In this document: one piece after another, positions 1 through 64,000 of the stretch | Layout of the letters: the number at the start of each line of letters is the position of its first letter | How positions within the stretch are numbered: the stretch's first letter is position 1 | NCBI GenBank assembly: GCA_944379995.1 | Contig: CALWGF010000001.1 | Coordinates: 225,006-289,005, forward strand | Length of the DNA: 64,000 nucleotides | DNA from: an uncultured Clostridia bacterium | GTDB lineage: Bacteria > Bacillota > Clostridia > Lachnospirales > Anaerotignaceae | Reading direction: 5' to 3' | Program-made: the position numbers and the translations under genes | Notes under the pieces: generated by a model | Told to the model about the DNA's origin: nothing | Database searches by the model: none | What the model saw: only the letters and a program-made list of their open reading frames with translations

Positions 1-1205
1 TTGAAGAAATTGTTGAGAAAGTAGAAGAAACAACAGAAGAAGTTGTTGAAGAAGTAAAAGAGGAAACAGCAGGAGAAGTTGTTGAAGAAGTAAAAGAGGA
101 AACAGCAGAAGAAGTTGTTGAAGAAGTAAAAGAGGAAACAGCAAAAGAAGTTGTTGAAGAAGTAAAAGAAGAAGCAGCAAAAGAAGTTGTTGAAGAAGTA
201 AAAGAAGAAACAACAGAAGAAGTTATAGAAGAAATTATTGAAACAGAAGAAGAATTAGTTGAAGAAGTAAAAGAAGAAAAACCAACAAAAAAAGGTTTCT
301 TTGCAAAACTTTTTGCTGGTCTTGATAAAACAAGAAAAAATATACTTGGTGGTGTTGATACTGTTCTTGGTGCTTTCACTAAAATAGATGAGGAGCTTTT
401 TGAGGAACTTGAAGAAGTTCTTATTATGGCTGATATTGGTGTTGAAACAACAATGAATATTATTGATAATCTTAGAAAAAGAGTTAAAAAAGAAAAAACA
501 ACAGACCCACAAGCTATTAAAAGTATGCTTGTAGATGAAATTACAGATATTTTAAATGAGGGTGCTGATGATGACTATGAACTTCCAAAACCAACAGTAA
601 TGCTTGTTATTGGTGTAAATGGTGTTGGTAAAACTACAACAATAGGTAAACTTTCTCATAATTATAAAGAACAAGGAAATAAAGTTATACTTGCGGCAGC
701 CGATACATTTAGAGCAGCAGCTATTGACCAGCTTAAAGTATGGGGAGAAAGAGCTGGTATTGATGTTATTCGTCACGAAGAAAATTCTGACCCTGCGGCA
801 GTTGTTTTTGATGCTGTAAATGCAGCTAAAAATAGAAATATGGATATTCTTATTTGTGATACTGCTGGTCGTCTTCATAACAAAAAGAACCTTATGGAAG
901 AGCTTAAAAAGATTTCTAAAGTTATTGATAGAGAATATCCAGAAGCTAATAAAGAAGTTTATCTTGTACTTGATGCTACAACAGGTCAAAATGCTATGCA
1001 GCAGGCTAAACTTTTTAAAGAAGTTGCAAATATTACAGGCATTATACTTACAAAACTTGACGGTACTGCAAAAGGTGGTATTGTTATTGCAATTAAATCA
1101 GAACTTAATATACCTGTAAGATATATCGGTGTTGGAGAAGGTATAAATGACCTTCAGAAATTTAATGCGAGAGATTTTGCATCTGCTCTTTTTGGCAATG
1201 AGTAA
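1..1205 (+). CDS. ftsY: Signal recognition particle receptor FtsY (5' end outside window)
   Basis: GTPase that receives the SRP-ribosome complex at the membrane and pairs with Ffh for co-translational insertion. The frame is open from base 3 to the stop at 1203-1205 (400 visible residues), so the real start lies upstream; the internal ATG at 426 is not the start. The first ~85 visible residues are an acidic Glu/Val/Lys repeat (A domain), followed by a four-helix N domain and the G domain: P-loop GVNGVGKTTT (from ~612), DTAGRLHNK (~859) and TKLDGTAKGG (~1050). These motifs separate FtsY from Ffh, which has no acidic N-terminus and carries an M domain. It is followed by ylxM-ffh, giving both SRP GTPases in one locus, as is common in Firmicutes. 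Confidence 0.97.
   Translation, partial: EEIVEKVEETTEEVVEEVKEETAGEVVEEVKEETAEEVVEEVKEETAKEVVEEVKEEAAKEVVEEVKEETTEEVIEEIIETEEELVEEVKEEKPTKKGFFAKLFAGLDKTRKNILGGVDTVLGAFTKIDEELFEELEEVLIMADIGVETTMNIIDNLRKRVKKEKTTDPQAIKSMLVDEITDILNEGADDDYELPKPTVMLVIGVNGVGKTTTIGKLSHNYKEQGNKVILAAADTFRAAAIDQLKVWGERAGIDVIRHEENSDPAAVVFDAVNAAKNRNMDILICDTAGRLHNKKNLMEELKKISKVIDREYPEANKEVYLVLDATTGQNAMQQAKLFKEVANITGIILTKLDGTAKGGIVIAIKSELNIPVRYIGVGEGINDLQKFNARDFASALFGNE
39..254 (+). repeat. 36-bp tandem repeat encoding the acidic FtsY A-domain
   Basis: Five near-identical in-frame 36-bp units (39-74, 75-110, 111-146, 147-182, 183-218) encode the 12-residue motif EVVEEVKEETAX; degenerate units precede (3-38) and follow (219-254). 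Period 12 with E/V/K composition suggests an extended charged helix. A repeat of this kind can change copy number by slippage. It is coding, not a CRISPR: there are no unique spacers. Confidence 0.9.
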
Positions 1206-1248
1206 TATTGCATAAAAAATATATATAAAAATTTATAAATTTTAATAG

Positions 1249-1325
1249 GGTGTAAAGTAAAAATACTTGACACCATTGTGTTTTTAGTGTAGAATATTCG
1301 AGGTAAAGTAAAAATACTTTACACC
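1249..1325. promoter_or_regulatory. Paired palindromes overlapping the ylxM promoter (operator candidates)
   Basis: Two related 26-bp dyads lie at 1249-1274 and 1300-1325. Each has a left arm ending TAAAGTA, a four-A centre, and a right arm TACTT(G/T)ACACC. The first covers the -35 box; the second lies just downstream of the -10, near the likely start point. The pair is flanked by a 9-bp direct repeat TTAATAGGG (1242-1250 and 1327-1335), so the whole could be a tiny inserted cassette rather than an ancestral operator. No regulator is known from the sequence; YlxM itself is a helix-turn-helix protein. Confidence 0.55.
1267..1295 (+). promoter_or_regulatory. Sigma-A promoter of ylxM-ffh
   Basis: TTGACA at 1267-1272 and TAGAAT at 1290-1295 with exactly 17 bp between. 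It lies in the 141-bp gap after ftsY, so ylxM-ffh has its own start as well as any readthrough from ftsY. Confidence 0.75.
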
Positions 1326-1346
1326 CTTAATAGGGAGAGATGAAAT

Positions 1347-1700
1347 ATGGATAGTTTATTACAGATTTCACTGCTTTTTGATTTTTACGGTGAACTTCTT
1401 ACGGATAAACAAAAAACTATATACCGTATGTATTATGATGAAGATTTATCTCTTTCGGAAATAGGCGAGGAACTTCAAATAAGCCGTCAAGCTGTTAGAG
1501 ACCAGCTTAAACGTACAGAAAAAATTTTGAAGGAATATGAAGAAAAATTAAACCTTGTCGAAAAATTTGTAATACACAAAGAGTCAGTTGCTAAAATTAA
1601 AAAAATTGTGGAAGATATTGAGAATAAATTTGATGTGCCACATAATATGCTTAATTGTATAGAGGATATTAAAAAAATAGCAGATGATATTCTTTGCTGA
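1347..1700 (+). CDS. ylxM: YlxM-family helix-turn-helix protein
   Basis: 117-residue all-helical protein of the YlxM/UPF0122 family, encoded next to ffh in most Firmicutes and thought to modulate SRP. Residues ~15-55 resemble a sigma-region-4-like HTH (LSLSEIGEELQISRQAVRD); the C-terminal half is a charged coiled coil. The ATG at 1347 follows an AGGGAGAG ribosome site. The stop lies 15 bp before ffh, so the two are co-transcribed. The family role is an accessory one; DNA binding is suggested only by the fold. Confidence 0.9.
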   Translation: MDSLLQISLLFDFYGELLTDKQKTIYRMYYDEDLSLSEIGEELQISRQAVRDQLKRTEKILKEYEEKLNLVEKFVIHKESVAKIKKIVEDIENKFDVPHNMLNCIEDIKKIADDILC

Positions 1701-1715
1701 CAGGAGGGTTAAATT

Positions 1716-3053
1716 ATGGCATTTGAAGGTTTATCCGGAAAACTTCAGGAAGTTTTTAAACAGCTTAGAAGTAAAGGAAAACTTACTGAAGATGATGTAA
1801 AAACTGCAATGCGTGAAGTTAAAATAGCTTTACTTGAGGCTGACGTTAACTTTAAAATTGTTAAGTCTTTTATTAAAAAAGTAACAGAAAGAGCTGTTGG
1901 TACTGAAGTTCTTGAAGGACTTAATCCAGCACAACAAGTAATAAAAATTGTTAATGAAGAAATGATTGAGCTTATGGGTACTACCCAAAGCAAACTCACT
2001 TTTGCAAACCGTCCGCCAACAGTTTATATGATGGTTGGTCTTCAGGGTGCAGGTAAAACAACAACAAGTGGTAAACTTGCAGGACTTTTAAGAAAACAAG
2101 GTAAAAAACCTCTTTTGGTTGCCTGTGACGTTTATAGACCTGCTGCTATAAAACAGCTTCAAGTTGTTGGTAAAACTTATGATATACCTGTTTTTGAAAT
2201 GGGCGATAAAGTAAATCCTGTTGAAATAGCTAAAAAATCTCTTGAGTATGCTGAACAAAACAGACACGATGTTGTTCTTATTGATACAGCCGGTCGTCTT
2301 CATATAAATGAAGAACTTATGGACGAGCTTAAAAATATAAAAGCTAATGTAAGACCTCAAGAAATTATACTTGTTATTGACGCTATGACAGGTCAGGACG
2401 CTGTAACAGTTGCTGAAAGTTTTGATACACAGCTTGGTGTTGACGGTATTATACTTACAAAACTTGATGGTGATACAAGAGGTGGTGCTGCTCTTTCAGT
2501 AAGACACGTTACAGGAAAGCCTATAAAATATGTTGGTATGGGTGAAAAGCTCGAAGATTTAGAGCCTTTCTATCCAGACAGAATGGCATCAAGAATACTT
2601 GGTATGGGTGATATTTTATCACTTATTGATAAAGCTCAAGCTAATTTTGATGAAAAACAAGCTATGGAGCTTCAGAAAAAAATGAGAGAAAATGATTTCA
2701 CATTAGAAGATTTTCTTTCACAGATGCAACAGGTTAAAAAAATGGGACCTTTAAAAGACCTTATTGGTATGATACCGGGTATGAACCAGTTAAATATACC
2801 TGATGCAGACCTTGACCCTAAAATACTTGCTCACGTTGAGGCTATTATACAGTCTATGACTATTGAAGAAAGAAGAAATCCTTCAATACTTAATGGTCCA
2901 AGAAAAAAACGTATTGCACAGGGTAGTGGTAGAAATATTGCAGAAGTAAACCGATTGCTTAAACAGTTTGAAGAAATGAAAAAAATGATGAAGCAGTTGG
3001 GAGATTTTCAAAAGGGTAAAAAAGGAAAATTTAAACTTCCTTTTTTAAGATAA
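1716..3053 (+). CDS. ffh: Signal recognition particle protein Ffh (SRP54)
   Basis: 445-residue SRP GTPase, full length for the family. N domain residues 1-90; G domain with P-loop GLQGAGKTTTSGKL (~108-121), DTAGRLH (~190) and TKLDGDTRGG (~247); a methionine-rich M domain from ~300 to the end binds SRP RNA and signal peptides. The start follows a strong AGGAGG. It acts with FtsY, encoded upstream. The 4.5S/6S-type SRP RNA is not in this window. Confidence 0.98.
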   Translation: MAFEGLSGKLQEVFKQLRSKGKLTEDDVKTAMREVKIALLEADVNFKIVKSFIKKVTERAVGTEVLEGLNPAQQVIKIVNEEMIELMGTTQSKLTFANRPPTVYMMVGLQGAGKTTTSGKLAGLLRKQGKKPLLVACDVYRPAAIKQLQVVGKTYDIPVFEMGDKVNPVEIAKKSLEYAEQNRHDVVLIDTAGRLHINEELMDELKNIKANVRPQEIILVIDAMTGQDAVTVAESFDTQLGVDGIILTKLDGDTRGGAALSVRHVTGKPIKYVGMGEKLEDLEPFYPDRMASRILGMGDILSLIDKAQANFDEKQAMELQKKMRENDFTLEDFLSQMQQVKKMGPLKDLIGMIPGMNQLNIPDADLDPKILAHVEAIIQSMTIEERRNPSILNGPRKKRIAQGSGRNIAEVNRLLKQFEEMKKMMKQLGDFQKGKKGKFKLPFLR

Positions 3054-3098
3054 AATAAAAAAAAGATTATAATTAATATTTTTAGGAGGAATTTAAAA

Positions 3099-3347
3099 AT
3101 GGCAGTAAGAATTAGATTAAAAAGATTAGGAGCTAAAAAAGCACCATTTTATAGAATAGTTGTTGCAGATTCAAGAACAGCAAGAAATGGTAAATCAATA
3201 GCTGAAATCGGTTACTATGACCCAACTAAAGAACCAGCAGTATTAAAAGTTGATACAGAAGAAGCTAGCAAATGGATTGCTAACGGTGCTCAGCCTTCAG
3301 ATACAGCTAAAGTTTTATTACAGAAAGCTGGCGTTATCAATAAATAA
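3099..3347 (+). CDS. rpsP: 30S ribosomal protein S16
   Basis: 82-residue S16, normal length. The N-terminus [20 protein letters not shown] and the block [13 protein letters not shown] are diagnostic. It binds 16S rRNA early in 30S assembly. It sits in the conserved order ffh-rpsP-khpA-rimM-trmD with an AGGAGG site 9 bases before the ATG. Confidence 0.98.
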
Positions 3348-3371
3348 TTTCTTCAATTGGAGGAGATTAGT

Positions 3372-3602
3372 ATGAAAGAACTTTTAGAGGTAATCGCAAG
3401 AAACCTCGTTGATTATCCTGATAAGGTGAGTGTTAGTCAGTCAGAAAATGAACGCTCTATACTTTTAGAACTTAGAGTTGCACCTGAGGATATGGGAAAG
3501 GTTATAGGTAAACAGGGAAGAATTGCAAAGGCAATAAGAACTGTTGTAAAAGCTGCTGCTGTTCACGAGGATAAAAAAATTATCGTTGAAATTGTACAGT
3601 AA
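3372..3602 (+). CDS. khpA: KH-domain RNA-binding protein KhpA (YlqC)
   Basis: 76-residue single KH domain; the GxxG-type loop appears as GKVIGKQGRIAKAIR (~38-52). KhpA/KhpB bind RNA in Firmicutes and affect division and sRNA biology. The ATG at 3372 is preferred over the upstream TTG at 3357 because GGAGGAG lies just before it. It starts 24 bp after rpsP and is followed by a terminator. Confidence 0.92.
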   Translation: MKELLEVIARNLVDYPDKVSVSQSENERSILLELRVAPEDMGKVIGKQGRIAKAIRTVVKAAAVHEDKKIIVEIVQ

Positions 3603-3620
3603 TGCACATTAAAAAAATAA

Positions 3621-3650
3621 TGGGGTTGCCTATTGGCAGTCCCATTTTTT
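3621..3650 (+). terminator. Rho-independent terminator after khpA
   Basis: A 10-bp stem (TGGGGTTGCC with GGCAGTCCCA, two G-U pairs), loop TATT, then six T. It separates rpsP-khpA from rimM-trmD and may be leaky. Confidence 0.75.
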
Positions 3651-3692
3651 ATTATAATTAAAGCAATAAAAAATAAAAGAGGTGAAATTATT

Positions 3693-4202
3693 ATGGATAA
3701 ATATTTTGAAATAGGCAAAATAACAGGCACTCACGGCATTAAAGGCACATTTAGAGTTTTTCCAACTACACAACAGCCTGAAAGATTTGAACTTTTAAAA
3801 GAAATTACTGTTGAAAATAGAGGTAAAATCGAAGTTTTTCATATACAAAAAATAGCTTATCATAAAAAATTTGTTCTTGTTACTGTAAAAGAAATAAATG
3901 ATATTAATGTTGCAGAAACTTATAAAAACGCTACAATATTAATTCCAGAAGAAAAAGCCATACCTCTTGAGGAAGATGAATATTATACAAAAGACCTTTA
4001 TGATATGGAAGTTTATACAGAAGAAGGGGAATTTTTAGGTATACTTACTGATATATATGAAACAGGTGCTAATGATGTTTATGGTGTTAAAAAAGAAGGG
4101 GAAAAAGAACTTCTTATACCTGCAATAAAAGATTGTATTTTAAATGTTGATGTTGAAAATAATAAAATGACTGTAAAACTTTTAGAAGGATTGAGAAACT
4201 AA
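3693..4202 (+). CDS. rimM: 16S rRNA processing protein RimM
   Basis: 169-residue RimM, which binds S19 and the 30S head during maturation. Signature [19 protein letters not shown] (N-terminal beta-barrel) and a C-terminal PRC-barrel ([19 protein letters not shown]). The ATG at 3693 has an AGAGGTGA site 9 bases upstream; an in-frame extension to 3633 would start inside the khpA terminator and is rejected. The stop overlaps the trmD start by one base (TAATG), implying translational coupling. Confidence 0.95.
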
Positions 4203-4945
4203 TGAATTTCTTTGTTTTAACACTTTTTCCAGATATGATTACAGATACTCTTTCTCATAGTATTACAGGAAGGGCAATTAAAGAAGGAAAAATAAATATT
4301 GATGCTGTTAATATTCGTGATTTTGCCAATAATAAACAGAAACACGTTGATGATTATCCTTATGGTGGTGGTGCTGGTATGGTTATGCAACCACAACCTG
4401 TATATGATGCATATAAAAGCATTGAACAAAAAGCCGGTAAAAATACTCGTGTTATATATATGACACCACAAGGAAAAACTTTTAATCAAAAAATGGCTGA
4501 AGAGTTTTCAAAAGAAGAAAATTTAGTGTTTTTATGTGGTCATTATGAAGGTATTGATGAAAGAGTTATTGAGGAAATAGTAACAGATGAAGTTTCAATA
4601 GGTGATTTTGTACTTACAGGCGGAGAGCTTGCCTCAATTATGATGATTGATGCTATATCTCGTCTTGTTCCCGGTGTTTTAGGTAAAGAGGAGTCTTTTC
4701 AAGATGAAAGCTTTTCCGATAACCTTCTTGAGTATCCACAATATACAAGACCATATGAATTTATGGGCAAAAAAGTTCCTGATGTTCTTCTTTCCGGTCA
4801 TCATCAAAATGTTGCAAAATGGAGAAGGGAACAGTCTTTATTACGTACAATAGAAAAACGTCCTGACCTTATTAAAAAAGCTGAACTCTCTAAAAAAGAT
4901 ATTGAATATATCAAAAAATTGGGAAAATATGATATAATAAAATAA
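4202..4945 (+). CDS. trmD: tRNA (guanine-N1)-methyltransferase TrmD
   Basis: 247-residue SPOUT methyltransferase that makes m1G37 in tRNAs and prevents +1 frameshifting. Family motifs: [14 protein letters not shown] (~51-64), [12 protein letters not shown] (~111-122) and [13 protein letters not shown] (~132-144), the SAM-binding trefoil knot. Coupled to rimM by a one-base overlap. In many genomes rplS follows; here it does not. Confidence 0.98.
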
Positions 4946-4960
4946 AAAGAGGTGTTTTTA

Positions 4961-5218
4961 ATGAAAGGGCTTATTTTAAAAATTACAGTTTTAATGGCTC
5001 TTATAATGCTTATAGGTGGTACAGTTTATGGTCAATGCTTTATTAGATATAAAAATAATTGTGTAAATAATACACCTGTATGCGGACATATTGAATGTGT
5101 TAATAATAATGTTTGTCAGTATGAAAATTATACAAATGATTATTATAATAATTGTATAAATAATAATACTACTCAAACATATTCAGTACATCATAAAGAA
5201 CATCACGGACACCATTAA
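4961..5218 (+). CDS. Small secreted Asn/Cys/His-rich protein, unknown
   Basis: 85 residues, not recognised. An N-terminal hydrophobic segment (~5-22, ILKITVLMALIMLIGGTVYG) looks like a signal peptide. The mature part has six Cys, many Asn and Tyr, and ends in a His-rich tail HHKEHHGHH, so metal binding is plausible. The ATG at 4961 is chosen because AAAGAGGTG lies 8 bases upstream; the frame opens at 4952. It lies 15 bp after trmD and is probably co-transcribed, ending at the bidirectional terminator. Confidence 0.6.
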   Translation: MKGLILKITVLMALIMLIGGTVYGQCFIRYKNNCVNNTPVCGHIECVNNNVCQYENYTNDYYNNCINNNTTQTYSVHHKEHHGHH

Positions 5219-5219
5219 A

Positions 5220-5243
5220 AAAAGAACCCGAATGGGTTCTTTT
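5220..5243. terminator. Bidirectional terminator
   Basis: Perfect stem AAAAGAACCC / GGGTTCTTTT with loop GAAT, T-rich on both sides. It ends the trmD transcript on + and the helicase transcript on -. Confidence 0.9.
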
Positions 5244-6862
5244 TATTTTTTGCCTTTACCTTTTGTTTTTTTAGCAATTTCAATATTTATTTTTTTACCT
5301 TTTATTTTGTTGTTTTTCATTCCTTTTATAACATCTTTTGCATATTCAGAAGGAACATCAACAAATGTATAATCATCATAAATATCTATTGAGCCTATAA
5401 CTTTTCCAGAAATTCCTGTTTCTCCTGCTATTGCACCAAGTACGTCTTTTGTACGTATTTTATGCTTTTTACCTGCATTTATAAAAAGTCTTACTGTTTT
5501 TTCTCCGCTATCACCATATGCATCACAACCGTCAAAATTAATATCATCTATTGCATCAAGAGCATCACCACTAAAGTCAGCAAGATGTAATTTCATAAGT
5601 GCTGCTGCTATGTCCATTGCTACAAAATCATCTTCAAGCATACTTTCAACTATATTGATGTATTTTGTAAGATGTCCTTCTTCTATTGTTTCTTTAACTT
5701 TATCAATAAAGTTGTTTGTTTTTGCTTCTTCAATATCTGAAAGAGTAGGAAGTTTCTGCTGTATAATTTTTGTTTTTGTATATTTCATTATGTCACGAAG
5801 TTTATATATTTCTTTTCCTACACAGAATGTAAATGCTTTACCAGAACGTCCTGCACGTCCTGTTCTTCCTATACGATGAACATAATATTCTTCATCTTGT
5901 GGTATATCATAGTTTATAACCATATCAATATCATCAACGTCAATACCCCTTGCGGCAACGTCTGTGGCTACAAGTATTTCTATTGTACCATTTCTGAATT
6001 TTTTCATTACAACGTCACGCTGTGGCTGTTTAAGGTCACCGTGAAGTCCTTCTGCAAAATATCCTCTGCCTTGTAAAAGTTCAACAACATCATCAACACG
6101 TTTTTTTGTATTACAGAATACTATTGAAAGTTTTGGATTGTACATATCCATAAGACGTGTAAGAGCATCAAGTTTTGTTTTTTCTTTGACATCAAAATAT
6201 ATCTGGTCAATATTTGGAACTGTAAGCTCTTTTCTTATTACTTTAATATATTCTGGTTCTGTTAAAAATCTCTTTGTAATATCAAGTATTTCTTTTGATA
6301 ATGTAGCAGAAAAAAGAATTGTCTGTCTTTCTGGTGGAATTTTTATAAGTATTGTTTCTATATCTTCTCTAAATCCCATATCAAGCATTTCATCAGCTTC
6401 ATCAAGTATAACAGTTTTTACTGTTTCCATTTTAAGAGTACGACGTTTCATATGGTCCATAACTCTGCCCGGTGTACCTATTATAACTTGTGCACCTTTT
6501 TTAAGTGCTGAAATCTGTCGGTCTATTGGCTGTCCACCATATATAGGTACTACTCTTATACTATCTTTGTATTTAAGAAGTTTTCTAAATTCTTCACTAA
6601 CTTGTATGGCAAGCTCTCTTGTCGGACAAAGTATAACTGCTTGAAGTCTTCTGTCTTCTGGGTCAATCATTTCAATACAAGGTATACCAAAAGCAGCAGT
6701 TTTTCCTGTACCTGTCTGTGATTGTCCAATAACGTCTTTTCCTTCCATAATTACCGATATTGCCTGTGACTGTATCGGTGTAGCCTCCTCAAATCCCATA
6801 TCTGCAACTGCACGGCATATTTCAGGAGATAAATTCATTTCTTCAAATTTTAAAGTTTCCAT
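5243..6862 (-). CDS. DEAD-box ATP-dependent RNA helicase (DbpA/CshA type)
   Basis: 539-residue RNA helicase. RecA1: Q-motif TPIQSQ (~28), Walker A SQTGTGKTAAF (~48), PTRELA, DEAD (~153), SAT (~183). RecA2: ATDVAARGIDVDDID (~300) and HRIGRTGRAGR (~330). The C-terminus (~450-525, VRLFINAGKKHKIRTKDVLG) is a DbpA-type RNA-binding domain followed by a basic Lys/Gly tail. Such proteins remodel rRNA or mRNA in ribosome assembly and cold adaptation. It is monocistronic, with a ~130-nt structured leader. DeaD, CshA and DbpA cannot be told apart from motifs alone. Confidence 0.95.
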   Translation of the reverse strand: METLKFEEMNLSPEICRAVADMGFEEATPIQSQAISVIMEGKDVIGQSQTGTGKTAAFGIPCIEMIDPEDRRLQAVILCPTRELAIQVSEEFRKLLKYKDSIRVVPIYGGQPIDRQISALKKGAQVIIGTPGRVMDHMKRRTLKMETVKTVILDEADEMLDMGFREDIETILIKIPPERQTILFSATLSKEILDITKRFLTEPEYIKVIRKELTVPNIDQIYFDVKEKTKLDALTRLMDMYNPKLSIVFCNTKKRVDDVVELLQGRGYFAEGLHGDLKQPQRDVVMKKFRNGTIEILVATDVAARGIDVDDIDMVINYDIPQDEEYYVHRIGRTGRAGRSGKAFTFCVGKEIYKLRDIMKYTKTKIIQQKLPTLSDIEEAKTNNFIDKVKETIEEGHLTKYINIVESMLEDDFVAMDIAAALMKLHLADFSGDALDAIDDINFDGCDAYGDSGEKTVRLFINAGKKHKIRTKDVLGAIAGETGISGKVIGSIDIYDDYTFVDVPSEYAKDVIKGMKNNKIKGKKINIEIAKKTKGKGKK

Positions 6863-6889
6863 TTATAAATTCCTTTCCGATTTTTCAAA

Positions 6890-7030
6890 AGCCAAATCGA
6901 AAAGCATAATAATATCATAATTAAACACACAACATATATAACGCAATATGCTTTTAAATTCGGCTCTTTTATATGTTCTATTTTTAAATAGACTGTTTAT
7001 TAATATACCATTATTCTCCTAGTATTGCAA
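6890..7030 (-). promoter_or_regulatory. Helicase promoter and long-stem 5' leader
   Basis: Reading minus, TTGCAA (7030-7025) and TATATT (7007-7002) are 17 bp apart. The transcript would begin with ~130 nt of leader in which AGCCGAATTTAAAAGCATA (arm 6965-6947) can pair with a near-complementary 19-nt arm at 6908-6890 (about three wobbles or mismatches), ending just before the helicase ribosome site. Long leaders are typical of cold-shock helicase genes; control by this stem is inference. Confidence 0.55.
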
Positions 7031-7144
7031 CAATAATATTATTATTTTATATAAAAGATTTTATACATAAAAAACAAAAAGTCTGCGGATAGTGGATTGA
7101 AATAAAAATATATATAATGTATATTTCTTTAAGAGGTGAGATTT

Positions 7145-7732
7145 ATGGACTGTTCAAAAACAGGAGAACTTATTTTAAAATTTAGAAAACAAAAATCTAT
7201 GACACAAAAAGATGTGGCAGAAAGACTTAATATTAGCCCTAAAACTGTGTCAAAATGGGAAAGGGGAACAGGTTGCCCTGATGTGTCTATTTTAAACAGT
7301 CTTTGTGATGTTTTGGGTGTAAATATAAAAGATATACTTAAAGGTGAAATTGATATAAATGAAAGTGAGAATGGTAATATGAAAAAAACAGAATTTTATG
7401 TTTGCAGTGAATGTGGAAATATTATAAGTGCAACAAATACAGCAGATATATATTGTTGTGGTAAAAAACTTGAAAAACTTCAAAGTGTTAAGGCTGATGA
7501 TAGCGACCATAATTTTATAGTTGAGTATACAGATGGTGAATATTATGTTACTATGAACCACCCTATGGAAAAAGGACATTATATAAAATTTGTTGTATAT
7601 ATAACATCAGATAAAATGCAATTTATAAAACTTTATCCAGAACAAGAAATACATTTGAGATTTAAAAAACAAGGTCACGGATTTTTCTATATTTATTGCA
7701 GTAATCACGGATTTTTCCGCAAATATATATAA
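7145..7732 (+). CDS. XRE-type regulator fused to a desulfoferrodoxin-like domain
   Basis: 195 residues. Residues ~7-62 form a Cro/CI HTH (MTQKDVAERLNISPKTVSKWERG). The rest resembles desulfoferrodoxin/superoxide reductase: a four-Cys site (CSEC at 87-90, CC at 104-105) like rubredoxin centre I, then centre II ligand candidates His122, His139, His145 (NHPMEKGHY), Cys185 and His188 (YCSNHG). All ligand types seem retained, so it could bind iron and sense superoxide or iron, or detoxify superoxide. The ATG at 7145 follows AAGAGGTG; a GTG at 7136 lies inside that site. It is monocistronic. The domain match is firm; the function is inferred. Confidence 0.8.
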   Translation: MDCSKTGELILKFRKQKSMTQKDVAERLNISPKTVSKWERGTGCPDVSILNSLCDVLGVNIKDILKGEIDINESENGNMKKTEFYVCSECGNIISATNTADIYCCGKKLEKLQSVKADDSDHNFIVEYTDGEYYVTMNHPMEKGHYIKFVVYITSDKMQFIKLYPEQEIHLRFKKQGHGFFYIYCSNHGFFRKYI

Positions 7733-7791
7733 TTTATATTGCAACAACCATAATTATAAGTATAAAATACTTATTAAAAGGTGGTGTAAAT

Positions 7792-8130
7792 ATGAAAGAT
7801 GATAAAATGACATTTAAAATTGCTATAAGACTTTTTAAAGGCGAAAAAGCTTTTGGTCCGGGTATTGCAGAACTACTTGAAAATATAGAAAAAGATGGCT
7901 CACTTCACAAAGCGTCAAAGTCTATGAATATTGCATATAGTAAGGCTTGGAAAATATTAAAAGACTCCGAAAATGCATTAGGTTTCCAACTTGTAGAAGG
8001 GAAACGTGGAGGTGTATCCGGTGGTGGTTCTAAATTGTCTAAAAATGGTTATGAAATTCTTAAAAAGTATAGAGAATTTGAACAAAGAATTTTTGAGGAA
8101 AGTGAAAGGATTTTTACTGATATTTTTTAA
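7792..8130 (+). CDS. ModE-like winged-helix regulator
   Basis: 112 residues matching the ModE N-terminal LysR-like winged helix (FGPGIAELLENIEKDGSLHKASKSMNIAYSKAWKILKDSEN... GGVSGGGSKLSKNG). It lacks the C-terminal molybdate-binding (MOP) domains, so it either binds DNA only or senses something else. It stands 73 bp before the purine permease and the molybdenum hydroxylase genes, in line with control of molybdoenzyme expression. Ribosome site AAAGGTGG. Confidence 0.85.
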   Translation: MKDDKMTFKIAIRLFKGEKAFGPGIAELLENIEKDGSLHKASKSMNIAYSKAWKILKDSENALGFQLVEGKRGGVSGGGSKLSKNGYEILKKYREFEQRIFEESERIFTDIF

Positions 8131-8203
8131 TTTTTGTGTATACAAATTTCGACAAATAAGATATACTTCATATTGTCAAAAAAATATGGAGGGAATTTGA
8201 ATT

Positions 8204-9613
8204 ATGGAAAACAAAAATTCAGCAGGAAGTCCTTATGAGTTTTATGGAAAAATGTCTTTAAAAAGAGCTATTCCTTTAGGACTTCAACACGTACTTGCAA
8301 TGTTTGTAGGTAACCTTACACCTATACTTATTATCACAGGTGCTTGTGGTATTGGTGCAGGCAGTGATTTTGCCGATTTACAGGTAACTCTTTTACAAAA
8401 TGCTATGCTTGTTGCGGGTATTGTTACTCTTGTTCAGCTTTATGCTATTGGACCTGTTGGTGGTAAAGTGCCTATTATAATGGGTACAAGTTCAGGTTTT
8501 ATTGGAGTATTTAATAGTGTTGCTAATGTAATGGGCGGAGGTATTCTTGCTTATGCTGCTATTATGGGTGCTTCAATAATTGGTGGTATTTTTGAAGGTG
8601 TTTTAGGATTTTGTCTTAAACCTTTAAGAAGATTTTTCCCACCGGTTGTAACTGGTACTGTTGTTCTTTCAATTGGTCTTTCTCTTATTGCCGTTGGTGT
8701 AAACTCTTTCGGTGGTGGTGGAAGCACAGTTGCCGATTTTGGTTCTTTAGAAAATCTTTTCCTTGGTACACTTGTACTTATTGTAATCGTTGCTTTTAAA
8801 CACGGTTCAAAAGGTTTTACAAGCTCATCTTCTATTCTTATAGGAATTATAGTAGGATATATTGCAGCTTTTATAATGTCACTTACACTTGATACAACAG
8901 GTGTTACTGCTGATGGTACAGAATATGTTAAGGCTTGGGTTTTAAACTGGGATAAGGTAAAGGAAGCTAGCTGGTTTGCTGTTCCAGAAATTATGCCTAT
9001 TAAACCAACATTCGACCTTAGAGCAATTCTTCCTGTACTTATAATGTTTATTGTTACTGCTGTTGAAACAGTTGGAGATATTTCCGGTGTTATGGAAGGC
9101 GGTATGGGTAGAGAAGCAAGTGATACTGAACTTTCAGGTGGTATTATATGTGACGGTCTTGGTTCAAGTTTTGCTGCTATTTTTGGTGTTCTTCCAAATA
9201 CATCATTTAGTCAAAATGTTGGTCTTGTTACAATGACTAAAATTGTAAACCGTTTTGCTCTTGCAACAGGTGCTATATTCCTTGTTCTTTGCGGTCTTTT
9301 CCCTAAACTTGCTGCTCTTATTTCAATTATGCCACAGAGCGTTCTTGGTGGTGCAGCTGTTATGATGTTCTCATCTATTGTTGTAAGTGGTATTCAGCTT
9401 ATAACAAAATATCCTATGAAGGGTAGAAATATTACAATAGTTTCTGTTGCTCTTGGACTTGGATATGGTCTTGGTGCAAACAGTGGTGTTCTTTCTCATA
9501 TGCCACAGGCTGTTCAGCTTATATTTGGTGGTTCTGGTATTGTTCCTGCTGCTATTGTGGCTATTATTCTTAATATAATTATTCCTAAAGATGAGGAAGA
9601 AACTGCTAAATGA
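8204..9613 (+). CDS. NCS2 family xanthine/uracil permease
   Basis: 469-residue NCS2 (nucleobase:cation symporter-2) membrane protein with about 14 hydrophobic segments. Family marks: the LGLQHVLAMFVGN-like start (~24-37), GTSSGFIGVF, and an ETVGDISGVMEGG motif (~287-299) where NCS2 proteins bind substrate. Its place just before the xanthine dehydrogenase-type genes suggests xanthine, hypoxanthine or urate uptake. Its stop overlaps the next gene by four bases (ATGA). Confidence 0.92.
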   Translation: MENKNSAGSPYEFYGKMSLKRAIPLGLQHVLAMFVGNLTPILIITGACGIGAGSDFADLQVTLLQNAMLVAGIVTLVQLYAIGPVGGKVPIIMGTSSGFIGVFNSVANVMGGGILAYAAIMGASIIGGIFEGVLGFCLKPLRRFFPPVVTGTVVLSIGLSLIAVGVNSFGGGGSTVADFGSLENLFLGTLVLIVIVAFKHGSKGFTSSSSILIGIIVGYIAAFIMSLTLDTTGVTADGTEYVKAWVLNWDKVKEASWFAVPEIMPIKPTFDLRAILPVLIMFIVTAVETVGDISGVMEGGMGREASDTELSGGIICDGLGSSFAAIFGVLPNTSFSQNVGLVTMTKIVNRFALATGAIFLVLCGLFPKLAALISIMPQSVLGGAAVMMFSSIVVSGIQLITKYPMKGRNITIVSVALGLGYGLGANSGVLSHMPQAVQLIFGGSGIVPAAIVAIILNIIIPKDEEETAK

Positions 9614-10125
9614 TAAATATTGTTGTTACAGGCAAAAGACAAAGTGGTAAATCTACTCTTATAAAAAGAGTTATTGAAAAATATAATTTCTCAGTAGGTG
9701 GATATGTTACTTTACCTGTATATAATAATAATGTAATAAGTGGTTATAAAATGGTTTCTGTACCTTCAAATGGTATTGAAAAAACCATTATTGATATTAA
9801 AATGGACGGAGAGGTTATTCCTTATCCGTCTGTTTTTTTGGACTTTGGTGTAAATTGTATTGAGAATGGATTAAATGGCGATTATGATTTTTTATTACTT
9901 GATGAAATAGGGCGAATTGAAAAAAATGTATTTCAATTTACTAATAAAATAAAATATGCTCTTGATAGTAATAAAAATGTTTTTGCTGTACTTAAAAAAG
10001 AGGACATACATTTTATTAATGAAATTAAAAAACGTAATGACATATATTTATGGGATATTGATATAATAGACAGGGAAAAGGCTTTTATGGAAATTTGTAA
10101 TTTGATAGAAAATTTAGAGGTTTAA
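9610..10125 (+). CDS. P-loop NTPase, THEP1-like nucleoside-triphosphatase
   Basis: 171-residue P-loop protein with Walker A GKRQSGKST (~8-16) and Walker B DFLLLDEIGRIE (~96-107), the pattern of the THEP1/NTPase_1 family. Translationally coupled to the permease (ATGA overlap) and upstream of the molybdenum hydroxylase subunits. Similar NTPases occur in molybdoenzyme loci; a role in cofactor or enzyme maturation is inference. Catalysis beyond NTP hydrolysis cannot be read. Confidence 0.7.
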   Translation: MINIVVTGKRQSGKSTLIKRVIEKYNFSVGGYVTLPVYNNNVISGYKMVSVPSNGIEKTIIDIKMDGEVIPYPSVFLDFGVNCIENGLNGDYDFLLLDEIGRIEKNVFQFTNKIKYALDSNKNVFAVLKKEDIHFINEIKKRNDIYLWDIDIIDREKAFMEICNLIENLEV

Positions 10126-10140
10126 AAACCTCTTTTTTTT
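10116..10140 (+). terminator. Terminator overlapping the NTPase stop
   Basis: Stem AGAGGTTT / AAACCTCT with a two-base gap, then eight T; its 5' arm overlaps the last codons. It splits permease-NTPase from the xdh genes. Confidence 0.8.
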
Positions 10141-10231
10141 ATGTAGAAATATATTGCAATAAATTAAAAAAACTATTACAATTAATCGGAATGTCTTTTT
10201 TTAGTAAAGTATATATTTAATTGATAAATAA

Positions 10232-10240
10232 TGTTATAAT
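10232..10240 (+). promoter_or_regulatory. Extended -10 promoter candidate for the xdh operon
   Basis: TG-T-TATAAT with no good -35 box at 16-18 bp, 60 bp before the GTG start of the first subunit. An activator may be needed. No ModE-like box was recognised. Confidence 0.4.
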
Positions 10241-10299
10241 ACTATTAAAGATATGTTAATTTATTTCCAAAAACAGAGTAGTTTAATGGAGGGAAAAAA

Positions 10300-11088
10300 G
10301 TGCTTACTATTAATGAGTATGTAAAAGTAAAAAGCCTTGAAGAAGCCTATGAGCTTAATCAGAAAAAAACAAATAGAATTATTGGAGGTATGCTTTGGCT
10401 CAAAATGAGTACATTAAGAGTACAAACTGCCATTGATATGTCTGGTCTTTCTCTTGATAATATCGAAGAAACAGACGAAGAATTTAAAATAGGTGCTATG
10501 ACTACTTTAAGACAGCTTGAAACAAATGAAAGTCTTAATAATTATACAAATGGTGCTATTAGAGAAAGTGTTCGTCATATTGTAGGGGTACAGTTTAGAA
10601 ATAGTGCTACTATTGGCGGAAGTATATATGGTAGATATGGTTTCTCTGATGTTTTAACAATGTTTTTAGCATTGGATAGCTATGTTGAACTTTATAAAGG
10701 TGGTATTGTGCCTCTTTCTGAATTTGCTAAAATGAAAGCCGATAGAGATATTATTGTAAATATTATTGTTAAAAAGAAACCTTTAAAATGCGTTTATATG
10801 TCAGAAAGAATTTCAAAAACAGATTTTCCTGTTTTAGCAGTATGTGTTTCTGAATGTGACGGTAAATTTATTGCATCTGTTGGTGCTAGACCTGCAAGAG
10901 CAGAAGCTATTACAGATTGTGAAGGTATACTTTCTAATGGTATTAATGCTGAAAGTGCTGAAAAATTTGGAAAATATGTAACTGAAAAACTTAATTTCAA
11001 TTCAAATATGAGAGGCTCTGCCGAGTATAGAGAACATCTTTCAAAAGTTCTTGTTAAAAGAGCTGTTATGGCTTTGGGAGGTAAATAA
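10300..11088 (+). CDS. Xanthine dehydrogenase-type FAD-binding subunit
   Basis: 262-residue FAD subunit of a three-subunit molybdenum hydroxylase (xanthine oxidase family). The N-terminal PCMH-type FAD fold has RIIGGMLWLKM (~27) and AIRESVRHIVGVQFRNSATIGG (~86-107), where the flavin sits; a CO-dehydrogenase flavoprotein C-terminal domain follows. It passes electrons from the FeS subunit to NAD or another acceptor. GTG start with TGGAGGG seven bases upstream. First of the tightly packed genes FAD-FeS-Mo-mocA. Confidence 0.92.
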   Translation: MLTINEYVKVKSLEEAYELNQKKTNRIIGGMLWLKMSTLRVQTAIDMSGLSLDNIEETDEEFKIGAMTTLRQLETNESLNNYTNGAIRESVRHIVGVQFRNSATIGGSIYGRYGFSDVLTMFLALDSYVELYKGGIVPLSEFAKMKADRDIIVNIIVKKKPLKCVYMSERISKTDFPVLAVCVSECDGKFIASVGARPARAEAITDCEGILSNGINAESAEKFGKYVTEKLNFNSNMRGSAEYREHLSKVLVKRAVMALGGK

Positions 11089-11090
11089 TA

Positions 11091-11549
11091 ATGAATATAC
11101 AGGTTAAAATTAACGGAAAAAATGTAAAATCTGAAATAGATGCTGATTTACTTCTTATAGATTATTTAAGAGATAATGGCTGTCTTAGTGTTAAAAGAGG
11201 TTGTGAAACTTCAAACTGTGGTCTTTGTACTGTATTAATGAACGGAAAACCTGTACTTTCTTGTTCTGTACTTGCTGCTCGTGCTGACGGTAGCGAAATT
11301 TATACTCTTGAAGGACTTCAAAAAGAAGCTGAAGAATTTGGTACATTCGTTGCAAATCAAGGTGCGGAACAATGTGGTTTCTGTAACCCTGGTTTTATAA
11401 TGAATGTTATTGCTATGCTTCGTGAAAATGAAAATCCTACTGATGATGAAATAAAAGAATATCTTGCAGGAAATCTTTGCAGATGTTCAGGATATGAGGG
11501 ACAGTTTAGAGCAATTAAAAACTTCCTTGCACAAAGGGGGGCTAAATAA
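11091..11549 (+). CDS. Xanthine dehydrogenase-type [2Fe-2S] subunit
   Basis: 152 residues with both cluster domains of the family: plant-type ferredoxin Cys in GCETSNCGLCTVLMNG (~37-52) plus a later Cys in VLSC, and a helical second-cluster domain with CGFCNPGFIM (~95-104) and CRCSGY (~130-135). It relays electrons from the molybdenum site to FAD. It starts two bases after the FAD subunit and overlaps the Mo subunit start by one base. Confidence 0.95.
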   Translation: MNIQVKINGKNVKSEIDADLLLIDYLRDNGCLSVKRGCETSNCGLCTVLMNGKPVLSCSVLAARADGSEIYTLEGLQKEAEEFGTFVANQGAEQCGFCNPGFIMNVIAMLRENENPTDDEIKEYLAGNLCRCSGYEGQFRAIKNFLAQRGAK

Positions 11550-13831
11550 TGGATACAAAATTTGTAAATAAACCTATTATGAAAAAAGATGCTATGGCTC
11601 TTGTTATGGGAAAACCTGTGTATCTTGATGATGTTGCACCTAAAGATTGCCTTATTGTAAAGGTTTTAAGAAGTCCTCACGCTAACGCTATTGTTGAGGA
11701 AGTAAAAAAAGACGTTGCCCTTAAAGTGCCTAACATAGAATGTATTTATACTTGGGAAGATGTGCCACAAAATCGTTTTACTATGGCAGGACAAACATAT
11801 CCTGAACCTAGTCCATATGATAGACTTATACTTGATAAACACGTTAGATATGTTGGTGACCCTGTTGCTATTGTTGCTGGTAGTGATGAAAAAAGCGTTG
11901 ATAAGGCTCTTAAAATGATAAAAGTTAAATATAAAGTGTTAGAGCCAATACTTGATTTTAGAAAATCAAAAGATAATGACATTCTTGTTCACCCAGAAGA
12001 AAGTTGGAAATCACTTTGTCCTGTTGGTGCTGATAATAAAAGAAATCTTTGTGCAAGTGAAACTTGTGGAAATGGTGATGTTGAAAAAGTGCTTTCAGAA
12101 TGTGACATAGTTCTTGAAAGAACATATCATACAAAGGCAAATCAACAAGCTATGATGGAAACTTTCAGAACATATTGCTATATTGACACATATGGCAGAC
12201 TTAATGTTTTAAGTTCAACACAGATTGTTTTCCACGCAAGAAGAATTTTATCAACTGCTCTTGGTATTCCAAAATCAAAAATAAGAGTAACAAAACCTCG
12301 TATTGGCGGTGGTTTTGGTGCAAAACAAACTCTTGTTGCTGAAATTTTCCCTGCTTTTGTAACTTGGAAAACAGGTAAGCCTTCAAAAATGATATTTACA
12401 AGAGAAGAAAGTCAAATTGCTTCTACTCCTCGTCACGAAATGGAAGTAACTGTTCGTGTTGGTGCTACAAAAGAGGGTATTATAAAAGCTGTTGACCTTT
12501 ACACACTTTCAAATACAGGTGCTTATGGTGAACACGGTCCTACAACAGTAGGTCTTTCTGGTCATAAGTCAATACCTCTTTATGGTAAAGTTGAAGCATT
12601 TAAGTTTGCTTATGATGTTGTATATTCAAATGTTATGTCTGCCGGTGCATACAGAGGCTATGGTGCAACACAAGGTATATTTGCTCTTGAGTCTGCTGTA
12701 AATGAGCTTTCTGCAAAACTTGGTATTGACCCTGTAAAAATTCGTGAGATGAATATGGTAAGAGAAGGTGACACAATGCCTGCTTACTATAATGAAACAA
12801 CAAACAGTTGTGCTTTAGATAGATGTCTTGAAAAAGCTAAAAATATGATTAACTGGAATGAAAAATATCCATATAAAGATATGGGAAATGGTAAAGTTAG
12901 AAGCGTTGGTGTGGCTATGGCTATGCAAGGCTCAGGTATTTCAAATGTTGACGTTGGTAGTGCTACAATAAAAGTTGATGACGATGGTCTTTATACACTT
13001 CTTATAGGTTCTGCCGATATGGGTACTGGTTGTGATACTATACTTGCACAGATTGCTGCCGAAAGCCTTGAATGTGATATTGATAATATTACTGTTCTTG
13101 CTGCTGATACTGACTCATCTCCTTATGATTCTGGTTCTTATGCATCAAGTACAACATATGTTACAGGTAAAGCCGTATGTAATGCTTGTGAAAAACTTAT
13201 TGATATTATGAAAGAGGAAGGAGCAAAAGCTCTTGGTCTTTCTGTTGATGAAGTAGACTTTGACGGAAAGAGAGTTTTTGGAAAAGATAAAGAAATATCA
13301 ACTGCTGAGCTTGCTGTTAAATCACAATGTGGTACAAAAACAGCCCTTGAGGTTACTGTAAGCCATAGTTCTCCTATATCTCCACCACCTTTTATGGTTG
13401 GTATGGTTGAAATCGAGCTTGACAAAGAAACAGGTCATATTGATATTATTGATTATGTTGCTGTTGTTGACTGTGGAACACCTATAAATACAAATCTTGC
13501 TAGAGTACAGGTTGAAGGTGGTCTTGGTCAGGGTATTGGTATGGCTCTTTTTGAAGATGTTCAATACAGCGAAAAAGGAAGAATGTATAATAACTCATTT
13601 ATGCAGTATAAATTGCCTGCAAGAAATGATGTAGGTACATTAAGAGTTGAATTTGAAAATAGCTATGAACAAACTGGTCCATATGGTGCTAAGTCAATAG
13701 GTGAAATTGTTATTAATACACCTTCTCCGGCTCTTGCTCACGCTGTTTATAATGCAACAGGTGTTTATATACACGAACTCCCTATAACTCCAGAAAAAAT
13801 AGTTATGGGTATGATTAAAAATGAAAATTAA
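11549..13831 (+). CDS. Xanthine dehydrogenase-type molybdenum-binding subunit
   Basis: 760-residue catalytic subunit. The N-terminal Ald_Xan_dh a/b domain (~20-120) is followed by the molybdopterin-binding domain with RIGGGFGAKQ (~250-260), GAYRGYGATQG (~366-376), SGSYASSTTYVTG and the conserved Glu in GAKSIGEIVINTPSPAL near the end, the base in this family. It hydroxylates purines or related heterocycles with water as oxygen donor. Next to a purine permease, xanthine or hypoxanthine are the likely substrates, but selenium-dependent or other heterocycle hydroxylases look alike. No XdhC-type insertion factor is present here. Confidence 0.93.
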   Translation: MDTKFVNKPIMKKDAMALVMGKPVYLDDVAPKDCLIVKVLRSPHANAIVEEVKKDVALKVPNIECIYTWEDVPQNRFTMAGQTYPEPSPYDRLILDKHVRYVGDPVAIVAGSDEKSVDKALKMIKVKYKVLEPILDFRKSKDNDILVHPEESWKSLCPVGADNKRNLCASETCGNGDVEKVLSECDIVLERTYHTKANQQAMMETFRTYCYIDTYGRLNVLSSTQIVFHARRILSTALGIPKSKIRVTKPRIGGGFGAKQTLVAEIFPAFVTWKTGKPSKMIFTREESQIASTPRHEMEVTVRVGATKEGIIKAVDLYTLSNTGAYGEHGPTTVGLSGHKSIPLYGKVEAFKFAYDVVYSNVMSAGAYRGYGATQGIFALESAVNELSAKLGIDPVKIREMNMVREGDTMPAYYNETTNSCALDRCLEKAKNMINWNEKYPYKDMGNGKVRSVGVAMAMQGSGISNVDVGSATIKVDDDGLYTLLIGSADMGTGCDTILAQIAAESLECDIDNITVLAADTDSSPYDSGSYASSTTYVTGKAVCNACEKLIDIMKEEGAKALGLSVDEVDFDGKRVFGKDKEISTAELAVKSQCGTKTALEVTVSHSSPISPPPFMVGMVEIELDKETGHIDIIDYVAVVDCGTPINTNLARVQVEGGLGQGIGMALFEDVQYSEKGRMYNNSFMQYKLPARNDVGTLRVEFENSYEQTGPYGAKSIGEIVINTPSPALAHAVYNATGVYIHELPITPEKIVMGMIKNEN

Positions 13832-14408
13832 TATTATACTTATGGCAGGGGGTAACAGTATTCGTTTTGGAGAAAATAAACTTCTTTATGAATATAATGG
13901 TAAACCTCTCTATAAAATAGCACTTGAAAATATAATTAATGGTTTTTTAAAATGCCCTTATGATTGGAATGTTATAGTTGTTACACAATATGAAGAAATA
14001 AAAAACTATATTGATACAATATATAAAAATACAAATATATATTCTGTATTAAGTCCACAAAGCTGTTATGGTGTTTCTTATACTGTTAAAGCTGGTATAC
14101 TTTCAAAATATTGTAATGGTGAATGGTATATGTTTGCTGTGTGTGACCAACCTTTTATGAAAAGTGAAACATATTTAAGGCTTTTTTTGGAAACTTTAAA
14201 TTCTAAAAAGGGTATAGGTACTTTAATATATAATAATCGTGAGGGAAACCCTATTGTATTTAATAGTGTGTATAAAAATGAACTTCTTTCTCTTGAAGGT
14301 GATAGGGGAGGAAGAAATGTATTGAAAAAGCATAGAGATGATGTTTATTATTGTGAAGTGTATTGCGAAAGAGAACTTTATGATATAGATACAAAAGATT
14401 TTTTATAA
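13821..14408 (+). CDS. MocA-like molybdenum cofactor nucleotidyltransferase
   Basis: 195-residue NTP-transferase with MAGGNSIRFGENKLLYEYNGKPL (nucleotide-binding G-rich loop) and VCDQPFM (metal-binding Asp). This is the MocA/MobA-like family that adds CMP to molybdopterin for xanthine-oxidase-type enzymes. It overlaps the Mo subunit by 11 bp, so it matures that enzyme, and is the last gene of the operon. An alternative is an unrelated sugar-nucleotide transferase; context argues against that. Confidence 0.82.
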   Translation: MKINIILMAGGNSIRFGENKLLYEYNGKPLYKIALENIINGFLKCPYDWNVIVVTQYEEIKNYIDTIYKNTNIYSVLSPQSCYGVSYTVKAGILSKYCNGEWYMFAVCDQPFMKSETYLRLFLETLNSKKGIGTLIYNNREGNPIVFNSVYKNELLSLEGDRGGRNVLKKHRDDVYYCEVYCERELYDIDTKDFL

Positions 14409-14423
14409 ACAAATAAAACAAAA

Positions 14424-14455
14424 CCGAAAAGATATTTTGTCTTTTCGGTTTTTTT
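14424..14455 (+). terminator. Terminator of the xdh operon
   Basis: Perfect stem CCGAAAAGA / TCTTTTCGG, loop TATTTTG, then TTTTTTT. Confidence 0.92.
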
Positions 14456-14458
14456 ATT

Positions 14459-14638
14459 TTATATTTTATTTGATGTTTTCATAAATTCTTCTATTATTTT
14501 AACAGAACCATTTATTCCTAAAATGCTACTGTCTATACAAATATCATAGTGCATTGATAAGCCCCAAGTACCACCTGTATATTTTTTATAATGTCTACTA
14601 CGTGATTTATCTGTTTTTTCCATTGTTTCAAGAAATAT
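14459..14638 (-). pseudogene. C-terminal remnant of a cytidylate kinase-like protein
   Basis: The minus frame encodes ~59 residues with no start or P-loop, ending in MEKTDKSRSRHYKKYTGG, TWGLSMHYDICIDSSILGI and SVKIIEEFM. This is the C-terminal pattern of the cytidylate-kinase-like family common in Clostridia (RSRYY..YTG.KWG...YDLCI.SS.LGI). The 5' part is missing and the match ends near 14640, where unrelated sequence begins. Confidence 0.65.
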
Positions 14639-14647
14639 ATTGTAAAT

Positions 14648-14778
14648 TGTCCTAATGTTGGTTTAAAACTAAGGCTTAATGTATAGGGTATACTTGATAT
14701 TGGTGATGTTCAAAGATTTGCTTTTGTTACAAAACTTACTCCTAATGAATTTATTAAAAGTCATATTAAAAACGCTAT
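14648..14778 (+). pseudogene. Short unidentified coding remnant
   Basis: One plus frame reads CPNVGLKLRLNV, a stop, then GILDIGDVQRFAFVTKLTPN and a few more residues. The amino-acid composition looks protein-like. The block IGDVQRF...KL is reminiscent of the C-terminal part of IS110-type transposases, but the spacing does not fit well and the origin is unproven. It is too short and interrupted to be a gene. Confidence 0.25.
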
Positions 14779-14791
14779 ATATCTTTTTAAC

Positions 14792-15229
14792 TTATTCATT
14801 TTTTGAATACTCCTTTGTGATGATATTATTATTGATTTTTTTAAGTGTAGTCATAAAACTTAATAAGTCCTCTTGTGAAATATCTTTGAATGCTTCTTTT
14901 TCAGCTTTTTTAAATATTTCCTGTACTTTTTTTGCTGTTTCAAATCCTTTTTCGGTTAGTGAAACATAGTTTGTTTTTTTATTTCCGTTGCGATATTCAC
15001 GTATTAAAAGATTTGAATTTTCCATACGTTGTATTATTCCTGTTATTGTTGCAGGTTCAATAAAAAAAGCCCTTGAAAGCTCTCTTTGTTCACAACCATT
15101 ATTGTTATATAGATAATCAAGTATTTTGCCTTGTCCTGGTAAAAGTCCAAGTTTTGTGGTTTCTGCCACTATTTTTTTATGGAATATTGTTTCAGTCAAT
15201 AATAAAAGATTATGAAATGAATTATCCAT
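14792..15229 (-). CDS. MarR family transcriptional regulator
   Basis: 145 residues, typical MarR winged-helix size. Recognition region CEQRELSRAFFIEPATITGIIQRMENSNLLIREYRNGNKKT (~48-88, wing included), long flanking helices for dimerisation. Ribosome site AAGGAGATG. Its promoter carries a paired palindrome, so autoregulation is likely. It lies head-to-tail downstream of the Feo operon, separated by a terminator. Ligand and targets unknown. Confidence 0.9.
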   Translation of the reverse strand: MDNSFHNLLLLTETIFHKKIVAETTKLGLLPGQGKILDYLYNNNGCEQRELSRAFFIEPATITGIIQRMENSNLLIREYRNGNKKTNYVSLTEKGFETAKKVQEIFKKAEKEAFKDISQEDLLSFMTTLKKINNNIITKEYSKNE

Positions 15230-15259
15230 AAATTATTACATCTCCTTTTTAAAATATAT

Positions 15260-15322
15260 TTAGCTTCCTAATCAAATGATTAGCTTCCTAAATATTTTAT
15301 GACTGTTATAATATTTTGTCAA
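15260..15322 (-). promoter_or_regulatory. marR promoter with duplicated MarR-type operator
   Basis: Reading minus, TTGACA (15322-15317) and TAAAAT (15299-15294) are 17 bp apart. Immediately downstream, TTAGGAAGCTAA occurs twice (15291-15280 and 15271-15260) around an 8-bp centre, forming a larger dyad (CTAATCA..TGATTAG at 15268-15283). Each half has TTAG/CTAA ends, like MarR boxes. Placement between promoter and start codon fits autorepression. Confidence 0.75.
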
Positions 15323-15330
15323 TAAAAAAA

Positions 15331-15356
15331 GCAGTATGTTTTTTAAAACATACTGC
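15331..15356 (-). terminator. Terminator of the feo operon
   Basis: Perfect 12-bp stem GCAGTATGTTTT / AAAACATACTGC with T7 on the minus strand side. Confidence 0.9.
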
Positions 15357-15363
15357 ATATATA

Positions 15364-15525
15364 TTATTTATCATCATTATGGGTTTGACAAGAAGGGCAG
15401 GAGTGGCAAGAACTACAACCACAGCCACAACCGCTTTTTCCTTGTGCTTTCATTTTTTTATATGCCATTAATGAAAGAGTAACAATTATAACTAATATAA
15501 GTATTACAATTATATCACCAATCAT
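15364..15525 (-). CDS. FeoB-associated Cys-rich membrane protein
   Basis: 53 residues, too short for many gene finders. One N-terminal membrane helix (~4-20, DIIVILILVIIVTLSLM), then a Cys/His tail CGCGCSSCHSCPSC. This is the FeoB-associated Cys-rich peptide family found beside feoB in Firmicutes, probably a small iron-handling partner of the transporter. Its GGAGTGAT ribosome site overlaps the end of the upstream fur-like gene. Seven Cys lie within 14 residues. Confidence 0.85.
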   Translation of the reverse strand: MIGDIIVILILVIIVTLSLMAYKKMKAQGKSGCGCGCSSCHSCPSCQTHNDDK

Positions 15526-15529
15526 ATTA

Positions 15530-15940
15530 TCACTCCTTTTTTATACTTACAGAAAAGTTTTCATTTGTGATTAAGCCTTTTTCTCTTAAAAATGTATCTA
15601 TAAGACAATAAAGTTCATCAGAATTACTATCTGAAAGAGGCATTTCTTCAAGAGTAATTTTTTTACAACCACAACCTTCCATACAGCAGTTTTTTACACT
15701 AAATCTATCTTTTGTATCTATTACACCGCTGTCTTCAAGCATTGATATAAAGCGATATACCGTTGCAAGACCTATTGTAGGGTCTGTTTTTGATGCTTCA
15801 TAAAATATTTCTTTACAGCAGGAGTATTTTCCAGCTAATATAATATCTATAAGTATTTCTCTTTGTTTTGTTATACGAAAGTTCTTTTCCTTAAGTTTTT
15901 CAATAATATTTTTTCTGTTTGAATTTATACTAAAACCCAT
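15530..15940 (-). CDS. Fur family transcriptional regulator
   Basis: 136-residue Fur-superfamily repressor. Winged helix with RITKQREILIDIIL (~22-35) and PTIGLATVYRFISMLEDSGVI (~54-74). The dimerisation part is unusual: NCCMEGCGC takes the place of the usual HxHxxH block, so metal binding differs from classical Fur. It lies within the Feo operon and so probably controls ferrous iron uptake. A zinc- or peroxide-type (Zur/PerR) role is less likely from context. Confidence 0.85.
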   Translation of the reverse strand: MGFSINSNRKNIIEKLKEKNFRITKQREILIDIILAGKYSCCKEIFYEASKTDPTIGLATVYRFISMLEDSGVIDTKDRFSVKNCCMEGCGCKKITLEEMPLSDSNSDELYCLIDTFLREKGLITNENFSVSIKKE

Positions 15941-15965
15941 TTATACACCTGCTTTTATATATTTT

Positions 15966-17867
15966 TTAGAATATTATGTTTCCGACTACATTTATTATAA
16001 GTGCAACAACATATGCAACTACCATTTGAAATGCTATTGCTTTTAATGTCCATTTCATTGAACCAAACTCACGACGCATAGCTCCCACTGCTGCAAAACA
16101 AGGCATACAGAGAAGGTTAAATGCCATATATGAGAATGCTGAAACTTTTGTAAATACATCGCCTATTGCTGGAAGTCCTTGTTCACCTGCCATAACTGCT
16201 TCAAGTACGGCTTCATCTGTTACACCAGCAAAAAGCTGTCCGAATGTTGCAACAATGTTTTCTTTTGCAATCCAACCTGTAACAACACCAACTGATGCTC
16301 TCCAGTCATTAAATCCTAATGGTGCGAATATCCAAGCAATAGAATTACCTATTATTGCAAGGAAACTTTCTTCCATATCACACATACCACTCATATTGAA
16401 GTTTGATAAGAACCATATAAGTATTGTTGAGAAAAGTATAATTGTACCAGCTTTTATTGCGAAACCTTTTACTTTTTCCCAAGCATGTATTCCAACACTT
16501 TTTAATGAAGGTATTCTGTATTTTGGTAATTCCATAATAAAACCGGAATTTTCTGCTTTAAACATAAATTTATTAAGTAAAAGTGAACCTATAACCGCCA
16601 TAACCATACCAAGAGCATATATTGAGAATATTATTGCTGTACGGTTACTGTCTGCAAAAAGTGTGGCAACAAACATAAGATATATTGGAAGTTTTGCTCC
16701 ACAAGACATAAATGGTGTTACCATCATTGTTATTTTTCTGTCTTTGTCAGACTCAAGTGTTCTTGACGCTGTAAGGGCAGGTACAGAACAACCAAATCCC
16801 ATTAAAAGAGGAATAAATGATTTTCCTGAAAGTCCGAATTTTCTGAAAATTCTATCCATAACGAATGCAACACGTGCCATATATCCGCTATCTTCAAGGA
16901 ATGACATAAGAACAAAGAGTACAAGCACAAGTGGTATAAATCCAAATACTGCACCAACACCTGCCATAATACCGTCAATTACAAGATTATGTAACCAATC
17001 TGAAACTCCTGCTGATACAAGAGCAGCATCAACAACACCTGTAAGTGAACCCCAAAGACTTTCTACAACGCCTGCAAGCCATACTCCCGGACTTGGAAGA
17101 CCTTCTATAAATAAGAAGTTTTCACTAAATGTACAAGCAAAAAGCATATACATTACAACAGCAAATATTGGAAGTGAAAGCACTTTGTTTGTTACAATCT
17201 GGTCAATTTTATCTGATGTTGTAAGTTTCTTTATTTGTGGTTTAAATACAGAACTATCAACAACTTTATCTATGTATTCATAACGCATATCAGCCGCCAA
17301 TATGTCAGCTTCTTCATCATTTTTGTTTTCTTCTATATTTTTGATTTTATCATATACATCTTGTTTTAATGTTGCTATTCCTCTTTGGGCTGTATCTTTT
17401 GTAACAGCCATAAGTTTTTCAATACCTTTTCCGGAACGTGCAACAATAGGTACAACAGGCACACCAAGCATTTCTGAAAGTTTATTTGTATTTATATCAA
17501 TACCCATACTTTCAACTTCGTCCATCATATTAAGAGCAACAACCATAGGTGTTCCTGTCTGTGCAATCTGCATTGTAAGATAAAGGTTTCTTTCAATACT
17601 TGTTGCATCAACAATATTTACGACTACATTAGGCTTTGAGTTTATTATATAATCACGTGCTATTTCTTCCTCAGCAGAGTAGGGTGAAAGTGAATATGTA
17701 CCCGGAAGGTCAACAATGCTTATATTATTATCTTTTTTATAGTTTCCTTCTTTTTTTTCTACTGTAACTCCCGGCCAGTTTCCTACATGTTGTTTTGAAC
17801 CTGTAAGTTCGTTAAAAAGTGTTGTTTTACCGCAGTTTGGATTACCTGCTAATGCTGCTATAATCAA
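15966..17867 (-). CDS. feoB: Ferrous iron transport protein FeoB
   Basis: 633-residue Fe(II) transporter. N-terminal G domain: P-loop GNPNCGKTTLFNELTG (~8-23), NWPGVTVEKKEG (~34-45), DLPGTYSLSPYSAEE (~57-71), NMMDE (~118). A helical GDI-like spacer leads to two Gate motifs and nucleoside-recognition-like membrane segments from ~240 on, with SVPALTASRTL (~365) typical of FeoB. TTG start with AGGAGG eight bases upstream. Shorter than E. coli FeoB (~770) but usual for Clostridia. Confidence 0.97.
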   Translation of the reverse strand: MIIAALAGNPNCGKTTLFNELTGSKQHVGNWPGVTVEKKEGNYKKDNNISIVDLPGTYSLSPYSAEEEIARDYIINSKPNVVVNIVDATSIERNLYLTMQIAQTGTPMVVALNMMDEVESMGIDINTNKLSEMLGVPVVPIVARSGKGIEKLMAVTKDTAQRGIATLKQDVYDKIKNIEENKNDEEADILAADMRYEYIDKVVDSSVFKPQIKKLTTSDKIDQIVTNKVLSLPIFAVVMYMLFACTFSENFLFIEGLPSPGVWLAGVVESLWGSLTGVVDAALVSAGVSDWLHNLVIDGIMAGVGAVFGFIPLVLVLFVLMSFLEDSGYMARVAFVMDRIFRKFGLSGKSFIPLLMGFGCSVPALTASRTLESDKDRKITMMVTPFMSCGAKLPIYLMFVATLFADSNRTAIIFSIYALGMVMAVIGSLLLNKFMFKAENSGFIMELPKYRIPSLKSVGIHAWEKVKGFAIKAGTIILFSTILIWFLSNFNMSGMCDMEESFLAIIGNSIAWIFAPLGFNDWRASVGVVTGWIAKENIVATFGQLFAGVTDEAVLEAVMAGEQGLPAIGDVFTKVSAFSYMAFNLLCMPCFAAVGAMRREFGSMKWTLKAIAFQMVVAYVVALIINVVGNIIF

Positions 17868-17915
17868 AATAATACCTCCTTGTGTTAGAATAAGCTAACT
17901 TAAATCAAAAAATTT

Positions 17916-18134
17916 TTACTCAACTGTAATTTTTGCTGCTTCGTCTTTTCTAAGTGTAAGGTCATAACCTCTAAGTTTTATTTCGATAGGGTCGCCAAGA
18001 GGAGCAGTTTTTACTTTTGTAATAACAGTTCCTCGTGTAATACCCATATCTATAAGTCTTTTTTTCATAGCATATTCGGCATTAATTCCAACTACTTTTT
18101 TGCTTTCGCCATCTTTCAAACTTAATAAATCCAT
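17916..18134 (-). CDS. feoA: FeoA domain protein
   Basis: 72-residue SH3-like FeoA (MKKRLIDMGITRGTVITKVKTAPLGDPIEIKLRGYDLTLRKDEA). Cytosolic partner needed for FeoB activity. It follows the other FeoA gene by six bases and precedes feoB by 48 bp. Confidence 0.93.
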   Translation of the reverse strand: MDLLSLKDGESKKVVGINAEYAMKKRLIDMGITRGTVITKVKTAPLGDPIEIKLRGYDLTLRKDEAAKITVE

Positions 18135-18140
18135 AATATT

Positions 18141-18362
18141 TTACTCCTTTTCTACTATAATACCTGTGGCTAAGCCACGGTTTAAAGCTATTTTCACACC
18201 TTTTATATTAACAATGATACCGCTTGAAGTATTTTTTATTACTTCAGCTTTTTCACCTGTGGAAAATCCCATTTCAAGTAGATGTTTTTTTGTTTCTTCG
18301 TTGCATCTTAAATTTTTGATAATCAATATTTCTCCTGCTGGAGCCATAGCTAGTGGCATCAT
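18141..18362 (-). CDS. FeoA domain protein (second, divergent copy)
   Basis: 73 residues with the FeoA core (KKHLLEMGFSTGEKAEVIKNTSSGIIVNIKGVKIALNRGLATGIIV). First gene of the operon. Two separate FeoA genes before feoB are common in Clostridia; they may form a heteromeric regulator on FeoB. The start is the first ATG of an ATGATG pair after GAAAGGAGATAG. Confidence 0.9.
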   Translation of the reverse strand: MMPLAMAPAGEILIIKNLRCNEETKKHLLEMGFSTGEKAEVIKNTSSGIIVNIKGVKIALNRGLATGIIVEKE

Positions 18363-18429
18363 AACTATCTCCTTTCGAACTCATTATCATTTACGTATAT
18401 ATGTTAGCTCTATGCAACAAAAAAGTCAA
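18363..18429 (-). promoter_or_regulatory. feo operon promoter with possible Fur box
   Basis: Reading minus, TTGACT (18429-18424) and TAACAT (18406-18401) are 17 bp apart. Between -10 and start codon lies AAATGATAATGAGTT, which contains the Fur half-site TGATAAT; the other half is weak. A second dyad (TTATTGATAAA / TTTATCGATAA, ~18433-18457) lies upstream of the -35 and may be an operator too. Confidence 0.55.
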
Positions 18430-18566
18430 TATTGTTATTGATAAAGTTTATCGATAATGGCTTTTTTTGGTTAAGTACTATAAAAAATACAATTTGATTT
18501 TTATGTATAGAGCATATTTTGAATATTACTTTTATTTATATGAATATCAGTATTTTAATAAAAATA

Positions 18567-18591
18567 AAAAAGCCCTTAAAAAGGGCTTTAT
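18567..18591 (-). terminator. Terminator of the lipoprotein gene
   Basis: Stem AAAGCCCTT / AAGGGCTTT with T6 on the minus strand, ten bases after the stop. Confidence 0.85.
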
Positions 18592-18599
18592 AAATATAA

Positions 18600-19010
18600 T
18601 TATTTTGTTTTAAATTCTTCTGTTTTGTATTCAGCAAAAAATTTATCTGTATTAGCAATTCTGTTAGCTTCAGAAAATTTTAATGTTCCTATAAAACCAT
18701 TGTTTTCAAATTCTAATGTTTCAAAACCTTTTTCTTTTAATTCATCAAAATTTTCATATATTTTAAAATAGTAGTATCCTTTTTCACCTTTTACTAATTT
18801 TTCTGTTTTATTATCAAAAAAATTATATATACTTTCTTCATTGTCTTTTATATATTTTTCTCCAACTTTAATAATATTTTCATCAAAATATTTAAGTTCA
18901 TTTTCTGTATTTTGATTTGTTTGTTGTGCTGTGTTATTATTTTTACAACCTGAAAATACTGAAAATGATATTACAATAATTAAAAATATATACCATATTT
19001 TTTTATTCAT
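18600..19010 (-). CDS. Putative lipoprotein, unknown function
   Basis: 136 residues. Signal peptide (~3-20) and lipobox FSGC (Cys ~22), then a Gln/Asn/Thr linker and a small acidic domain. No family recognised. The repeated pattern of aromatic and charged residues (YYYFKIYENFDELKEKGFETLEF) suggests a compact a/b fold. Monocistronic, with AGGAGGTTG before the ATG. Confidence 0.7.
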   Translation of the reverse strand: MNKKIWYIFLIIVISFSVFSGCKNNNTAQQTNQNTENELKYFDENIIKVGEKYIKDNEESIYNFFDNKTEKLVKGEKGYYYFKIYENFDELKEKGFETLEFENNGFIGTLKFSEANRIANTDKFFAEYKTEEFKTK

Positions 19011-19144
19011 AATAACAACCTCCTTTATATACCATAATTATATATTATAATTATAATATATAAATACATTTGTATAAATTATTATATGGTAAAAAATGTA
19101 ACAAAAATACATTTATATATTTGTAAGTTATTTTTTATATTGTA

Positions 19145-19449
19145 TTGACTTTATTTTTTTATGTGATAAAATTATTGATGTTAATTAATATTATAAAGGC
19201 TTTGAAGGCGTAAAGTAGATTATAAATAACCATTAGAGAGTATATGTCATCGGCTGTAAGCATATACGGCAATTTTTATAAATTGAAATTTCACGCAATA
19301 GCTGTTTCCTTGAATTTTTATAATAAAATAGTAGGGGGAAACGTTAATACACGTTACGTATTATAAAGTGCCTGTGCTTTTACAGGAATTTGGGTGGTAC
19401 CGCGGATATATTTTACCTTCGTCCCTTGTTTTGGGACGGAGGTTTTTTT
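19145..19449 (+). promoter_or_regulatory. T-box leader for tRNA-Phe controlling pheST
   Basis: Promoter TTGACT (19145) with TAAAAT (19167-19172, TG-extended). The leader shows the Stem I GA motif AGAGAG (~19234), a specifier bulge with GAAATTTC giving the Phe codon TTC (19290-19292), the antiterminator T-box GGGTGGTACCGCG (19392-19404), and a terminator stem CCTTCGTCCC / GGGACGGAGG (19416-19442) with T7. Uncharged tRNA-Phe would stabilise the antiterminator and turn on pheST. Confidence 0.93.
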
Positions 19450-19493
19450 GTTTATTAGGTACGATTTTTTAAAAACGAAAGGAGAAGTTTTTT

Positions 19494-20513
19494 ATGAAAG
19501 ACCAGCTTAAAGCTATTCAGGAAAAAGCCCTTTTAGCTCTTGATGAAGTAAAAGAGCTTAAAGAACTTGATGATTTAAAAGTAAAATTTTTAGGTAAAAA
19601 AGGTGAACTTACTGCTATATTAAAAGGTATGGGCAAACTTACAGCAGAAGAAAGACCTATTATCGGTCAGCTTGCTAATGAAGTAAGAGGAATTATTGAA
19701 GAAAAATTGGAAGAGGCTAAAAAGAGCCTTTCTGAAAAAGCTCTTGAAGCTAAACTTAAAGCAGAAACTATTGACGTTACTATGCCGGGAAAACAATGTG
19801 CTTGTGGTCACAAACACCCTATGAGCATTGTTATTGATGAAATTACAGATATATTTATGGGTATGGGATATGAAATTGCTGAAGGTCCTGAAGTTGAAAA
19901 AGATTATTATAATTTCGAGGCTTTAAATATTCCTGCAAATCACCCTGCAAAAGATGAACAAGATACTTTCTATATTAACGGAGATATTCTTTTAAGAACT
20001 CAGACTTCACCAGTACAGGTTAGAGTTATGGAAAAAGGTAAACTTCCTGTTAGAGTTGTTTGTCCGGGTGCTGTTTATCGTTCTGACGAAGTTGATGCTA
20101 CACATTCACCTATTTTCCACCAGCTTGAAGGTCTTGTAATTGATAAAGGTATAACTATGGGTGACCTTAAAGGTGCTTTAGCTGTATTTGCAAAGGAACT
20201 TTTTGGTGAAGATACAAAAGTTAGATTTAGACCTCATCACTTCCCATTTACAGAGCCAAGTGCTGAAATGGACGTAACTTGCTTTGCTTGTGGCGGAAAA
20301 GGCTGTCGTGTTTGTAAGGGAGAAGGATATATTGAGCTTTTAGGCTGTGGTATGGTTCACCCTAAAGTATTAAAAATGTCTGGAATTGACCCTGAAGAAT
20401 ACAGTGGTTTTGCATTTGGTATGGGACTTGAGCGTGTTGCTATGCAAAGATATGGTATTACTGACTTAAGACTTCTTTTTGAAAATGATGTTAAATTCCT
20501 TAAACAGTTCTAA
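19494..20513 (+). CDS. pheS: Phenylalanyl-tRNA synthetase alpha subunit
   Basis: 339-residue class II catalytic subunit. N-terminal coiled coil (~1-90) for tRNA binding; motif 2 region around [16 protein letters not shown] (~165-180); [24 protein letters not shown] (~190-213); motif 3 [18 protein letters not shown] (~306-323). Normal length. A CxCG..CRVC insert (~263-275) could bind zinc. 30 bp before pheT, both under the Phe T-box. Confidence 0.98.
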
Positions 20514-20543
20514 TAATTATAAAAGGGAAGGAGAGAGTAAATA

Positions 20544-22946
20544 ATGGATATATCAATGTCTTGGTTAAAAGACTACGTTGACGTAGATTGTAGTACAAAA
20601 GAATTTATGGATAGAATAACACTTTCAGGCTCAAAAGTTGAGGGGCTTGAAGTGCTTGGAGATATAAGTAAAGTTGTTGTTGGACAGGTTAAAGAAATAG
20701 AAAAACACCCTGATGCTGATAAACTTCTTGTAACTAAAATTGATGTAGGTAGTGAAGAACTTCTTCAGATTGTCACAGGTGCAAAAAATCTTACAGTAGG
20801 TGATTATGTTCCTGTTGCTCTTGACGGTTCAATACTTGCTGACGGTACAAAAATTAAAAAAGGTAAACTTAGAGGTGTTCCTTCAAATGGTATGCTTTGT
20901 TCTGTTGAAGAACTTGGTTGTGATGAACACGATTTCCCAGAAGCTCCTGAAAACGGGATTTATGTTTTCCCAACTCCACAGGCTGAAAACATTGGAAAAG
21001 AAGTAAAAGAAATTATGGATATTGAAGATGAAGTTGTTGAATTTGAAATTACATCAAATAGACCAGACTGTTTCAGCGTTCTTGGTATTGCTAGAGAAAC
21101 AGCAGCAACACTTGGAAAAGAATTCAGATATCCTGAAATAAAAGTTGAAGCAAAAGCTGGCGGAAATGTAGCTGATATGATTTCTGTTGAAATCGAAAAT
21201 CCTACACTTTGTCCTCGTTATGTTGCAAGAGCTATTAAAAATGTAAAAATTGAACCTTCTCCACGTTGGATGAGAAAAAGACTTCGTTCAGCAGGTATAA
21301 GACCTATAAATAACATTGTTGACATTACAAACTATGTTATGGTTGAAATGGGACAACCTATGCACGCATTTGATATTGATACAATAAGCAATAGAAAAAT
21401 TATTGTTAGAAATGCAAAAGAAAATGAAAAAATAACAACTCTTGACGGTGTTGAAAGAAATCTTGACCCTTCAATGCTTGTTATTTCTGACCCTGAAAAA
21501 GCTGTTGCTATTGCTGGTGTTATGGGTGGTGAAAATTCAAAAATTACAGAAGGTGCAGAGGCTGTTTTATTTGAGTCTGCTTGTTTTGACGGTCCTAATG
21601 TAAGAATTACAGCTAAAAAAGTTGGTCTTAGAACTGACTCATCAAGTAAATTTGAAAAAGGTATTGACCCTAATCTTGCACTTGAAGCTGTTAACAGAGC
21701 TGTTCAGCTTGTTGAAATGCTTGGTGCTGGTGAAGTTATTGAAGGTGTTGTTGACTGTTATCCAAATAAGAGAGAAACTTGGAAACTTAATTATTCCCCA
21801 GAATGGATTAATGGTCTTTTAGGTACAAATGTATCTGCTGATGAAATGGCTGATATATTCGAAAAAATAGAAATTAAAGTTGATAGAGAAAACTGTGTTG
21901 CTGAAATTCCTACATTCCGTCCAGACCTTGAGGCACAGGCTGACCTTGCAGAGGAAGTTGCTCGTTTCTATGGATATGATAAAATCGTTCCTACACTTGC
22001 AGCTGGTACTCCAACAGTAGGTAAGAAAACATATTCTCAGACTATAACATCAATGGTTAAAGATGTTATGATTGCAAGTGGTATGTGTGAAACTATGAAC
22101 TTTACATTTGAAAGCCCTAAGGTTTTCGATAAATTAAGTATTCCTGCTGATAGCAAACTTAGAAATGTAATTACTATTTCTAATCCTCTTGGAGAAGACT
22201 TTAGTATAATGAGAACTGTTACTTTAAATGGTATACTTAATTCTCTTTCAACAAACTATAACAGAAGAAATGAAGAAGCATCACTTTTTGAAATAGGTAA
22301 AGTTTATATTCCAAAGAGCCTTCCTATTACTGAACTTCCAGATGAACCTTCAAAACTTACAATAGGTATGTATGGAAAAATGGATTTCTATACACTTAAA
22401 GGTATTGTTGAACATCTTTTTGAAGTTCTTGGTATGGCTGATAAAGTTGAATATTCACCAGAAAGCACTATTCCATTTATGCACCCAGGTAGAACAGCTG
22501 ATGTAAGTGTTGACGGTGTAAGTTTCGGTTATTTTGGTGAACTTCACCCAAAAACAGCAGCAAATTATAATATTGGAACAAGAGTTTATATTGCTGTTAT
22601 TGATATGGAAGCTCTTATTGATAACGCAAACCTTGTTAATATTTATAAACCACTTCCAAAATTCCCAGCTGTAACTCGTGATATAGCTATGCTTGTTAAA
22701 GATGAAGTTATAGTAAAAGATATTGAAAGCGTAATCAGAAAGAAAGGTGGAAAACTTCTTGAAAGTATGAGCCTTTTCGATGTTTACAAAGGAAGTCAAA
22801 TTGCAGACGGTTATAAATCAGTTGCTTATTCAATAACATTTAGAGCAGCAGACAGAACTCTTGTTGATGATGATGTAAATGCTGTTATGAATAAAATACT
22901 TGACGGTCTTAAAAACGACCTTGGAGCAGAACTTAGAGATAAATAA
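20544..22946 (+). CDS. pheT: Phenylalanyl-tRNA synthetase beta subunit
   Basis: 800-residue beta subunit with, in order, an EMAP/OB-type tRNA-binding domain (~40-150), B3/B4 editing domain that clears Tyr-tRNA-Phe (~210-380), B5 (~400-475), a catalytic-like core, and a C-terminal ferredoxin-fold anticodon-binding domain (FPAVTRDIAMLVKDE ~707). Length as expected. Partner of PheS in the (ab)2 enzyme. Confidence 0.98.
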   Translation: MDISMSWLKDYVDVDCSTKEFMDRITLSGSKVEGLEVLGDISKVVVGQVKEIEKHPDADKLLVTKIDVGSEELLQIVTGAKNLTVGDYVPVALDGSILADGTKIKKGKLRGVPSNGMLCSVEELGCDEHDFPEAPENGIYVFPTPQAENIGKEVKEIMDIEDEVVEFEITSNRPDCFSVLGIARETAATLGKEFRYPEIKVEAKAGGNVADMISVEIENPTLCPRYVARAIKNVKIEPSPRWMRKRLRSAGIRPINNIVDITNYVMVEMGQPMHAFDIDTISNRKIIVRNAKENEKITTLDGVERNLDPSMLVISDPEKAVAIAGVMGGENSKITEGAEAVLFESACFDGPNVRITAKKVGLRTDSSSKFEKGIDPNLALEAVNRAVQLVEMLGAGEVIEGVVDCYPNKRETWKLNYSPEWINGLLGTNVSADEMADIFEKIEIKVDRENCVAEIPTFRPDLEAQADLAEEVARFYGYDKIVPTLAAGTPTVGKKTYSQTITSMVKDVMIASGMCETMNFTFESPKVFDKLSIPADSKLRNVITISNPLGEDFSIMRTVTLNGILNSLSTNYNRRNEEASLFEIGKVYIPKSLPITELPDEPSKLTIGMYGKMDFYTLKGIVEHLFEVLGMADKVEYSPESTIPFMHPGRTADVSVDGVSFGYFGELHPKTAANYNIGTRVYIAVIDMEALIDNANLVNIYKPLPKFPAVTRDIAMLVKDEVIVKDIESVIRKKGGKLLESMSLFDVYKGSQIADGYKSVAYSITFRAADRTLVDDDVNAVMNKILDGLKNDLGAELRDK

Positions 22947-22960
22947 TATAATAAATTATT

Positions 22961-22988
22961 GGGGCAGAAATAAATCTGCCCCTTTTTT
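22961..22988 (+). terminator. Terminator after pheT
   Basis: Stem GGGGCAGA / TCTGCCCC, loop AATAAA, then T6. Confidence 0.9.
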
Positions 22989-23008
22989 ATAACGAAAAGA
23001 GGGGCAAT

Positions 23009-23335
23009 ATGGATAATCTCCTTAAATTAAGAACAAAAAAGAAAATGAGTCAAGTTTCACTTGCTATAAAATTAGGTGTTGCACAAGAAACTGTAAGTGC
23101 ATATGAAAAAGGCAAAGCATACCCAAGTATAGAAACTCTTATAAAACTTTGTGATATATTTAATGTATCTGCTGATTTTATTTTAGATAGAACTGATATT
23201 GATATACCTATAAATGATATTATGAAAGAATTTTCAGATGATGAAAAAGAACTTATAAATATTTTTAGAAAACTTCCACAGAATAAAAAAGAAAGAGTTT
23301 TAGGCTTTATTATGGGTATTATTGAAAATTCATAA
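23009..23335 (+). CDS. XRE family transcriptional regulator
   Basis: 108 residues: Cro/CI HTH at ~4-58 (MSQVSLAIKLGVAQETVSAYEKGKAYPSIETLIKLCDIF), then a short helical tail (SDDEKELINIFRKLPQNKKERVLGFI) of the type used for oligomerisation in small housekeeping XRE regulators. Ribosome site AAAGAGGGG. Alone between two terminators. Target unknown. Confidence 0.88.
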   Translation: MDNLLKLRTKKKMSQVSLAIKLGVAQETVSAYEKGKAYPSIETLIKLCDIFNVSADFILDRTDIDIPINDIMKEFSDDEKELINIFRKLPQNKKERVLGFIMGIIENS

Positions 23336-23348
23336 ATTTTTAAATATT

Positions 23349-23369
23349 CTCAATGTATTAAACATTGAG
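23349..23369 (+). terminator. Terminator of the XRE gene
   Basis: Stem CTCAATGT / ACATTGAG, loop ATTAA, followed by a T-rich run. Confidence 0.75.
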
Positions 23370-23432
23370 ATATTTTTATTTACATAATTATATTTTAGAT
23401 ATAATATATCACTATGAAAGAGGTGTTTTATT

Positions 23433-24095
23433 ATGAAAATAGAAATGCATTGTCATACTTGTGAGGTTAGTCCTTGTGCAAGTGCAACTGCTTATGATAT
23501 TGTTAAACAACATAAATTAAAAGGATATGACGCTGTTGTTATTACTGACCATTTTAATGATTATGTACTTGAAAGTTTTAGTGGTACACCGGAGGAAAGA
23601 GTTACAAAATATCTTGAAGGCTATAAAAAAGCCTTAAAGGTAGGAGAGGAACTTGGTATAAAAGTATTTTTTGGTATAGAAACTTGTATTTTGGGTGGAT
23701 ATGAGGATTTTTTAATATATGGTGCTGATACTGACTTTTTATATGAACACCCTAAATTTTATAATTATACACAAGAAAAAGCATATAAAATATGTAAAGA
23801 AAAAGGCTTTTTATTTATTCAAGCACACCCAAACCGCTCTTATTGTAGACCAAGAAATCCTAAATATATTGACGGTATAGAGGTTTTTAACGGTAATCCT
23901 AGATATAATAACAATAATAATAAATCAAAATTATGGTATAAAGAAAATCCACATTTTATATGTACTTCTGGTAGTGATTGCCACGCAATTAAAGATGTTA
24001 ATAATGGTGGAATAATAACGGATTATTATATAAATAATGAAGAAGAACTTAAAAATTGTATTTTAGAAGGAAATTATAAATTAATAGAAAAATAA
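23433..24095 (+). CDS. PHP domain metal-dependent phosphoesterase
   Basis: 220 residues of the PHP superfamily. Metal ligands: HCHT near the N-terminus (~6-9), TDHF (~39-42), Glu in FFGIETC (~75), QAHPNRS (~130-136) and SDCHAIKDV near the C-terminus (~180-188). This arrangement matches small stand-alone PHP phosphoesterases related to histidinol phosphatase and to the polymerase PHP domain. Substrate unknown. Monocistronic. Confidence 0.88.
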   Translation: MKIEMHCHTCEVSPCASATAYDIVKQHKLKGYDAVVITDHFNDYVLESFSGTPEERVTKYLEGYKKALKVGEELGIKVFFGIETCILGGYEDFLIYGADTDFLYEHPKFYNYTQEKAYKICKEKGFLFIQAHPNRSYCRPRNPKYIDGIEVFNGNPRYNNNNNKSKLWYKENPHFICTSGSDCHAIKDVNNGGIITDYYINNEEELKNCILEGNYKLIEK

Positions 24096-24125
24096 TGCAT
24101 ACTATAAATGTAGTGTGCATTTTTT
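24094..24125 (+). terminator. Terminator of the PHP gene
   Basis: Stem AATGCATACTA / TAGTGTGCATT (one wobble), then T-rich sequence. Confidence 0.8.
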
Positions 24126-24225
24126 ATAATAATATGTAATAAAATTGTTTTTTAATTGACACAATAACTAAAAAACACTTATAATTAGAAAATATAATAA
24201 TATATTTTGCGAGGAATAAAAAATT

Positions 24226-25401
24226 ATGATTTCTATTGATATTTTATATTCAAAAATTGAAAATGGAATAAAAATTATTGGTATTAATGGCAGAGCATCT
24301 GAAATAAAAATACCTGAAAAAATAAATGGTATTACAGTTACTGAAATTGGTGATTATGCTTTTTATATTGAAAATGAGCTTGATTTAGTTGAAAATAATG
24401 AAAGTGAAGTTTCATATACTTTTACTGAATGTATGGAAAAAACAGAAAAAGCAAAAGAACAAATTGGAGAAGCTATTAAAAGAATATATTTGCCTGATAC
24501 TATTACTAAAATAGGGGAATATGCCTTTTGTGGCTGTAAACATTTGTATTTTGTACATCTCCCTGAAAATTTATTGAGTATTTCAGACCATATGTTTTCT
24601 GGTTGTGAAAGTATTGAAGAAATTTATATACCGAATAGTATACAAAATACAGAAAGTTACGCTTTCCATAATTGTAGAAAACTTAAAAAAGCCATAATTC
24701 CAGAAGGCTGTAAAAAAATAGGTAATTATGCTTTTTATAATTGTAGAAATATTGAGGAAGTTGTTATTCCTAAGTCAATAGAGGAAATTGGTACAAGCCT
24801 TTTTCTTAATTGTATACGACTTAAATATATTACATTTGGTAGATATTTTAATGTAGCAAATATTATTGCACCACTTACACAGGAGTTGCATATAACAGTT
24901 GATTTTGATGACGGTCAAAGGGCAAAATTAGTTGTGCCTGACTTTCAATATGAATATATTGAAGATACACCGGCAAGGCTTTTTCATCGTGTAAATTATG
25001 GTACAGGTCATATTTTCCACCAATGTATAAGTAATTCCGGTATTGATTTTAGACATTATGATTCATATTTTTATCTTACAAAGCGTGAAGACGGTGACAT
25101 TATGGTTATGCTTTTTGCTATGTATCGCCTTGAATATCCTTATGCATTAACTAATGATAAAAAAGAAATTTATATTAATTATATAAAAGAAAATGTAAAA
25201 TTTGTTTCTGAATATTATATAAACAATAATGATATTGATAAAATAAAATTACTTTCAGAACTTAATATATTTGATGAAAATAATATAGATTATATTATAA
25301 AAATATCAGGAAATAAGGGTGCTACTGAAATTACAGGTTTCCTTATGGACTATAAACATAGAAATTTTGGAATTAAAAATAAAAAAACATTCGAACTTTA
25401 G
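24226..25401 (+). CDS. Leucine-rich repeat (BspA-type) protein without signal peptide
   Basis: 391 residues. Residues ~80-205 carry about five BspA/LRR_5 repeats of ~23 residues (ITKIGEYAFCGCKHLYFVHLP; CKKIGNYAFYNCRNIEEVVIP), with an N-terminal half repeat (ITVTEIGDYAFYI). The rest (~215-391) is an unrecognised a/b domain rich in Tyr and Asp. No export signal, unlike typical surface BspA proteins, so it should act in the cytosol, perhaps as substrate adaptor for the VWA/MoxR pair encoded next. It ends 12 bp before that gene and is probably the first gene of the operon. Confidence 0.8.
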   Translation: MISIDILYSKIENGIKIIGINGRASEIKIPEKINGITVTEIGDYAFYIENELDLVENNESEVSYTFTECMEKTEKAKEQIGEAIKRIYLPDTITKIGEYAFCGCKHLYFVHLPENLLSISDHMFSGCESIEEIYIPNSIQNTESYAFHNCRKLKKAIIPEGCKKIGNYAFYNCRNIEEVVIPKSIEEIGTSLFLNCIRLKYITFGRYFNVANIIAPLTQELHITVDFDDGQRAKLVVPDFQYEYIEDTPARLFHRVNYGTGHIFHQCISNSGIDFRHYDSYFYLTKREDGDIMVMLFAMYRLEYPYALTNDKKEIYINYIKENVKFVSEYYINNNDIDKIKLLSELNIFDENNIDYIIKISGNKGATEITGFLMDYKHRNFGIKNKKTFEL

Positions 25402-25413
25402 GAGGTGAATTTA

Positions 25414-26772
25414 TTGCAACAAACCCATAAAAAATTAATTGAAATAGGTGAGAAAATACTATCTTCATCAAGAAATGAACTTTATGTTTCAATGCCTTTT
25501 CTTGATAATGCTTTAAGTGGTCTTTCATATGAAATGAACCTTTCAACACTTTATACAGGTACTGATGGTATAAAAATACTTTATAACCCACGATATTTGA
25601 CAGATAGATACCTTTCTGACAGAGTACTTGTAAATAGGCTTTATATTCATATGATACTACATTGTATATTCCGCCACCCATTTCATAAAAATAAAAGAGA
25701 TAGTGAACTTTATAATATTGCTTGTGATATTGCTGTTGAGTCTATTATAGACTCTTTGCCTTTTAAATCTGTAAAACTTACTGTGTCTGATAAAAGAGTT
25801 GAAGTTTATGAAAGATTGAAAAGAAAACTTAAAGTTCTTACTGCTGAGGGTATTTATGAAAAATTAAAAGAAGAAAATTTATCTGTAAGAGAACTTTCAA
25901 AATTACAGCTTGAATTTACTGTTTGTGACCATATTTTTTGGGTAGATGATGAAAACCAAAATAATGATGATAATGAAAACAATGAAAATAATCAAAATAA
26001 TGATAATGAAGAACAAAAAAGAAATGATATAGAAAAGAAATGGCAAGATATAAGCGAAAAAACACAAACTAATCTTGAAACATTTTCAAAAGATATTGGA
26101 GATATGGCAGGGGATATTGTTTCATATTTAAAAATAGAAAACAGAGAAAAATATAATTATAAAAAGTTTCTTGAAAAGTTTGTTACACTTAATGAAAATA
26201 TTAAAGTTGATGATGACTCATATGATTATATTTTTTATACATATGGTCTTGAAATGTATGGTAATATGCCACTTATTGAGCCTTTGGAATATAAAGAAGA
26301 AAAAAAGATTGAGGAGCTTATAATCGCCATTGATACATCAGAGTCTTGTGAAGGTGATATAATTAAAAAATTTCTTGAAGAAACTTATTCTATACTTACA
26401 CAAAATGAAAGTTTTTTCAGAAAATTCAATGTCCATATAATACAATGTGATACTGTAATACAAAATGATTTTAAATTACAGTCTAAAGAGGATATTGAAA
26501 AATTTATGGAAAATTTCCAAATTAAGGGTATGGGTGGAACTGATTTCAGACCTGTTTTTGAATATGCCCAAAAACTTATTGATGAAAATGAATTTAAAAA
26601 CCTTAAAGGTCTTATATATTTTACTGACGGATATGGAACTTTTCCAAAAAAAATGCCTAAGTTTGATACAGCTTTTGTATTTATGGATAATGAATATAAT
26701 GATAGAAGCGTTCCACCTTGGGCTTTTAAAGTTGTACTTGGTAAAAATGATATTATAGAAAGAAGGGATTAA
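25414..26772 (+). CDS. VWA-like domain putative metallopeptidase (DUF2201 type)
   Basis: 452 residues with a TTG start six bases after GGAGGTG. N-terminal half: DUF2201-type, with HMILHCIFRHPFHK (~75-88), a zincin-like HxxxH-x-H pattern. A middle Asn/Asp/Glu-rich linker (~180-205) is low-complexity. C-terminal half is VWA-like with MIDAS residues DTSES (~305-309), GGTDFRP (~375-381) and YFTDGYG (~402-408). Proteins of this type pair with MoxR AAA+ ATPases as chaperone or metal-insertase-like machines; the ATPase gene follows three bases later. Protease activity is not proven. Confidence 0.83.
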   Translation: MQQTHKKLIEIGEKILSSSRNELYVSMPFLDNALSGLSYEMNLSTLYTGTDGIKILYNPRYLTDRYLSDRVLVNRLYIHMILHCIFRHPFHKNKRDSELYNIACDIAVESIIDSLPFKSVKLTVSDKRVEVYERLKRKLKVLTAEGIYEKLKEENLSVRELSKLQLEFTVCDHIFWVDDENQNNDDNENNENNQNNDNEEQKRNDIEKKWQDISEKTQTNLETFSKDIGDMAGDIVSYLKIENREKYNYKKFLEKFVTLNENIKVDDDSYDYIFYTYGLEMYGNMPLIEPLEYKEEKKIEELIIAIDTSESCEGDIIKKFLEETYSILTQNESFFRKFNVHIIQCDTVIQNDFKLQSKEDIEKFMENFQIKGMGGTDFRPVFEYAQKLIDENEFKNLKGLIYFTDGYGTFPKKMPKFDTAFVFMDNEYNDRSVPPWAFKVVLGKNDIIERRD

Positions 26773-26775
26773 ACT

Positions 26776-28314
26776 TTGAATATAAAAAGAGCTAAAGAAG
26801 AAATTAAAAACACTGTTAAAGCCTATCTTTTAAAAGATGAGTTTAATGAATATGTTATACCTACTGTAAGACAGCGTCCTATATTGCTTATGGGTGCTCC
26901 TGGTATAGGTAAAACTGCTATTATGGAACAGATTGCAGGGGAATGTCGCATAGGTCTTGTGTCATATAGTATAACACACCATACAAGACAAAGTGCTGTG
27001 GGACTTCCTTTTATAAGTAAAAAAAATTATGGTGGCAGAGAATATTCTGTTACTGAATATACAATGAGCGAAATTATAGCATCTGTGTATAATAAAATAC
27101 AGGAAACAGGATTTAAAGAAGGTATACTTTTTATTGATGAGGTAAACTGTGTTTCTGAAACACTTGCTCCTATGATGTTGCAGTTTTTACAGTCAAAAAC
27201 TTTCGGTACTCATAAAGTGCCTGAAGGTTGGATTATTGTTACAGCAGGAAACCCACCGGAATATAATAAGTCTGTAAGAGATTTTGACGTTGTTACCCTT
27301 GACCGTATGAAAGTTATAAATGTTGAACCTGACTTTGAGTCTTGGAAAGAATATGCTTGGAAAAAAGGAATTCACGGTGCAGTGCTTTCATACCTTGAAA
27401 TTAAAAAGAACAATTTTTATATTATGGAAAATACTGTTGATGGTAGACGCTTTGTAACTGCGAGAGGTTGGGAAGATATTTCAACTGTACTTAAAGTATA
27501 TGAGAAATTAGGTATAAAAACTGATGAGCATTTTGTATATCAGTATTTACAGCATAAAAAAACTGCAAAGGATTTTGCTAATTATATTGAACTTTATAAT
27601 AAATATCGTACAGATTATAATGTATCAGAAATACTTAATGGAAAATTCAATGATGTTTCAATTAAAAAAATAGAAAATGCACCATTTGATGAAAAACTTA
27701 GTGTTTTAGGTCTTTTATTAAGTAGTCTTTCAGATAAATTTAGAGAAGCTTTTGTTGCTGATTTGCATACAGAAAGACTTTATACAATACTTAAAGAGCT
27801 TAAAGAAAAATTTACAAGCCCATACTGTAAAGATACTTATTTTAAAGATATTATGGATACTGTTATTGATGATGAGAAGGCTGTTTTTGAACATAAGAGA
27901 AATACAAATCTTATTGATAAAACAGAGTCTAAAGCATATAACAAAACTATTGAAAGTCTTGAAAACTATTGTAATGAAGCTGTTAAAAAAGGTATTACAA
28001 ATAAAGAAGAAGTTTTTGATTTTATAAAACAAAATTTTGCTTTAGTTGTTGAAAATCGTGAAAATATAATTGAAAATAGCTCTAATGCATTAAATAATGC
28101 TTTTGAGTTTATTGAAAAAGCCTTTGGTACAGGTCAAGAAATGGTTATATTTATAACAGAACTTACTGCAAATTATTATAGTGTTAAGTTTATAAGTGAA
28201 AATGGCTGTGAAAAATATTATAATTATAATAAAGATTTGCTTTTTGATGAAAAACAAAAATCAATAATAAATGATATTAAAAACGCAAAAACAGAAATGG
28301 ACTTACTTTTTTAA
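26776..28314 (+). CDS. MoxR-type AAA+ ATPase
   Basis: 512 residues. AAA+ core: Walker A MGAPGIGKTAIM (~39-50), a pre-sensor insert around THHTRQSAVGLPF, Walker B GILFIDEVN (~116-124), sensor 1 VTAGNPPE (~155-162) and arginine finger region DFDVVTLDRMK (~169-179). The C-terminal ~230 residues are helical and unrecognised. The TTG start lies directly after the VWA gene, so the two are translated together. MoxR ATPases use ATP to remodel targets via a VWA partner. Confidence 0.85.
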   Translation: MNIKRAKEEIKNTVKAYLLKDEFNEYVIPTVRQRPILLMGAPGIGKTAIMEQIAGECRIGLVSYSITHHTRQSAVGLPFISKKNYGGREYSVTEYTMSEIIASVYNKIQETGFKEGILFIDEVNCVSETLAPMMLQFLQSKTFGTHKVPEGWIIVTAGNPPEYNKSVRDFDVVTLDRMKVINVEPDFESWKEYAWKKGIHGAVLSYLEIKKNNFYIMENTVDGRRFVTARGWEDISTVLKVYEKLGIKTDEHFVYQYLQHKKTAKDFANYIELYNKYRTDYNVSEILNGKFNDVSIKKIENAPFDEKLSVLGLLLSSLSDKFREAFVADLHTERLYTILKELKEKFTSPYCKDTYFKDIMDTVIDDEKAVFEHKRNTNLIDKTESKAYNKTIESLENYCNEAVKKGITNKEEVFDFIKQNFALVVENRENIIENSSNALNNAFEFIEKAFGTGQEMVIFITELTANYYSVKFISENGCEKYYNYNKDLLFDEKQKSIINDIKNAKTEMDLLF

Positions 28315-28332
28315 TAATTTTTAATAATAAAG

Positions 28333-28359
28333 AACTCCTTAAAAATAAGGAGTTTTTTT
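28333..28359 (+). terminator. Terminator of the LRR-VWA-MoxR operon
   Basis: Stem AACTCCTT / AAGGAGTT, loop AAAAAT, then T-rich tail. Confidence 0.88.
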
Positions 28360-28423
28360 ATTTGTTAATATAAATTTATAACTTTATGAATATATTTATA
28401 AAAAAACATTAGAGGTAAAATTT

Positions 28424-29209
28424 ATGAATAACAAAAAAATAATTAATATTATTAAAAAGAAAGGTATGTACATATGTATATGTTTGGGTGTACTTGCAAT
28501 AGCTGTTTTTGCTGGTAAAAGAACTACAATTCAAACATTTAATGAACTTTTTGCTAAGACTGAAAGAAAACTTCCTATATATTGTGTTGAAACAGATGAA
28601 AAGAAAGTTGCAATAAGTTTTGATGCTGCTTGGGGTGCTGATGATACAGACGAACTTTTGAGAATACTTGATGAAAATGATGTTAAAACAACATTTTTTA
28701 TGTGTGGTTATTGGGTAGAGGATTATCCAGAAGAAGTTAAAAAAATTGCAGAAGCAGGTCACGACCTTGGAAACCATTCTGCTACTCACCCTCATATGAG
28801 TCAAATTTCAAAAGAACAAATTAAAGAAGAACTTATGAAAACTCACGAAACTGTAAAAGAACTTACAGGAAAAGATATGTTTCTTTTCCGTCCACCTTTT
28901 GGTGAATATGATAATAAAGTTATAGAAGGGGCAGAGGAATGTGGTTATTATACTGTACAATGGGACGTTGACAGCTTAGACTGGAAAGAATTTGGTGTTG
29001 AACACGAAGTAAATCAAGTTTTAAACCATAAACATTTAGGGAATGGCTCAATAATACTTTTCCATAATGACGCAAAATATACACCACAAGCTCTTGACAC
29101 AATTATAAAAGGTTTAAAAGAAAAAGGATATGAAATAGTACCTATATCAGAACTTATTATAAAAGATAATTATTCTATAAATCACGAAGGTAGACAGATA
29201 GCAGACTAA
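28424..29209 (+). CDS. Membrane-anchored polysaccharide deacetylase (CE4)
   Basis: 261 residues with an N-terminal membrane anchor (~14-30). NodB domain: SFDAAWG (the first Asp motif; usual TFDDG, here altered to FDAAW as in the PdaB/YlxY group), GNHSATHPHMS (His metal ligands, ~123-133), RPPFGEYD (~163-170), and ILFHNDAKYTP near the C-terminus. It probably removes acetyl groups from peptidoglycan or another surface glycan. The FDAAW form often marks sporulation-related deacetylases. Monocistronic. Confidence 0.88.
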   Translation: MNNKKIINIIKKKGMYICICLGVLAIAVFAGKRTTIQTFNELFAKTERKLPIYCVETDEKKVAISFDAAWGADDTDELLRILDENDVKTTFFMCGYWVEDYPEEVKKIAEAGHDLGNHSATHPHMSQISKEQIKEELMKTHETVKELTGKDMFLFRPPFGEYDNKVIEGAEECGYYTVQWDVDSLDWKEFGVEHEVNQVLNHKHLGNGSIILFHNDAKYTPQALDTIIKGLKEKGYEIVPISELIIKDNYSINHEGRQIAD

Positions 29210-29279
29210 ATTAATATATCGCCACTATATTGATAATATATAATTTTAAATATATACTTTATATAAAGGTGGTGATATT

Positions 29280-29702
29280 ATGAATAAAATTATATTAATA
29301 TTTATTTCTGTTATATTATTAACATCTTGTACATTGAAAAAAGAAGTGTCACAAACAAATATAAATCCGGAAGAAACTCTTGTTAATATTTATAAAGATG
29401 TTACTAATGAAATAGAAGAGTATGGGGTTTCAGAAGAAAAAAGAGATGAGGCTGTAAAATTTTTGGTAGAGAACTATAATAATTATTTTAAAGATAATGA
29501 AACTATGGAAAAAGTATATTATTATGGCAACTATTTGGCAAAAGGTTATGCAAATGATGAAATGAAAGAATATGCTTTATTAGGTGTAGATGCATATGAA
29601 GCAGTTAAAGATGTATATTGTGGTCGTGAAAGTAAAGAAAATAAACTTAATATTGAATTTATAAAAGAAACACTTAATAAATTAGGATACAGTGTTGAAT
29701 AA
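29280..29702 (+). CDS. Lipoprotein with a helical repeat-like domain, paralogue of 58481-59008
   Basis: 140 residues: signal peptide and lipobox LTSC (Cys ~17), then a helical domain. The block DEAVKFLVENYNNYFKDNETMEK (~53-75) is nearly the same as DEAVQFLVDNYPNYFTDNETMEK in the lipoprotein inside the mobile element at 58.5-59.0 kb, and similarity goes on to the C-termini (IKETLNKLGYSVE versus IKESLQELGFTIN). Function unknown; a surface-exposed a-helical domain anchored by lipid is inferred. Confidence 0.78.
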   Translation: MNKIILIFISVILLTSCTLKKEVSQTNINPEETLVNIYKDVTNEIEEYGVSEEKRDEAVKFLVENYNNYFKDNETMEKVYYYGNYLAKGYANDEMKEYALLGVDAYEAVKDVYCGRESKENKLNIEFIKETLNKLGYSVE

Positions 29703-29704
29703 AT

Positions 29705-29738
29705 AAAAAGCCTTTGTGATAAGTCATAAAGGCTTTTT
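29705..29738 (+). terminator. Terminator of the lipoprotein gene
   Basis: Stem AAAAAGCCTTT / AAAGGCTTTTT, inner TGA/TCA pairing, T-rich tail. Confidence 0.88.
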
Positions 29739-29760
29739 ATTTATTTTAAATTTTTAATAA

Positions 29761-29833
29761 TTAGATAAATATCTAAATGTAATTGACAATATATTTTTAG
29801 TATTATAAAATACATTTAGATAATTATCTAAAT
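29761..29833 (+). promoter_or_regulatory. sdpRI promoter with two SdpR/ArsR-type operators
   Basis: TTGACA (29783-29788) and TAAAAT (29806-29811) are 17 bp apart. One operator, TTAGATAAATATCTAA, lies upstream (29761-29776); a longer perfect palindrome, ATTTAGATAATTATCTAAAT, lies downstream of the -10 (29814-29833). Sharing TTAGATA-TATCTAA in both indicates one dimeric repressor, most likely the ArsR-type protein encoded next. Confidence 0.85.
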
Positions 29834-29845
29834 AAGAGGTGTACT

Positions 29846-30121
29846 ATGAGTTTTCAAACAACAATAAAAGCAATAAGTGACCCTGTAAGACGTGAAATAT
29901 TAAGCCTTTTAAAAAACGGTTCTATGACAGCAGGGGAAATTGGTAGTCATTTTAAACTTACAGGTGCAACAATTTCACATCATCTTTCTATATTAAAGGA
30001 GGCAGGACTTATTGATGATGAAAAAAAGGGTAAATACATATATTATGAAATTAATATGACTGTACTTGATGAAATTTTAAATTGGATAATATCATTAAGA
30101 GGTGACAAAAATGAAAAATAA
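29846..30121 (+). CDS. sdpR: ArsR/SdpR family autorepressor
   Basis: 91 residues, ArsR winged helix without metal-binding Cys (ISDPVRREILSLLKNGSMTAGEIGSHFKLTGATISHHLSILKEAGLI). Matches the SdpR type, which represses its own operon together with sdpI. Two matching palindromes flank its promoter. It overlaps the sdpI start by 11 bases. Confidence 0.88.
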   Translation: MSFQTTIKAISDPVRREILSLLKNGSMTAGEIGSHFKLTGATISHHLSILKEAGLIDDEKKGKYIYYEINMTVLDEILNWIISLRGDKNEK

Positions 30122-30764
30122 AATTTTTAATATACTTTCTTGGGTATTTGCAATATTGCCTATTATAATTATAATTTTAACATATGAAAAACTTCCTAAT
30201 ATGATACCTATGCAATGGGGTTCTGATGGTGTGGTAAATAGATATGATGATAAAAATTCTATATGGATAATTGGTTGTTTAGGTATTATTTTAAGAATAT
30301 TTTTTATTATTCTTCCTAAAATTGACCCTAAAAGAAAAAATTATAATAAATTTCAAGGATTTTATGAAGGTTTTACACTTTTTATGATGACATTTATATT
30401 TATAATAACATCAATAATAATTTTCGAAAGCCTTTATCCAAACAGAATAAATATAGATAGAGTTATTTCTATTCTTTTAGGTGTATTTTTTATTATAATA
30501 GGTAATTATATGCCTAAAATTAAACCTAACTTTTTTATGGGCATAAAGAACCCTTGGACAATTTCAAATGAAGATGTATGGAAAAAAACTCATAGGCTAG
30601 GAGGAAAAATATTTTTTATAATTGGTATATGTATAACTTTAATTGGTTTTATATTAAATAGAAAAATATCTTTTATTATAACAATATTTATTTTTATTGC
30701 TTGTATAGTACTTTATGTAATGTCATATATTTGGTATAAAAAAATAGAAAAACAAATAAAATAA
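30111..30764 (+). CDS. sdpI: SdpI family membrane protein
   Basis: 217 residues with about six membrane helices. An N-terminal DUF1648 part (LPNMIPMQWGSDGVVNRYDDK, ~28-48) and a SdpI part (FMGIKNPWTISNEDVWKKTHRLGGK, ~140-164) define the family. In Bacillus, SdpI gives immunity to the SDP toxin and recruits SdpR to the membrane. No toxin gene (sdpC) is present here, so it may protect against foreign toxins or have another envelope role. ATG at 30111 has AGAGGTGAC upstream. Confidence 0.88.
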   Translation: MKNKIFNILSWVFAILPIIIIILTYEKLPNMIPMQWGSDGVVNRYDDKNSIWIIGCLGIILRIFFIILPKIDPKRKNYNKFQGFYEGFTLFMMTFIFIITSIIIFESLYPNRINIDRVISILLGVFFIIIGNYMPKIKPNFFMGIKNPWTISNEDVWKKTHRLGGKIFFIIGICITLIGFILNRKISFIITIFIFIACIVLYVMSYIWYKKIEKQIK

Positions 30765-30774
30765 AGTATAAAAC

Positions 30775-30809
30775 AAAAAGACTGGAACAAAATAAGTTTC
30801 AGTCTTTTT
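30775..30809. terminator. Bidirectional terminator
   Basis: Stem AAAAAGACTGGAAC / GTTTCAGTCTTTTT (one wobble) between the convergent sdpI and DUF1836 genes; T runs on both strands. Confidence 0.85.
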
Positions 30810-30815
30810 ATTTTT

Positions 30816-31394
30816 TTAAAAATAAGTATCAATAATTTTTTCAGCAATACGTTTTTCTGTATTTGCTTGAATTGCAACAAGAAGTACTGTAAGTAAAAGT
30901 ACTATTTCTTCTTTATTTTTAAGTCTTGCAATGTCTTCTCTTTCCAAAAAGCCTTTTTGTTTATCAATATTAATAAGTATATTTTCTTTATTAAATTTTT
31001 GTAATGAAACAAAATATTTGTATACAGTTTCAAGGCTTTCGGATTTTTCATTACATTTTAAATCTTCGGTAACAGGTTTCAGAAGTTTATTAATATCATT
31101 TATGGATAATATTGATTTAAGATGATATATGATAACTAAAAGCATAATATGATTTCTTGTATATTTCTTTTTGACAGGTGCAGGAAAAAGTTTTGCTTTT
31201 GCATAATTATTAATCATTGTTTTTGTAAGCACTTTGTCGTCAGAATATCTTTTGTATGATTTCAAACTTTCTTCCATAAATGTTGTAACTTGGTCCATAT
31301 ATAAATCTATATTTGGAATATCGGTTATTTCAATGGTGTCTGTTGATGTTACCTCTTTAATGATATCTTGTAGTTTTTCTATAAAACTATCCAT
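30816..31394 (-). CDS. DUF1836 domain protein (MerR-like DNA-binding candidate)
   Basis: 192 residues of the DUF1836 family, frequent in Firmicutes. Residues ~42-105 look like a MerR-type winged helix (KVLTKTMINNYAKAKLFPAPVKKKYTRNHIMLLVIIYHLKSILSINDINKLL), followed by a helical C-terminus. The ATG at 31394 follows TTAGGTGA; an in-frame ATG at 31412 is less likely. Function unknown; transcription control is inferred from the fold. Confidence 0.82.
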   Translation of the reverse strand: MDSFIEKLQDIIKEVTSTDTIEITDIPNIDLYMDQVTTFMEESLKSYKRYSDDKVLTKTMINNYAKAKLFPAPVKKKYTRNHIMLLVIIYHLKSILSINDINKLLKPVTEDLKCNEKSESLETVYKYFVSLQKFNKENILINIDKQKGFLEREDIARLKNKEEIVLLLTVLLVAIQANTEKRIAEKIIDTYF

Positions 31395-31574
31395 TTTATC
31401 ACCTAATTTCATAATATAGTATTAATAAAGACATTATATAGCAATTTTATTCTGTAATCAATATGTTTCAAATAAAATATATAAATATATATGTATTGCT
31501 TTTATATAAAACAGGTATTATAATACTAATATATTGATAAGTAGTTTTTAAAACTATATAAGGAGGAATAATAT

Positions 31575-32231
31575 ATGACACAGGTTTTAGTAAATAAAAT
31601 AAAAGACCCTATAAGTGCTTTAACTCATTTTTGTGGGTTTATTGCATCAATACCAATTACTTTTGCTCTTGTATATAATGCTATTGAAGAAGGTAATATT
31701 GTTTTGGTATTTGCTTTTATGATATTTGGATTTTCACTTATGCTTTTATATGGTGCAAGTACTGTTTATCATACCGTTAAAACAGACCCAAAATATACAG
31801 CTATATTAAGACGTATTGACCATATGATGATATTTGTTCTTATAGCGGGCACATATACACCAGTATGTCTTATATCATTAAAAGGAAGTGTTGGAAATAT
31901 ACTTCTTATTACTGTTTGGTCAATAGCTTTTTTAGGATTGTTTTTAAAAATATTTTGGCTTAATGCACCACGATTTCTTTCTACTGCTATATATGTTGTT
32001 ATGGGTTGGCTTGTAGTTATAGCTTTTGTACCACTTTCAAAGGCTATACCTTTTGATGGAATATTAATGCTTACAGCTGGCGGAGTAACATATACTATTG
32101 GTGCTTTGATATATGCTCTAAAAAGTGAAATATTTCATTTAAAACACCTTAATTTCCACGATATATTTCATATATTTGTTCTTTTTGGCAGTCTATTTCA
32201 TATTTTATTTATGTTTTTGTATGTTCTGTAA
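31575..32231 (+). CDS. Hemolysin III family (TrhA/PAQR) membrane protein
   Basis: 218 residues, seven membrane helices. Family marks: DPISALTHFCGFIASIP (~11-27), STVYHTVK (~64-71), RRIDHMMIFVLIAGTYTP (~84-101) and FHDIFHIFVLFGSLFH near the end; the His and Asp residues form the hydrolase-like metal site of PAQR proteins. In E. coli TrhA affects membrane fluidity; hemolysis in hosts is not implied. Strong AGGAGG. Confidence 0.9.
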   Translation: MTQVLVNKIKDPISALTHFCGFIASIPITFALVYNAIEEGNIVLVFAFMIFGFSLMLLYGASTVYHTVKTDPKYTAILRRIDHMMIFVLIAGTYTPVCLISLKGSVGNILLITVWSIAFLGLFLKIFWLNAPRFLSTAIYVVMGWLVVIAFVPLSKAIPFDGILMLTAGGVTYTIGALIYALKSEIFHLKHLNFHDIFHIFVLFGSLFHILFMFLYVL

Positions 32232-32251
32232 TAAAATCAAAAATATATAAG

Positions 32252-32480
32252 CATACTGTTGATAAATCTAAACCTATTTTTTAAATTTTTAGATACCGCT
32301 GAAGGGTATAGGGAAACAAAGAGTTTCCCTATTTTAATCCGCAGACGGAATTGATTTCCGTCGAGAAAAACAGCAGGTTTCAAGGCATTTTATGCCGATG
32401 GAACGTGTCTGTTTATACTGATAATAATTTTGTCAAAATCTTGATTTTGACAATTAGAGTGTCTATTTTTTTCGACACTC
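32252..32480 (+). repeat. Structured intergenic element, copy A
   Basis: About 229 bp, aligned along its length with copy B at 51744-51965 (same strand). Features in order: AAACCTATTTTTTAAATTTTT box; ACCGCTGAAGG; hairpin GGGAAAC / GTTTCCC; hairpin ACGGAA / TTCCGT; CAGC(A/G)GGT able to pair with ACCGCTG; hairpin around GGCA / TGCC; GTCTG able to pair with CAGAC; hairpin GTCAAAATC / GATTTTGAC; final hairpin GAGTGTC / GACACTC. It lies between the hemolysin III gene and the leuS T-box promoter. AAAATATATA occurs on both sides (32240-32249, 32484-32493), which may be chance. No ORF. It could be a non-coding RNA or a non-autonomous element. Confidence 0.8.
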
Positions 32481-32493
32481 TAGAAAATATATA

Positions 32494-32796
32494 TTGATTT
32501 TTGTGAAAAATTATGGTATATATAATATCTGAAAGAATGTAAAATGCTGTGAAAAGGAATAGTAAATATAACAACTTTTTTCAGAGAGCTGTCGGTTGGT
32601 GTAAGGCAGTATTTGTGTTATATTGAACTCGCCTTTGAGCTTCACTCTGAATTTTTTTAGTAGGAAGTGACGTATGCCTGCGTTAAAGGTTTTAAGGCGT
32701 GTTTTTATTTTAAAATTTTTTAAAAATAAAAACAAACTAGAGTGGTAACGCGGATATATCCTTCGTCTCTAATTTTATGAGGCGAAGGATTTTTTT
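32494..32796 (+). promoter_or_regulatory. T-box leader for tRNA-Leu controlling leuS
   Basis: Possible promoter TTGATT (32494) and TATATA (32517). Stem I shows CAGAGAG (~32582) and the GGTTGGTGTAAGGC apical region; the specifier is CTC (32628-32630) in GAACTCGCC. The T-box proper is GTGGTAACGCGG (~32742-32753), followed by terminator TCCTTCGTCTC / GAGGCGAAGGA (32759-32789) with T7. Uncharged tRNA-Leu would allow readthrough into leuS. Confidence 0.93.
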
Positions 32797-32815
32797 ATTT
32801 AAGGAGGAAAGTTTT

Positions 32816-35227
32816 ATGAATAGTCGCTATGAATTTAGCCAAATAGAAAAAAAATGGCGTGCTGAATGGGAAAAAAATCCTATTAACAAAGAAGATGACA
32901 AAAAACCTAAATATTATTGTCTTGATATGTTCCCATATCCATCAGGTACAGGGCTTCATGTAGGTCACTGGAGAGGATATGTTTTAAGTGATGTTATAAG
33001 CCGTTATAAAGTTTTACAAGGGTATCAGGTTCTCCACCCAATGGGTTGGGACGCTTTTGGTCTTCCTGCTGAAAACTTTGCTATTAAAAACAATATTCAC
33101 CCTTCAATAGCAACTGCTTCAAATATTGCTAATGTTAAAAGACAGCTTCACGATATAAGTGCTATATATGATTGGGATAGAGAAGTTAATACAACAGACC
33201 CTAATTATTATAAATGGACACAGTGGATATTTGTTCAGATGTTTAAAAAAGGTCTTGCATATGAAAAAGAAATGCCTCTTAACTGGTGTCCAAGCTGTAA
33301 ATGTGTTCTTGCTAATGAAGAGGCTACAAATGGTGTTTGTGAACGTTGTGGTGCTACTGTTACAAAGAAAAATCTTCGTCAGTGGATGCTTAAAATAACA
33401 GCTTATGCTGAAAGACTTTTAGAAGACTTAAATAAACTTGATTGGCCAGAAAAAGTTAAAAAAATGCAGTCTGACTGGATTGGAAAAAGCTATGGTGCAG
33501 AAGTAGAATTTGCTGTTAAAGATACAGATGAAAAAATAACTGTATATACAACAAGACCAGATACACTTTATGGTGCTACATTTATGGTACTTTCACCAGA
33601 ACATGAGCTTGTAAAAAAAATCACAACTGATGAACAGAAAGAAGAAATGGAAAAATACTGTTTCCTTGCATCAACAAAATCTTCAGTTGATAGAGTTACA
33701 GACAAAGAAAAAACAGGTGTATTTACAGGTAGATATGGTATAAATCCATTAAATGGTGCATTAACACCTATATGGGTTTCAGACTATGTTCTCGCTGATT
33801 ATGGTACAGGTGCTATTATGTGTGTTCCTGCTCACGACCAGAGGGACTTTGAATTTGCTAAAAAATTTGACCTTCCTATAATTCAGGTTATTAAAGAAGA
33901 GGGAAAAGAAGGCGGAGAACTTACAGAAGCTTATACAGGTGACGGAATTATGATTAATTCTGGCGACTGGAATGGAATGAAAGCCTCAGAAGCAAAAGCA
34001 AAAGCTCCTTTATACCTTGAAGAAAAGGGAATTGGTAAGAAAACAGTTAATTATAAACTTCGTGACTGGGTATTCTCAAGACAAAGATATTGGGGCGAAC
34101 CTATTCCTATTGTACATTGTCCACATTGTGGTGCTGTACCTGTGCCAGAAGACCAGCTTCCTGTTGTTTTACCAAATGTTGAGTCATACAAACCAACAGA
34201 TACAGGAGAATCACCACTTGCAGACATTGATGAATGGGTAAATACAAAATGCCCTTGCTGTGGTGCTGATGCGAAAAGAGAAACAAATACAATGCCTCAA
34301 TGGGCAGGTTCTTCTTGGTATTTCCTTCGTTATGTTGACCCACATAATAATGAGGCTCTTGCAAGTAAAGAAGCTCTTGATAAATGGGCTCCTGTTGATA
34401 TGTATGTTGGAGGTATAGAACACGCCGTATTACATCTTTTATACGCTCGTTTCTATACAAAAGTACTTTATGATATTGGAGCAGTTTTATTTGATGAGCC
34501 ATTCTTAAAACTCTTTAATCAGGGTATGATTACAAAAGATGGTAATAAAATGAGTAAATCAAAAGGAAATGTTGTTTCTCCAGACGTACTTGTTGAAAAA
34601 TACGGTTGTGACTCATTAAGAATGTATGAGCTTTTCGTAGGGCCACCAGAACTTGACTCTGAATGGGACGATAGTGGTATTGATGGTGTATTCCGTTATC
34701 TTAATAAAGTTTGGAAATTTGTTGCAGGATATAAAGATAAAACTGTTGCTGCTACAAAAGAAATGGAATTTGCTAAAAATAAAATGATTTATGAAATAAC
34801 AACACGTCTTGAAGCTCTTACAATGAATACAGTTGTAAGTGGATTTATGGAATATACAAATAAAATGATAGACGTTGCTAAAAATGCAGACGGTATTGAT
34901 AAAGAGTCTTTAGAAGCACTTGTAAGACTTCTTGCTCCTTTCACACCACATATTGCAGAAGAGATGTGGAGAGAACTTGGACATGATATAACAGTATTTG
35001 AAGCAGGTTGGCCAGAATATGATGAGTCAAAACTTGTTGTTTCAACAGTTGAATTACCTGTACAGATTAATGGTAAAGTAAAAGATAGTATAGAAATTGA
35101 TAAAGACGAAGCAAAAGATGTTGTTCTTGCAAAAGCAAAAGAACTTCTTGGTGGAAAATTAGAAGGAAAAACAATAGTTAAAGAAATCTATGTTCCAGGT
35201 AGAATTATTAACTTTGTTGTAAAATAA
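32816..35227 (+). CDS. leuS: Leucyl-tRNA synthetase
   Basis: 803-residue class I synthetase. HIGH-type motif FPYPSGTGLHVGHWRGY (~38-54), CP1 editing domain with TTRPDTLYGATFMVLSPEH (~236-254) that hydrolyses mischarged tRNA, two zinc-ribbon-type Cys sets (CPSCKC..CERCG ~160-180; CPHCG and CPCCG later) and KMSKS (~577-581). ATG at 32816 after AAGGAGG; the frame opens at 32777 inside the T-box terminator, which cannot be translated. Expected length. Confidence 0.98.
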   Translation: MNSRYEFSQIEKKWRAEWEKNPINKEDDKKPKYYCLDMFPYPSGTGLHVGHWRGYVLSDVISRYKVLQGYQVLHPMGWDAFGLPAENFAIKNNIHPSIATASNIANVKRQLHDISAIYDWDREVNTTDPNYYKWTQWIFVQMFKKGLAYEKEMPLNWCPSCKCVLANEEATNGVCERCGATVTKKNLRQWMLKITAYAERLLEDLNKLDWPEKVKKMQSDWIGKSYGAEVEFAVKDTDEKITVYTTRPDTLYGATFMVLSPEHELVKKITTDEQKEEMEKYCFLASTKSSVDRVTDKEKTGVFTGRYGINPLNGALTPIWVSDYVLADYGTGAIMCVPAHDQRDFEFAKKFDLPIIQVIKEEGKEGGELTEAYTGDGIMINSGDWNGMKASEAKAKAPLYLEEKGIGKKTVNYKLRDWVFSRQRYWGEPIPIVHCPHCGAVPVPEDQLPVVLPNVESYKPTDTGESPLADIDEWVNTKCPCCGADAKRETNTMPQWAGSSWYFLRYVDPHNNEALASKEALDKWAPVDMYVGGIEHAVLHLLYARFYTKVLYDIGAVLFDEPFLKLFNQGMITKDGNKMSKSKGNVVSPDVLVEKYGCDSLRMYELFVGPPELDSEWDDSGIDGVFRYLNKVWKFVAGYKDKTVAATKEMEFAKNKMIYEITTRLEALTMNTVVSGFMEYTNKMIDVAKNADGIDKESLEALVRLLAPFTPHIAEEMWRELGHDITVFEAGWPEYDESKLVVSTVELPVQINGKVKDSIEIDKDEAKDVVLAKAKELLGGKLEGKTIVKEIYVPGRIINFVVK

Positions 35228-35235
35228 TATTTATA

Positions 35236-35264
35236 GGGTATCGATAAAGTCGATACCCTTTTTT
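35236..35264 (+). terminator. Terminator of leuS
   Basis: Perfect stem GGGTATCGA / TCGATACCC, loop TAAAG, then T6. Confidence 0.92.
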
Positions 35265-35271
35265 ATGGTGA

Positions 35272-35314
35272 TGGGGATAGTGTCCCCAGCGGGGTGTTGG
35301 GGTAGAACCCCAAG
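35272..35314. repeat. GC-rich double hairpin of unknown origin
   Basis: TGGGGA-N5-TCCCCA (35272-35288) is followed by TTGGGGT-AGA-ACCCCAA (35298-35314), joined by GCGGGGTG. This GC-rich patch is out of keeping with the AT-rich surroundings and carries no ORF. It may be the relic of a mobile element end or an inserted repeat. Confidence 0.45.
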
Positions 35315-35381
35315 GTCTTAATAAAATTTGAATAAATATGCAATTAATATTGTATTTTTTTAAGAAATTTGTAAAAATATA

Positions 35382-35500
35382 TTGTTAATTTGCATAAAAA
35401 GTGGTAAATTATAAAGCGTGTTCCTTTAGAGGGGGAAATAATTATAAAAGGAACTGGGTAAAAAAACATATTTTGTTTTTTTATGCAGGATAAAAAAGGA
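35382..35500 (+). promoter_or_regulatory. Promoter and hairpin-rich leader of the symporter gene
   Basis: TTGTTA (35382-35387) and TAAATT (35405-35410), 17 bp apart. The leader can form GTTCCTTT / AAAGGAAC (~35419-35455) and then a hairpin in AAAAAAACATATTTTG with a T7 run, which looks like an attenuator. No known riboswitch class was recognised. Confidence 0.4.
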
Positions 35501-35513
35501 GATGAACTAAAAA

Positions 35514-36722
35514 ATGGCAGAAAAAAAACTTAGTATGCCTATAAAAACTCTTATTGGTCTTTTATGTGGTGTTGTAGTAGGTCTTTTACTTGAAAAAAAT
35601 TCTTATATTGCAACTACATATATAAGTCCTTTTGGTACATTGTTTTTAAATTGTATTAAAATGGTTGTTGTACCTATGGTATTTTCATCAATAGTTGTTG
35701 GTGTTTGTGGTATAGGTGATGCAAGACGTGTTGGAAGAATAGGTGGAAAAACAGTATTGTATTTCCTTTGTACAACAATTTGTGCTGCATCATTTGGTAT
35801 TATTGCTGCTAATATATTTAAAATTGGACAGGGATTTACAATTGAAGGTTCTATTGCAGAGGTTACAATACCAGAAAATCCGGGAATTATAAATACTTTA
35901 ATAAATATTATACCTTCAAACCCTATACAATCAATTGCTAATGGAGATATGCTTCAAATTATAGCTTTTGCAATAGTAGTTGGTGCTGGTACTGTAATTG
36001 TTGGTGAAAGAGCAAAATATGTATATAAATTCTTTGACGGTATGGCAGAAATAATGTTCTCAATAACAGGGGTAATAATGAAATTTACACCTTTTGCAGT
36101 ATTTGCTCTTATAACACCTGTTGTTGCTCAAAATGGTGTAAAAGTACTTCTTCCTCTTATAAGTGTTGTACTTATTGTTTATGGAACTTGTATATTCCAC
36201 GCAATAGTTGTATATTCATCATCAGTTAAAATATTTTCAGGCATAAGCCCTATTAAATTCTTTAAAGATGCAGCAGAAGCTATTGTTTTTGCTTTTACAT
36301 CTGCAAGTAGTTCTGCAACACTTCCATATTCTATGAAATCAGCAGAAAAACTTGGTGTTTCCGAACCGGTAGCATCTTTTGTACTTCCTCTCGGTTCTAC
36401 AATAAATATGGACGGTACAGCAATATATCAGGGTATATGTGCATTATTTATAGCTAATGTTTATGGTATAGAACTTACACTTGTTCAACAGATAACAATA
36501 GTTCTTACTTGTACATTTGCATCAGTAGGTGCAGCAGGTATACCTGGTTCTGCTATGATTATGCTTTCAATGGTTTTACAGTCTGTTGGACTTCCTCTCG
36601 AAGGTATAGGACTTGTTGCAGGAATTGACCGTATAACAGATATGGCACCAACAGCAACAAATATAACAGGTGATATTGCTTGTTCAGTAGTTGTTGGAGC
36701 AACAGAAAAAGAAATTAAATAA
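35514..36722 (+). CDS. Dicarboxylate/amino acid:cation symporter (DAACS)
   Basis: 402 residues, eight membrane helices plus re-entrant hairpins. Family signatures: serine-rich FTSASSSATLPYSMK (~262-276), substrate/sodium motif GSTINMDGTAIYQG (~294-307), and AAGIPGSAMIMLS (~341-353) with GIDRITDM later. Family members take up glutamate, aspartate, dicarboxylates, or Ser/Thr with Na+ or H+. The substrate is not clear from the sequence. Monocistronic with a hairpin-rich leader. Confidence 0.93.
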   Translation: MAEKKLSMPIKTLIGLLCGVVVGLLLEKNSYIATTYISPFGTLFLNCIKMVVVPMVFSSIVVGVCGIGDARRVGRIGGKTVLYFLCTTICAASFGIIAANIFKIGQGFTIEGSIAEVTIPENPGIINTLINIIPSNPIQSIANGDMLQIIAFAIVVGAGTVIVGERAKYVYKFFDGMAEIMFSITGVIMKFTPFAVFALITPVVAQNGVKVLLPLISVVLIVYGTCIFHAIVVYSSSVKIFSGISPIKFFKDAAEAIVFAFTSASSSATLPYSMKSAEKLGVSEPVASFVLPLGSTINMDGTAIYQGICALFIANVYGIELTLVQQITIVLTCTFASVGAAGIPGSAMIMLSMVLQSVGLPLEGIGLVAGIDRITDMAPTATNITGDIACSVVVGATEKEIK

Positions 36723-36735
36723 TTTATTTATTAAA

Positions 36736-36768
36736 AAACAGGCTATATTTTTATAGTCTGTTTTTTTA
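36736..36768 (+). terminator. Terminator of the symporter gene
   Basis: Stem AAACAGGCTATA / TATAGTCTGTTT (one wobble), then T-rich tail. Confidence 0.88.
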
Positions 36769-36823
36769 TGCTATAATATATAAAAATTTATATAAGAATT
36801 TTTATTATAGAGGTGAAATTAAT

Positions 36824-37567
36824 ATGGTTGAAATATGTTGCGGTAGTTTTTATGATGCTTTAATGGCATATAAAGGCGGTGCTAAAAGAATAGAACTTAA
36901 TAGTAGTTTAAATTTGGGCGGTTTAACTCCTTCTATTGGTACACTTGAAATTGTAAAAGAAAAATGTAATGGTATTAAAATTGTTTCTATGGTTCGTCCT
37001 AGAGGTGCAGGCTTTTGTTATTGCGATGAAGATTTTTATGTTATGGAAAGAGATTGTAAAGAGCTTTTAAAAAATGGTAGTGACGGTATAGTTTTTGGTT
37101 GTCTTAATTCTGATTTTACACTTGATATTTATAAAAATGAAAAACTTATTGATTTAATTCATCAGTATAATGGAGAGGCTGTTTTTCATAGAGCATTTGA
37201 CTGTGTACAAAATCCTTATGAAACAATAGAAAAACTTATTGATATGGGTGTTGATAGAATTCTTACAAGTGGACTTAAAGAAAAAGCATATGACGGAAGA
37301 TTTCTTATAAAAGAATTACAACAAAAATATGGTGATGATATAGAAATACTTGCAGGTAGTGGCATAAACTCAAATAATGCAAAAGAAATTATGGAATTTA
37401 CAGGCATATCACAAGTTCATAGTTCTTGTAAAGAATGGATTTGTGATAATACAACAAAATCTGAAAATGTTTCTTATGCCTTTGGGGTTGGTGAATATGA
37501 AATGTGTTATGATGCTGTTTCTGAAAAACTTGTAAGTGAACTTTTAAAATCTTTAGGAGAGTTTTAA
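36824..37567 (+). CDS. cutC: CutC family copper homeostasis protein
   Basis: 247 residues, TIM-barrel CutC family: GGAKRIELNSSLNLGGLTPSIG (~18-39, conserved), MVRPRGAGFCYCDEDF (~57-72), FHRAFDC (~123-129), RILTSGLKEKAYDG and GSGINSNN. A role in copper handling is the family annotation and is weakly supported biochemically. Followed four bases later by alaX, so probably co-transcribed. Confidence 0.92.
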   Translation: MVEICCGSFYDALMAYKGGAKRIELNSSLNLGGLTPSIGTLEIVKEKCNGIKIVSMVRPRGAGFCYCDEDFYVMERDCKELLKNGSDGIVFGCLNSDFTLDIYKNEKLIDLIHQYNGEAVFHRAFDCVQNPYETIEKLIDMGVDRILTSGLKEKAYDGRFLIKELQQKYGDDIEILAGSGINSNNAKEIMEFTGISQVHSSCKEWICDNTTKSENVSYAFGVGEYEMCYDAVSEKLVSELLKSLGEF

Positions 37568-37571
37568 TAAA

Positions 37572-38720
37572 ATGACAGAAAAATTATATTATAAAGACGG
37601 ATATATAAAAGAATTTGAAGCTATTGTTACAAATTGTACAAAAAAAGATAATTATTTTATTATAGAACTTGATAAAACAGCTTTTTATCCTGAAGGCGGT
37701 GGACAAGCAGGAGATACAGGTTTTATTGGTGATATTGAAGTATTTGACACTCACGAAAAAGATGAAAAAGTACTTCATTATTCAAAAAATAGTATTGAAA
37801 TAGGTACTTCTGTAAAATGTCGTATAAATTGGGAAAGACGTTTTCCTATTATGCAAGAACATACAGGAGAGCATATTGTTTCCGGTGTTATACATAAACT
37901 TTATGGATATAATAACGTAGGTTTTCATATGGGAAAAGATGCTGTTGTTATAGATATTGACGGAAATCTTAATGAAAGTGATATTGATAAAATAGAATAT
38001 ATTTCTAATGAGGCTATTTATGAAAATATAGAGGTTAAAACTTCAATATATGATGAAAAAACTGTTTCTAATATTGAATATAGAAGTAAAAAGAAAATTG
38101 AAGGCAATATACGAATTGTTAATATAGAAGGCTATGATACTTGTGCTTGTTGTGGTGTTCATACTAAAAGAACAGGGGAAATAGGTATAATAAAAATTTT
38201 AGATTTTCAAAAATATAAAGGCGGAACAAGAATATCTATGCTCTGTGGCAAAAGAGCATTGATTGATTATAGAAATAAAAATAAAGATGTATATAAAATA
38301 TCATCAATTCTTTCTGCAAAGCCTGAAAATATAACAGAATATACTGAAACTACTCTTAAAAAACTTGAATATGAAAAAAACGAAAATTTCAGACTTAATA
38401 TGGAAATTTTTAAATTGAAATCAGAAAAATATAATAATGAGAAATTTATAATTGAATTTTTAGAAATTGAAAATTCTGACCTTTTAAGAAGATATTGTAC
38501 AATACTTTTTGAAAAATCTGATATGTGTTGTGTATTTGGTGGAAATGACCAAAAAGGTTATAAATATGTTGTTTATAGCAAATACGAAAATATGAAAGAC
38601 TTTGCTAAAAATATGAATAAAGAACTTTCCGGAAAAGGTGGGGGAAAGGATTTAATGATACAAGGTAGCGTAAATGCTACAAAAGAAAATATAGAAAAAT
38701 ATTTTAATAAATATAAATGA
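37572..38720 (+). CDS. Alanyl-tRNA editing protein AlaX (long type)
   Basis: 382 residues resembling the editing half of AlaRS plus a C-terminal DHHA1-like domain. Zinc ligands: HTGEH (~98-102, HxxxH) and CACCGVH (~193-199, CxxxH); PEGGGQAGDTG (~41-51) is the AlaX/ThrRS-SAD start. C-terminal GKGGGKDLMIQGSV (~355-368) matches DHHA1. It hydrolyses Ser- or Gly-mischarged tRNA-Ala in trans. The ribosome site lies within the end of cutC. Confidence 0.92.
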   Translation: MTEKLYYKDGYIKEFEAIVTNCTKKDNYFIIELDKTAFYPEGGGQAGDTGFIGDIEVFDTHEKDEKVLHYSKNSIEIGTSVKCRINWERRFPIMQEHTGEHIVSGVIHKLYGYNNVGFHMGKDAVVIDIDGNLNESDIDKIEYISNEAIYENIEVKTSIYDEKTVSNIEYRSKKKIEGNIRIVNIEGYDTCACCGVHTKRTGEIGIIKILDFQKYKGGTRISMLCGKRALIDYRNKNKDVYKISSILSAKPENITEYTETTLKKLEYEKNENFRLNMEIFKLKSEKYNNEKFIIEFLEIENSDLLRRYCTILFEKSDMCCVFGGNDQKGYKYVVYSKYENMKDFAKNMNKELSGKGGGKDLMIQGSVNATKENIEKYFNKYK

Positions 38721-38741
38721 TAAAAATATAAAAAAATAAAA

Positions 38742-38764
38742 AAGCCTTCTGTAACAGAAGGCTT
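38742..38764. terminator. Bidirectional terminator
   Basis: Perfect stem AAGCCTTCTG / CAGAAGGCTT with a TAA loop between convergent alaX and folT. Confidence 0.9.
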
Positions 38765-38770
38765 AAATTT

Positions 38771-39328
38771 TTATACTTTTTTAAAATGAAAATTATGTAC
38801 TATTTTTTCAATAGATTTTGAAACTATATAAAATACAAACACTTCAATAGGGAACATTATAAGCTCTTTTATAACTCGTGCTGAAATAAGTACAAAAAAG
38901 CCTTTTCCTAAAAGTATTGAAAGCCAGTAAGTATTTAAAAGTGTGTTTACAAATATTGCTACTATAAGTTTTGCAAATACTATTCTTTTAAGGCTCATAG
39001 TTTGTTTGTAGAAAACAAAACCATAAATCATACCACCTAAAATTGCACTTATAGTAAATCCAGGGAAAAACTGCCCTGTTGGCTTTACAATAAATTTAAG
39101 TATGTCACTTACACCTGCCATAATTCCACCAACAGCAGGACCAAAAAACATAGCTGTAAGCTCATTTGGTACAAATGAAAAACCTATTTTCAAAAAGTCA
39201 CCAAGCTGTACTGTGGCAAAAAAGCCTAAAATAACAGCTAAAGCTATAAGCATAGCAACAGTAGTAAGTTTTCTTGTGTCCTTTAATTCTGAAGCGGACT
39301 CCTTCATTTTTTCAATTAAAACATTCAT
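38771..39328 (-). CDS. folT: Folate ECF transporter S component
   Basis: 185 residues with about six membrane helices. FolT marks: KIGFSFVPNELTAMFFGPAVGG (~47-68) and SDILKFIVKPTGQFFPGFTISAILGGMIYG (~76-105). It binds folate and works with the shared ECF energising module (EcfA/A'/T, not in this window). A THF riboswitch in its leader supports the assignment strongly. AAAGGAGG upstream. Confidence 0.93.
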   Translation of the reverse strand: MNVLIEKMKESASELKDTRKLTTVAMLIALAVILGFFATVQLGDFLKIGFSFVPNELTAMFFGPAVGGIMAGVSDILKFIVKPTGQFFPGFTISAILGGMIYGFVFYKQTMSLKRIVFAKLIVAIFVNTLLNTYWLSILLGKGFFVLISARVIKELIMFPIEVFVFYIVSKSIEKIVHNFHFKKV

Positions 39329-39397
39329 TTTATTACCTCCTTTGTATTATACTCCTTTTTGCTATACACAGAAGGTAGTAAAATCATTCTATGTGTA

Positions 39398-39493
39398 GCA
39401 GCGGGATGCGGATACTATAAGCAGTAAAAAAACTTAAATCCTTTTGGCAACTCCCCGTCCAAAATGGTTTTGACAAATAATATCCTACTCTGC
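39398..39493 (-). promoter_or_regulatory. Tetrahydrofolate (THF) riboswitch of folT
   Basis: Minus strand: P1 GCAG / CTGC at the ends, GCAGAGTAGGAT at the 5' side, central GGGGAGTTGCC, and the closing GTATCCGCATCCCGCTGC. These match the conserved ends and central loop of the folT/THF motif. Downstream (39394-39362), TACACA-t-AGAA / TTCTGTGTA can form a hairpin near the ribosome site, so control of translation or elongation is plausible. Confidence 0.88.
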
Positions 39494-39637
39494 GAATGTT
39501 TACTTTGAAAGTATAACAAAGAAAAATATTTTTTTCAATATATATTATTGATTGTATATTATAAAATGCAATTATATAAATTTATACATAAAAATACATA
39601 AAATTACAATAATAATGCATAAAAATAAAATTTTATG

Positions 39638-39888
39638 TTGACAAAATGTAATTATAGTAATATCATATATCTTGTTCGATTAAGAGGCCGCGAAAATCAA
39701 TAGTAGTTTTTTAACGAAAGGGAAATTCGCCGAAAGTATATTTTTACTTGGGACTGTGTTGAATAAATACAGTACTCCTTATTTGGTTTTGTCCGAGCCA
39801 AAATGAGGGTGCTTGTTCGAATTGGGCGAAAGTAGTTTTTTAAGTGGTATCTGTAACACCTTAGGCACTTTTGCTTATAGGTGTTTTT
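39638..39888 (+). promoter_or_regulatory. Lysine riboswitch (L box) with promoter and terminator
   Basis: Promoter TTGACA (39638-39643) and TATCAT (39661-39666), 17 bp apart. Aptamer ~39677-39819: closing helix CGATTAAG / CTTGTTCG, AAGAGGCCGCG, then AACGAAAGGGAAATTCGCCG and GACTGTGTTGAATAAATAC, all close to the L-box consensus. Terminator: ACACCTTA / TATAGGTGT with an inner GCA/TGC stem (39856-39884), then T5. Lysine binding should stop transcription before the dehydrogenase-like gene. Confidence 0.92.
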
Positions 39889-39924
39889 ATTTTATAATTT
39901 TATAAAGAGAAGGAGATTTTAAAA

Positions 39925-41091
39925 ATGGTTTTTGGGTTATTGAAAGACATTAAAAAAGGTGAATACAGAACAATAGCTACACCTGTTGAAATAGCTTCTA
40001 TTAAAAGTTGGGGACATACTGTGCTTGTTCAGAAAGGAGCAGGGGAAAGAGCCGGTTTTTCTGATGAAAGCTATATAAAAGCTGGTGCTACTATTATTGA
40101 AACAGCAGAAGAAATGTATGAAAAATGTGATTTTTTAACAAAAGTAAAAGAGCTTGAACCTTCTGAATTTGATATGCTTCGTGAAGGTCAAATTATATTT
40201 ACTTGTATACACCCTGCCGCTCATAGAGAAGAAGTACAAGCTATATTAGACAAAAAAGTTATAGCTTTTACAGCAGAGGACTCTCATAGATATGGTTCAC
40301 CAAACTGTGAAGCTGCCGGAAAACAAGGAGCTCTTTTTGGACTTGAATCAATGCTTACAATAAACGGTGGTAAAGGTAAATTTGTAAGCGGTCTTGGTGG
40401 AGCACCTGGAATGAATGTGCTTATACTTGGTGCAGGTGTTGTTGGTCGTGCTGCACTTGAAGTTCTTCATTCTCTCGGAGCTTGGGTAACAGTTATGGAT
40501 ATTAATATAGGAACACTTAGAGATGTTCAGAGAATGTATAATGAAAAAATAAACACAGCTTTCTGTACAAAAGAAAATATCAAAAAAATTCTTCCACAAA
40601 CAGATATGGTTTTAAACTGTGTAAAATGGCCTAAAGGTACAAATGAGTATCTTATAGATAGAGAAATGCTTAAACTTATGGAAAAAGGTTCTGTAATTGT
40701 TGATATAAGTAATGACGAAAATGGAGCAATAGAGTCATTCCACGAAACAACACACGAAGACCCAAGATATATTGAAGAGGGTATTGTACACTACTGTGTA
40801 AGTAATATTCCGGGGGCAATAGCACATTCAACATCAATAGCTTATGCAGGTTCTGTACTTCCTCATTTCCAAAAAATACTTAATAATGGAGTAGCAGAGG
40901 CTTGTGTAATGGACGGATACCTTAGAAGAAGCCTTACAGCATATAAAGGTTATCTTACACACGAGGAAACAAGTGCAATACAAAATAGACCATGGATAAA
41001 ACCAGAAGATATTTTAGGTATTGCAGATAGAAACCTTGACCCTGCACCACCTGCAACAGTAACAAAATCAAATAATTTTATTAAATTATAA
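39925..41091 (+). CDS. Alanine dehydrogenase/PNT-family oxidoreductase
   Basis: 388 residues, AlaDH_PNT N- and C-domains. KVKE (~73-76) and IHPAAHREE (~93-101) hold the substrate Lys and His of alanine dehydrogenase; Rossmann motif ILGAGVVGRAAL (~170-181); GSVIVDISNDENGAIE (~254-269) and HYCVSNIPGAIAHSTSIAYA (~290-309). The segment facing the substrate is divergent (RYGSPNCEAAGKQ where Ald has a LPLLTPMSEVAG-like block). It sits under a lysine riboswitch, so it may act on lysine or a derivative; the superfamily also includes saccharopine dehydrogenase and carboxyethyl-ornithine/lysine synthase. True alanine dehydrogenase remains possible. Confidence 0.8.
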   Translation: MVFGLLKDIKKGEYRTIATPVEIASIKSWGHTVLVQKGAGERAGFSDESYIKAGATIIETAEEMYEKCDFLTKVKELEPSEFDMLREGQIIFTCIHPAAHREEVQAILDKKVIAFTAEDSHRYGSPNCEAAGKQGALFGLESMLTINGGKGKFVSGLGGAPGMNVLILGAGVVGRAALEVLHSLGAWVTVMDINIGTLRDVQRMYNEKINTAFCTKENIKKILPQTDMVLNCVKWPKGTNEYLIDREMLKLMEKGSVIVDISNDENGAIESFHETTHEDPRYIEEGIVHYCVSNIPGAIAHSTSIAYAGSVLPHFQKILNNGVAEACVMDGYLRRSLTAYKGYLTHEETSAIQNRPWIKPEDILGIADRNLDPAPPATVTKSNNFIKL

Positions 41092-41171
41092 TATGGTTTT
41101 ATAGGTGGAAATTAATATATTTTGATTTCCACCTTTTTATATATTCTAATTATTTTAAAAAAGAAAGGTAG

Positions 41172-42587
41172 ATGAAAATGGAAGAAGTAGTAAATATGGG
41201 GATAATTTCAATAATTCCTTCACTTTTAGCTATTGTGCTTTCTTTCGTAACAAGAAATACAATAGTTTCACTTGTAGTTGCTTGTATTTCCGGAACACTT
41301 TTAGCAGGACAAGGGCTTTTGGGATTTCCTACACTTTTAAAAGAAAGTCTTGGAACAACAAGTTTTTCTTGGGTAATGCTCTTAAACACATTTATAGGTA
41401 TCATAGTTGCATATTTTCAAAAAACAGGAGCAATACAAGGATTTTCACAGTTTGTACATGATAAAAAATTAAGTAGAAAAGGTGTACAGCTTGTATCTTG
41501 GGTACTTGGTATGTTTGTATATTTCAGCGACTCATTCAGTCCTCTTTTTGTAGGTTCAACAATGAGAAGTATTTCAGATAAAGCAAAAATTTCAAGAGAA
41601 AAACTTTCTTATATTGCAGACTCAACATCTGCACCTGTAAGTGTACTTGTACCTATTACAGGTTGGGCAGCATATCTTGCAAGTCTTGCTGTTGGTGTTG
41701 GTTGTATAGCTACAACAGAAGATGCATCTGCTCTTTTTATAAAAGCTATTCCTTATAATTTTTATCCTATATTCGCTGTAATACTTGTTGGTCTTATAGC
41801 ATCAGGTATTGTAAAAGATTTCGGCCCTATGAAAAAAGCGGAAGATAGAGCTATGAATGAAGGTAAAGTTCTTCGTGACGGTGCAGTTCCTCTTATTGGA
41901 AAAGAACTTACAGAAATGAAAGCATATGAAGGTATTAAACCACGTGTATTTTTAAATTTCATACTTCCTGTGCTTATGATTATTACAATAGCAATAACTA
42001 CATATATTAAATTTAATTCAGCAAAAACAATGGAAGCATTCCTTTTTGTAATTATATTTATGAATATAAGTATGCTTATACAAGGTATTCCATTTAAAGA
42101 AATTATGGATACAACAACAAACGGTGTTAAAGGTGCAATTCCTGCTGTAATGCTTCTTGCACTTGCATATTCTGTAAACTCATTAAGTACACAAATGGGA
42201 ACAGCAAACTATATCGTTTCATTAAGTGAGTCATTTATATCACCAGCACTTCTTCCAGCAATTATATTTGTAATAGCAGCAATAATGGCTTTTGCAACAG
42301 GTTCATCTTGGGGTACATTCGCTATATGTATGCCTATTGCCCTTCCTCTTGCATTTAGCTTTACAAATGATACAATTACACCACTTGTAATAGCATCATT
42401 TGCAGCAGTAGCCGGAGGCGGTGTATTTGGTGACCATTGTTCACCACTTTCAGATACAACTGTTCTTTCATCAACAGGTGCGGCAGCAGACCATATTGAC
42501 CATGTTAAAACACAGCTTCCATATTCACTTGTTTGTGGAGCTTTAGCAGTAGTTGCATATCTTATAATTGGTTTTGTATTCTGTTAA
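41172..42587 (+). CDS. NhaC-family Na+/H+ antiporter-like transporter (candidate lysine carrier)
   Basis: 471 residues, 11-12 membrane helices of the NhaC/ion transporter superfamily. Typical: YFSDSFSPLFVGSTMRSISDK (~117-137), TSAPVSVLVPITGWAAYL (~150-167), TGSSWGTFAICMPIALPL (~377-394) and GGGVFGDHCSPLSDTTVLSSTGA (~415-437). NhaC-like carriers under L boxes have been proposed to carry lysine (LysW type). It lies 80 bp after the dehydrogenase-like gene with no clear terminator between, so the riboswitch should control both. Confidence 0.85.
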   Translation: MKMEEVVNMGIISIIPSLLAIVLSFVTRNTIVSLVVACISGTLLAGQGLLGFPTLLKESLGTTSFSWVMLLNTFIGIIVAYFQKTGAIQGFSQFVHDKKLSRKGVQLVSWVLGMFVYFSDSFSPLFVGSTMRSISDKAKISREKLSYIADSTSAPVSVLVPITGWAAYLASLAVGVGCIATTEDASALFIKAIPYNFYPIFAVILVGLIASGIVKDFGPMKKAEDRAMNEGKVLRDGAVPLIGKELTEMKAYEGIKPRVFLNFILPVLMIITIAITTYIKFNSAKTMEAFLFVIIFMNISMLIQGIPFKEIMDTTTNGVKGAIPAVMLLALAYSVNSLSTQMGTANYIVSLSESFISPALLPAIIFVIAAIMAFATGSSWGTFAICMPIALPLAFSFTNDTITPLVIASFAAVAGGGVFGDHCSPLSDTTVLSSTGAAADHIDHVKTQLPYSLVCGALAVVAYLIIGFVFC

Positions 42588-42595
42588 AAAAATAA

Positions 42596-42622
42596 TCCCT
42601 ATCCTTAGGATAGGGAATTTTT
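42596..42622. terminator. Bidirectional terminator
   Basis: Perfect stem TCCCTATCC / GGATAGGGA, loop TTA, with T-rich flank on + and A-rich on the other side, between convergent genes. Confidence 0.88.
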
Positions 42623-42637
42623 TATTTTAAAATATTA

Positions 42638-43300
42638 TTAAATCATATCAATAACATCTAAAAGACTATCTGCTTGTTTCCATACAGTTTCAAGCACTTC
42701 AGGTATAGGTGTAACAAGGTCTTTTATAAATATAGTTTTTATACCTGCATTATGACCGGCTAAAAGACCATTTTGTGAGTCTTCAATTATAATTGCATTT
42801 TCTTTTTTTATACCTGATTTTTCAATTGCTTTATTAAATACTTCAGGGTCAGGCTTACCGCTTTTAACTTCATCTCCACAAACAGTAAAATCAAAATATT
42901 CTAAGACTTCTGCATATTCTAATATTCTTAATACATCTTTTCTAAATGTTGAACTTGCAACAATGATTTTAATATTATTTTCTTTTGCATATTTTATAAG
43001 CTCCAAAAGACCTTTTTTTCTTAATGCAGAAGGTTCTGTATTAAATAATAATTCGAATTTTTTTTCTATAAATTCAGGGTGAAATTCAGTTTCATAATCA
43101 AAATAATTGCTGTATTTTGCATTAAATTTATCACGAATATTAAAATGAGTTGTACCCATAAGGCTTAAAAAGAAATCCATATCAACAGGTATATTTCTTT
43201 TTTCAAATGCCATTTTCCAAGCCTCTATTACAAGTCTTTCTGTATCTACCATAAGACCGTCCATATCAAAAATAATAAGTTTTGTATCAGTTTTAAGCAT
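42638..43300 (-). CDS. HAD-family phosphatase (beta-phosphoglucomutase-like)
   Basis: 220 residues. HAD motif I FDMDGLMVDTE (~11-21, nucleophile Asp), motif II VASSTF (~112-117), Lys in KSGKPDPEVF (~143-152), motif IV IEDSQNGLLAGHNAGI (~168-183). Subclass IA cap with FDMDG(L/V)xxDTE of the beta-PGM/phosphatase group. Substrate unknown. Start ATG at 43300 follows AAAGGTGG; the frame extends to a GTG inside that site. Confidence 0.88.
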   Translation of the reverse strand: MLKTDTKLIIFDMDGLMVDTERLVIEAWKMAFEKRNIPVDMDFFLSLMGTTHFNIRDKFNAKYSNYFDYETEFHPEFIEKKFELLFNTEPSALRKKGLLELIKYAKENNIKIIVASSTFRKDVLRILEYAEVLEYFDFTVCGDEVKSGKPDPEVFNKAIEKSGIKKENAIIIEDSQNGLLAGHNAGIKTIFIKDLVTPIPEVLETVWKQADSLLDVIDMI

Positions 43301-43504
43301 ATATACCACCTTTCACACATAAAATACATACTGTAACACTAAAAGGGTATATAATTAAATTGTTTTTGTCAAGAAAATAATAGTTTGGAAAATAAGAATT
43401 AAAGAAAAACAAAGAAAAAATGATTAAATAAAAGAAAAATTTAAAAAATATATATTTTTGGTGTATATAAACCGAATTTAACGTATATATTTTAAAAATG
43501 GTGT

Positions 43505-43571
43505 TTGCATAAAATCACAACAATGACTAATATAATATTAACGGTTAGCACTCATACTAAGTGAGTGCTAA
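43505..43571 (+). promoter_or_regulatory. groESL promoter and CIRCE operator
   Basis: Perfect CIRCE TTAGCACTC-N9-GAGTGCTAA at 43545-43571, the HrcA repressor site. Promoter TTGCAT (43505-43510) and TAATAT (43528-43533), 17 bp apart. HrcA would hold groESL down until heat or misfolding stress. The other ~190 bases upstream of this show nothing recognisable. Confidence 0.95.
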
Positions 43572-43607
43572 TAAACAAAATTGAGTATTAAGAGGAGGCT
43601 TTTATAT

Positions 43608-43895
43608 ATGAAATTAGTACCATTAGGAGATAAAGTTATTATTAAACAGATTGAAGCAGAAGAAAAAACAAAAGGTGGTCTTATTCTTACAACACAGTCA
43701 AAAGAAAAACCACAAATGGCAGAAGTAATTGCTGTTGGTCCGGGTGGAGAAGTAAACGGTTATGAAGTTAAAATGACTGTAAAAGAAGGCGACAAAGTTA
43801 TATATACAAAATATGCAGGAACAGAAGTTAAATTCGAAGGTGAAGAATATATTGTTGTAAAACAGAATGATATTCTTGCTATTATTGAAGACTAA
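43608..43895 (+). CDS. groES: Co-chaperonin GroES
   Basis: 95 residues (KLVPLGDKVIIKQIEAEEKTKGGLILTTQSKEKPQ, the mobile loop and roof). Caps GroEL. The ATG at 43608 follows AGAGGAGG; the frame opens at 43581 before the ribosome site and is not the start. Confidence 0.98.
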   Translation: MKLVPLGDKVIIKQIEAEEKTKGGLILTTQSKEKPQMAEVIAVGPGGEVNGYEVKMTVKEGDKVIYTKYAGTEVKFEGEEYIVVKQNDILAIIED

Positions 43896-43937
43896 TTCTT
43901 TTAAAAATATAGTTAAAAAGATAAAAATATAAAATAG

Positions 43938-45584
<1,647 letters not shown>

Positions 45585-45617
45585 TTAAAAACAATTTAAA
45601 AAATATATAATAATATT

Positions 45618-45666
45618 GCCTCATATATTTTGTAAGTGGTATAATACAAATATATGGGGCTTTTTT
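45618..45666 (+). terminator. Terminator of groESL
   Basis: Long stem GCCTCATATATTTTGTA / TACAAATATATGGGGC (one bulge, one wobble), then T6. Confidence 0.88.
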
Positions 45667-45695
45667 GATAATAAAAAAGTTTTAAAAATATTATA

Positions 45696-45781
45696 TTGCG
45701 GTATTTTTAATTTTATTGTAAAATATCCTTTTATATGATAGGATATAAATAGTCGCTTTAAAAATAGTATTGTATTTTTAA
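45696..45781 (+). promoter_or_regulatory. guaA promoter and leader
   Basis: TTGCGG (45696-45701) and TAAAAT (45719-45724), 17 bp apart. The short leader has hairpins ATATCC / GGATAT (~45723-45746) and AAAATA / TATTTT (~45763-45780). It has no purine riboswitch consensus. Confidence 0.5.
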
Positions 45782-45795
45782 CGGAGGTTAAGTTA

Positions 45796-47337
45796 ATGAA
45801 GCACGAATTAGTTATTGTTCTTGATTTCGGCGGACAGTATAATCAGCTTATTGCAAGACGTGTAAGAGAATGTAATGTATATTGCGAAGTTAAGCCTTAT
45901 ACAATGCCACTTGATGAAATCAAAGCTTTAAATCCTAAAGGAATTATTTTTACAGGTGGACCAAACAGCGTTTATGACGAGAAGTCACCTCATATTGCTA
46001 AGGAAATATTTGAAATGGGTATTCCTATTCTTGGTATTTGCTATGGTTCACAGCTTATGTCATATACACTTGGAGGAAAAGTTGAAACTGCTCCTGTAAG
46101 TGAATATGGTCATACAGAAGTTGAAGTTGATACAAAAGATGTTATATTTGACGGTGTATCAGACAAAACTGTATGCTGGATGAGTCATACAGATTATATT
46201 TCAGAAGTACCAGAAGGTTTCAGTATTACAGCACATACTCCAGTTTGTCCTGTTGCTGCTATGGCTTACCCAGAAAAGAAACTTTATGCTACACAGTTCC
46301 ACCCAGAAGTTATGCATACTGCTGAAGGTATGAAAATGCTTAGTAACTTTGTTTATAAAGTTTGTGAATGTAAAGGTGACTGGCAAATGGCTTCTTTTGT
46401 TGAAACAACAATAAAAGAACTTAAAGAAAAAATCGGTGACGGAAAAGTACTTTGTGCTCTTTCTGGCGGTGTAGACTCATCTGTTGCTGCTGTTCTTCTT
46501 TCAAAAGCTATTGGTAAACAGCTTACTTGTGTTTTTGTTGACCATGGTCTTCTTCGTAAAAATGAAGGTGATGAAGTTGAAGCTGTTTTTGGTCCTGATG
46601 GTCATTATGAACTTAACTTTGTAAGAGTAAATGCACAGAAAAGATACCTTGAAAAATTAAAAGGTGTTGAAGACCCAGAAACAAAGAGAAAAATTATAGG
46701 TGAAGAATTTATAAGAGTATTTGAGGAAGAAGCTAAAAAAATTGGTGCTGTTGACTTCCTTGTACAGGGTACAATATATCCTGACGTTATAGAGTCTGGT
46801 CTTGGTAAATCAGCTGTTATTAAATCACATCATAATGTTGGTGGTCTTCCAGACGTTGTTGATTTCAAAGAAATTGTTGAGCCTTTAAGAATGCTTTTCA
46901 AAGATGAAGTTAGAAAAGTTGGTCTTGAGCTTGGTATACCAGAATATCTTGTATTCCGTCAACCATTCCCAGGTCCTGGACTTGGTATAAGAATTATTGG
47001 TGAAGTAACAGAAGAAAAAATTAAAATCGTTCAGGAAGCAGATTATATTTATCGTGAAGAAATTGCAAAAGCAGGTATCGACAAAGGTCTTGGACAGTAT
47101 TTTGCAGCTTTAACAAATATGCGTTCAGTAGGTGTTATGGGTGACTTTAGAACATATGATTATGCTATTGCACTTCGTGCTGTAAATACATCAGACTTTA
47201 TGACAGCTGATGCTGCTCAGCTTCCTTGGGAAGTTCTTGCGAAAGTTACAAACAGAATTGTTAATGAAGTTAAAGGTGTTAACCGTGTAATGTACGACTG
47301 TACAGGAAAACCACCTGCAACAATAGAGTTCGAATAA
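45796..47337 (+). CDS. guaA: GMP synthase (glutamine-hydrolysing)
   Basis: 513 residues. N-terminal class I glutamine amidotransferase: nucleophile Cys in [10 protein letters not shown] (~77-86), His/Glu in QFHPEV (~168-173). ATP-pyrophosphatase domain: P-loop-like [15 protein letters not shown] (~219-233). C-terminal dimerisation domain with [15 protein letters not shown] and KPPATIEFE end. Converts XMP to GMP. Standard length. Confidence 0.99.
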
Positions 47338-47352
47338 AATTTTTATAAATAA

Positions 47353-47397
47353 AGCCGTTAAAACCTTTCAAATAAAGGTCTTTAACGGTTTTGTTTT
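47353..47397 (+). terminator. Terminator of guaA
   Basis: Stem GCCGTTAAAACCTTT with AAAGGTCTTTAACGGT (bulged), T-rich tail. Confidence 0.85.
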
Positions 47398-47513
47398 TTG
47401 TTATAAAAATAATATTTTTAATTATAATATTATAATTTTATTATAAAAATATATATAATTATTGTAAATTTGTTTGTTAAAATGTATAATATAACCATAA
47501 AGGGGGTATATTT

Positions 47514-49283
47514 ATGAATTTACAATTTAAAAAAGTAGTTTCTGTATTGCTTATGTTTATAATGACATTAAGCATGTCTGTTTCGGCTATTGCTGATGAA
47601 AGTACAACGACAGTTTCAACAGCATATAAAGATTTATCTGGAAAAACAGAAATTTATGCTGTAACAGAAACACCAGGAAATGACTATGTATTTTATAATG
47701 CAAAAAATGAGCCTAATGGTGGTGTATATTATGGTCGTACAGCTCAAGGTGGTACTTTAGCAAATGGAAATTATGGTCTTATAAATGGAGATTATATTAA
47801 AAATGAGTCTATGATTTCTTTTTATTACAGTTTAAGTGATGCTTATAGTTTAGAGTATTGGTCATACTTATTCGGTGATATGCTTAAAGATGGAAATCAC
47901 GGTTTCCTTGTATATATTAACTTTGATAATGAAGGTGCTGATTGTACATCTGTAATAAATGGTTCATATGATGCAAAAATTATTGAAACATTAAATTATC
48001 TTAATACATTGTCTTGTCCTGTATTTTTAAGAATAGCAGGAGAGGTTAACGTTTGGTCAACACCGGTAACACCTGAAAATTATATTGCTGCATATAGACA
48101 TATTGCTACACTTGCAAGAACATATTCACCAAGAGTTGCTTGTGTTTATTCACCTAATTATAGTAGTGGGTACCTTGTTGATATGGATAGTTTTTATCCG
48201 GGAGATGATTATGTTGATTGGATAGGCTGTTCATTATATTATAATCGTTATCATCATAGCCTTACAGGTCAAGATGCATTTTTAGGTGTTGGTGCATATG
48301 GTGACCCATTACTTAATGTGCAACAAACAGTAAATTTATCAAATTTACATAAAAAACCTGTTATAATTACAGAAGGTGGTTCTGCAAATAGTTATAATGG
48401 AACAGATAATTCTGATTGGGCTGCTGACCGTATGGCAAGAGCATATTCATATTTATCTATGGTTTATCCTCAGATTAAAGCAATAGTATCATCTGATTAT
48501 GGCAATAATTGGGAGAAAACAGACTATACATTCTATGATAATGCTACTGTAACATCTGCTTATCAAAAAGCAATAAGTTCAAATCCTACTCTTGTTAGTA
48601 GTTGTAAAAATAAAGGCTCTTATTATACAAAACTTTCTTCTTATACAGGAAAATGGGAAGGTAAAATAACTTTGGCTGCTTATACATATTCTGATGTAAA
48701 ACCAACAGCAAGCTGGTATATAGACGGGAAATGGATTACTATGTCAACAGATTATCCATATAGCTTTGTTCTTGATACTTCAACATTATCAGCCGGAAAT
48801 CATACAATAGAAGTTAAATTCAGTAATGGTGCTTCAAAGGCTTATACAATAAGTACAGGCACACAATATACAGCTTCTAAAACAAATGATAAACTTTATG
48901 TAGATGGTACACTTAAATCACCAGCTATATATAAAATTGAAGGAAGTAATTATTTTAATTTAAGAGATGTTGCTGCACTTCTTAATGGAACAGCAAAACA
49001 ATTTGAAGTAGGTTATAATGCATCAACAAATAGTGTAACTGTAACAACAAATAAACCTTATACAATGACAGGAACAGAACTTACAGGAGTAAGCGAAAAT
49101 AATGCAGTTGCAGCAGCAAGTAATAATAGTATATATGTAAATGGTCAAAAACTCGATTTACAGGTATATAAAATTAATGGAAGTAATTATTTTAAACTTA
49201 GAGATTTAGGAAAAGCAATAAATTTTTATGTTGGTTATGAAAATGGTAATGTAATAATATCAAGCAGTAATTCTTATGCTTAA
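47514..49283 (+). CDS. Secreted GH26-like glycoside hydrolase with copper-amine-oxidase-like C-terminal domains
   Basis: 589 residues. Signal peptide (~1-27, cut near SAIA-DE). A TIM-barrel domain (~70-360) resembles mannanase-type GH26: acid/base candidate Glu in FLRIAGEVNVW (~172-182), nucleophile candidate Glu in PVIITEGGSAN (~285-295), and WIGCSLYYN between. Then an Ig/Fn-like domain (~380-450) and two CopAmOx_N1-like modules (YKIEGSNYFNLRDVAALLNG ~478-497; YKINGSNYFKLRDLGKAIN ~553-571), typical of Clostridial cell-wall-associated proteins. Probably acts on glycans outside the cell; the substrate is not known. Confidence 0.78.
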   Translation: MNLQFKKVVSVLLMFIMTLSMSVSAIADESTTTVSTAYKDLSGKTEIYAVTETPGNDYVFYNAKNEPNGGVYYGRTAQGGTLANGNYGLINGDYIKNESMISFYYSLSDAYSLEYWSYLFGDMLKDGNHGFLVYINFDNEGADCTSVINGSYDAKIIETLNYLNTLSCPVFLRIAGEVNVWSTPVTPENYIAAYRHIATLARTYSPRVACVYSPNYSSGYLVDMDSFYPGDDYVDWIGCSLYYNRYHHSLTGQDAFLGVGAYGDPLLNVQQTVNLSNLHKKPVIITEGGSANSYNGTDNSDWAADRMARAYSYLSMVYPQIKAIVSSDYGNNWEKTDYTFYDNATVTSAYQKAISSNPTLVSSCKNKGSYYTKLSSYTGKWEGKITLAAYTYSDVKPTASWYIDGKWITMSTDYPYSFVLDTSTLSAGNHTIEVKFSNGASKAYTISTGTQYTASKTNDKLYVDGTLKSPAIYKIEGSNYFNLRDVAALLNGTAKQFEVGYNASTNSVTVTTNKPYTMTGTELTGVSENNAVAAASNNSIYVNGQKLDLQVYKINGSNYFKLRDLGKAINFYVGYENGNVIISSSNSYA

Positions 49284-49291
49284 TAAATAAT

Positions 49292-49326
49292 AAAAAGCCT
49301 TTGCATGTAATATGTAAAGGCTTTTT
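49292..49326 (+). terminator. Terminator of the hydrolase gene
   Basis: Stem AAAAAGCCTTTGCAT / ATGTAAAGGCTTTTT (one mismatch), T-rich. Confidence 0.88.
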
Positions 49327-49488
49327 GTTTTGTTAAGTATAAAATTAATATTTTTGAAATTAGAATCTATAATTATTTAAAATTTTATTAATAAATGTTA
49401 TAATATGTGGATTATTTGTAATAATTGAGTTATAATAAATTTATATTTAGGTTACAAAAAGAGGGAGTATTTTTAGAAAGGGGATTTT

Positions 49489-50412
49489 ATGAAAGTATCA
49501 TTGGTAATTATGGCTGCCGGTATAGGTTCAAGATTTGGGGGCGGAGTAAAGCAGCTTGAACCTGTTGGTCAAAATGGAGAACTTATAATAGATTTTTCTA
49601 TACACGATGCTATCGAGGCAGGTTTTAATAAAATTGTATTTATTATAAGAAAAGATATTGAAAAAGATTTTAGAGAAGTTATAGGGGATAGAATAGAGAA
49701 GATTTGTAATAAACTTAATGTTGAAATATGTTATGTTTATCAGGATATTAATAATATTCCTAAAGGATTTTCTGTACCTTTTGACAGAAAAAAACCTTGG
49801 GGTACTGGACAGGCTGTTCTTGCCTGTGAAAAAGTTGTAAATGAGCCTTTTGCTGTTATAAATGCAGATGATTATTATGGTAAAGAGGCATTTAAAAAAG
49901 TTTATAAATATCTTGTTACTGAAGCTGAAAACAACAAATTCTGTATGGCTGGGTTTGTACTTAAAAATACATTAAGTGAAAATGGCGGTGTAACAAGAGG
50001 TATTTGTAATGTTGATGAAAATGATTACCTTTCAGATATTGTTGAAACTAAAAATGTTATGAAAACAGAAAATGGAGTTTTTGCAAATAATACTGAAATA
50101 GATGAAAATTCTTATGTATCAATGAATATGTGGGGGTTAACACCAGAATTTATACAATTATTAGATAAAGGTTTTGTTGAATTTTTTGAAAATGATGTAA
50201 AAAAAGACCCTCTTGGTTGTGAATACCTTTTACCTATATATATAGGAGAACTTCTTAAAAATAACAGTTTATCTGTTAAAGTTTTAAAAACAAATGACAA
50301 ATGGTTTGGTGTTACATACAAAGAAGACAAAGAAAGTGTTATTGAAAATTTTAAAGAACTTCTTAATAAAGGTGTATATAACATCAACTTATTTGGTGAT
50401 TTAATAAAATAA
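49489..50412 (+). CDS. NTP-transferase (sugar-phosphate nucleotidyltransferase-like)
   Basis: 307 residues. N-terminal MAAGIGSRFGGGVKQLEPVG (~8-27) is the nucleotidyltransferase start; NADDYYG (~124-130) supplies the metal-binding Asp; KKPWGTGQAVLAC (~103-115) is substrate-binding. It matches stand-alone nucleotidyltransferases of Clostridia (GlmU/RfbA fold), with a C-terminal part not of the acyltransferase type. Substrate unknown; monocistronic. Confidence 0.83.
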   Translation: MKVSLVIMAAGIGSRFGGGVKQLEPVGQNGELIIDFSIHDAIEAGFNKIVFIIRKDIEKDFREVIGDRIEKICNKLNVEICYVYQDINNIPKGFSVPFDRKKPWGTGQAVLACEKVVNEPFAVINADDYYGKEAFKKVYKYLVTEAENNKFCMAGFVLKNTLSENGGVTRGICNVDENDYLSDIVETKNVMKTENGVFANNTEIDENSYVSMNMWGLTPEFIQLLDKGFVEFFENDVKKDPLGCEYLLPIYIGELLKNNSLSVKVLKTNDKWFGVTYKEDKESVIENFKELLNKGVYNINLFGDLIK

Positions 50413-50419
50413 AAATATT

Positions 50420-50445
50420 GCAGTCCTTTAAGGGCTGCTTTTTTA
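50420..50445 (+). terminator. Terminator of the NTP-transferase gene
   Basis: Stem GCAGTCCT / AGGGCTGC (one wobble), then T6. Confidence 0.82.
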
Positions 50446-50673
50446 TTGTATAATATTCAATACATAAATATATTTTTAATTTTATTTCTATTATAAAAAT
50501 TACTTGATTTAACAGTATTTTTATATATTTATTCGTAATTTACAGTATATTTTTTATTATGGGTATAAAAAATACTTATTTTTATATTGTGCATAAAAAT
50601 GTTATAATACTCTACAAAAACAAAGATATATACATTGTTTAAACATTGTATACAATCTGGAAAGAGGGGAAAA

Positions 50674-51702
50674 ATGGATACATTACAAAAAGTAAGTAAA
50701 TTTTTATCAGGTTATACATCTATGGTGGTAATTGTTATTGCTGCAATTACATTTATTTTTCCACATATTATGAGTTGGGTAAATATAGCATTATTTGTTG
50801 ACCCTTTTGCCAATAAATTTACATGTCAGTCAATTATTATAGGAATTATTATGTTTAGTATGGGTTTAACTCTTACAAAAGAGGATTTTTATATTCTTGC
50901 ACAAAGACCTTTTGATATTGTAATTGGTGCTATTGCACAGTATTTTATTATGCCACTTTTAGCACTTTTTTTAACAAAAGTATTTAATTTACCTAATGCA
51001 ATAGGTTTAGGGCTTATACTTGTTGGTTGTTGTCCTGGTGGTGTTTCATCAAATATTATGTCATACCTCTGCGGAGGAGATGTTGCATTTTCTGTTGGAA
51101 TGACAACAGTTTCAACACTTCTTTCACCTGTTATGACACCGCTTCTTGTATCATTACTTGCAAGTGGTACAGAAATTCAGATAAGTGCAATACCTATGTT
51201 TGTTTCTATTATTGAAACAGTAATCATTCCTGTTGGACTTGGTTTTGCATTAAATTACTTATGGGGTAAAAATGAAGTATTTGAAGATATACAAAAGGTT
51301 ATGCCAGGTGTTGCAGTATTAGGTCTTGCCTGCGTAGTTGGAGGCGTTATTGCATCACAAGGTGCGAATTTCTTTAAATCAGGTCTTGTTATATTTATTG
51401 TTGTTGTTTTACATAATGGTTTTGGTTATTTATTAGGATATAGTGCAGGTTTTATTACAGGTATGAACTATTCAAAAAGAAAAACTATTGCTATTGAAGT
51501 AGGTATGCAAAATGCAGGTCTTGCAACAAATCTTGCAACAACAACTGCACAGTTTGCAAGTGCTCCTCAAGCTGCTGTAATATGTGCTGTATCTTGTGTA
51601 TGGCATTCTATTTCAGGTACATTACTTGCAGGATTTTTTGCTTGGAAAGATAAAAGAAGTCAAAAAAACTATGATGTAACAAAAGCTGGTTCTATTTCAT
51701 AA
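50674..51702 (+). CDS. Bile acid:sodium symporter (BASS) family transporter
   Basis: 342 residues, nine to ten membrane helices. Family marks: MFSMGLTLTKEDF (~60-72), LILVGCCPGGVSSNIMSYLCGGDVAFSVGMTTVSTLLSPVMTP (~112-154; the CCPGG and SN residues bind sodium) and EVGMQNAGLATNLA (~271-284). Most bacterial BASS proteins carry organic anions (pantoate, pyruvate, 2-oxoacids), not bile acids. ATG at 50674 follows AGAGGGG; the frame opens earlier at 50635. Confidence 0.9.
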   Translation: MDTLQKVSKFLSGYTSMVVIVIAAITFIFPHIMSWVNIALFVDPFANKFTCQSIIIGIIMFSMGLTLTKEDFYILAQRPFDIVIGAIAQYFIMPLLALFLTKVFNLPNAIGLGLILVGCCPGGVSSNIMSYLCGGDVAFSVGMTTVSTLLSPVMTPLLVSLLASGTEIQISAIPMFVSIIETVIIPVGLGFALNYLWGKNEVFEDIQKVMPGVAVLGLACVVGGVIASQGANFFKSGLVIFIVVVLHNGFGYLLGYSAGFITGMNYSKRKTIAIEVGMQNAGLATNLATTTAQFASAPQAAVICAVSCVWHSISGTLLAGFFAWKDKRSQKNYDVTKAGSIS

Positions 51703-51716
51703 AAATATTAAAATAT

Positions 51717-51743
51717 AAACTGATATACTTTGTATATCAGTTT
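51717..51743 (+). repeat. 27-bp hairpin, first copy flanking element B
   Basis: AAACTGATATAC / GTATATCAGTTT with a TTT loop, identical to 51966-51992. It follows the BASS gene but lacks a T-run, because element B starts directly after it. Confidence 0.9.
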
Positions 51744-51965
51744 CAGACTGTCAAAAAACCTATTTTTTAAATTTTTGATACCGCTGAAGGATAAAGGGAA
51801 ACGAAGAGTTTCCCTTTTTTAATCCGCAGACGGAATTAACTTCCGTCAAGGAAAACAGCGGGTTTCAAGGCACTTTGTGCTGATGGAACACGTCTGTTTA
51901 TTCTTCTGTCTATTTCGTCAAAATCCTGATTTTGACGAGAGTGTGTCGACTTTTTCGACACACTC
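51744..51965 (+). repeat. Structured intergenic element, copy B
   Basis: 222 bp related to copy A (32252-32480), same strand. Hairpins: GGGAAAC / GTTTCCC; ACGGAA / TTCCGT; GGCAC / GTGCT (GGCA / TGCC in A); GTCAAAATC / GATTTTGAC; GAGTGTGTCGA / TCGACACACTC (GAGTGTC / GACACTC in A). ACCGCTG can pair with CAGCGGGT, and CAGACG with CGTCTG (possible pseudoknot). Several differences from A are paired changes that keep the stems. It sits exactly between two 27-bp hairpin copies, as if inserted into the BASS terminator. No ORF. Confidence 0.85.
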
Positions 51966-52000
51966 AAACTGATATACTTTGTATATCAGTTTATTTCTTT
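51966..52000 (+). terminator. BASS gene terminator (second 27-bp hairpin copy)
   Basis: The same hairpin as 51717-51743, here followed by TTATTTCTTTTCT, so this copy probably keeps the original T-rich end of the terminator. Confidence 0.7.
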
Positions 52001-52047
52001 TCTATAATTTAATTTCATTGTAAAATAATAAAAATTTATACTATATG

Positions 52048-52077
52048 TTGAAATAAAAATACATATTATAGTATAAT
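52048..52077 (+). promoter_or_regulatory. xpt promoter
   Basis: TTGAAA (52048-52053) and TATAAT (52072-52077), 18 bp apart. The ~55-nt leader is too short for a purine riboswitch. Confidence 0.55.
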
Positions 52078-52130
52078 ATCTTTTAATTAAATATACTAAC
52101 GAAATTTAAACGTATAAAAGGGGTACAATT

Positions 52131-52709
52131 ATGCAATTATTAAAAGAAAGAATTTTAAAAGACGGTGTTATTAAAAAAGGAAATGTTTTAAAAGTTGATA
52201 ATTTCCTTAATCATAAAATGGATATTGAACTTTTTGAAGAAATAGGAAAAGAATTTAAAAGAAGATTTGCCGATTGTAACATAAATAAAATTTTAACTAT
52301 TGAAGCATCTGGTATAGGTATTGCCTGTATAGTTGCACAGTCTTTTGATAAAGTACCTGTTGTTTTTGCTAAAAAAACACAGAGTATAAATATTGATGGA
52401 GATGTATATAGTACAAAAATTCAGTCTTTTACACATAATAGAGTTTATGATGTAATTGTTTCAAAGAAATTTTTAAATAAAGATGATAGAATACTTATTA
52501 TTGATGATTTTCTTGCAAATGGTTGTGCTCTTGAAGGACTTATTGACCTTGTAAAAAGCTCTGGTGCTACTATTGAGGGAATTGGTATTGTTATAGAAAA
52601 AGGTTTCCAACGTGGAGGGGATATTATACGTGAAAAAGGTATTCGTCTTGAATCACTTGCTATAATAGACTCTATGGACGACGAAAACGGAACAGTTAAT
52701 TTTAGATAA
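52131..52709 (+). CDS. xpt: Xanthine phosphoribosyltransferase
   Basis: 192 residues. Type I PRTase: [13 protein letters not shown] (~61-73), PRPP loop [19 protein letters not shown] (~123-141). Xpt-type N-terminus ([23 protein letters not shown]). It salvages xanthine to XMP, which GuaA (encoded ~5 kb upstream) turns into GMP; the oxidation route at 8-14 kb competes for the same purine pool. No purine riboswitch is seen, unlike many xpt genes. Confidence 0.95.
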
Positions 52710-52736
52710 TAATTTTACTTATATTTATGGTATAAT

Positions 52737-52764
52737 AAAAAGACGGATTAATTTCTGTCTTTTT
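52737..52764 (+). terminator. Terminator of xpt
   Basis: Stem AAAAGACGGA / TTCTGTCTTTT (wobble), T-rich tail. Confidence 0.7.
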
Positions 52765-52794
52765 TGTTTAATAAATTAATAAGGGGTGGTATTT

Positions 52795-54486
52795 TTGAAA
52801 AAATTATTTAAAGGTTTAACAGCCTTAATTACTTCACTTGCAATTATAAATCCTGTAAATATTTTTGCTTATAATATTCCCGAAACTGTGAGAATTGGTC
52901 TTGAATATAAATATAAAAATGTTTATTCTGTACCTATAACGGAAAATAAAATATCCATAGGTATAAATGAAGATATGGAAACAGGAATTACAAGCACAAG
53001 CGGTGGTTTTTCTGTAAATGTTACAAATGAATATTTTGTAATTGCTAAAAGTGGTATAAGATATTATGATGAAGCATTAAGCAGTTGTGTAGATTATATA
53101 ACAAAAGGATATAACGCAGTACCTGCATATGTAGGTGAAAATAATTGGTCTATTTATATAGGTAGATATTCTGATTATAATAGTGCTTTTCAAGTTGCTC
53201 AAATTATAGGTGGAATTGTTTCAAATGCAGATAATGATAAAATGGTTTTAAAAGATGGTAATTCAACAATAATTGTATTTGATAATATTTATCCACAGAT
53301 TAAATCAGATAGTAGAGATTACACATTACTTGGTGATAGAAGTTATAGAGGAGTAATAGAGTTTGGTCGTTATAGTGGAAGTAATATTACAGCTGTAAAT
53401 GTTGTAGACCTTGAAGAATATCTTTATAGTGTTGTGGCCTCTGAAATGCCTGCAAGTTATGGTTTTGAAGCACTTAAGGCACAAGCAGTTGCTGCAAGAA
53501 GTTATACAATGACAAGAATGTCTGCACATAGCTCATCAGGCTATGAACTTTGTGACAATGTTCATTGTCAGGCGTATAAAGGTTATGGAGGAGAAACAGC
53601 AACAACAAATAGTGCTGTTGATGCAACAAAAGGTGTTATGGCATATTATGCAGGAAGTCCTATAAATGCTGTTTTCCACGCAAGTAGCGGTGGACATACT
53701 GATAATTCAGAAAACGTTTGGGTTAATTATTTGCCTTATTTAAGAGGTGTACCAGAATTAAATGAAATAGACATGAATACTTGGTCGAGAACATATACAG
53801 CAGCACAAATAGAGGCTATTGTTGCGGCAAATGGTGATTATGTTGGAAATGTTACTGACATTGTTTTAAGTAATATATCAGAAACAGGACATATAGTTGA
53901 AATACAAATTGTAGGTACAGCAGGAACTGTTACAGTTTCAAAAGAAGCAATACGTTCATATTTTTCATCTAATGGTGGAAGCCTTGAAAGTCGTGTGTTT
54001 ACAATAAATGGTAAAGGAACTCGTCCTTCCGGTAGTACAGGTAATTATGTTCCACCAATAGATAATAATGTAACAACTCAAACAGATAAATTTACTGTAT
54101 TAGGTAGAGATAATGTTTCTAATATTTCAAGTATTAATAATACATATGTAATATCATCACAAGGAAATGTTAAAACAGGAAATGAAACTTTAACTGTTGC
54201 AAATAGTGGTGGTATAAATAAAACATACTATACATCAAATAGTGGATATACACCAACAGGAAATAATATGTATTCTGCTTCATCACTTTCAGGAGTAGGA
54301 AGTACTATGATTATAAATTCATCTCCTGTAAGTACAGCAGATGGAAGTGGAGTATTTGTATTTGAAGGTTATGGTTGGGGACATGGTGCCGGTATGAGCC
54401 AAAAAGGTGCAAATGGTATGGCTCAGATGGGTTATACATATGACCAAATACTTAAACATTATTACACAGGAATAGAAGTTAAATAA
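52795..54486 (+). CDS. SpoIID/LytB-domain secreted protein with SPOR-like region
   Basis: 563 residues. Signal peptide (~1-25, ending NIFA). Residues ~85-160 resemble a SPOR-type peptidoglycan-binding repeat ([23 protein letters not shown]). SpoIID domain ~195-395: [34 protein letters not shown] (~203-236) with the catalytic Glu, [15 protein letters not shown] (~300-314) and C-terminal [19 protein letters not shown] (~531-549). SpoIID is a lytic transglycosylase on denuded glycan strands; this may be a sporulation or vegetative form. TTG start after AAGGGGTGG. Confidence 0.88.
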
Positions 54487-54503
54487 GAAAGATTGGAGAT
54501 AAA

Positions 54504-55550
54504 ATGAAAACAAGTGATTTTTATTATGATTTACCAGAAGAACTTATTGCACAAGAGCCTTTAAAAGATAGGTCATCATCAAGACTTCTTGTGCTTGATA
54601 GAGAAACTGGTGAAATTGAACATAAAATATTTAAAGATATAACAAATTATCTCAAAGAAGGAGATTGTATTGTAATTAATGATACAAAAGTACTTCCTGC
54701 TCGTCTTATAGGTGAAAGAGTAGGAACAGGTGCAAAAGTCGAAATACTTCTTCTTGTAAGAAAAGATATTAATACTTGGGAAGTGCTTGTTAAACCAGGT
54801 AAAAAAGCTCGTCCGGGAGATAAAATATCATTTGGTGGAGGAAAACTTGTTGCCGAAATACTTGAAACAATAGAAGGCGGAAACAGAATTATAAAATTCC
54901 ATTATGATGGAGTTTTTGAAAATATAATTGAGGAGCTTGGTGAAATGCCTCTTCCTCCATATATTACACATAAACTTGAAGATAGAAATCGTTATCAAAC
55001 AGTATATGCTGAACACGATGGTTCTGCTGCTGCACCTACTGCTGGGCTTCATTTTACACCAGAACTTATTGAAAAAATACAAAATATGGGTGTAAAAATT
55101 GCTCATGTTACACTTCATGTAGGTCTTGGAACATTTCGTCCTGTAAAAGTTGATGATGTTACAAATCATGAAATGCATTCTGAATACTATGTTGTTGAAA
55201 AATCTCAAGCAGATATAATAAATGAAACAAAGAAAAATGGTGGCAGAGTTATAGCTGTTGGAACTACAAGTACAAGAACACTTGAGTCTGTTACTGATGA
55301 AAATGGTGTTGTTCATGAAGGTAGTGGTTGGACAAAAATATTTATATATCCAGGATATAAATTTAAAGCTATTGATTGTCTTATAACAAATTTCCACCTT
55401 CCAGAGTCAACACTTATTATGCTTGTTTCTGCTCTTGCAGGAAAAGAAAATGTATTTAAGGCTTATGAAATAGCTGTTAAAGAAAAATATAGGTTCTTTA
55501 GTTTTGGTGACGCTATGTTTATACAGGTCGGGGCAAAAAAAGATAAATAA
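54504..55550 (+). CDS. queA: S-adenosylmethionine:tRNA ribosyltransferase-isomerase QueA
   Basis: 348 residues, full length. N-terminal [28 protein letters not shown] (~6-33) and [11 protein letters not shown] (~174-184), [13 protein letters not shown] (~200-212), [19 protein letters not shown]. It adds the ribosyl moiety of SAM to preQ1-tRNA in queuosine synthesis. 17 bp after the SpoIID gene. tgt usually follows queA; here a mobile element begins directly after it. Confidence 0.97.
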
Positions 55551-55559
55551 AATACTTAA

Positions 55560-55592
55560 AAAACCCTTGAAATTAAGGCTTTCAAGGGTTTT
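55560..55592 (+). terminator. Terminator of queA
   Basis: Perfect stem AAAACCCTTGAAA / TTTCAAGGGTTTT, loop TTAAGGC; six bases before the recombinase stop. Confidence 0.9.
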
Positions 55593-55597
55593 ATTGT

Positions 55598-57301
55598 TTA
55601 TTTATCTTTATACAAAAAATGCTGTGTTATACCATTTTTAAAGCAAATTTCGGTTACTTTTCCGTCTTTTATGCAAAAGTTTTGTACAAGACTGTGGATA
55701 AATTGTTGAAGGATTTTATGGTCAAGATTTTTCAAAAGTTTCTTATAATTTACAGTTCTTTGGTTTTGTAATTCATTTGAAAGTATGAAATAAGAGGCTT
55801 TTTTAATAAATTCTTCATCGTTTAATTCAAAGCTAATATCTTGATTTTCAAAATGTTTTAAATCTTCTTCAATTTTATTTATGTTGTCTGTAATTATTTT
55901 TTGTTCTTTTAAAAATTCTGTTTCTGAAAGAGTAGCATCATCATATAAAAATAATGATTTTAATCTACTTAAAGCACGTTCTTGTCTTCTTTTTTCATTT
56001 AAAAGAATATCTTTTTCAACATTTATATTTTCTGTAATTATAGAAGGGGCAAATATATCTTCATTATGATAACCTTTAAAACTGTTATACATTTCTATAA
56101 GACCAGCAGGTTCAATAGCTTCTACATCTTCTAAATAAGGACCTCTTAAAAGTTTCTTTTCAAATACTTCAATAGATGTACTTTCACCAAAAGAGGAGTA
56201 AGCCTTAAATATATTAAAAATATAATTTAATACAAATGGACCAAGAGTTGCATCTGAAATATATTTATTTTTACAATCATTAAACCTTCTACGTCTTGAG
56301 CAGGAATATATAGAAGGTCGCCAACCTGAAGAACGTGGTTTATCTACATCAGCTATAAATTTAGAACCACATTCACCACATATTAAAAGGTTTGAAAATA
56401 TATGAACGTGAGAATAATTTCTTAAACCTTTACCATAAGCCTTGGAATGTAGTTTGTTTTGACATATATTAAATAGTTCAGTATCAATAATAGGTATATG
56501 ATGATTTTCTATTAAAATCCAATCTTCTTCGTCTTTATATTTTTTAGAACCTTTATAATCATGTCTATTATATCTATATGAGCCACAATAAAAAGGATTA
56601 TTTAATATTATATGTAATGTAGTAGAACTCCAAGGTTTATTATTGCGTGTAAAAATTTGTTTTTCATTTAGGTATTTAGCTATATTTAATAAAGAATTTC
56701 CTTCAGAATACATTTCAAATATTATCTGAACAATATCAGCTTCCTTTTCTATTATAGAAAACTCTTTACTTTCACTATCCCAAGAATAACCAAAAGGCAC
56801 TCGACCACCATTCCATTGACCTGTGCCAGCTCTTGAAATCATAACAGATGTAACACGTTCTGACGTCATATTCCTTTCAAGTTCTGCAAATATAAGAATT
56901 ATTTTTAACATAGCTTCTCCCATAGCAGAGCCTGTGTCAAATTGCTCATTTTTACTTATGAATATTACTCCAAGTTTTTTTAATTCTGAATACATAGAAG
57001 CGAAATCAAGAAGGTTTCGGCTTATTCTATCTATCTTCCAAACAAGTATATGAGAAAATTCACCGTTACGGATTTTAGTCATCATACGCTGAAAAGCAGG
57101 ACGCATTGTGTTTTTACCACTATATCCGGCATCTTCAAAAACTTCTACATTTTCAATATTTAAAGCATATTTTGCATAATTTATAAGTTCCATACGTTGT
57201 ACTGGAAGACTATCTTTGTCCACCTGATGAGATGTTGAAACTCTTATGTATATTGCTACTTTTTTTGAATTTATAGCATCTAATTTAGAATTTTTACTCA
57301 T
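55598..57301 (-). CDS. Large serine recombinase (integrase/TnpX type)
   Basis: 567 residues. Resolvase domain with catalytic Ser in VAIYIRVSTSHQ (~15-26), DAGYSGKNTMRPAFQRMM and WKIDRISRN (active-site Arg). Recombinase domain: RVPFGYSWDSESKEF and a zinc ribbon CGECGSKF...YSCSRRRRFNDCKN (~310-350), then a coiled coil and C-terminal helices. It integrates and excises the element at att sites. ATG at 57301 follows GAAAGGAA; the frame is open further up, but that region holds a dyad and terminator. Gene points outward, to queA. Confidence 0.95.
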   Translation of the reverse strand: MSKNSKLDAINSKKVAIYIRVSTSHQVDKDSLPVQRMELINYAKYALNIENVEVFEDAGYSGKNTMRPAFQRMMTKIRNGEFSHILVWKIDRISRNLLDFASMYSELKKLGVIFISKNEQFDTGSAMGEAMLKIILIFAELERNMTSERVTSVMISRAGTGQWNGGRVPFGYSWDSESKEFSIIEKEADIVQIIFEMYSEGNSLLNIAKYLNEKQIFTRNNKPWSSTTLHIILNNPFYCGSYRYNRHDYKGSKKYKDEEDWILIENHHIPIIDTELFNICQNKLHSKAYGKGLRNYSHVHIFSNLLICGECGSKFIADVDKPRSSGWRPSIYSCSRRRRFNDCKNKYISDATLGPFVLNYIFNIFKAYSSFGESTSIEVFEKKLLRGPYLEDVEAIEPAGLIEMYNSFKGYHNEDIFAPSIITENINVEKDILLNEKRRQERALSRLKSLFLYDDATLSETEFLKEQKIITDNINKIEEDLKHFENQDISFELNDEEFIKKASYFILSNELQNQRTVNYKKLLKNLDHKILQQFIHSLVQNFCIKDGKVTEICFKNGITQHFLYKDK

Positions 57302-57368
57302 TATATCATTCCTTTCTTTCGAAAAAAGGGTATAAAAATAACACCCATATTGCAGAGTGTCTTTTAAA

Positions 57369-57405
57369 ATGATATAATAACCTTGCTGAGGGGTTATTAT
57401 GTCAT
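57369..57405. promoter_or_regulatory. 14-bp imperfect dyad upstream of the recombinase
   Basis: ATGATATAATAACC and GGTTATTATGTCAT (one mismatch) with a 9-base centre (57383-57391), 67 bp before the recombinase start. It could be a recombinase-binding/operator site or an RNA hairpin in the leader. Confidence 0.5.
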
Positions 57406-57439
57406 TGTAGACACAACAGTCTATGGGATATATACCTTT

Positions 57440-57472
57440 AAAAGTCCTTGTGTTGGTAGCACAGGGGCTTTT
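57440..57472 (-). terminator. Terminator after the YgiT-type gene
   Basis: On the minus strand, stem AAAAGCCCCTGTG / CACAAGGACTTTT, loop CTACCAA; overlaps into the end of the upstream gene by a few bases at most. Confidence 0.7.
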
Positions 57473-57479
57473 TCTATTT

Positions 57480-57710
57480 TTAAGCAACTTTATCACTATA
57501 ATGAACAACTGCAATTTCAGTAAGTGCATTTTTTGTTATATTTATAATTTCTTCAAGTCTTTTGGCAACGTCATTTGAGTAGGAAACTTCACCACATTGT
57601 GTGCATACTTGTGAAGGTACATCTTTAACAATAATAATGCAATTTCCTAAGTCGACTATGAAATTTGTAAGTTTATCTTCCAAAGTACCTTTACACATAA
57701 AACAAGTCAT
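57480..57710 (-). CDS. YgiT-type zinc finger protein (antitoxin-like)
   Basis: 76 residues. CFMC (~3-6) and CTQCGE (~36-41) form a CxxC..CxxC zinc finger as in the N-terminal half of MqsA/YgiT; the C-terminal XRE half of full MqsA is missing. The partner DUF4258 gene lies two bases upstream, so this is a MqsRA-like module with the toxin first. Confidence 0.8.
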   Translation of the reverse strand: MTCFMCKGTLEDKLTNFIVDLGNCIIIVKDVPSQVCTQCGEVSYSNDVAKRLEEIINITKNALTEIAVVHYSDKVA

Positions 57711-57712
57711 TG

Positions 57713-58030
57713 TTATTTCTCCTTTCTTACTTTAAAATCGTTAGACCAAAGTTCTGTACTTGGGTAATAAGCTGTTATAAGCCAAAGTTCTTCACCATTT
57801 GAACCACATACAACGTGAAGATGTTTATTTTCTATGGTTAAACCAAGCACAAGACAACTTGGATAAGGATAATCAGAAGGGTATTCTTCTATAATTTCAC
57901 CATTTAAAAGAGCACTTTCCACATCTGACATACTTATATTTCTTTGAGTTAACCTTATAAATATATGATTAGTCCATCGAAGTTTTTTATTCTCACATAA
58001 ATTTTTAATTATTTCTATTGTAAGTTCCAA
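57713..58030 (-). CDS. DUF4258 protein (toxin-like partner)
   Basis: 105 residues from a TTG seven bases after AAAAGAGG; the frame extends to another TTG at 58048 within that site. DUF4258 features: LRWTNHIFIRLTQRNISMSDVESALLNGEIIEEYPSDYPYPSCLVLG and HVVCGSNGEELWLITAYYPS, an RelE/MqsR-like fold. In most genomes DUF4258 is followed by a YgiT zinc finger, as here. Toxicity is likely but unproven. Confidence 0.78.
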   Translation of the reverse strand: MELTIEIIKNLCENKKLRWTNHIFIRLTQRNISMSDVESALLNGEIIEEYPSDYPYPSCLVLGLTIENKHLHVVCGSNGEELWLITAYYPSTELWSNDFKVRKEK

Positions 58031-58066
58031 TATATTACCTCTTTTCAAAACTAATGAAATATAGTT

Positions 58067-58438
58067 TTAAAGTACTTTTTCTGAAATAAGTTTTCCTATT
58101 TCAAGAGCGTTATTTTCTCCGGAAAACTCAAATTTTACTTTACCAAGACCTGAAAAATAAATTTCAAGTTCACTATCCATATCAAATGTTCCAGCTGTTT
58201 TTATTGAAAAAGCCTGTATCTTTGAGTAAGGAAGAGAAGTAAAATCTTTTTTCTTACCTGTAATACCTTGTACATTTAATGCAATTATACGTTTATTTGT
58301 AAATGTAACAGAGTCCCTTATAGTCTGATATTGTGATAATACTTCTTCACCTGTAATAAGTAAAGGTTCAATTACTTTGGTATCAGGTTTTTTTGAACGA
58401 GTTAATTTGAATACTGAATCACTGTTAAAGTCTATCAT
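58067..58438 (-). CDS. Bacterial PH-domain protein
   Basis: 123 residues with a bacterial pleckstrin-homology-like fold: LITGEEVLSQYQTIRDSVTFTNKRIIALNVQG, then KKDFTSLPYSKIQAFSIKTAGTFDMDSELEIYF and a C-terminal helix (NALEIGKLISEKVL). ATG at 58438 with ATGGAGGC upstream. Such proteins are widespread small cytosolic proteins of unknown function. It is in the cargo cluster. Confidence 0.82.
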   Translation of the reverse strand: MIDFNSDSVFKLTRSKKPDTKVIEPLLITGEEVLSQYQTIRDSVTFTNKRIIALNVQGITGKKKDFTSLPYSKIQAFSIKTAGTFDMDSELEIYFSGLGKVKFEFSGENNALEIGKLISEKVL

Positions 58439-58480
58439 ATATAGCCTCCATATTATTATGTTATTAAACATTTTAGTTCA

Positions 58481-59008
58481 TCAATTTATAGTAAATCCAA
58501 GCTCCTGAAGAGATTCTTTTATCTGTTCAAGATTTGCTTGTGTAGCTTCATCTTCAACTTTTTCAACTCCACGATATACATATTTAACAGTTTGATATGC
58601 ATCCATTCCAAGATTATAATAATGATTTGGAGCAGTATCTTTAAATCCTCTTTCAAGATAATATCCATAATACATAGTTTTTTCCATAGTTTCATTATCA
58701 GTAAAATAGTTAGGATAATTGTCTACTAAAAATTGTACAGCTTCATCTTTTATTTCATCTGAAAAACCATTTTTTTCAATATCATCTTTTACTTCATAAT
58801 AAAGATAATCAACCATTGCACTTGTATTAGGTTCAGGAACTTCTGTTTCTGTTTCAGTTTCTGTTCCAGATGAAGTTTCTGTTGTTTCATTTACTTCTTG
58901 TGTTTGCTGTGTTGTATTTTGAGTTTGTTCTTCATTAGACTCTTTTGAACCACAAGCTGTTAAAGATAAAGTCAAAATAAGAGATGCAAATAATAATCTT
59001 TTTTTCAT
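58481..59008 (-). CDS. Lipoprotein cargo, paralogue of 29280-29702
   Basis: 175 residues: signal and lipobox LTAC (Cys ~19), a long Glu/Thr/Gln-rich linker (~22-65), then the same helical domain as the chromosomal lipoprotein at 29.3 kb (DEAVQFLVDNYPNYFTDNETMEKTMYYG). Linker longer than in the chromosomal copy. Its place on a mobile element suggests a surface function useful to element or host, such as exclusion; this is inference. Confidence 0.78.
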   Translation of the reverse strand: MKKRLLFASLILTLSLTACGSKESNEEQTQNTTQQTQEVNETTETSSGTETETETEVPEPNTSAMVDYLYYEVKDDIEKNGFSDEIKDEAVQFLVDNYPNYFTDNETMEKTMYYGYYLERGFKDTAPNHYYNLGMDAYQTVKYVYRGVEKVEDEATQANLEQIKESLQELGFTIN

Positions 59009-59027
59009 AAAATACACTCCTTAAATA

Positions 59028-60005
59028 TTAATAACATTTTCCACAAGGTTCTAATCCTTGTGCCTCTGCTTCTTCCAATGTTATTTGTGCAGGTGAGTTC
59101 ATACCACTACAAGTAGATTTGCTATGATATTTACTGCCTGTTGAAGATACCCAAACCATAGGAACATAATCTTTTTTAATTCGTTCAAGTAATTCTTGCT
59201 TTCTAGCAAGTTTTTCAGCTTCTTCTTGAGCAAGACGTTCAGCTTCGGCTTTTTCTTCTGCAATTCTTGCTTCATCTATTACTGTAATAGTCAATGGATT
59301 ACTTTCTACATCACCACTTTTTGCTGTTATAGTGGCTGTTCCTTCTTTTTTACTTATTATTTTTATAGCATCATCTGTTGTTTCTAGTTTAATAACATCT
59401 TCATTATCAGTTATGTATTCTATTTCAGTATTTGCATTATCAGGTGTAACTGTGATAGATATATTTTGATTTTTATATATATCCATTTCAGCTGATTGTG
59501 CTGTAATTTCAATTTTTTCAACAGGTATAACCGGATTTAATATCCAGTTTCCTAAAACTATAATAGATATTACACCAACTATTCCGGATACTATATCCCA
59601 ATATTTCTTTTTATCTTGGTCAACAATTTTTTTACGCCATACTGCAAAATATAATATAGTTGGAATAATTGTAAAACGAAATACTGTACGGAAAAATATA
59701 AGTGCAATAATTATTATTGTTATCAACATATTTGTTTTTTTACTTACTGGCTTATTAGGTCCTTGTGTTGGTGAAGGTTCATTATTAGACCTTTGACTAC
59801 TTTGGCGATTACTTCCACCTAAATTTGTAGTACTAGAATATGAAATTCCAGAGCCGGGAATACCAACAGTCGTTGTTGCTCTACCTTTAGAGTTTACAGA
59901 AAACCTTGCTCCACGAGTGCCAGCTGATATACCAACACTATTTTTATTAATATTTAATTTTACCCCTGGTGCAATTTTAATACTTTTCCTAAATTTAAAG
60001 CCCAT
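59028..60005 (-). CDS. DUF4236 membrane protein with Big-like domain and Cys tail
   Basis: 325 residues. N-terminal DUF4236 (MGFKFRKSIKIAPGVKLNIN...SVGISAGTRGARFSVNSKGRATTTVGIPGSGISYSS), low-complexity Ser/Asn/Gln linker, two hydrophobic segments (~93-115, ~118-155), a Big_2-like Ig fold (~175-245), a Glu/Ala coiled coil, and a C-terminal YHSKSTCSGM..LEPCGKC motif that may bind metal, as in Ada/thermonuclease-linked tails. Strong AAGGGGG. Function unknown. Confidence 0.78.
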   Translation of the reverse strand: MGFKFRKSIKIAPGVKLNINKNSVGISAGTRGARFSVNSKGRATTTVGIPGSGISYSSTTNLGGSNRQSSQRSNNEPSPTQGPNKPVSKKTNMLITIIIIALIFFRTVFRFTIIPTILYFAVWRKKIVDQDKKKYWDIVSGIVGVISIIVLGNWILNPVIPVEKIEITAQSAEMDIYKNQNISITVTPDNANTEIEYITDNEDVIKLETTDDAIKIISKKEGTATITAKSGDVESNPLTITVIDEARIAEEKAEAERLAQEEAEKLARKQELLERIKKDYVPMVWVSSTGSKYHSKSTCSGMNSPAQITLEEAEAQGLEPCGKCY

Positions 60006-60028
60006 AATAATGCCCCCTTATTTTTTTA

Positions 60029-60562
60029 TTATGCTTTTTTCCTTTTTGTATCTTCTGATACTGATGATGTTTTTACCCTTCTTTCAGCTTCAAGTTCAAG
60101 GCGATATGCTTCCAGTTCTTTTTCTATTTCATCATCAGTAAGAGCATTAGGATTTATTATTTCAGAGTGTTCTTTTTCTTTATCATCTTTTTTATCTTCA
60201 TTTAAGAAATACTCTTTGAAATGATTAATAATATCCTGACGCATATTTTCTGGAAGACTGAAATAAGCCTTTACTATTTCTTTTTCAAGATTTGTAGCCT
60301 TTTTTAATTCTAAGTAATCATCAAGACTAAATGTATCATCTTGAACAAACATTTCACCTTCACCATATTTAAGCCAATTTTCATTAACATTGAATTTTTC
60401 GCAGATAAGTTTATAAATAGGTTCTTTTTGTTCAGGTCTTTTAAGACGATTTAATTCTATATTGACCACAGAACTTTCTGAAATTCCTATTTTTTCTCCG
60501 AAAGCTCTACGAGATAAATTTAATGTTTTGCGTAGCTCATATACTCTTTCTGGAATATCCAC
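60029..60562 (-). CDS. CI-like XRE repressor
   Basis: 177 residues. HTH ~3-60 (LRKTLNLSRRAFGEKIGISESSVVNIELNRLKRPEQKEPIYKLICEKFNVN), then GEGEMF and an acidic, coiled-coil C-terminus without a LexA-type protease domain. GTG start nine bases after AAAGGAGG. Faces the early genes across a region with mirrored promoters. Likely master repressor of the element, and likely to head the cargo transcript. Confidence 0.88.
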   Translation of the reverse strand: MDIPERVYELRKTLNLSRRAFGEKIGISESSVVNIELNRLKRPEQKEPIYKLICEKFNVNENWLKYGEGEMFVQDDTFSLDDYLELKKATNLEKEIVKAYFSLPENMRQDIINHFKEYFLNEDKKDDKEKEHSEIINPNALTDDEIEKELEAYRLELEAERRVKTSSVSEDTKRKKA

Positions 60563-60597
60563 ATAAGAAACCTCCTTTCCATATTTAATTTATTATG

Positions 60598-60687
60598 ATT
60601 ATATCACTGCTATTCTTGTTAGTCAACAAAATAATTTTTTTAAAAAACAAAAAACTTATTGACTAACAAGAATAAATGTTATACAAT
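60598..60687. promoter_or_regulatory. Divergent promoters with mirrored 16-bp operators
   Basis: TATTCTTGTTAGTCAA (60611-60626) and its exact complement TTGACTAACAAGAATA (60659-60674) each include a -35. Minus: TTGACT and TATAAT (60603-60598), 17 bp apart. Plus: TTGACT and TACAAT (60682-60687), 17 bp apart. The repressor can thus shut both promoters alike. A partial third copy, TCAACAAGAA, lies near 60695. Confidence 0.88.
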
Positions 60688-60718
60688 CTATTCATCAACA
60701 AGAAAAGAGGTAGTTAAA

Positions 60719-60889
60719 ATGTTAAAAGAAAAAAGTACTGAAACTTTCATCAAAAGTAAATACAGAGAAGAAAGTGACAATTTTATGGAATTCTTAAGTA
60801 AACTAGATGAAAAGACACAAATCTATATACATGGTTATATAGACGGACAGAAAGATAAATACTTAGAAAGTTCTAATAAGTCAGCATAA
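60719..60889 (+). CDS. Small early gene product, unknown
   Basis: 56 residues, not recognised; helical, charged (MLKEKSTETFIKSKYREESD...LDEKTQIYIHGYIDGQKDK). First gene behind the repressed plus promoter, where Cro or an antirepressor would be. No clear HTH. ATG at 60719 after AAAGAGG; the frame is open up to the operator but that part is upstream of the ribosome site. Confidence 0.65.
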   Translation: MLKEKSTETFIKSKYREESDNFMEFLSKLDEKTQIYIHGYIDGQKDKYLESSNKSA

Positions 60890-60905
60890 AGGGGGTGATA
60901 AATAT

Positions 60906-61172
60906 ATGTATACAGTAATTACATCAGTAGGAGAAATAGACATTGAAAGTATTTGTAATATAAATAAAGAATTATATTCACAAATGGAAGGTCAAGACAG
61001 AATAAAAGTAATGAATAATATAGAGCCTAAACATTTTACAATAGCTGTAAATAAGGCTATTGAAGAAGAAAAATGTATTGAGATATTAAAAAGAAATGCT
61101 CCACATATTAGTAGGATAAATGTTTCCTATCATGAATATTGTGAAGCATTGGCTAAGTACTTATTTATTTAA
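60906..61172 (+). CDS. Early small protein, unknown
   Basis: 88 residues, not recognised, mixed a/b (MYTVITSVGEIDIESICNINKELYSQ...). Ribosome site AAAGGGGGTG. Second gene of the early operon. Confidence 0.6.
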   Translation: MYTVITSVGEIDIESICNINKELYSQMEGQDRIKVMNNIEPKHFTIAVNKAIEEEKCIEILKRNAPHISRINVSYHEYCEALAKYLFI

Positions 61173-61262
61173 CTTAAGAATTTAAGTTTCATAAAACATC
61201 ATACCTTCAAAAAGTAAATATATAAAAGAAATAAATAAAAAATTAAATAAAGGGTGATAAAG

Positions 61263-61541
61263 TTGATTGAATTTAAAATGAAAGATGGAAAGTCAAAGTT
61301 TCAAGTAGAAGGTAATCCAATATTGATTTTATCAGAGGCAGTAGCATTTTCAAGGTCGATATCACGATTAATTTCAAATAAAGAGTGTGATAAAGAATTA
61401 AAAAATTTATACAAAGAAATCTATGAAGAGGGGATAAATGAAGCCTTAGATGATAAATTTGATATGGAAACATTTATAAATTATGCAGTTATGAGAGTTA
61501 ATAACTATAATATTTCAGCAGAATTAGATAAAAAGAGCTAA
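61263..61541 (+). CDS. Small protein, likely related to the next gene
   Basis: 92 residues starting at a TTG seven bases after AAAGGGTG (frame open from a GTG at 61254). Shares with the next protein the layout MI-x-F...F-x-x-EG...I...A/S..F...S..I followed by two helices. Unknown family, perhaps the small phage/IME proteins that cap the early operon. Confidence 0.6.
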   Translation: MIEFKMKDGKSKFQVEGNPILILSEAVAFSRSISRLISNKECDKELKNLYKEIYEEGINEALDDKFDMETFINYAVMRVNNYNISAELDKKS

Positions 61542-61553
61542 GGAGAGGTCAAA

Positions 61554-61808
61554 GTGATTAAATTTGAATGTATAAATGATGAAACTATTTTTAAAGCTGA
61601 AGGTGATACAGAGAAAATAGTAGCTCAAAGTATAAGATTTGTATTAAAGTTATCTGACTTTATAAATGAAAGAGAAAAAAATATTGAATCACAAGAAGCC
61701 TTTAAAAAGCTATTTATCATATTGGCAGAAAAGATTTTAAGTAATGGTGTTCAAGAAACAGTTGAATTAATAAAAGAAATGATAAAGAAAGAGGCTGAAA
61801 AATTATGA
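61554..61808 (+). CDS. Small protein, likely related to the previous gene
   Basis: 84 residues with a GTG start after AGGAGAGG. MIKFECINDETIFKAEGDTEK resembles MIEFKMKDGKSKFQVEGNP at the start of the previous protein, suggesting tandem duplication. Ends with an ATGA overlap to the next small gene. Confidence 0.6.
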   Translation: MIKFECINDETIFKAEGDTEKIVAQSIRFVLKLSDFINEREKNIESQEAFKKLFIILAEKILSNGVQETVELIKEMIKKEAEKL

Positions 61809-61930
61809 ACAATAAAAGAGAATTTCTTATTAAATACTTAGAAGAAAATTACAACATATATAGTAGTGAAGAATTAGAAAGAGAACTTAAAAACATAGTT
61901 CCTATAAATATGGCTATTTTAACAAAATAG
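61805..61930 (+). CDS. Very small ORF coupled by ATGA overlap
   Basis: 41 residues (MNNKREFLIKYLEENYNIYS...). The ATG overlaps the previous stop by four bases, the usual sign of translational coupling. Unknown. Confidence 0.5.
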   Translation: MNNKREFLIKYLEENYNIYSSEELERELKNIVPINMAILTK

Positions 61931-61942
61931 GGGGAATTTACA

Positions 61943-62098
61943 ATGATAAGAAGATTTAAAGTGAAAAAAACATTTTATGATGATATGCCTATTGAACGTA
62001 TAGAAGAATTATATCGTATTGGAATGTTAAGACAAGGCTTGCTCTGTGAGAATGGAAAAGCAACAGGAATGTATTTCAAAGAAGACAAAGAATTATGA
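61943..62098 (+). CDS. Very small ORF, unknown
   Basis: 51 residues (MIRRFKVKKTFYDDMPIERI, later LLCENGKATGMYFKEDKE). Start follows TAGGGGG; ends in an ATGA overlap with the next gene. Not recognised. Confidence 0.5.
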   Translation: MIRRFKVKKTFYDDMPIERIEELYRIGMLRQGLLCENGKATGMYFKEDKEL

Positions 62099-62337
62099 AA
62101 AAAATAATTGAAATTTTAGAACTTTGTATTGAAATAAATAAAATAAGCTCTGTACCGGATATTGTGTTTGAGCTAGACACAAGAAAAAAATCCATAGAGA
62201 TAAGAATATTCCCAAAAGGGTGGGAACAATTCCAAAACGGTAACAGAGCTGACTATATTATATCAGATTTTGAAGATAATAAAAGACTAAATTTAATAAT
62301 ACATAAATTAATTGTGTTGAAAGAACAAGTTGGGTGA
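62095..62337 (+). CDS. Small protein, unknown
   Basis: 80 residues, N-terminal helix then SIEIRIFPKGWEQFQNGNRADYI and a C-terminal helix. ATGA-coupled to the previous gene. Not recognised. Confidence 0.55.
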   Translation: MKKIIEILELCIEINKISSVPDIVFELDTRKKSIEIRIFPKGWEQFQNGNRADYIISDFEDNKRLNLIIHKLIVLKEQVG

Positions 62338-62341
62338 TTAA

Positions 62342-62647
62342 ATGAAAGGAAGTCATACTGTAAGTATATTACAAGGCAAAGAAAAATGTTGCTATATAAC
62401 AGGTAACAGAGGAATATTACATAAGCATCATATTTACCATGGTACAGGACTTAGAAAAATATCAGATAAATATGGTTTTTGGTGTTACTTAATACCAGAA
62501 TTACATAATTGTTCAGCTCAGGGAGTTCACGGACGTGACGGAGCAGAACTTGACAGAAGGCTAAAATCTGAATGTCAAAGGAAATTTGAAGAAGAACATA
62601 GCAGGGAAGAATTTATGAAAATCATAGGAAGAAACTATTTAGATTGA
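62342..62647 (+). CDS. HNH-like phage-type nuclease candidate
   Basis: 101 residues. CCYITGNRGILHKHHIYHGTG (~16-36), then LIPELHNCSAQGVHGRDGAELDRRLKSECQRKF (~50-82). The Cys, the HKHH and the later His residues recall a degenerate HNH/zinc fold as in small phage recombination nucleases. Many Clostridial phage islands carry such a protein. Catalysis is inference. Confidence 0.55.
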   Translation: MKGSHTVSILQGKEKCCYITGNRGILHKHHIYHGTGLRKISDKYGFWCYLIPELHNCSAQGVHGRDGAELDRRLKSECQRKFEEEHSREEFMKIIGRNYLD

Positions 62648-62659
62648 AAGGTGAAAAAA

Positions 62660-63070
62660 GTGGGTTACAGGAGCAGTAAGAATAAAACCGATTATATCCT
62701 TAAAGAAATTAATAAGAACTATATAACAGAGTCAAGAACAATAAGAAATTTAATGGGAATGAACTCTGAAGAAGTAAAAATGAGTATTGAAAACCTTATT
62801 AAATCCCAAGACAAAAATTTTGAAACTATCATAAGAAAAATTGTAAATATGCAGAATGATATTAAAAGTATTAGTTATGATGTAAAAGCCATTAAAGATA
62901 AAGAGCAAAAACATTATGATGAAACAATTAAAAGACTTAAAAAAATAGAGCTCATAACAATAGAAAAATCTGATGATGCCAATAGCATTATAAAAAACCT
63001 TAGTAAAACGGTAGTAGCTTTATTAATAGTTATAACTGTATTGACAATATGTGTCAATTTTGGAATTTAA
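62660..63070 (+). CDS. Coiled-coil protein with C-terminal membrane anchor
   Basis: 136 residues, GTG start at 62660 after AAAGGTG (the frame also has a GTG at 62651 within that site). Long helical region with heptads (IIRKIVNMQNDIKSISYDVKAIKDKEQKHYDETIKRLKKI) and a C-terminal membrane helix (~117-133, VVALLIVITVLTICVNF). The N-terminus (TDYILKEINKNYITESRTIRNLMGMNSEEV) may be a small DNA-binding or wHTH part. Unknown function. Confidence 0.6.
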   Translation: MGYRSSKNKTDYILKEINKNYITESRTIRNLMGMNSEEVKMSIENLIKSQDKNFETIIRKIVNMQNDIKSISYDVKAIKDKEQKHYDETIKRLKKIELITIEKSDDANSIIKNLSKTVVALLIVITVLTICVNFGI

Positions 63071-63107
63071 AAAAACTGACAAAAATTTACAATTTAATAA
63101 TTATTTA

Positions 63108-63158
63108 AGCCTGTTCCTTATGGGACAGGCTAATTTTAGACCTTGGGCAGATGTGCCC
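63108..63158 (+). promoter_or_regulatory. Two hairpins before rep (terminator or leader/origin)
   Basis: AGCCTGTTCC / GGGACAGGCT with loop TTAT (63108-63131), then GGGCA-GATG-TGCCC (63145-63158), framed by GACCTT at 63139 and 63164. The T-run after the first is weak. In an element with an HUH Rep these could belong to an origin, or to a leader controlling rep. Confidence 0.4.
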
Positions 63159-63210
63159 TTTATGACCTTGTAATGGGTATTATCTTATAAACTATAAAGG
63201 GGAAATATGT

Positions 63211-64000
63211 ATGAAAAATTATATAAAAGAAAAAGTAATCTATTGTGGAGAAAGGTTTCTTGAAATAGATTTTATAAATACATATGGGAAAAAGAAAAGA
63301 GGTAGGGCAAAGAAAACATACATATCATCTCCCAAAATTAAAAAGTTAAATGATAAGAGAGCAAGAAGATATTTTATACAGTTGATTAATACAAATTTTG
63401 ATGATGATGATTTACATGTAACTTGTACATATGATAATGAAAGTATGCCACATAGTATAGAAGAAGCTGAAAGAGTAGTTAAAAATTTTATAAGAAGAAT
63501 ATCTCATAGAAGAAAGAAAAAAGGTCTTGAAAAAATAAAATACATAATTGTAACTGAATTTAAAGAGGTTGGAAAAGGAATACAAAAAATAAGACTTCAT
63601 CATCATATCATAATGAATAAAGGTTTAAGTAGAGATGAGGTTGAAGAACTTTGGAGATTGCCAAAAAGAAAAGGTGAAAAAGAGGGCAAGAAAATAGGAA
63701 GGGTTAATGCTGATAGACTTCAAACAGATGAATTTGGTTTAGAAGCAATAGCAAGATACCTTGCTAAAGACCCAGCAGGAAAAAAGAGATGGATTCCTTC
63801 AAGGAACTTGGATAAACCTGTAATGAAAGAAAAAGACAGCCGATTATCTGAAAGAGCTATTGAAAGAATTGCTCGTTGCCCTGATGAAAAAGATTTTTGG
63901 GAAAAGAGGTATCCGGGATATTTTTTTACAGAGTGTAGACCTGAATGGAATGAAGTTATAGGAAAGTGGAGTATATACGTAAAAATGAGGAGGTATAAAC
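63211..64000 (+). CDS. HUH-type rolling-circle replication initiator (3' end outside window)
   Basis: 263 visible residues, frame still open at 64000. ATG at 63211 after AAAGGGG. Rep motifs: I LHVTCTYDNE (~68-77), II IRLHHHIIMN (H130-x-H132, metal-binding HUH), III ARYLAKDP (Tyr183 nucleophile candidate, Lys186). It nicks one strand at an origin to start rolling-circle replication or strand transfer. A basic N-terminus and a downstream REKRYPGYFF-like tail follow the family. Not in the supplied longer ORFs because it lacks a stop in the window. Confidence 0.78.
   Translation, partial: MKNYIKEKVIYCGERFLEIDFINTYGKKKRGRAKKTYISSPKIKKLNDKRARRYFIQLINTNFDDDDLHVTCTYDNESMPHSIEEAERVVKNFIRRISHRRKKKGLEKIKYIIVTEFKEVGKGIQKIRLHHHIIMNKGLSRDEVEELWRLPKRKGEKEGKKIGRVNADRLQTDEFGLEAIARYLAKDPAGKKRWIPSRNLDKPVMKEKDSRLSERAIERIARCPDEKDFWEKRYPGYFFTECRPEWNEVIGKWSIYVKMRRYK

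Follow-up and report, generated by a model that had tools for sequence, protein, structure and literature searches.

What is the sequence of about 220 bp that occurs twice between genes of the 64-kb window (the whole stretch of clostridial DNA analysed here), and how did it come to be there? Two origins had been proposed in a first-pass annotation: a new non-coding RNA family, or a non-autonomous element mobilised in trans by an IS200/605-like or similar enzyme. Both copies lie on the same (+) strand, at the positions first given for them. Copy 2 (51744-51965, found by sequence, BLAST and model match) is complete, with 222 bp, and copy 1 (32252-32481) has a decayed left end. The neighbours of copy 1 are an HlyIII/TrhA-family gene and leuS, those of copy 2 a bile-acid:sodium-symporter-type gene and xpt; leuS and xpt had been named correctly before. 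Copy 2 opens with its left end CAGACTGTCAAAAAACC (51744-51760), which resembles the end of IS1182 elements in relatives (13/13 match). There follow hairpin P1 (51793-51817, from the alignment of copies), hairpin P2 with a UUNAY loop (51829-51847, from covariation) and the long-range stem P3 (51853-51866 with 51885-51899) around hairpin P4 (51869-51881), a unit of 51853-51899 with three significant column pairs in P3 and one in P4. Hairpin 5 (51916-51937) and terminal hairpin 6 (51939-51965), which holds the right end (complement GAGTGTGTCGAAAAAG), are placed by folding. In copy 1 the left end (CATACTGTTGATAAATC) matches at 8/13 positions, and the sequence gives P1 at 32308-32332, P2 at 32344-32362 and, within 32368-32414, P3 (32368-32381 with 32400-32414) around P4 (32384-32396); folding adds hairpin 5 (32430-32453) and terminal hairpin 6 (32456-32481). 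All of these parts are on the + strand, and at least five hairpins are common to the two copies, as was first observed.

Both copies fold far better than any of 200 shuffles, with z of -8.2 for copy 2 and -6.4 for copy 1. In the window, a covariance model built from 43 copies, including these two, gives one full match at 51782-51947 (151.4 bits), another at 32297-32455 (144.4 bits), and three weak partial matches on the opposite strand inside the same two copies. Neither copy holds an open reading frame of 80 or more amino acids, the size searched, in keeping with the earlier claim, and no transposase gene of their own was found among frames of that size. Promoter-like sites are at chance level (1 found against 1.9 expected, and 3 against 2.3); one lies on the + strand at 32259-32287, at the left of copy 1. 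Rfam searches at the gathering threshold, with the window and 10 loci, returned only T-boxes and riboswitches, all outside the element, and at relaxed E-values copy 2 and one copy from family f74 gave only weak matches, far below gathering scores. The element is thus neither a T-box nor a known riboswitch, in agreement with the first-pass annotation; the leuS T-box (32540-32773, +) starts 59 bases past the end of copy 1. The window holds a second T-box leader (19193-19429, +), and a lysine riboswitch (39674-39822, +) stands near a THF riboswitch (39397-39494, -) on the opposite strand.

How widespread is the element? The genome of the window (25 contigs, 88.8% complete) gives 9 model matches and 14 BLAST matches, the latter including pieces of one copy and two contig-end matches of the same locus. 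The covariance-model search that had been recommended found many further copies in the genome and its relatives: within the bacterial family, 52 of 58 genomes and 16 of 17 genera have model matches, with a highest count of at least 52 in one genome. In the window's own genus, the other two genomes gave no model match. Across the order 80 of 392 genomes match, 28 of them among the 334 outside the family, and 24 of these 28 belong to family f12. At E <= 1e-6 a sample of the class gives 5 matching genomes out of 391, and two of these belong to f74, a family outside the order. Carriers of the core among the matches listed include Anaerotignum lactatifermentans, Chakrabartyella piscis and Candidatus Metalachnospira gallinarum, and in a check for carriage by viruses IMG/VR gave no exact match to a strict core pattern. 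A sister element in f74 (L275-L282; genomes G513, G618 and G768) has the same order of parts and little common sequence; it matches 6 of 21 genomes of that family, two of them only over a 24-30-base end.

The flanks point to the way in which the element arrived. Two identical 27-bp copies of AAACTGATATACTTTGTATATCAGTTT enclose copy 2, at 51717-51743 and 51966-51992, a repeat absent from the first-pass annotation; the left one is terminator-like on the - strand, and around copy 2 two terminator-like sites, one per strand, were found against 0.1 expected. Of 109 copies with an intact core and sufficient sequence on either side, 49 stand between direct repeats scoring at least 12, against 0.9% of 3000 mismatched pairings (L036 and L082, contig-end slicing artefacts, were left out of 51 apparent repeats); in an earlier set 34 of 102 copies scored at least 13, against none of 102 swapped controls. 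The 49 repeats range in length from 12 to 41 bp, with a median of 23 bp; a stem of at least six pairs can form in 35 of them. In the 39 copies with the stronger repeats, where the element between them has a median length of 222 bp, T-runs and A-runs are found on the outer sides only: T-runs at the right measure 5.1 outside and 2.6 inside, A-runs at the left 5.7 outside and 2.4 inside. The targets are alike in fold and not in sequence. Repeats with stems and outer T- and A-runs argue that the site is a predicted intrinsic terminator whose hairpin has been duplicated. In 60 of the 109 copies, copy 1 included, no flanking repeat was detected. Beside copy 1, AAAATCAAAAATATATA (32233-32249) and TATATATTGATTTT (32488-32501) could, by interpretation only, be the left and right halves of one hairpin that the insertion split. 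At L005 the flanking hairpins are GATGCTC..GAGCATC and GGTGTTC..GAACACC, and they look like a duplicated terminator that may have drifted with compensatory changes.

Could the repeats nevertheless be a host non-coding RNA or 3'UTR element, multiplied by chance and not a transposon? The presence in 52 of 58 family genomes would suit such an RNA, as would the 33 copies that keep the core with decayed ends and no repeat, but target duplications together with IS-like ends speak against it, and the duplications largely refute it. Nor do at least 52 matches in one genome, with no orientation rule, look like a host gene. Genes could be called on both sides, by simple ORF calling, in 112 of 142 copies: 44 pairs converge and 14 diverge, and the element runs in the direction of its neighbours in 24 copies and against it in 30. 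These counts (24 against 30; 13 to 14 in core-intact copies) show no preferred orientation towards genes, and therefore sense transcription is not favoured; a host element of the sense-strand 3'UTR draws no support from them. At one convergent gene pair common to two genomes (L068 and L091) the element stands in opposite orientations, which again does not fit a host RNA, and we regard this explanation as very improbable. At L033 and L144 the flanking gene pair is the same, yet the duplicated hairpin differs in each genome. The simplest reading would be independent insertions into the same terminators. In three genomes (L006, L079 and L089) copies follow left-hand genes that are homologous, with 64-71% identity; by its C-terminal sequence this gene may be ilvC.

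If the element is mobile, as is well supported, which enzyme moves it? In relatives the same kind of site is used by autonomous elements. The transposase domain PF13751 is matched 11 times in genome G057, in elements of 1.49 kb that start with TTCAGACTGTCAAAAAA and end with TTTGACAGTCTGAA. All ten with junctions examined lie between hairpin copies and have a left end as in the small element; the eleventh is identical to one of the other ten over the compared stretch. The transposase is a DDE enzyme of the IS1182 family (NF033551, 374.9 bits, cut-off 270). IS1182 elements with TCAGACTGT ends sit in duplicated hairpins at L203 and L204 (G116 and G180), and another is in an exactly duplicated 29-bp hairpin at L298 in G768, of f74; at L201 and L197 one side of the IS1182 element was examined, and the end at L201 adjoins a hairpin. 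The ends of the small element were compared with those of the G057 IS: at least 10 of 13 positions agree at the left end in 46 of 109 copies (0.9% of shuffles) and at the right end in 13 of 109 (0.7% of shuffles), and a stricter pattern is found at the left end of 18 and at both ends of 11. Right ends of type B (complement GAGTGTCGAAAAAGTCC..GGACTTTTT) resemble the end of the G768 IS (CAGACTGTCGAAAAAGTCC..GGACTTTTT). At L196, in G068, the terminator accgccgcattataaatgcggcggt is present three times; the first gap holds an IS1182 (ends CAGTCTGTC) and the second the small element. The two co-occur in G057, G068, G109 and G768. A search of the genome of the window, at its 88.8% completeness, gave no IS1182. 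Because of the IS1182-like left end, the same duplicated target and the side-by-side arrangement at L196, the element is most likely an IS1182-type miniature inverted repeat transposable element (MITE), and we infer that an IS1182 transposase most likely moves it in trans.

The proposals of the first-pass annotation can now be sorted. Its alternatives hold in part, in that the element has no convincing Rfam match, is mobile and carries no gene; the IS200/605 enzyme has to be given up. IS200/605 elements are not known to have terminal inverted repeats or target duplications, and since the element has IS1182-like ends and duplicated terminator hairpins, with an IS1182-family DDE partner in relatives, that mover is rejected. 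The further idea of an omega-RNA relic fails as well, by the same ends and duplications, and there is no match to the omega-RNA family (HEARO) in Rfam. Might the core instead be a guide or cofactor RNA that steers the IS1182 transposase to terminators? Element and IS1182 do have targets and ends in common. However, G116 and G180 have IS1182 in duplicated hairpins and the RNA model finds no match there at E <= 1e-6, which makes a guide role unlikely; the IS of G057, at 1.49 kb, leaves no space in which the core could lie, and the targets' likeness in fold and not in sequence is a further difficulty. We give the guide reading very little credence.

What, then, does the element carry? Its core covaries as an RNA-like structured family that is absent from Rfam. 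Already the two window copies differ in pairs, as had been pointed out: GGCAT..ATGCC in one against GGCAC..GTGCT in the other, and GAGTGTC..GACACTC against GAGTGTGTCGA..TCGACACACTC. In the 43-copy alignment 97.4% of paired cells can pair, a level raised by the fact that all core copies were picked by pattern or model, and changes on both sides number 169 cells, against 50.1 +/- 6.9 when shuffled and 10 to 42 when slid. Two long-range pairings had been suggested, and P3 is strongly supported; the outer one, of GCKGA with UCCGC at P1, is not claimed, as it would set U opposite C in the window copies. The partner of UCC is GGA, in columns that hardly vary in the same alignment. For a larger test, 213 model matches were filtered, first to the 134 that were unique, free of N and 145-180 bases long, then to 112 with more than 60% identity to the consensus. 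These were aligned with no use of structure and compared with 200 alignments simulated on the inferred tree, an in-house, tree-aware null that is R-scape-like and not R-scape itself. Six column pairs are significant, three in P3, one each in P2 and P4, and one outside the helices; the covariation check that had been advised thus yields five helix pairs beyond a phylogeny-aware null. Column pair 148-152 was set aside, being significant yet only 62% paired, with two hairpin forms misaligned there. Some copies have extra palindromic modules, each about 60 bases long, at two constant positions in the core, the P1 loop (L068, L069, L163, L174, L179 and L180) and P3 (L069, L161, L187, L189 and, in the window's genome, L008).

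Do the hairpins matter as RNA or as DNA? Across the 112 copies G-U pairs arose 77 times against 49 for A-C (p = 0.016), a modest excess carried by P2, P3b and P4. P1 is nearly even (20 against 17), and two of the six helices lean to A-C, P3 with 4 G-U against 7 and UCC/GGA with 1 against 3. In the 87 P1-forming rows, picked afterwards, the cells number 75 against 38. One U-G wobble is kept in 105 of 112 copies. The same MITE might hold its hairpins as DNA, either as palindromes corrected by template switching or as a folded strand or cruciform needed by the transposase or the host. Short hairpins are readily maintained in these ways, the G-U excess is missing from P3 and from UCC/GGA, there is no orientation preference, and the terminal hairpin has its loop in opposite orientations (CGAAAAAGTCG against CGACTTTTTCG) in L004, at the start of contig C7, and L009, at the end of C20, which are one locus at two contig ends. 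Set against this are the arms of P3, which covary across at least 30 intervening bases of varying content, the overall G-U excess with the conserved wobble, and unpaired positions that are conserved as well, e.g. the AA side of the P3/P4 internal loop. Retention as DNA is in our view unlikely. Because covariation exceeds the null and G-U outnumbers A-C, RNA is probably the form on which selection acts in the core. In the 33 copies with a decayed left end and no repeat, pairing is kept at 0.98 in P2 and 0.94 in P3, and is lower in P1 (0.74) and P4 (0.83).

The reading that we consider likely is therefore a non-autonomous MITE of about 220 bp, moved by IS1182, seated in terminators and with a core kept as RNA. 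An IS1182-family DDE transposase would move it in trans and insert it inside an intrinsic terminator, in many copies between two whole copies of the hairpin. As the T-rich tails remain outermost, transcription from either side would still be terminated. Transcription of a neighbouring gene would continue past the first hairpin and across the element until the second hairpin ended it, and thus the upstream mRNA would be lengthened at its 3' end by the core, P1, P2 and P3 with P4. The core is likely kept there for its folding as RNA, which probably protects the mRNA end, or is cut out as a small RNA, to the benefit of the element.

Hundreds of intergenic sites in these Clostridia carry this unannotated structured element, and a covarying RNA-like core in 16 of 17 genera, in an element with no gene, is unusual for a MITE. 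With a whole terminator duplicated, an insertion would cost the host little, and a low cost could help to explain why 13 of the 58 family genomes have at least 20 model matches. A bolder proposal, made tentatively and at somewhat less than even odds, is that of a gene-less transposon whose sole conserved payload is a multi-helix RNA. By entering a terminator and duplicating it, it would become the 3' end of host mRNAs and need no promoter of its own, and the folded RNA would aid its persistence or spread: a bacterial selfish RNA carried on a DNA transposon. How a transposon profits from placing an RNA at the ends of host mRNAs is a question that can be tested.

How does the element compare with known systems? 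Omega RNA (HEARO) of IS200/605 is likewise a structured RNA tied to a transposable element, but the ends, duplications and partner transposase are here of another kind. Similar in its target is IS1272/TnSha1 of staphylococci, also of the IS1182 family, which enters hairpins, including those of terminators, in both orientations and at sites with no common sequence (PMC4923244, PMC5678879); on IS1182 members that select palindromic targets, both papers cite the review of Siguier et al. In contrast to the present element it is autonomous and, in the passages on it in these papers, makes no target duplication, part of the hairpin being deleted or replaced, and is given no RNA core (PMC4923244, PMC5678879). 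Hairpin replacement of that type does not apply where the whole hairpin is duplicated, at copy 2 and in 49 of 109 copies; copy 1, taken alone, could fit an IS1272-type insertion without duplication.

Small non-autonomous relatives of IS1182 are found in Methanosarcina acetivorans, where ISMac2-related MITEs of 160 and 169 bp occur in 14 and 7 copies (PMC3852290). They differ in that their apparent duplication lengths are 4 and 0, and the account of them names neither a terminator target nor an RNA core (PMC3852290). QMITEs of Coxiella and the BOX and SPRITE repeats of the pneumococcus are MITE-like repeats whose transcripts also fold, some giving small RNAs or terminator-like structures, whereas duplication of a terminator hairpin is not part of their description in the source consulted (PMC10969869). 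Candidate mobile or repeat sequences such as MRSC-65-2 are, like the present element, structured, covarying and present in many copies per genome, and were judged selfish partly by their inconsistent orientation (PMC11109978, whose 250 candidates were not compared individually with the element). MRSC-65-2 is a single long stem of diverse phyla, whereas the core of the element has four helices, and all the copies found here are from Clostridia. No paper recognised as describing the element, or a terminator-duplicating IS1182 MITE, came up in a search of the open-licence literature. IS1182 elements that seek hairpins were already known, and what is new here is an IS1182-type MITE, as its sequence suggests, that combines duplication of a whole terminator with an RNA-like core.
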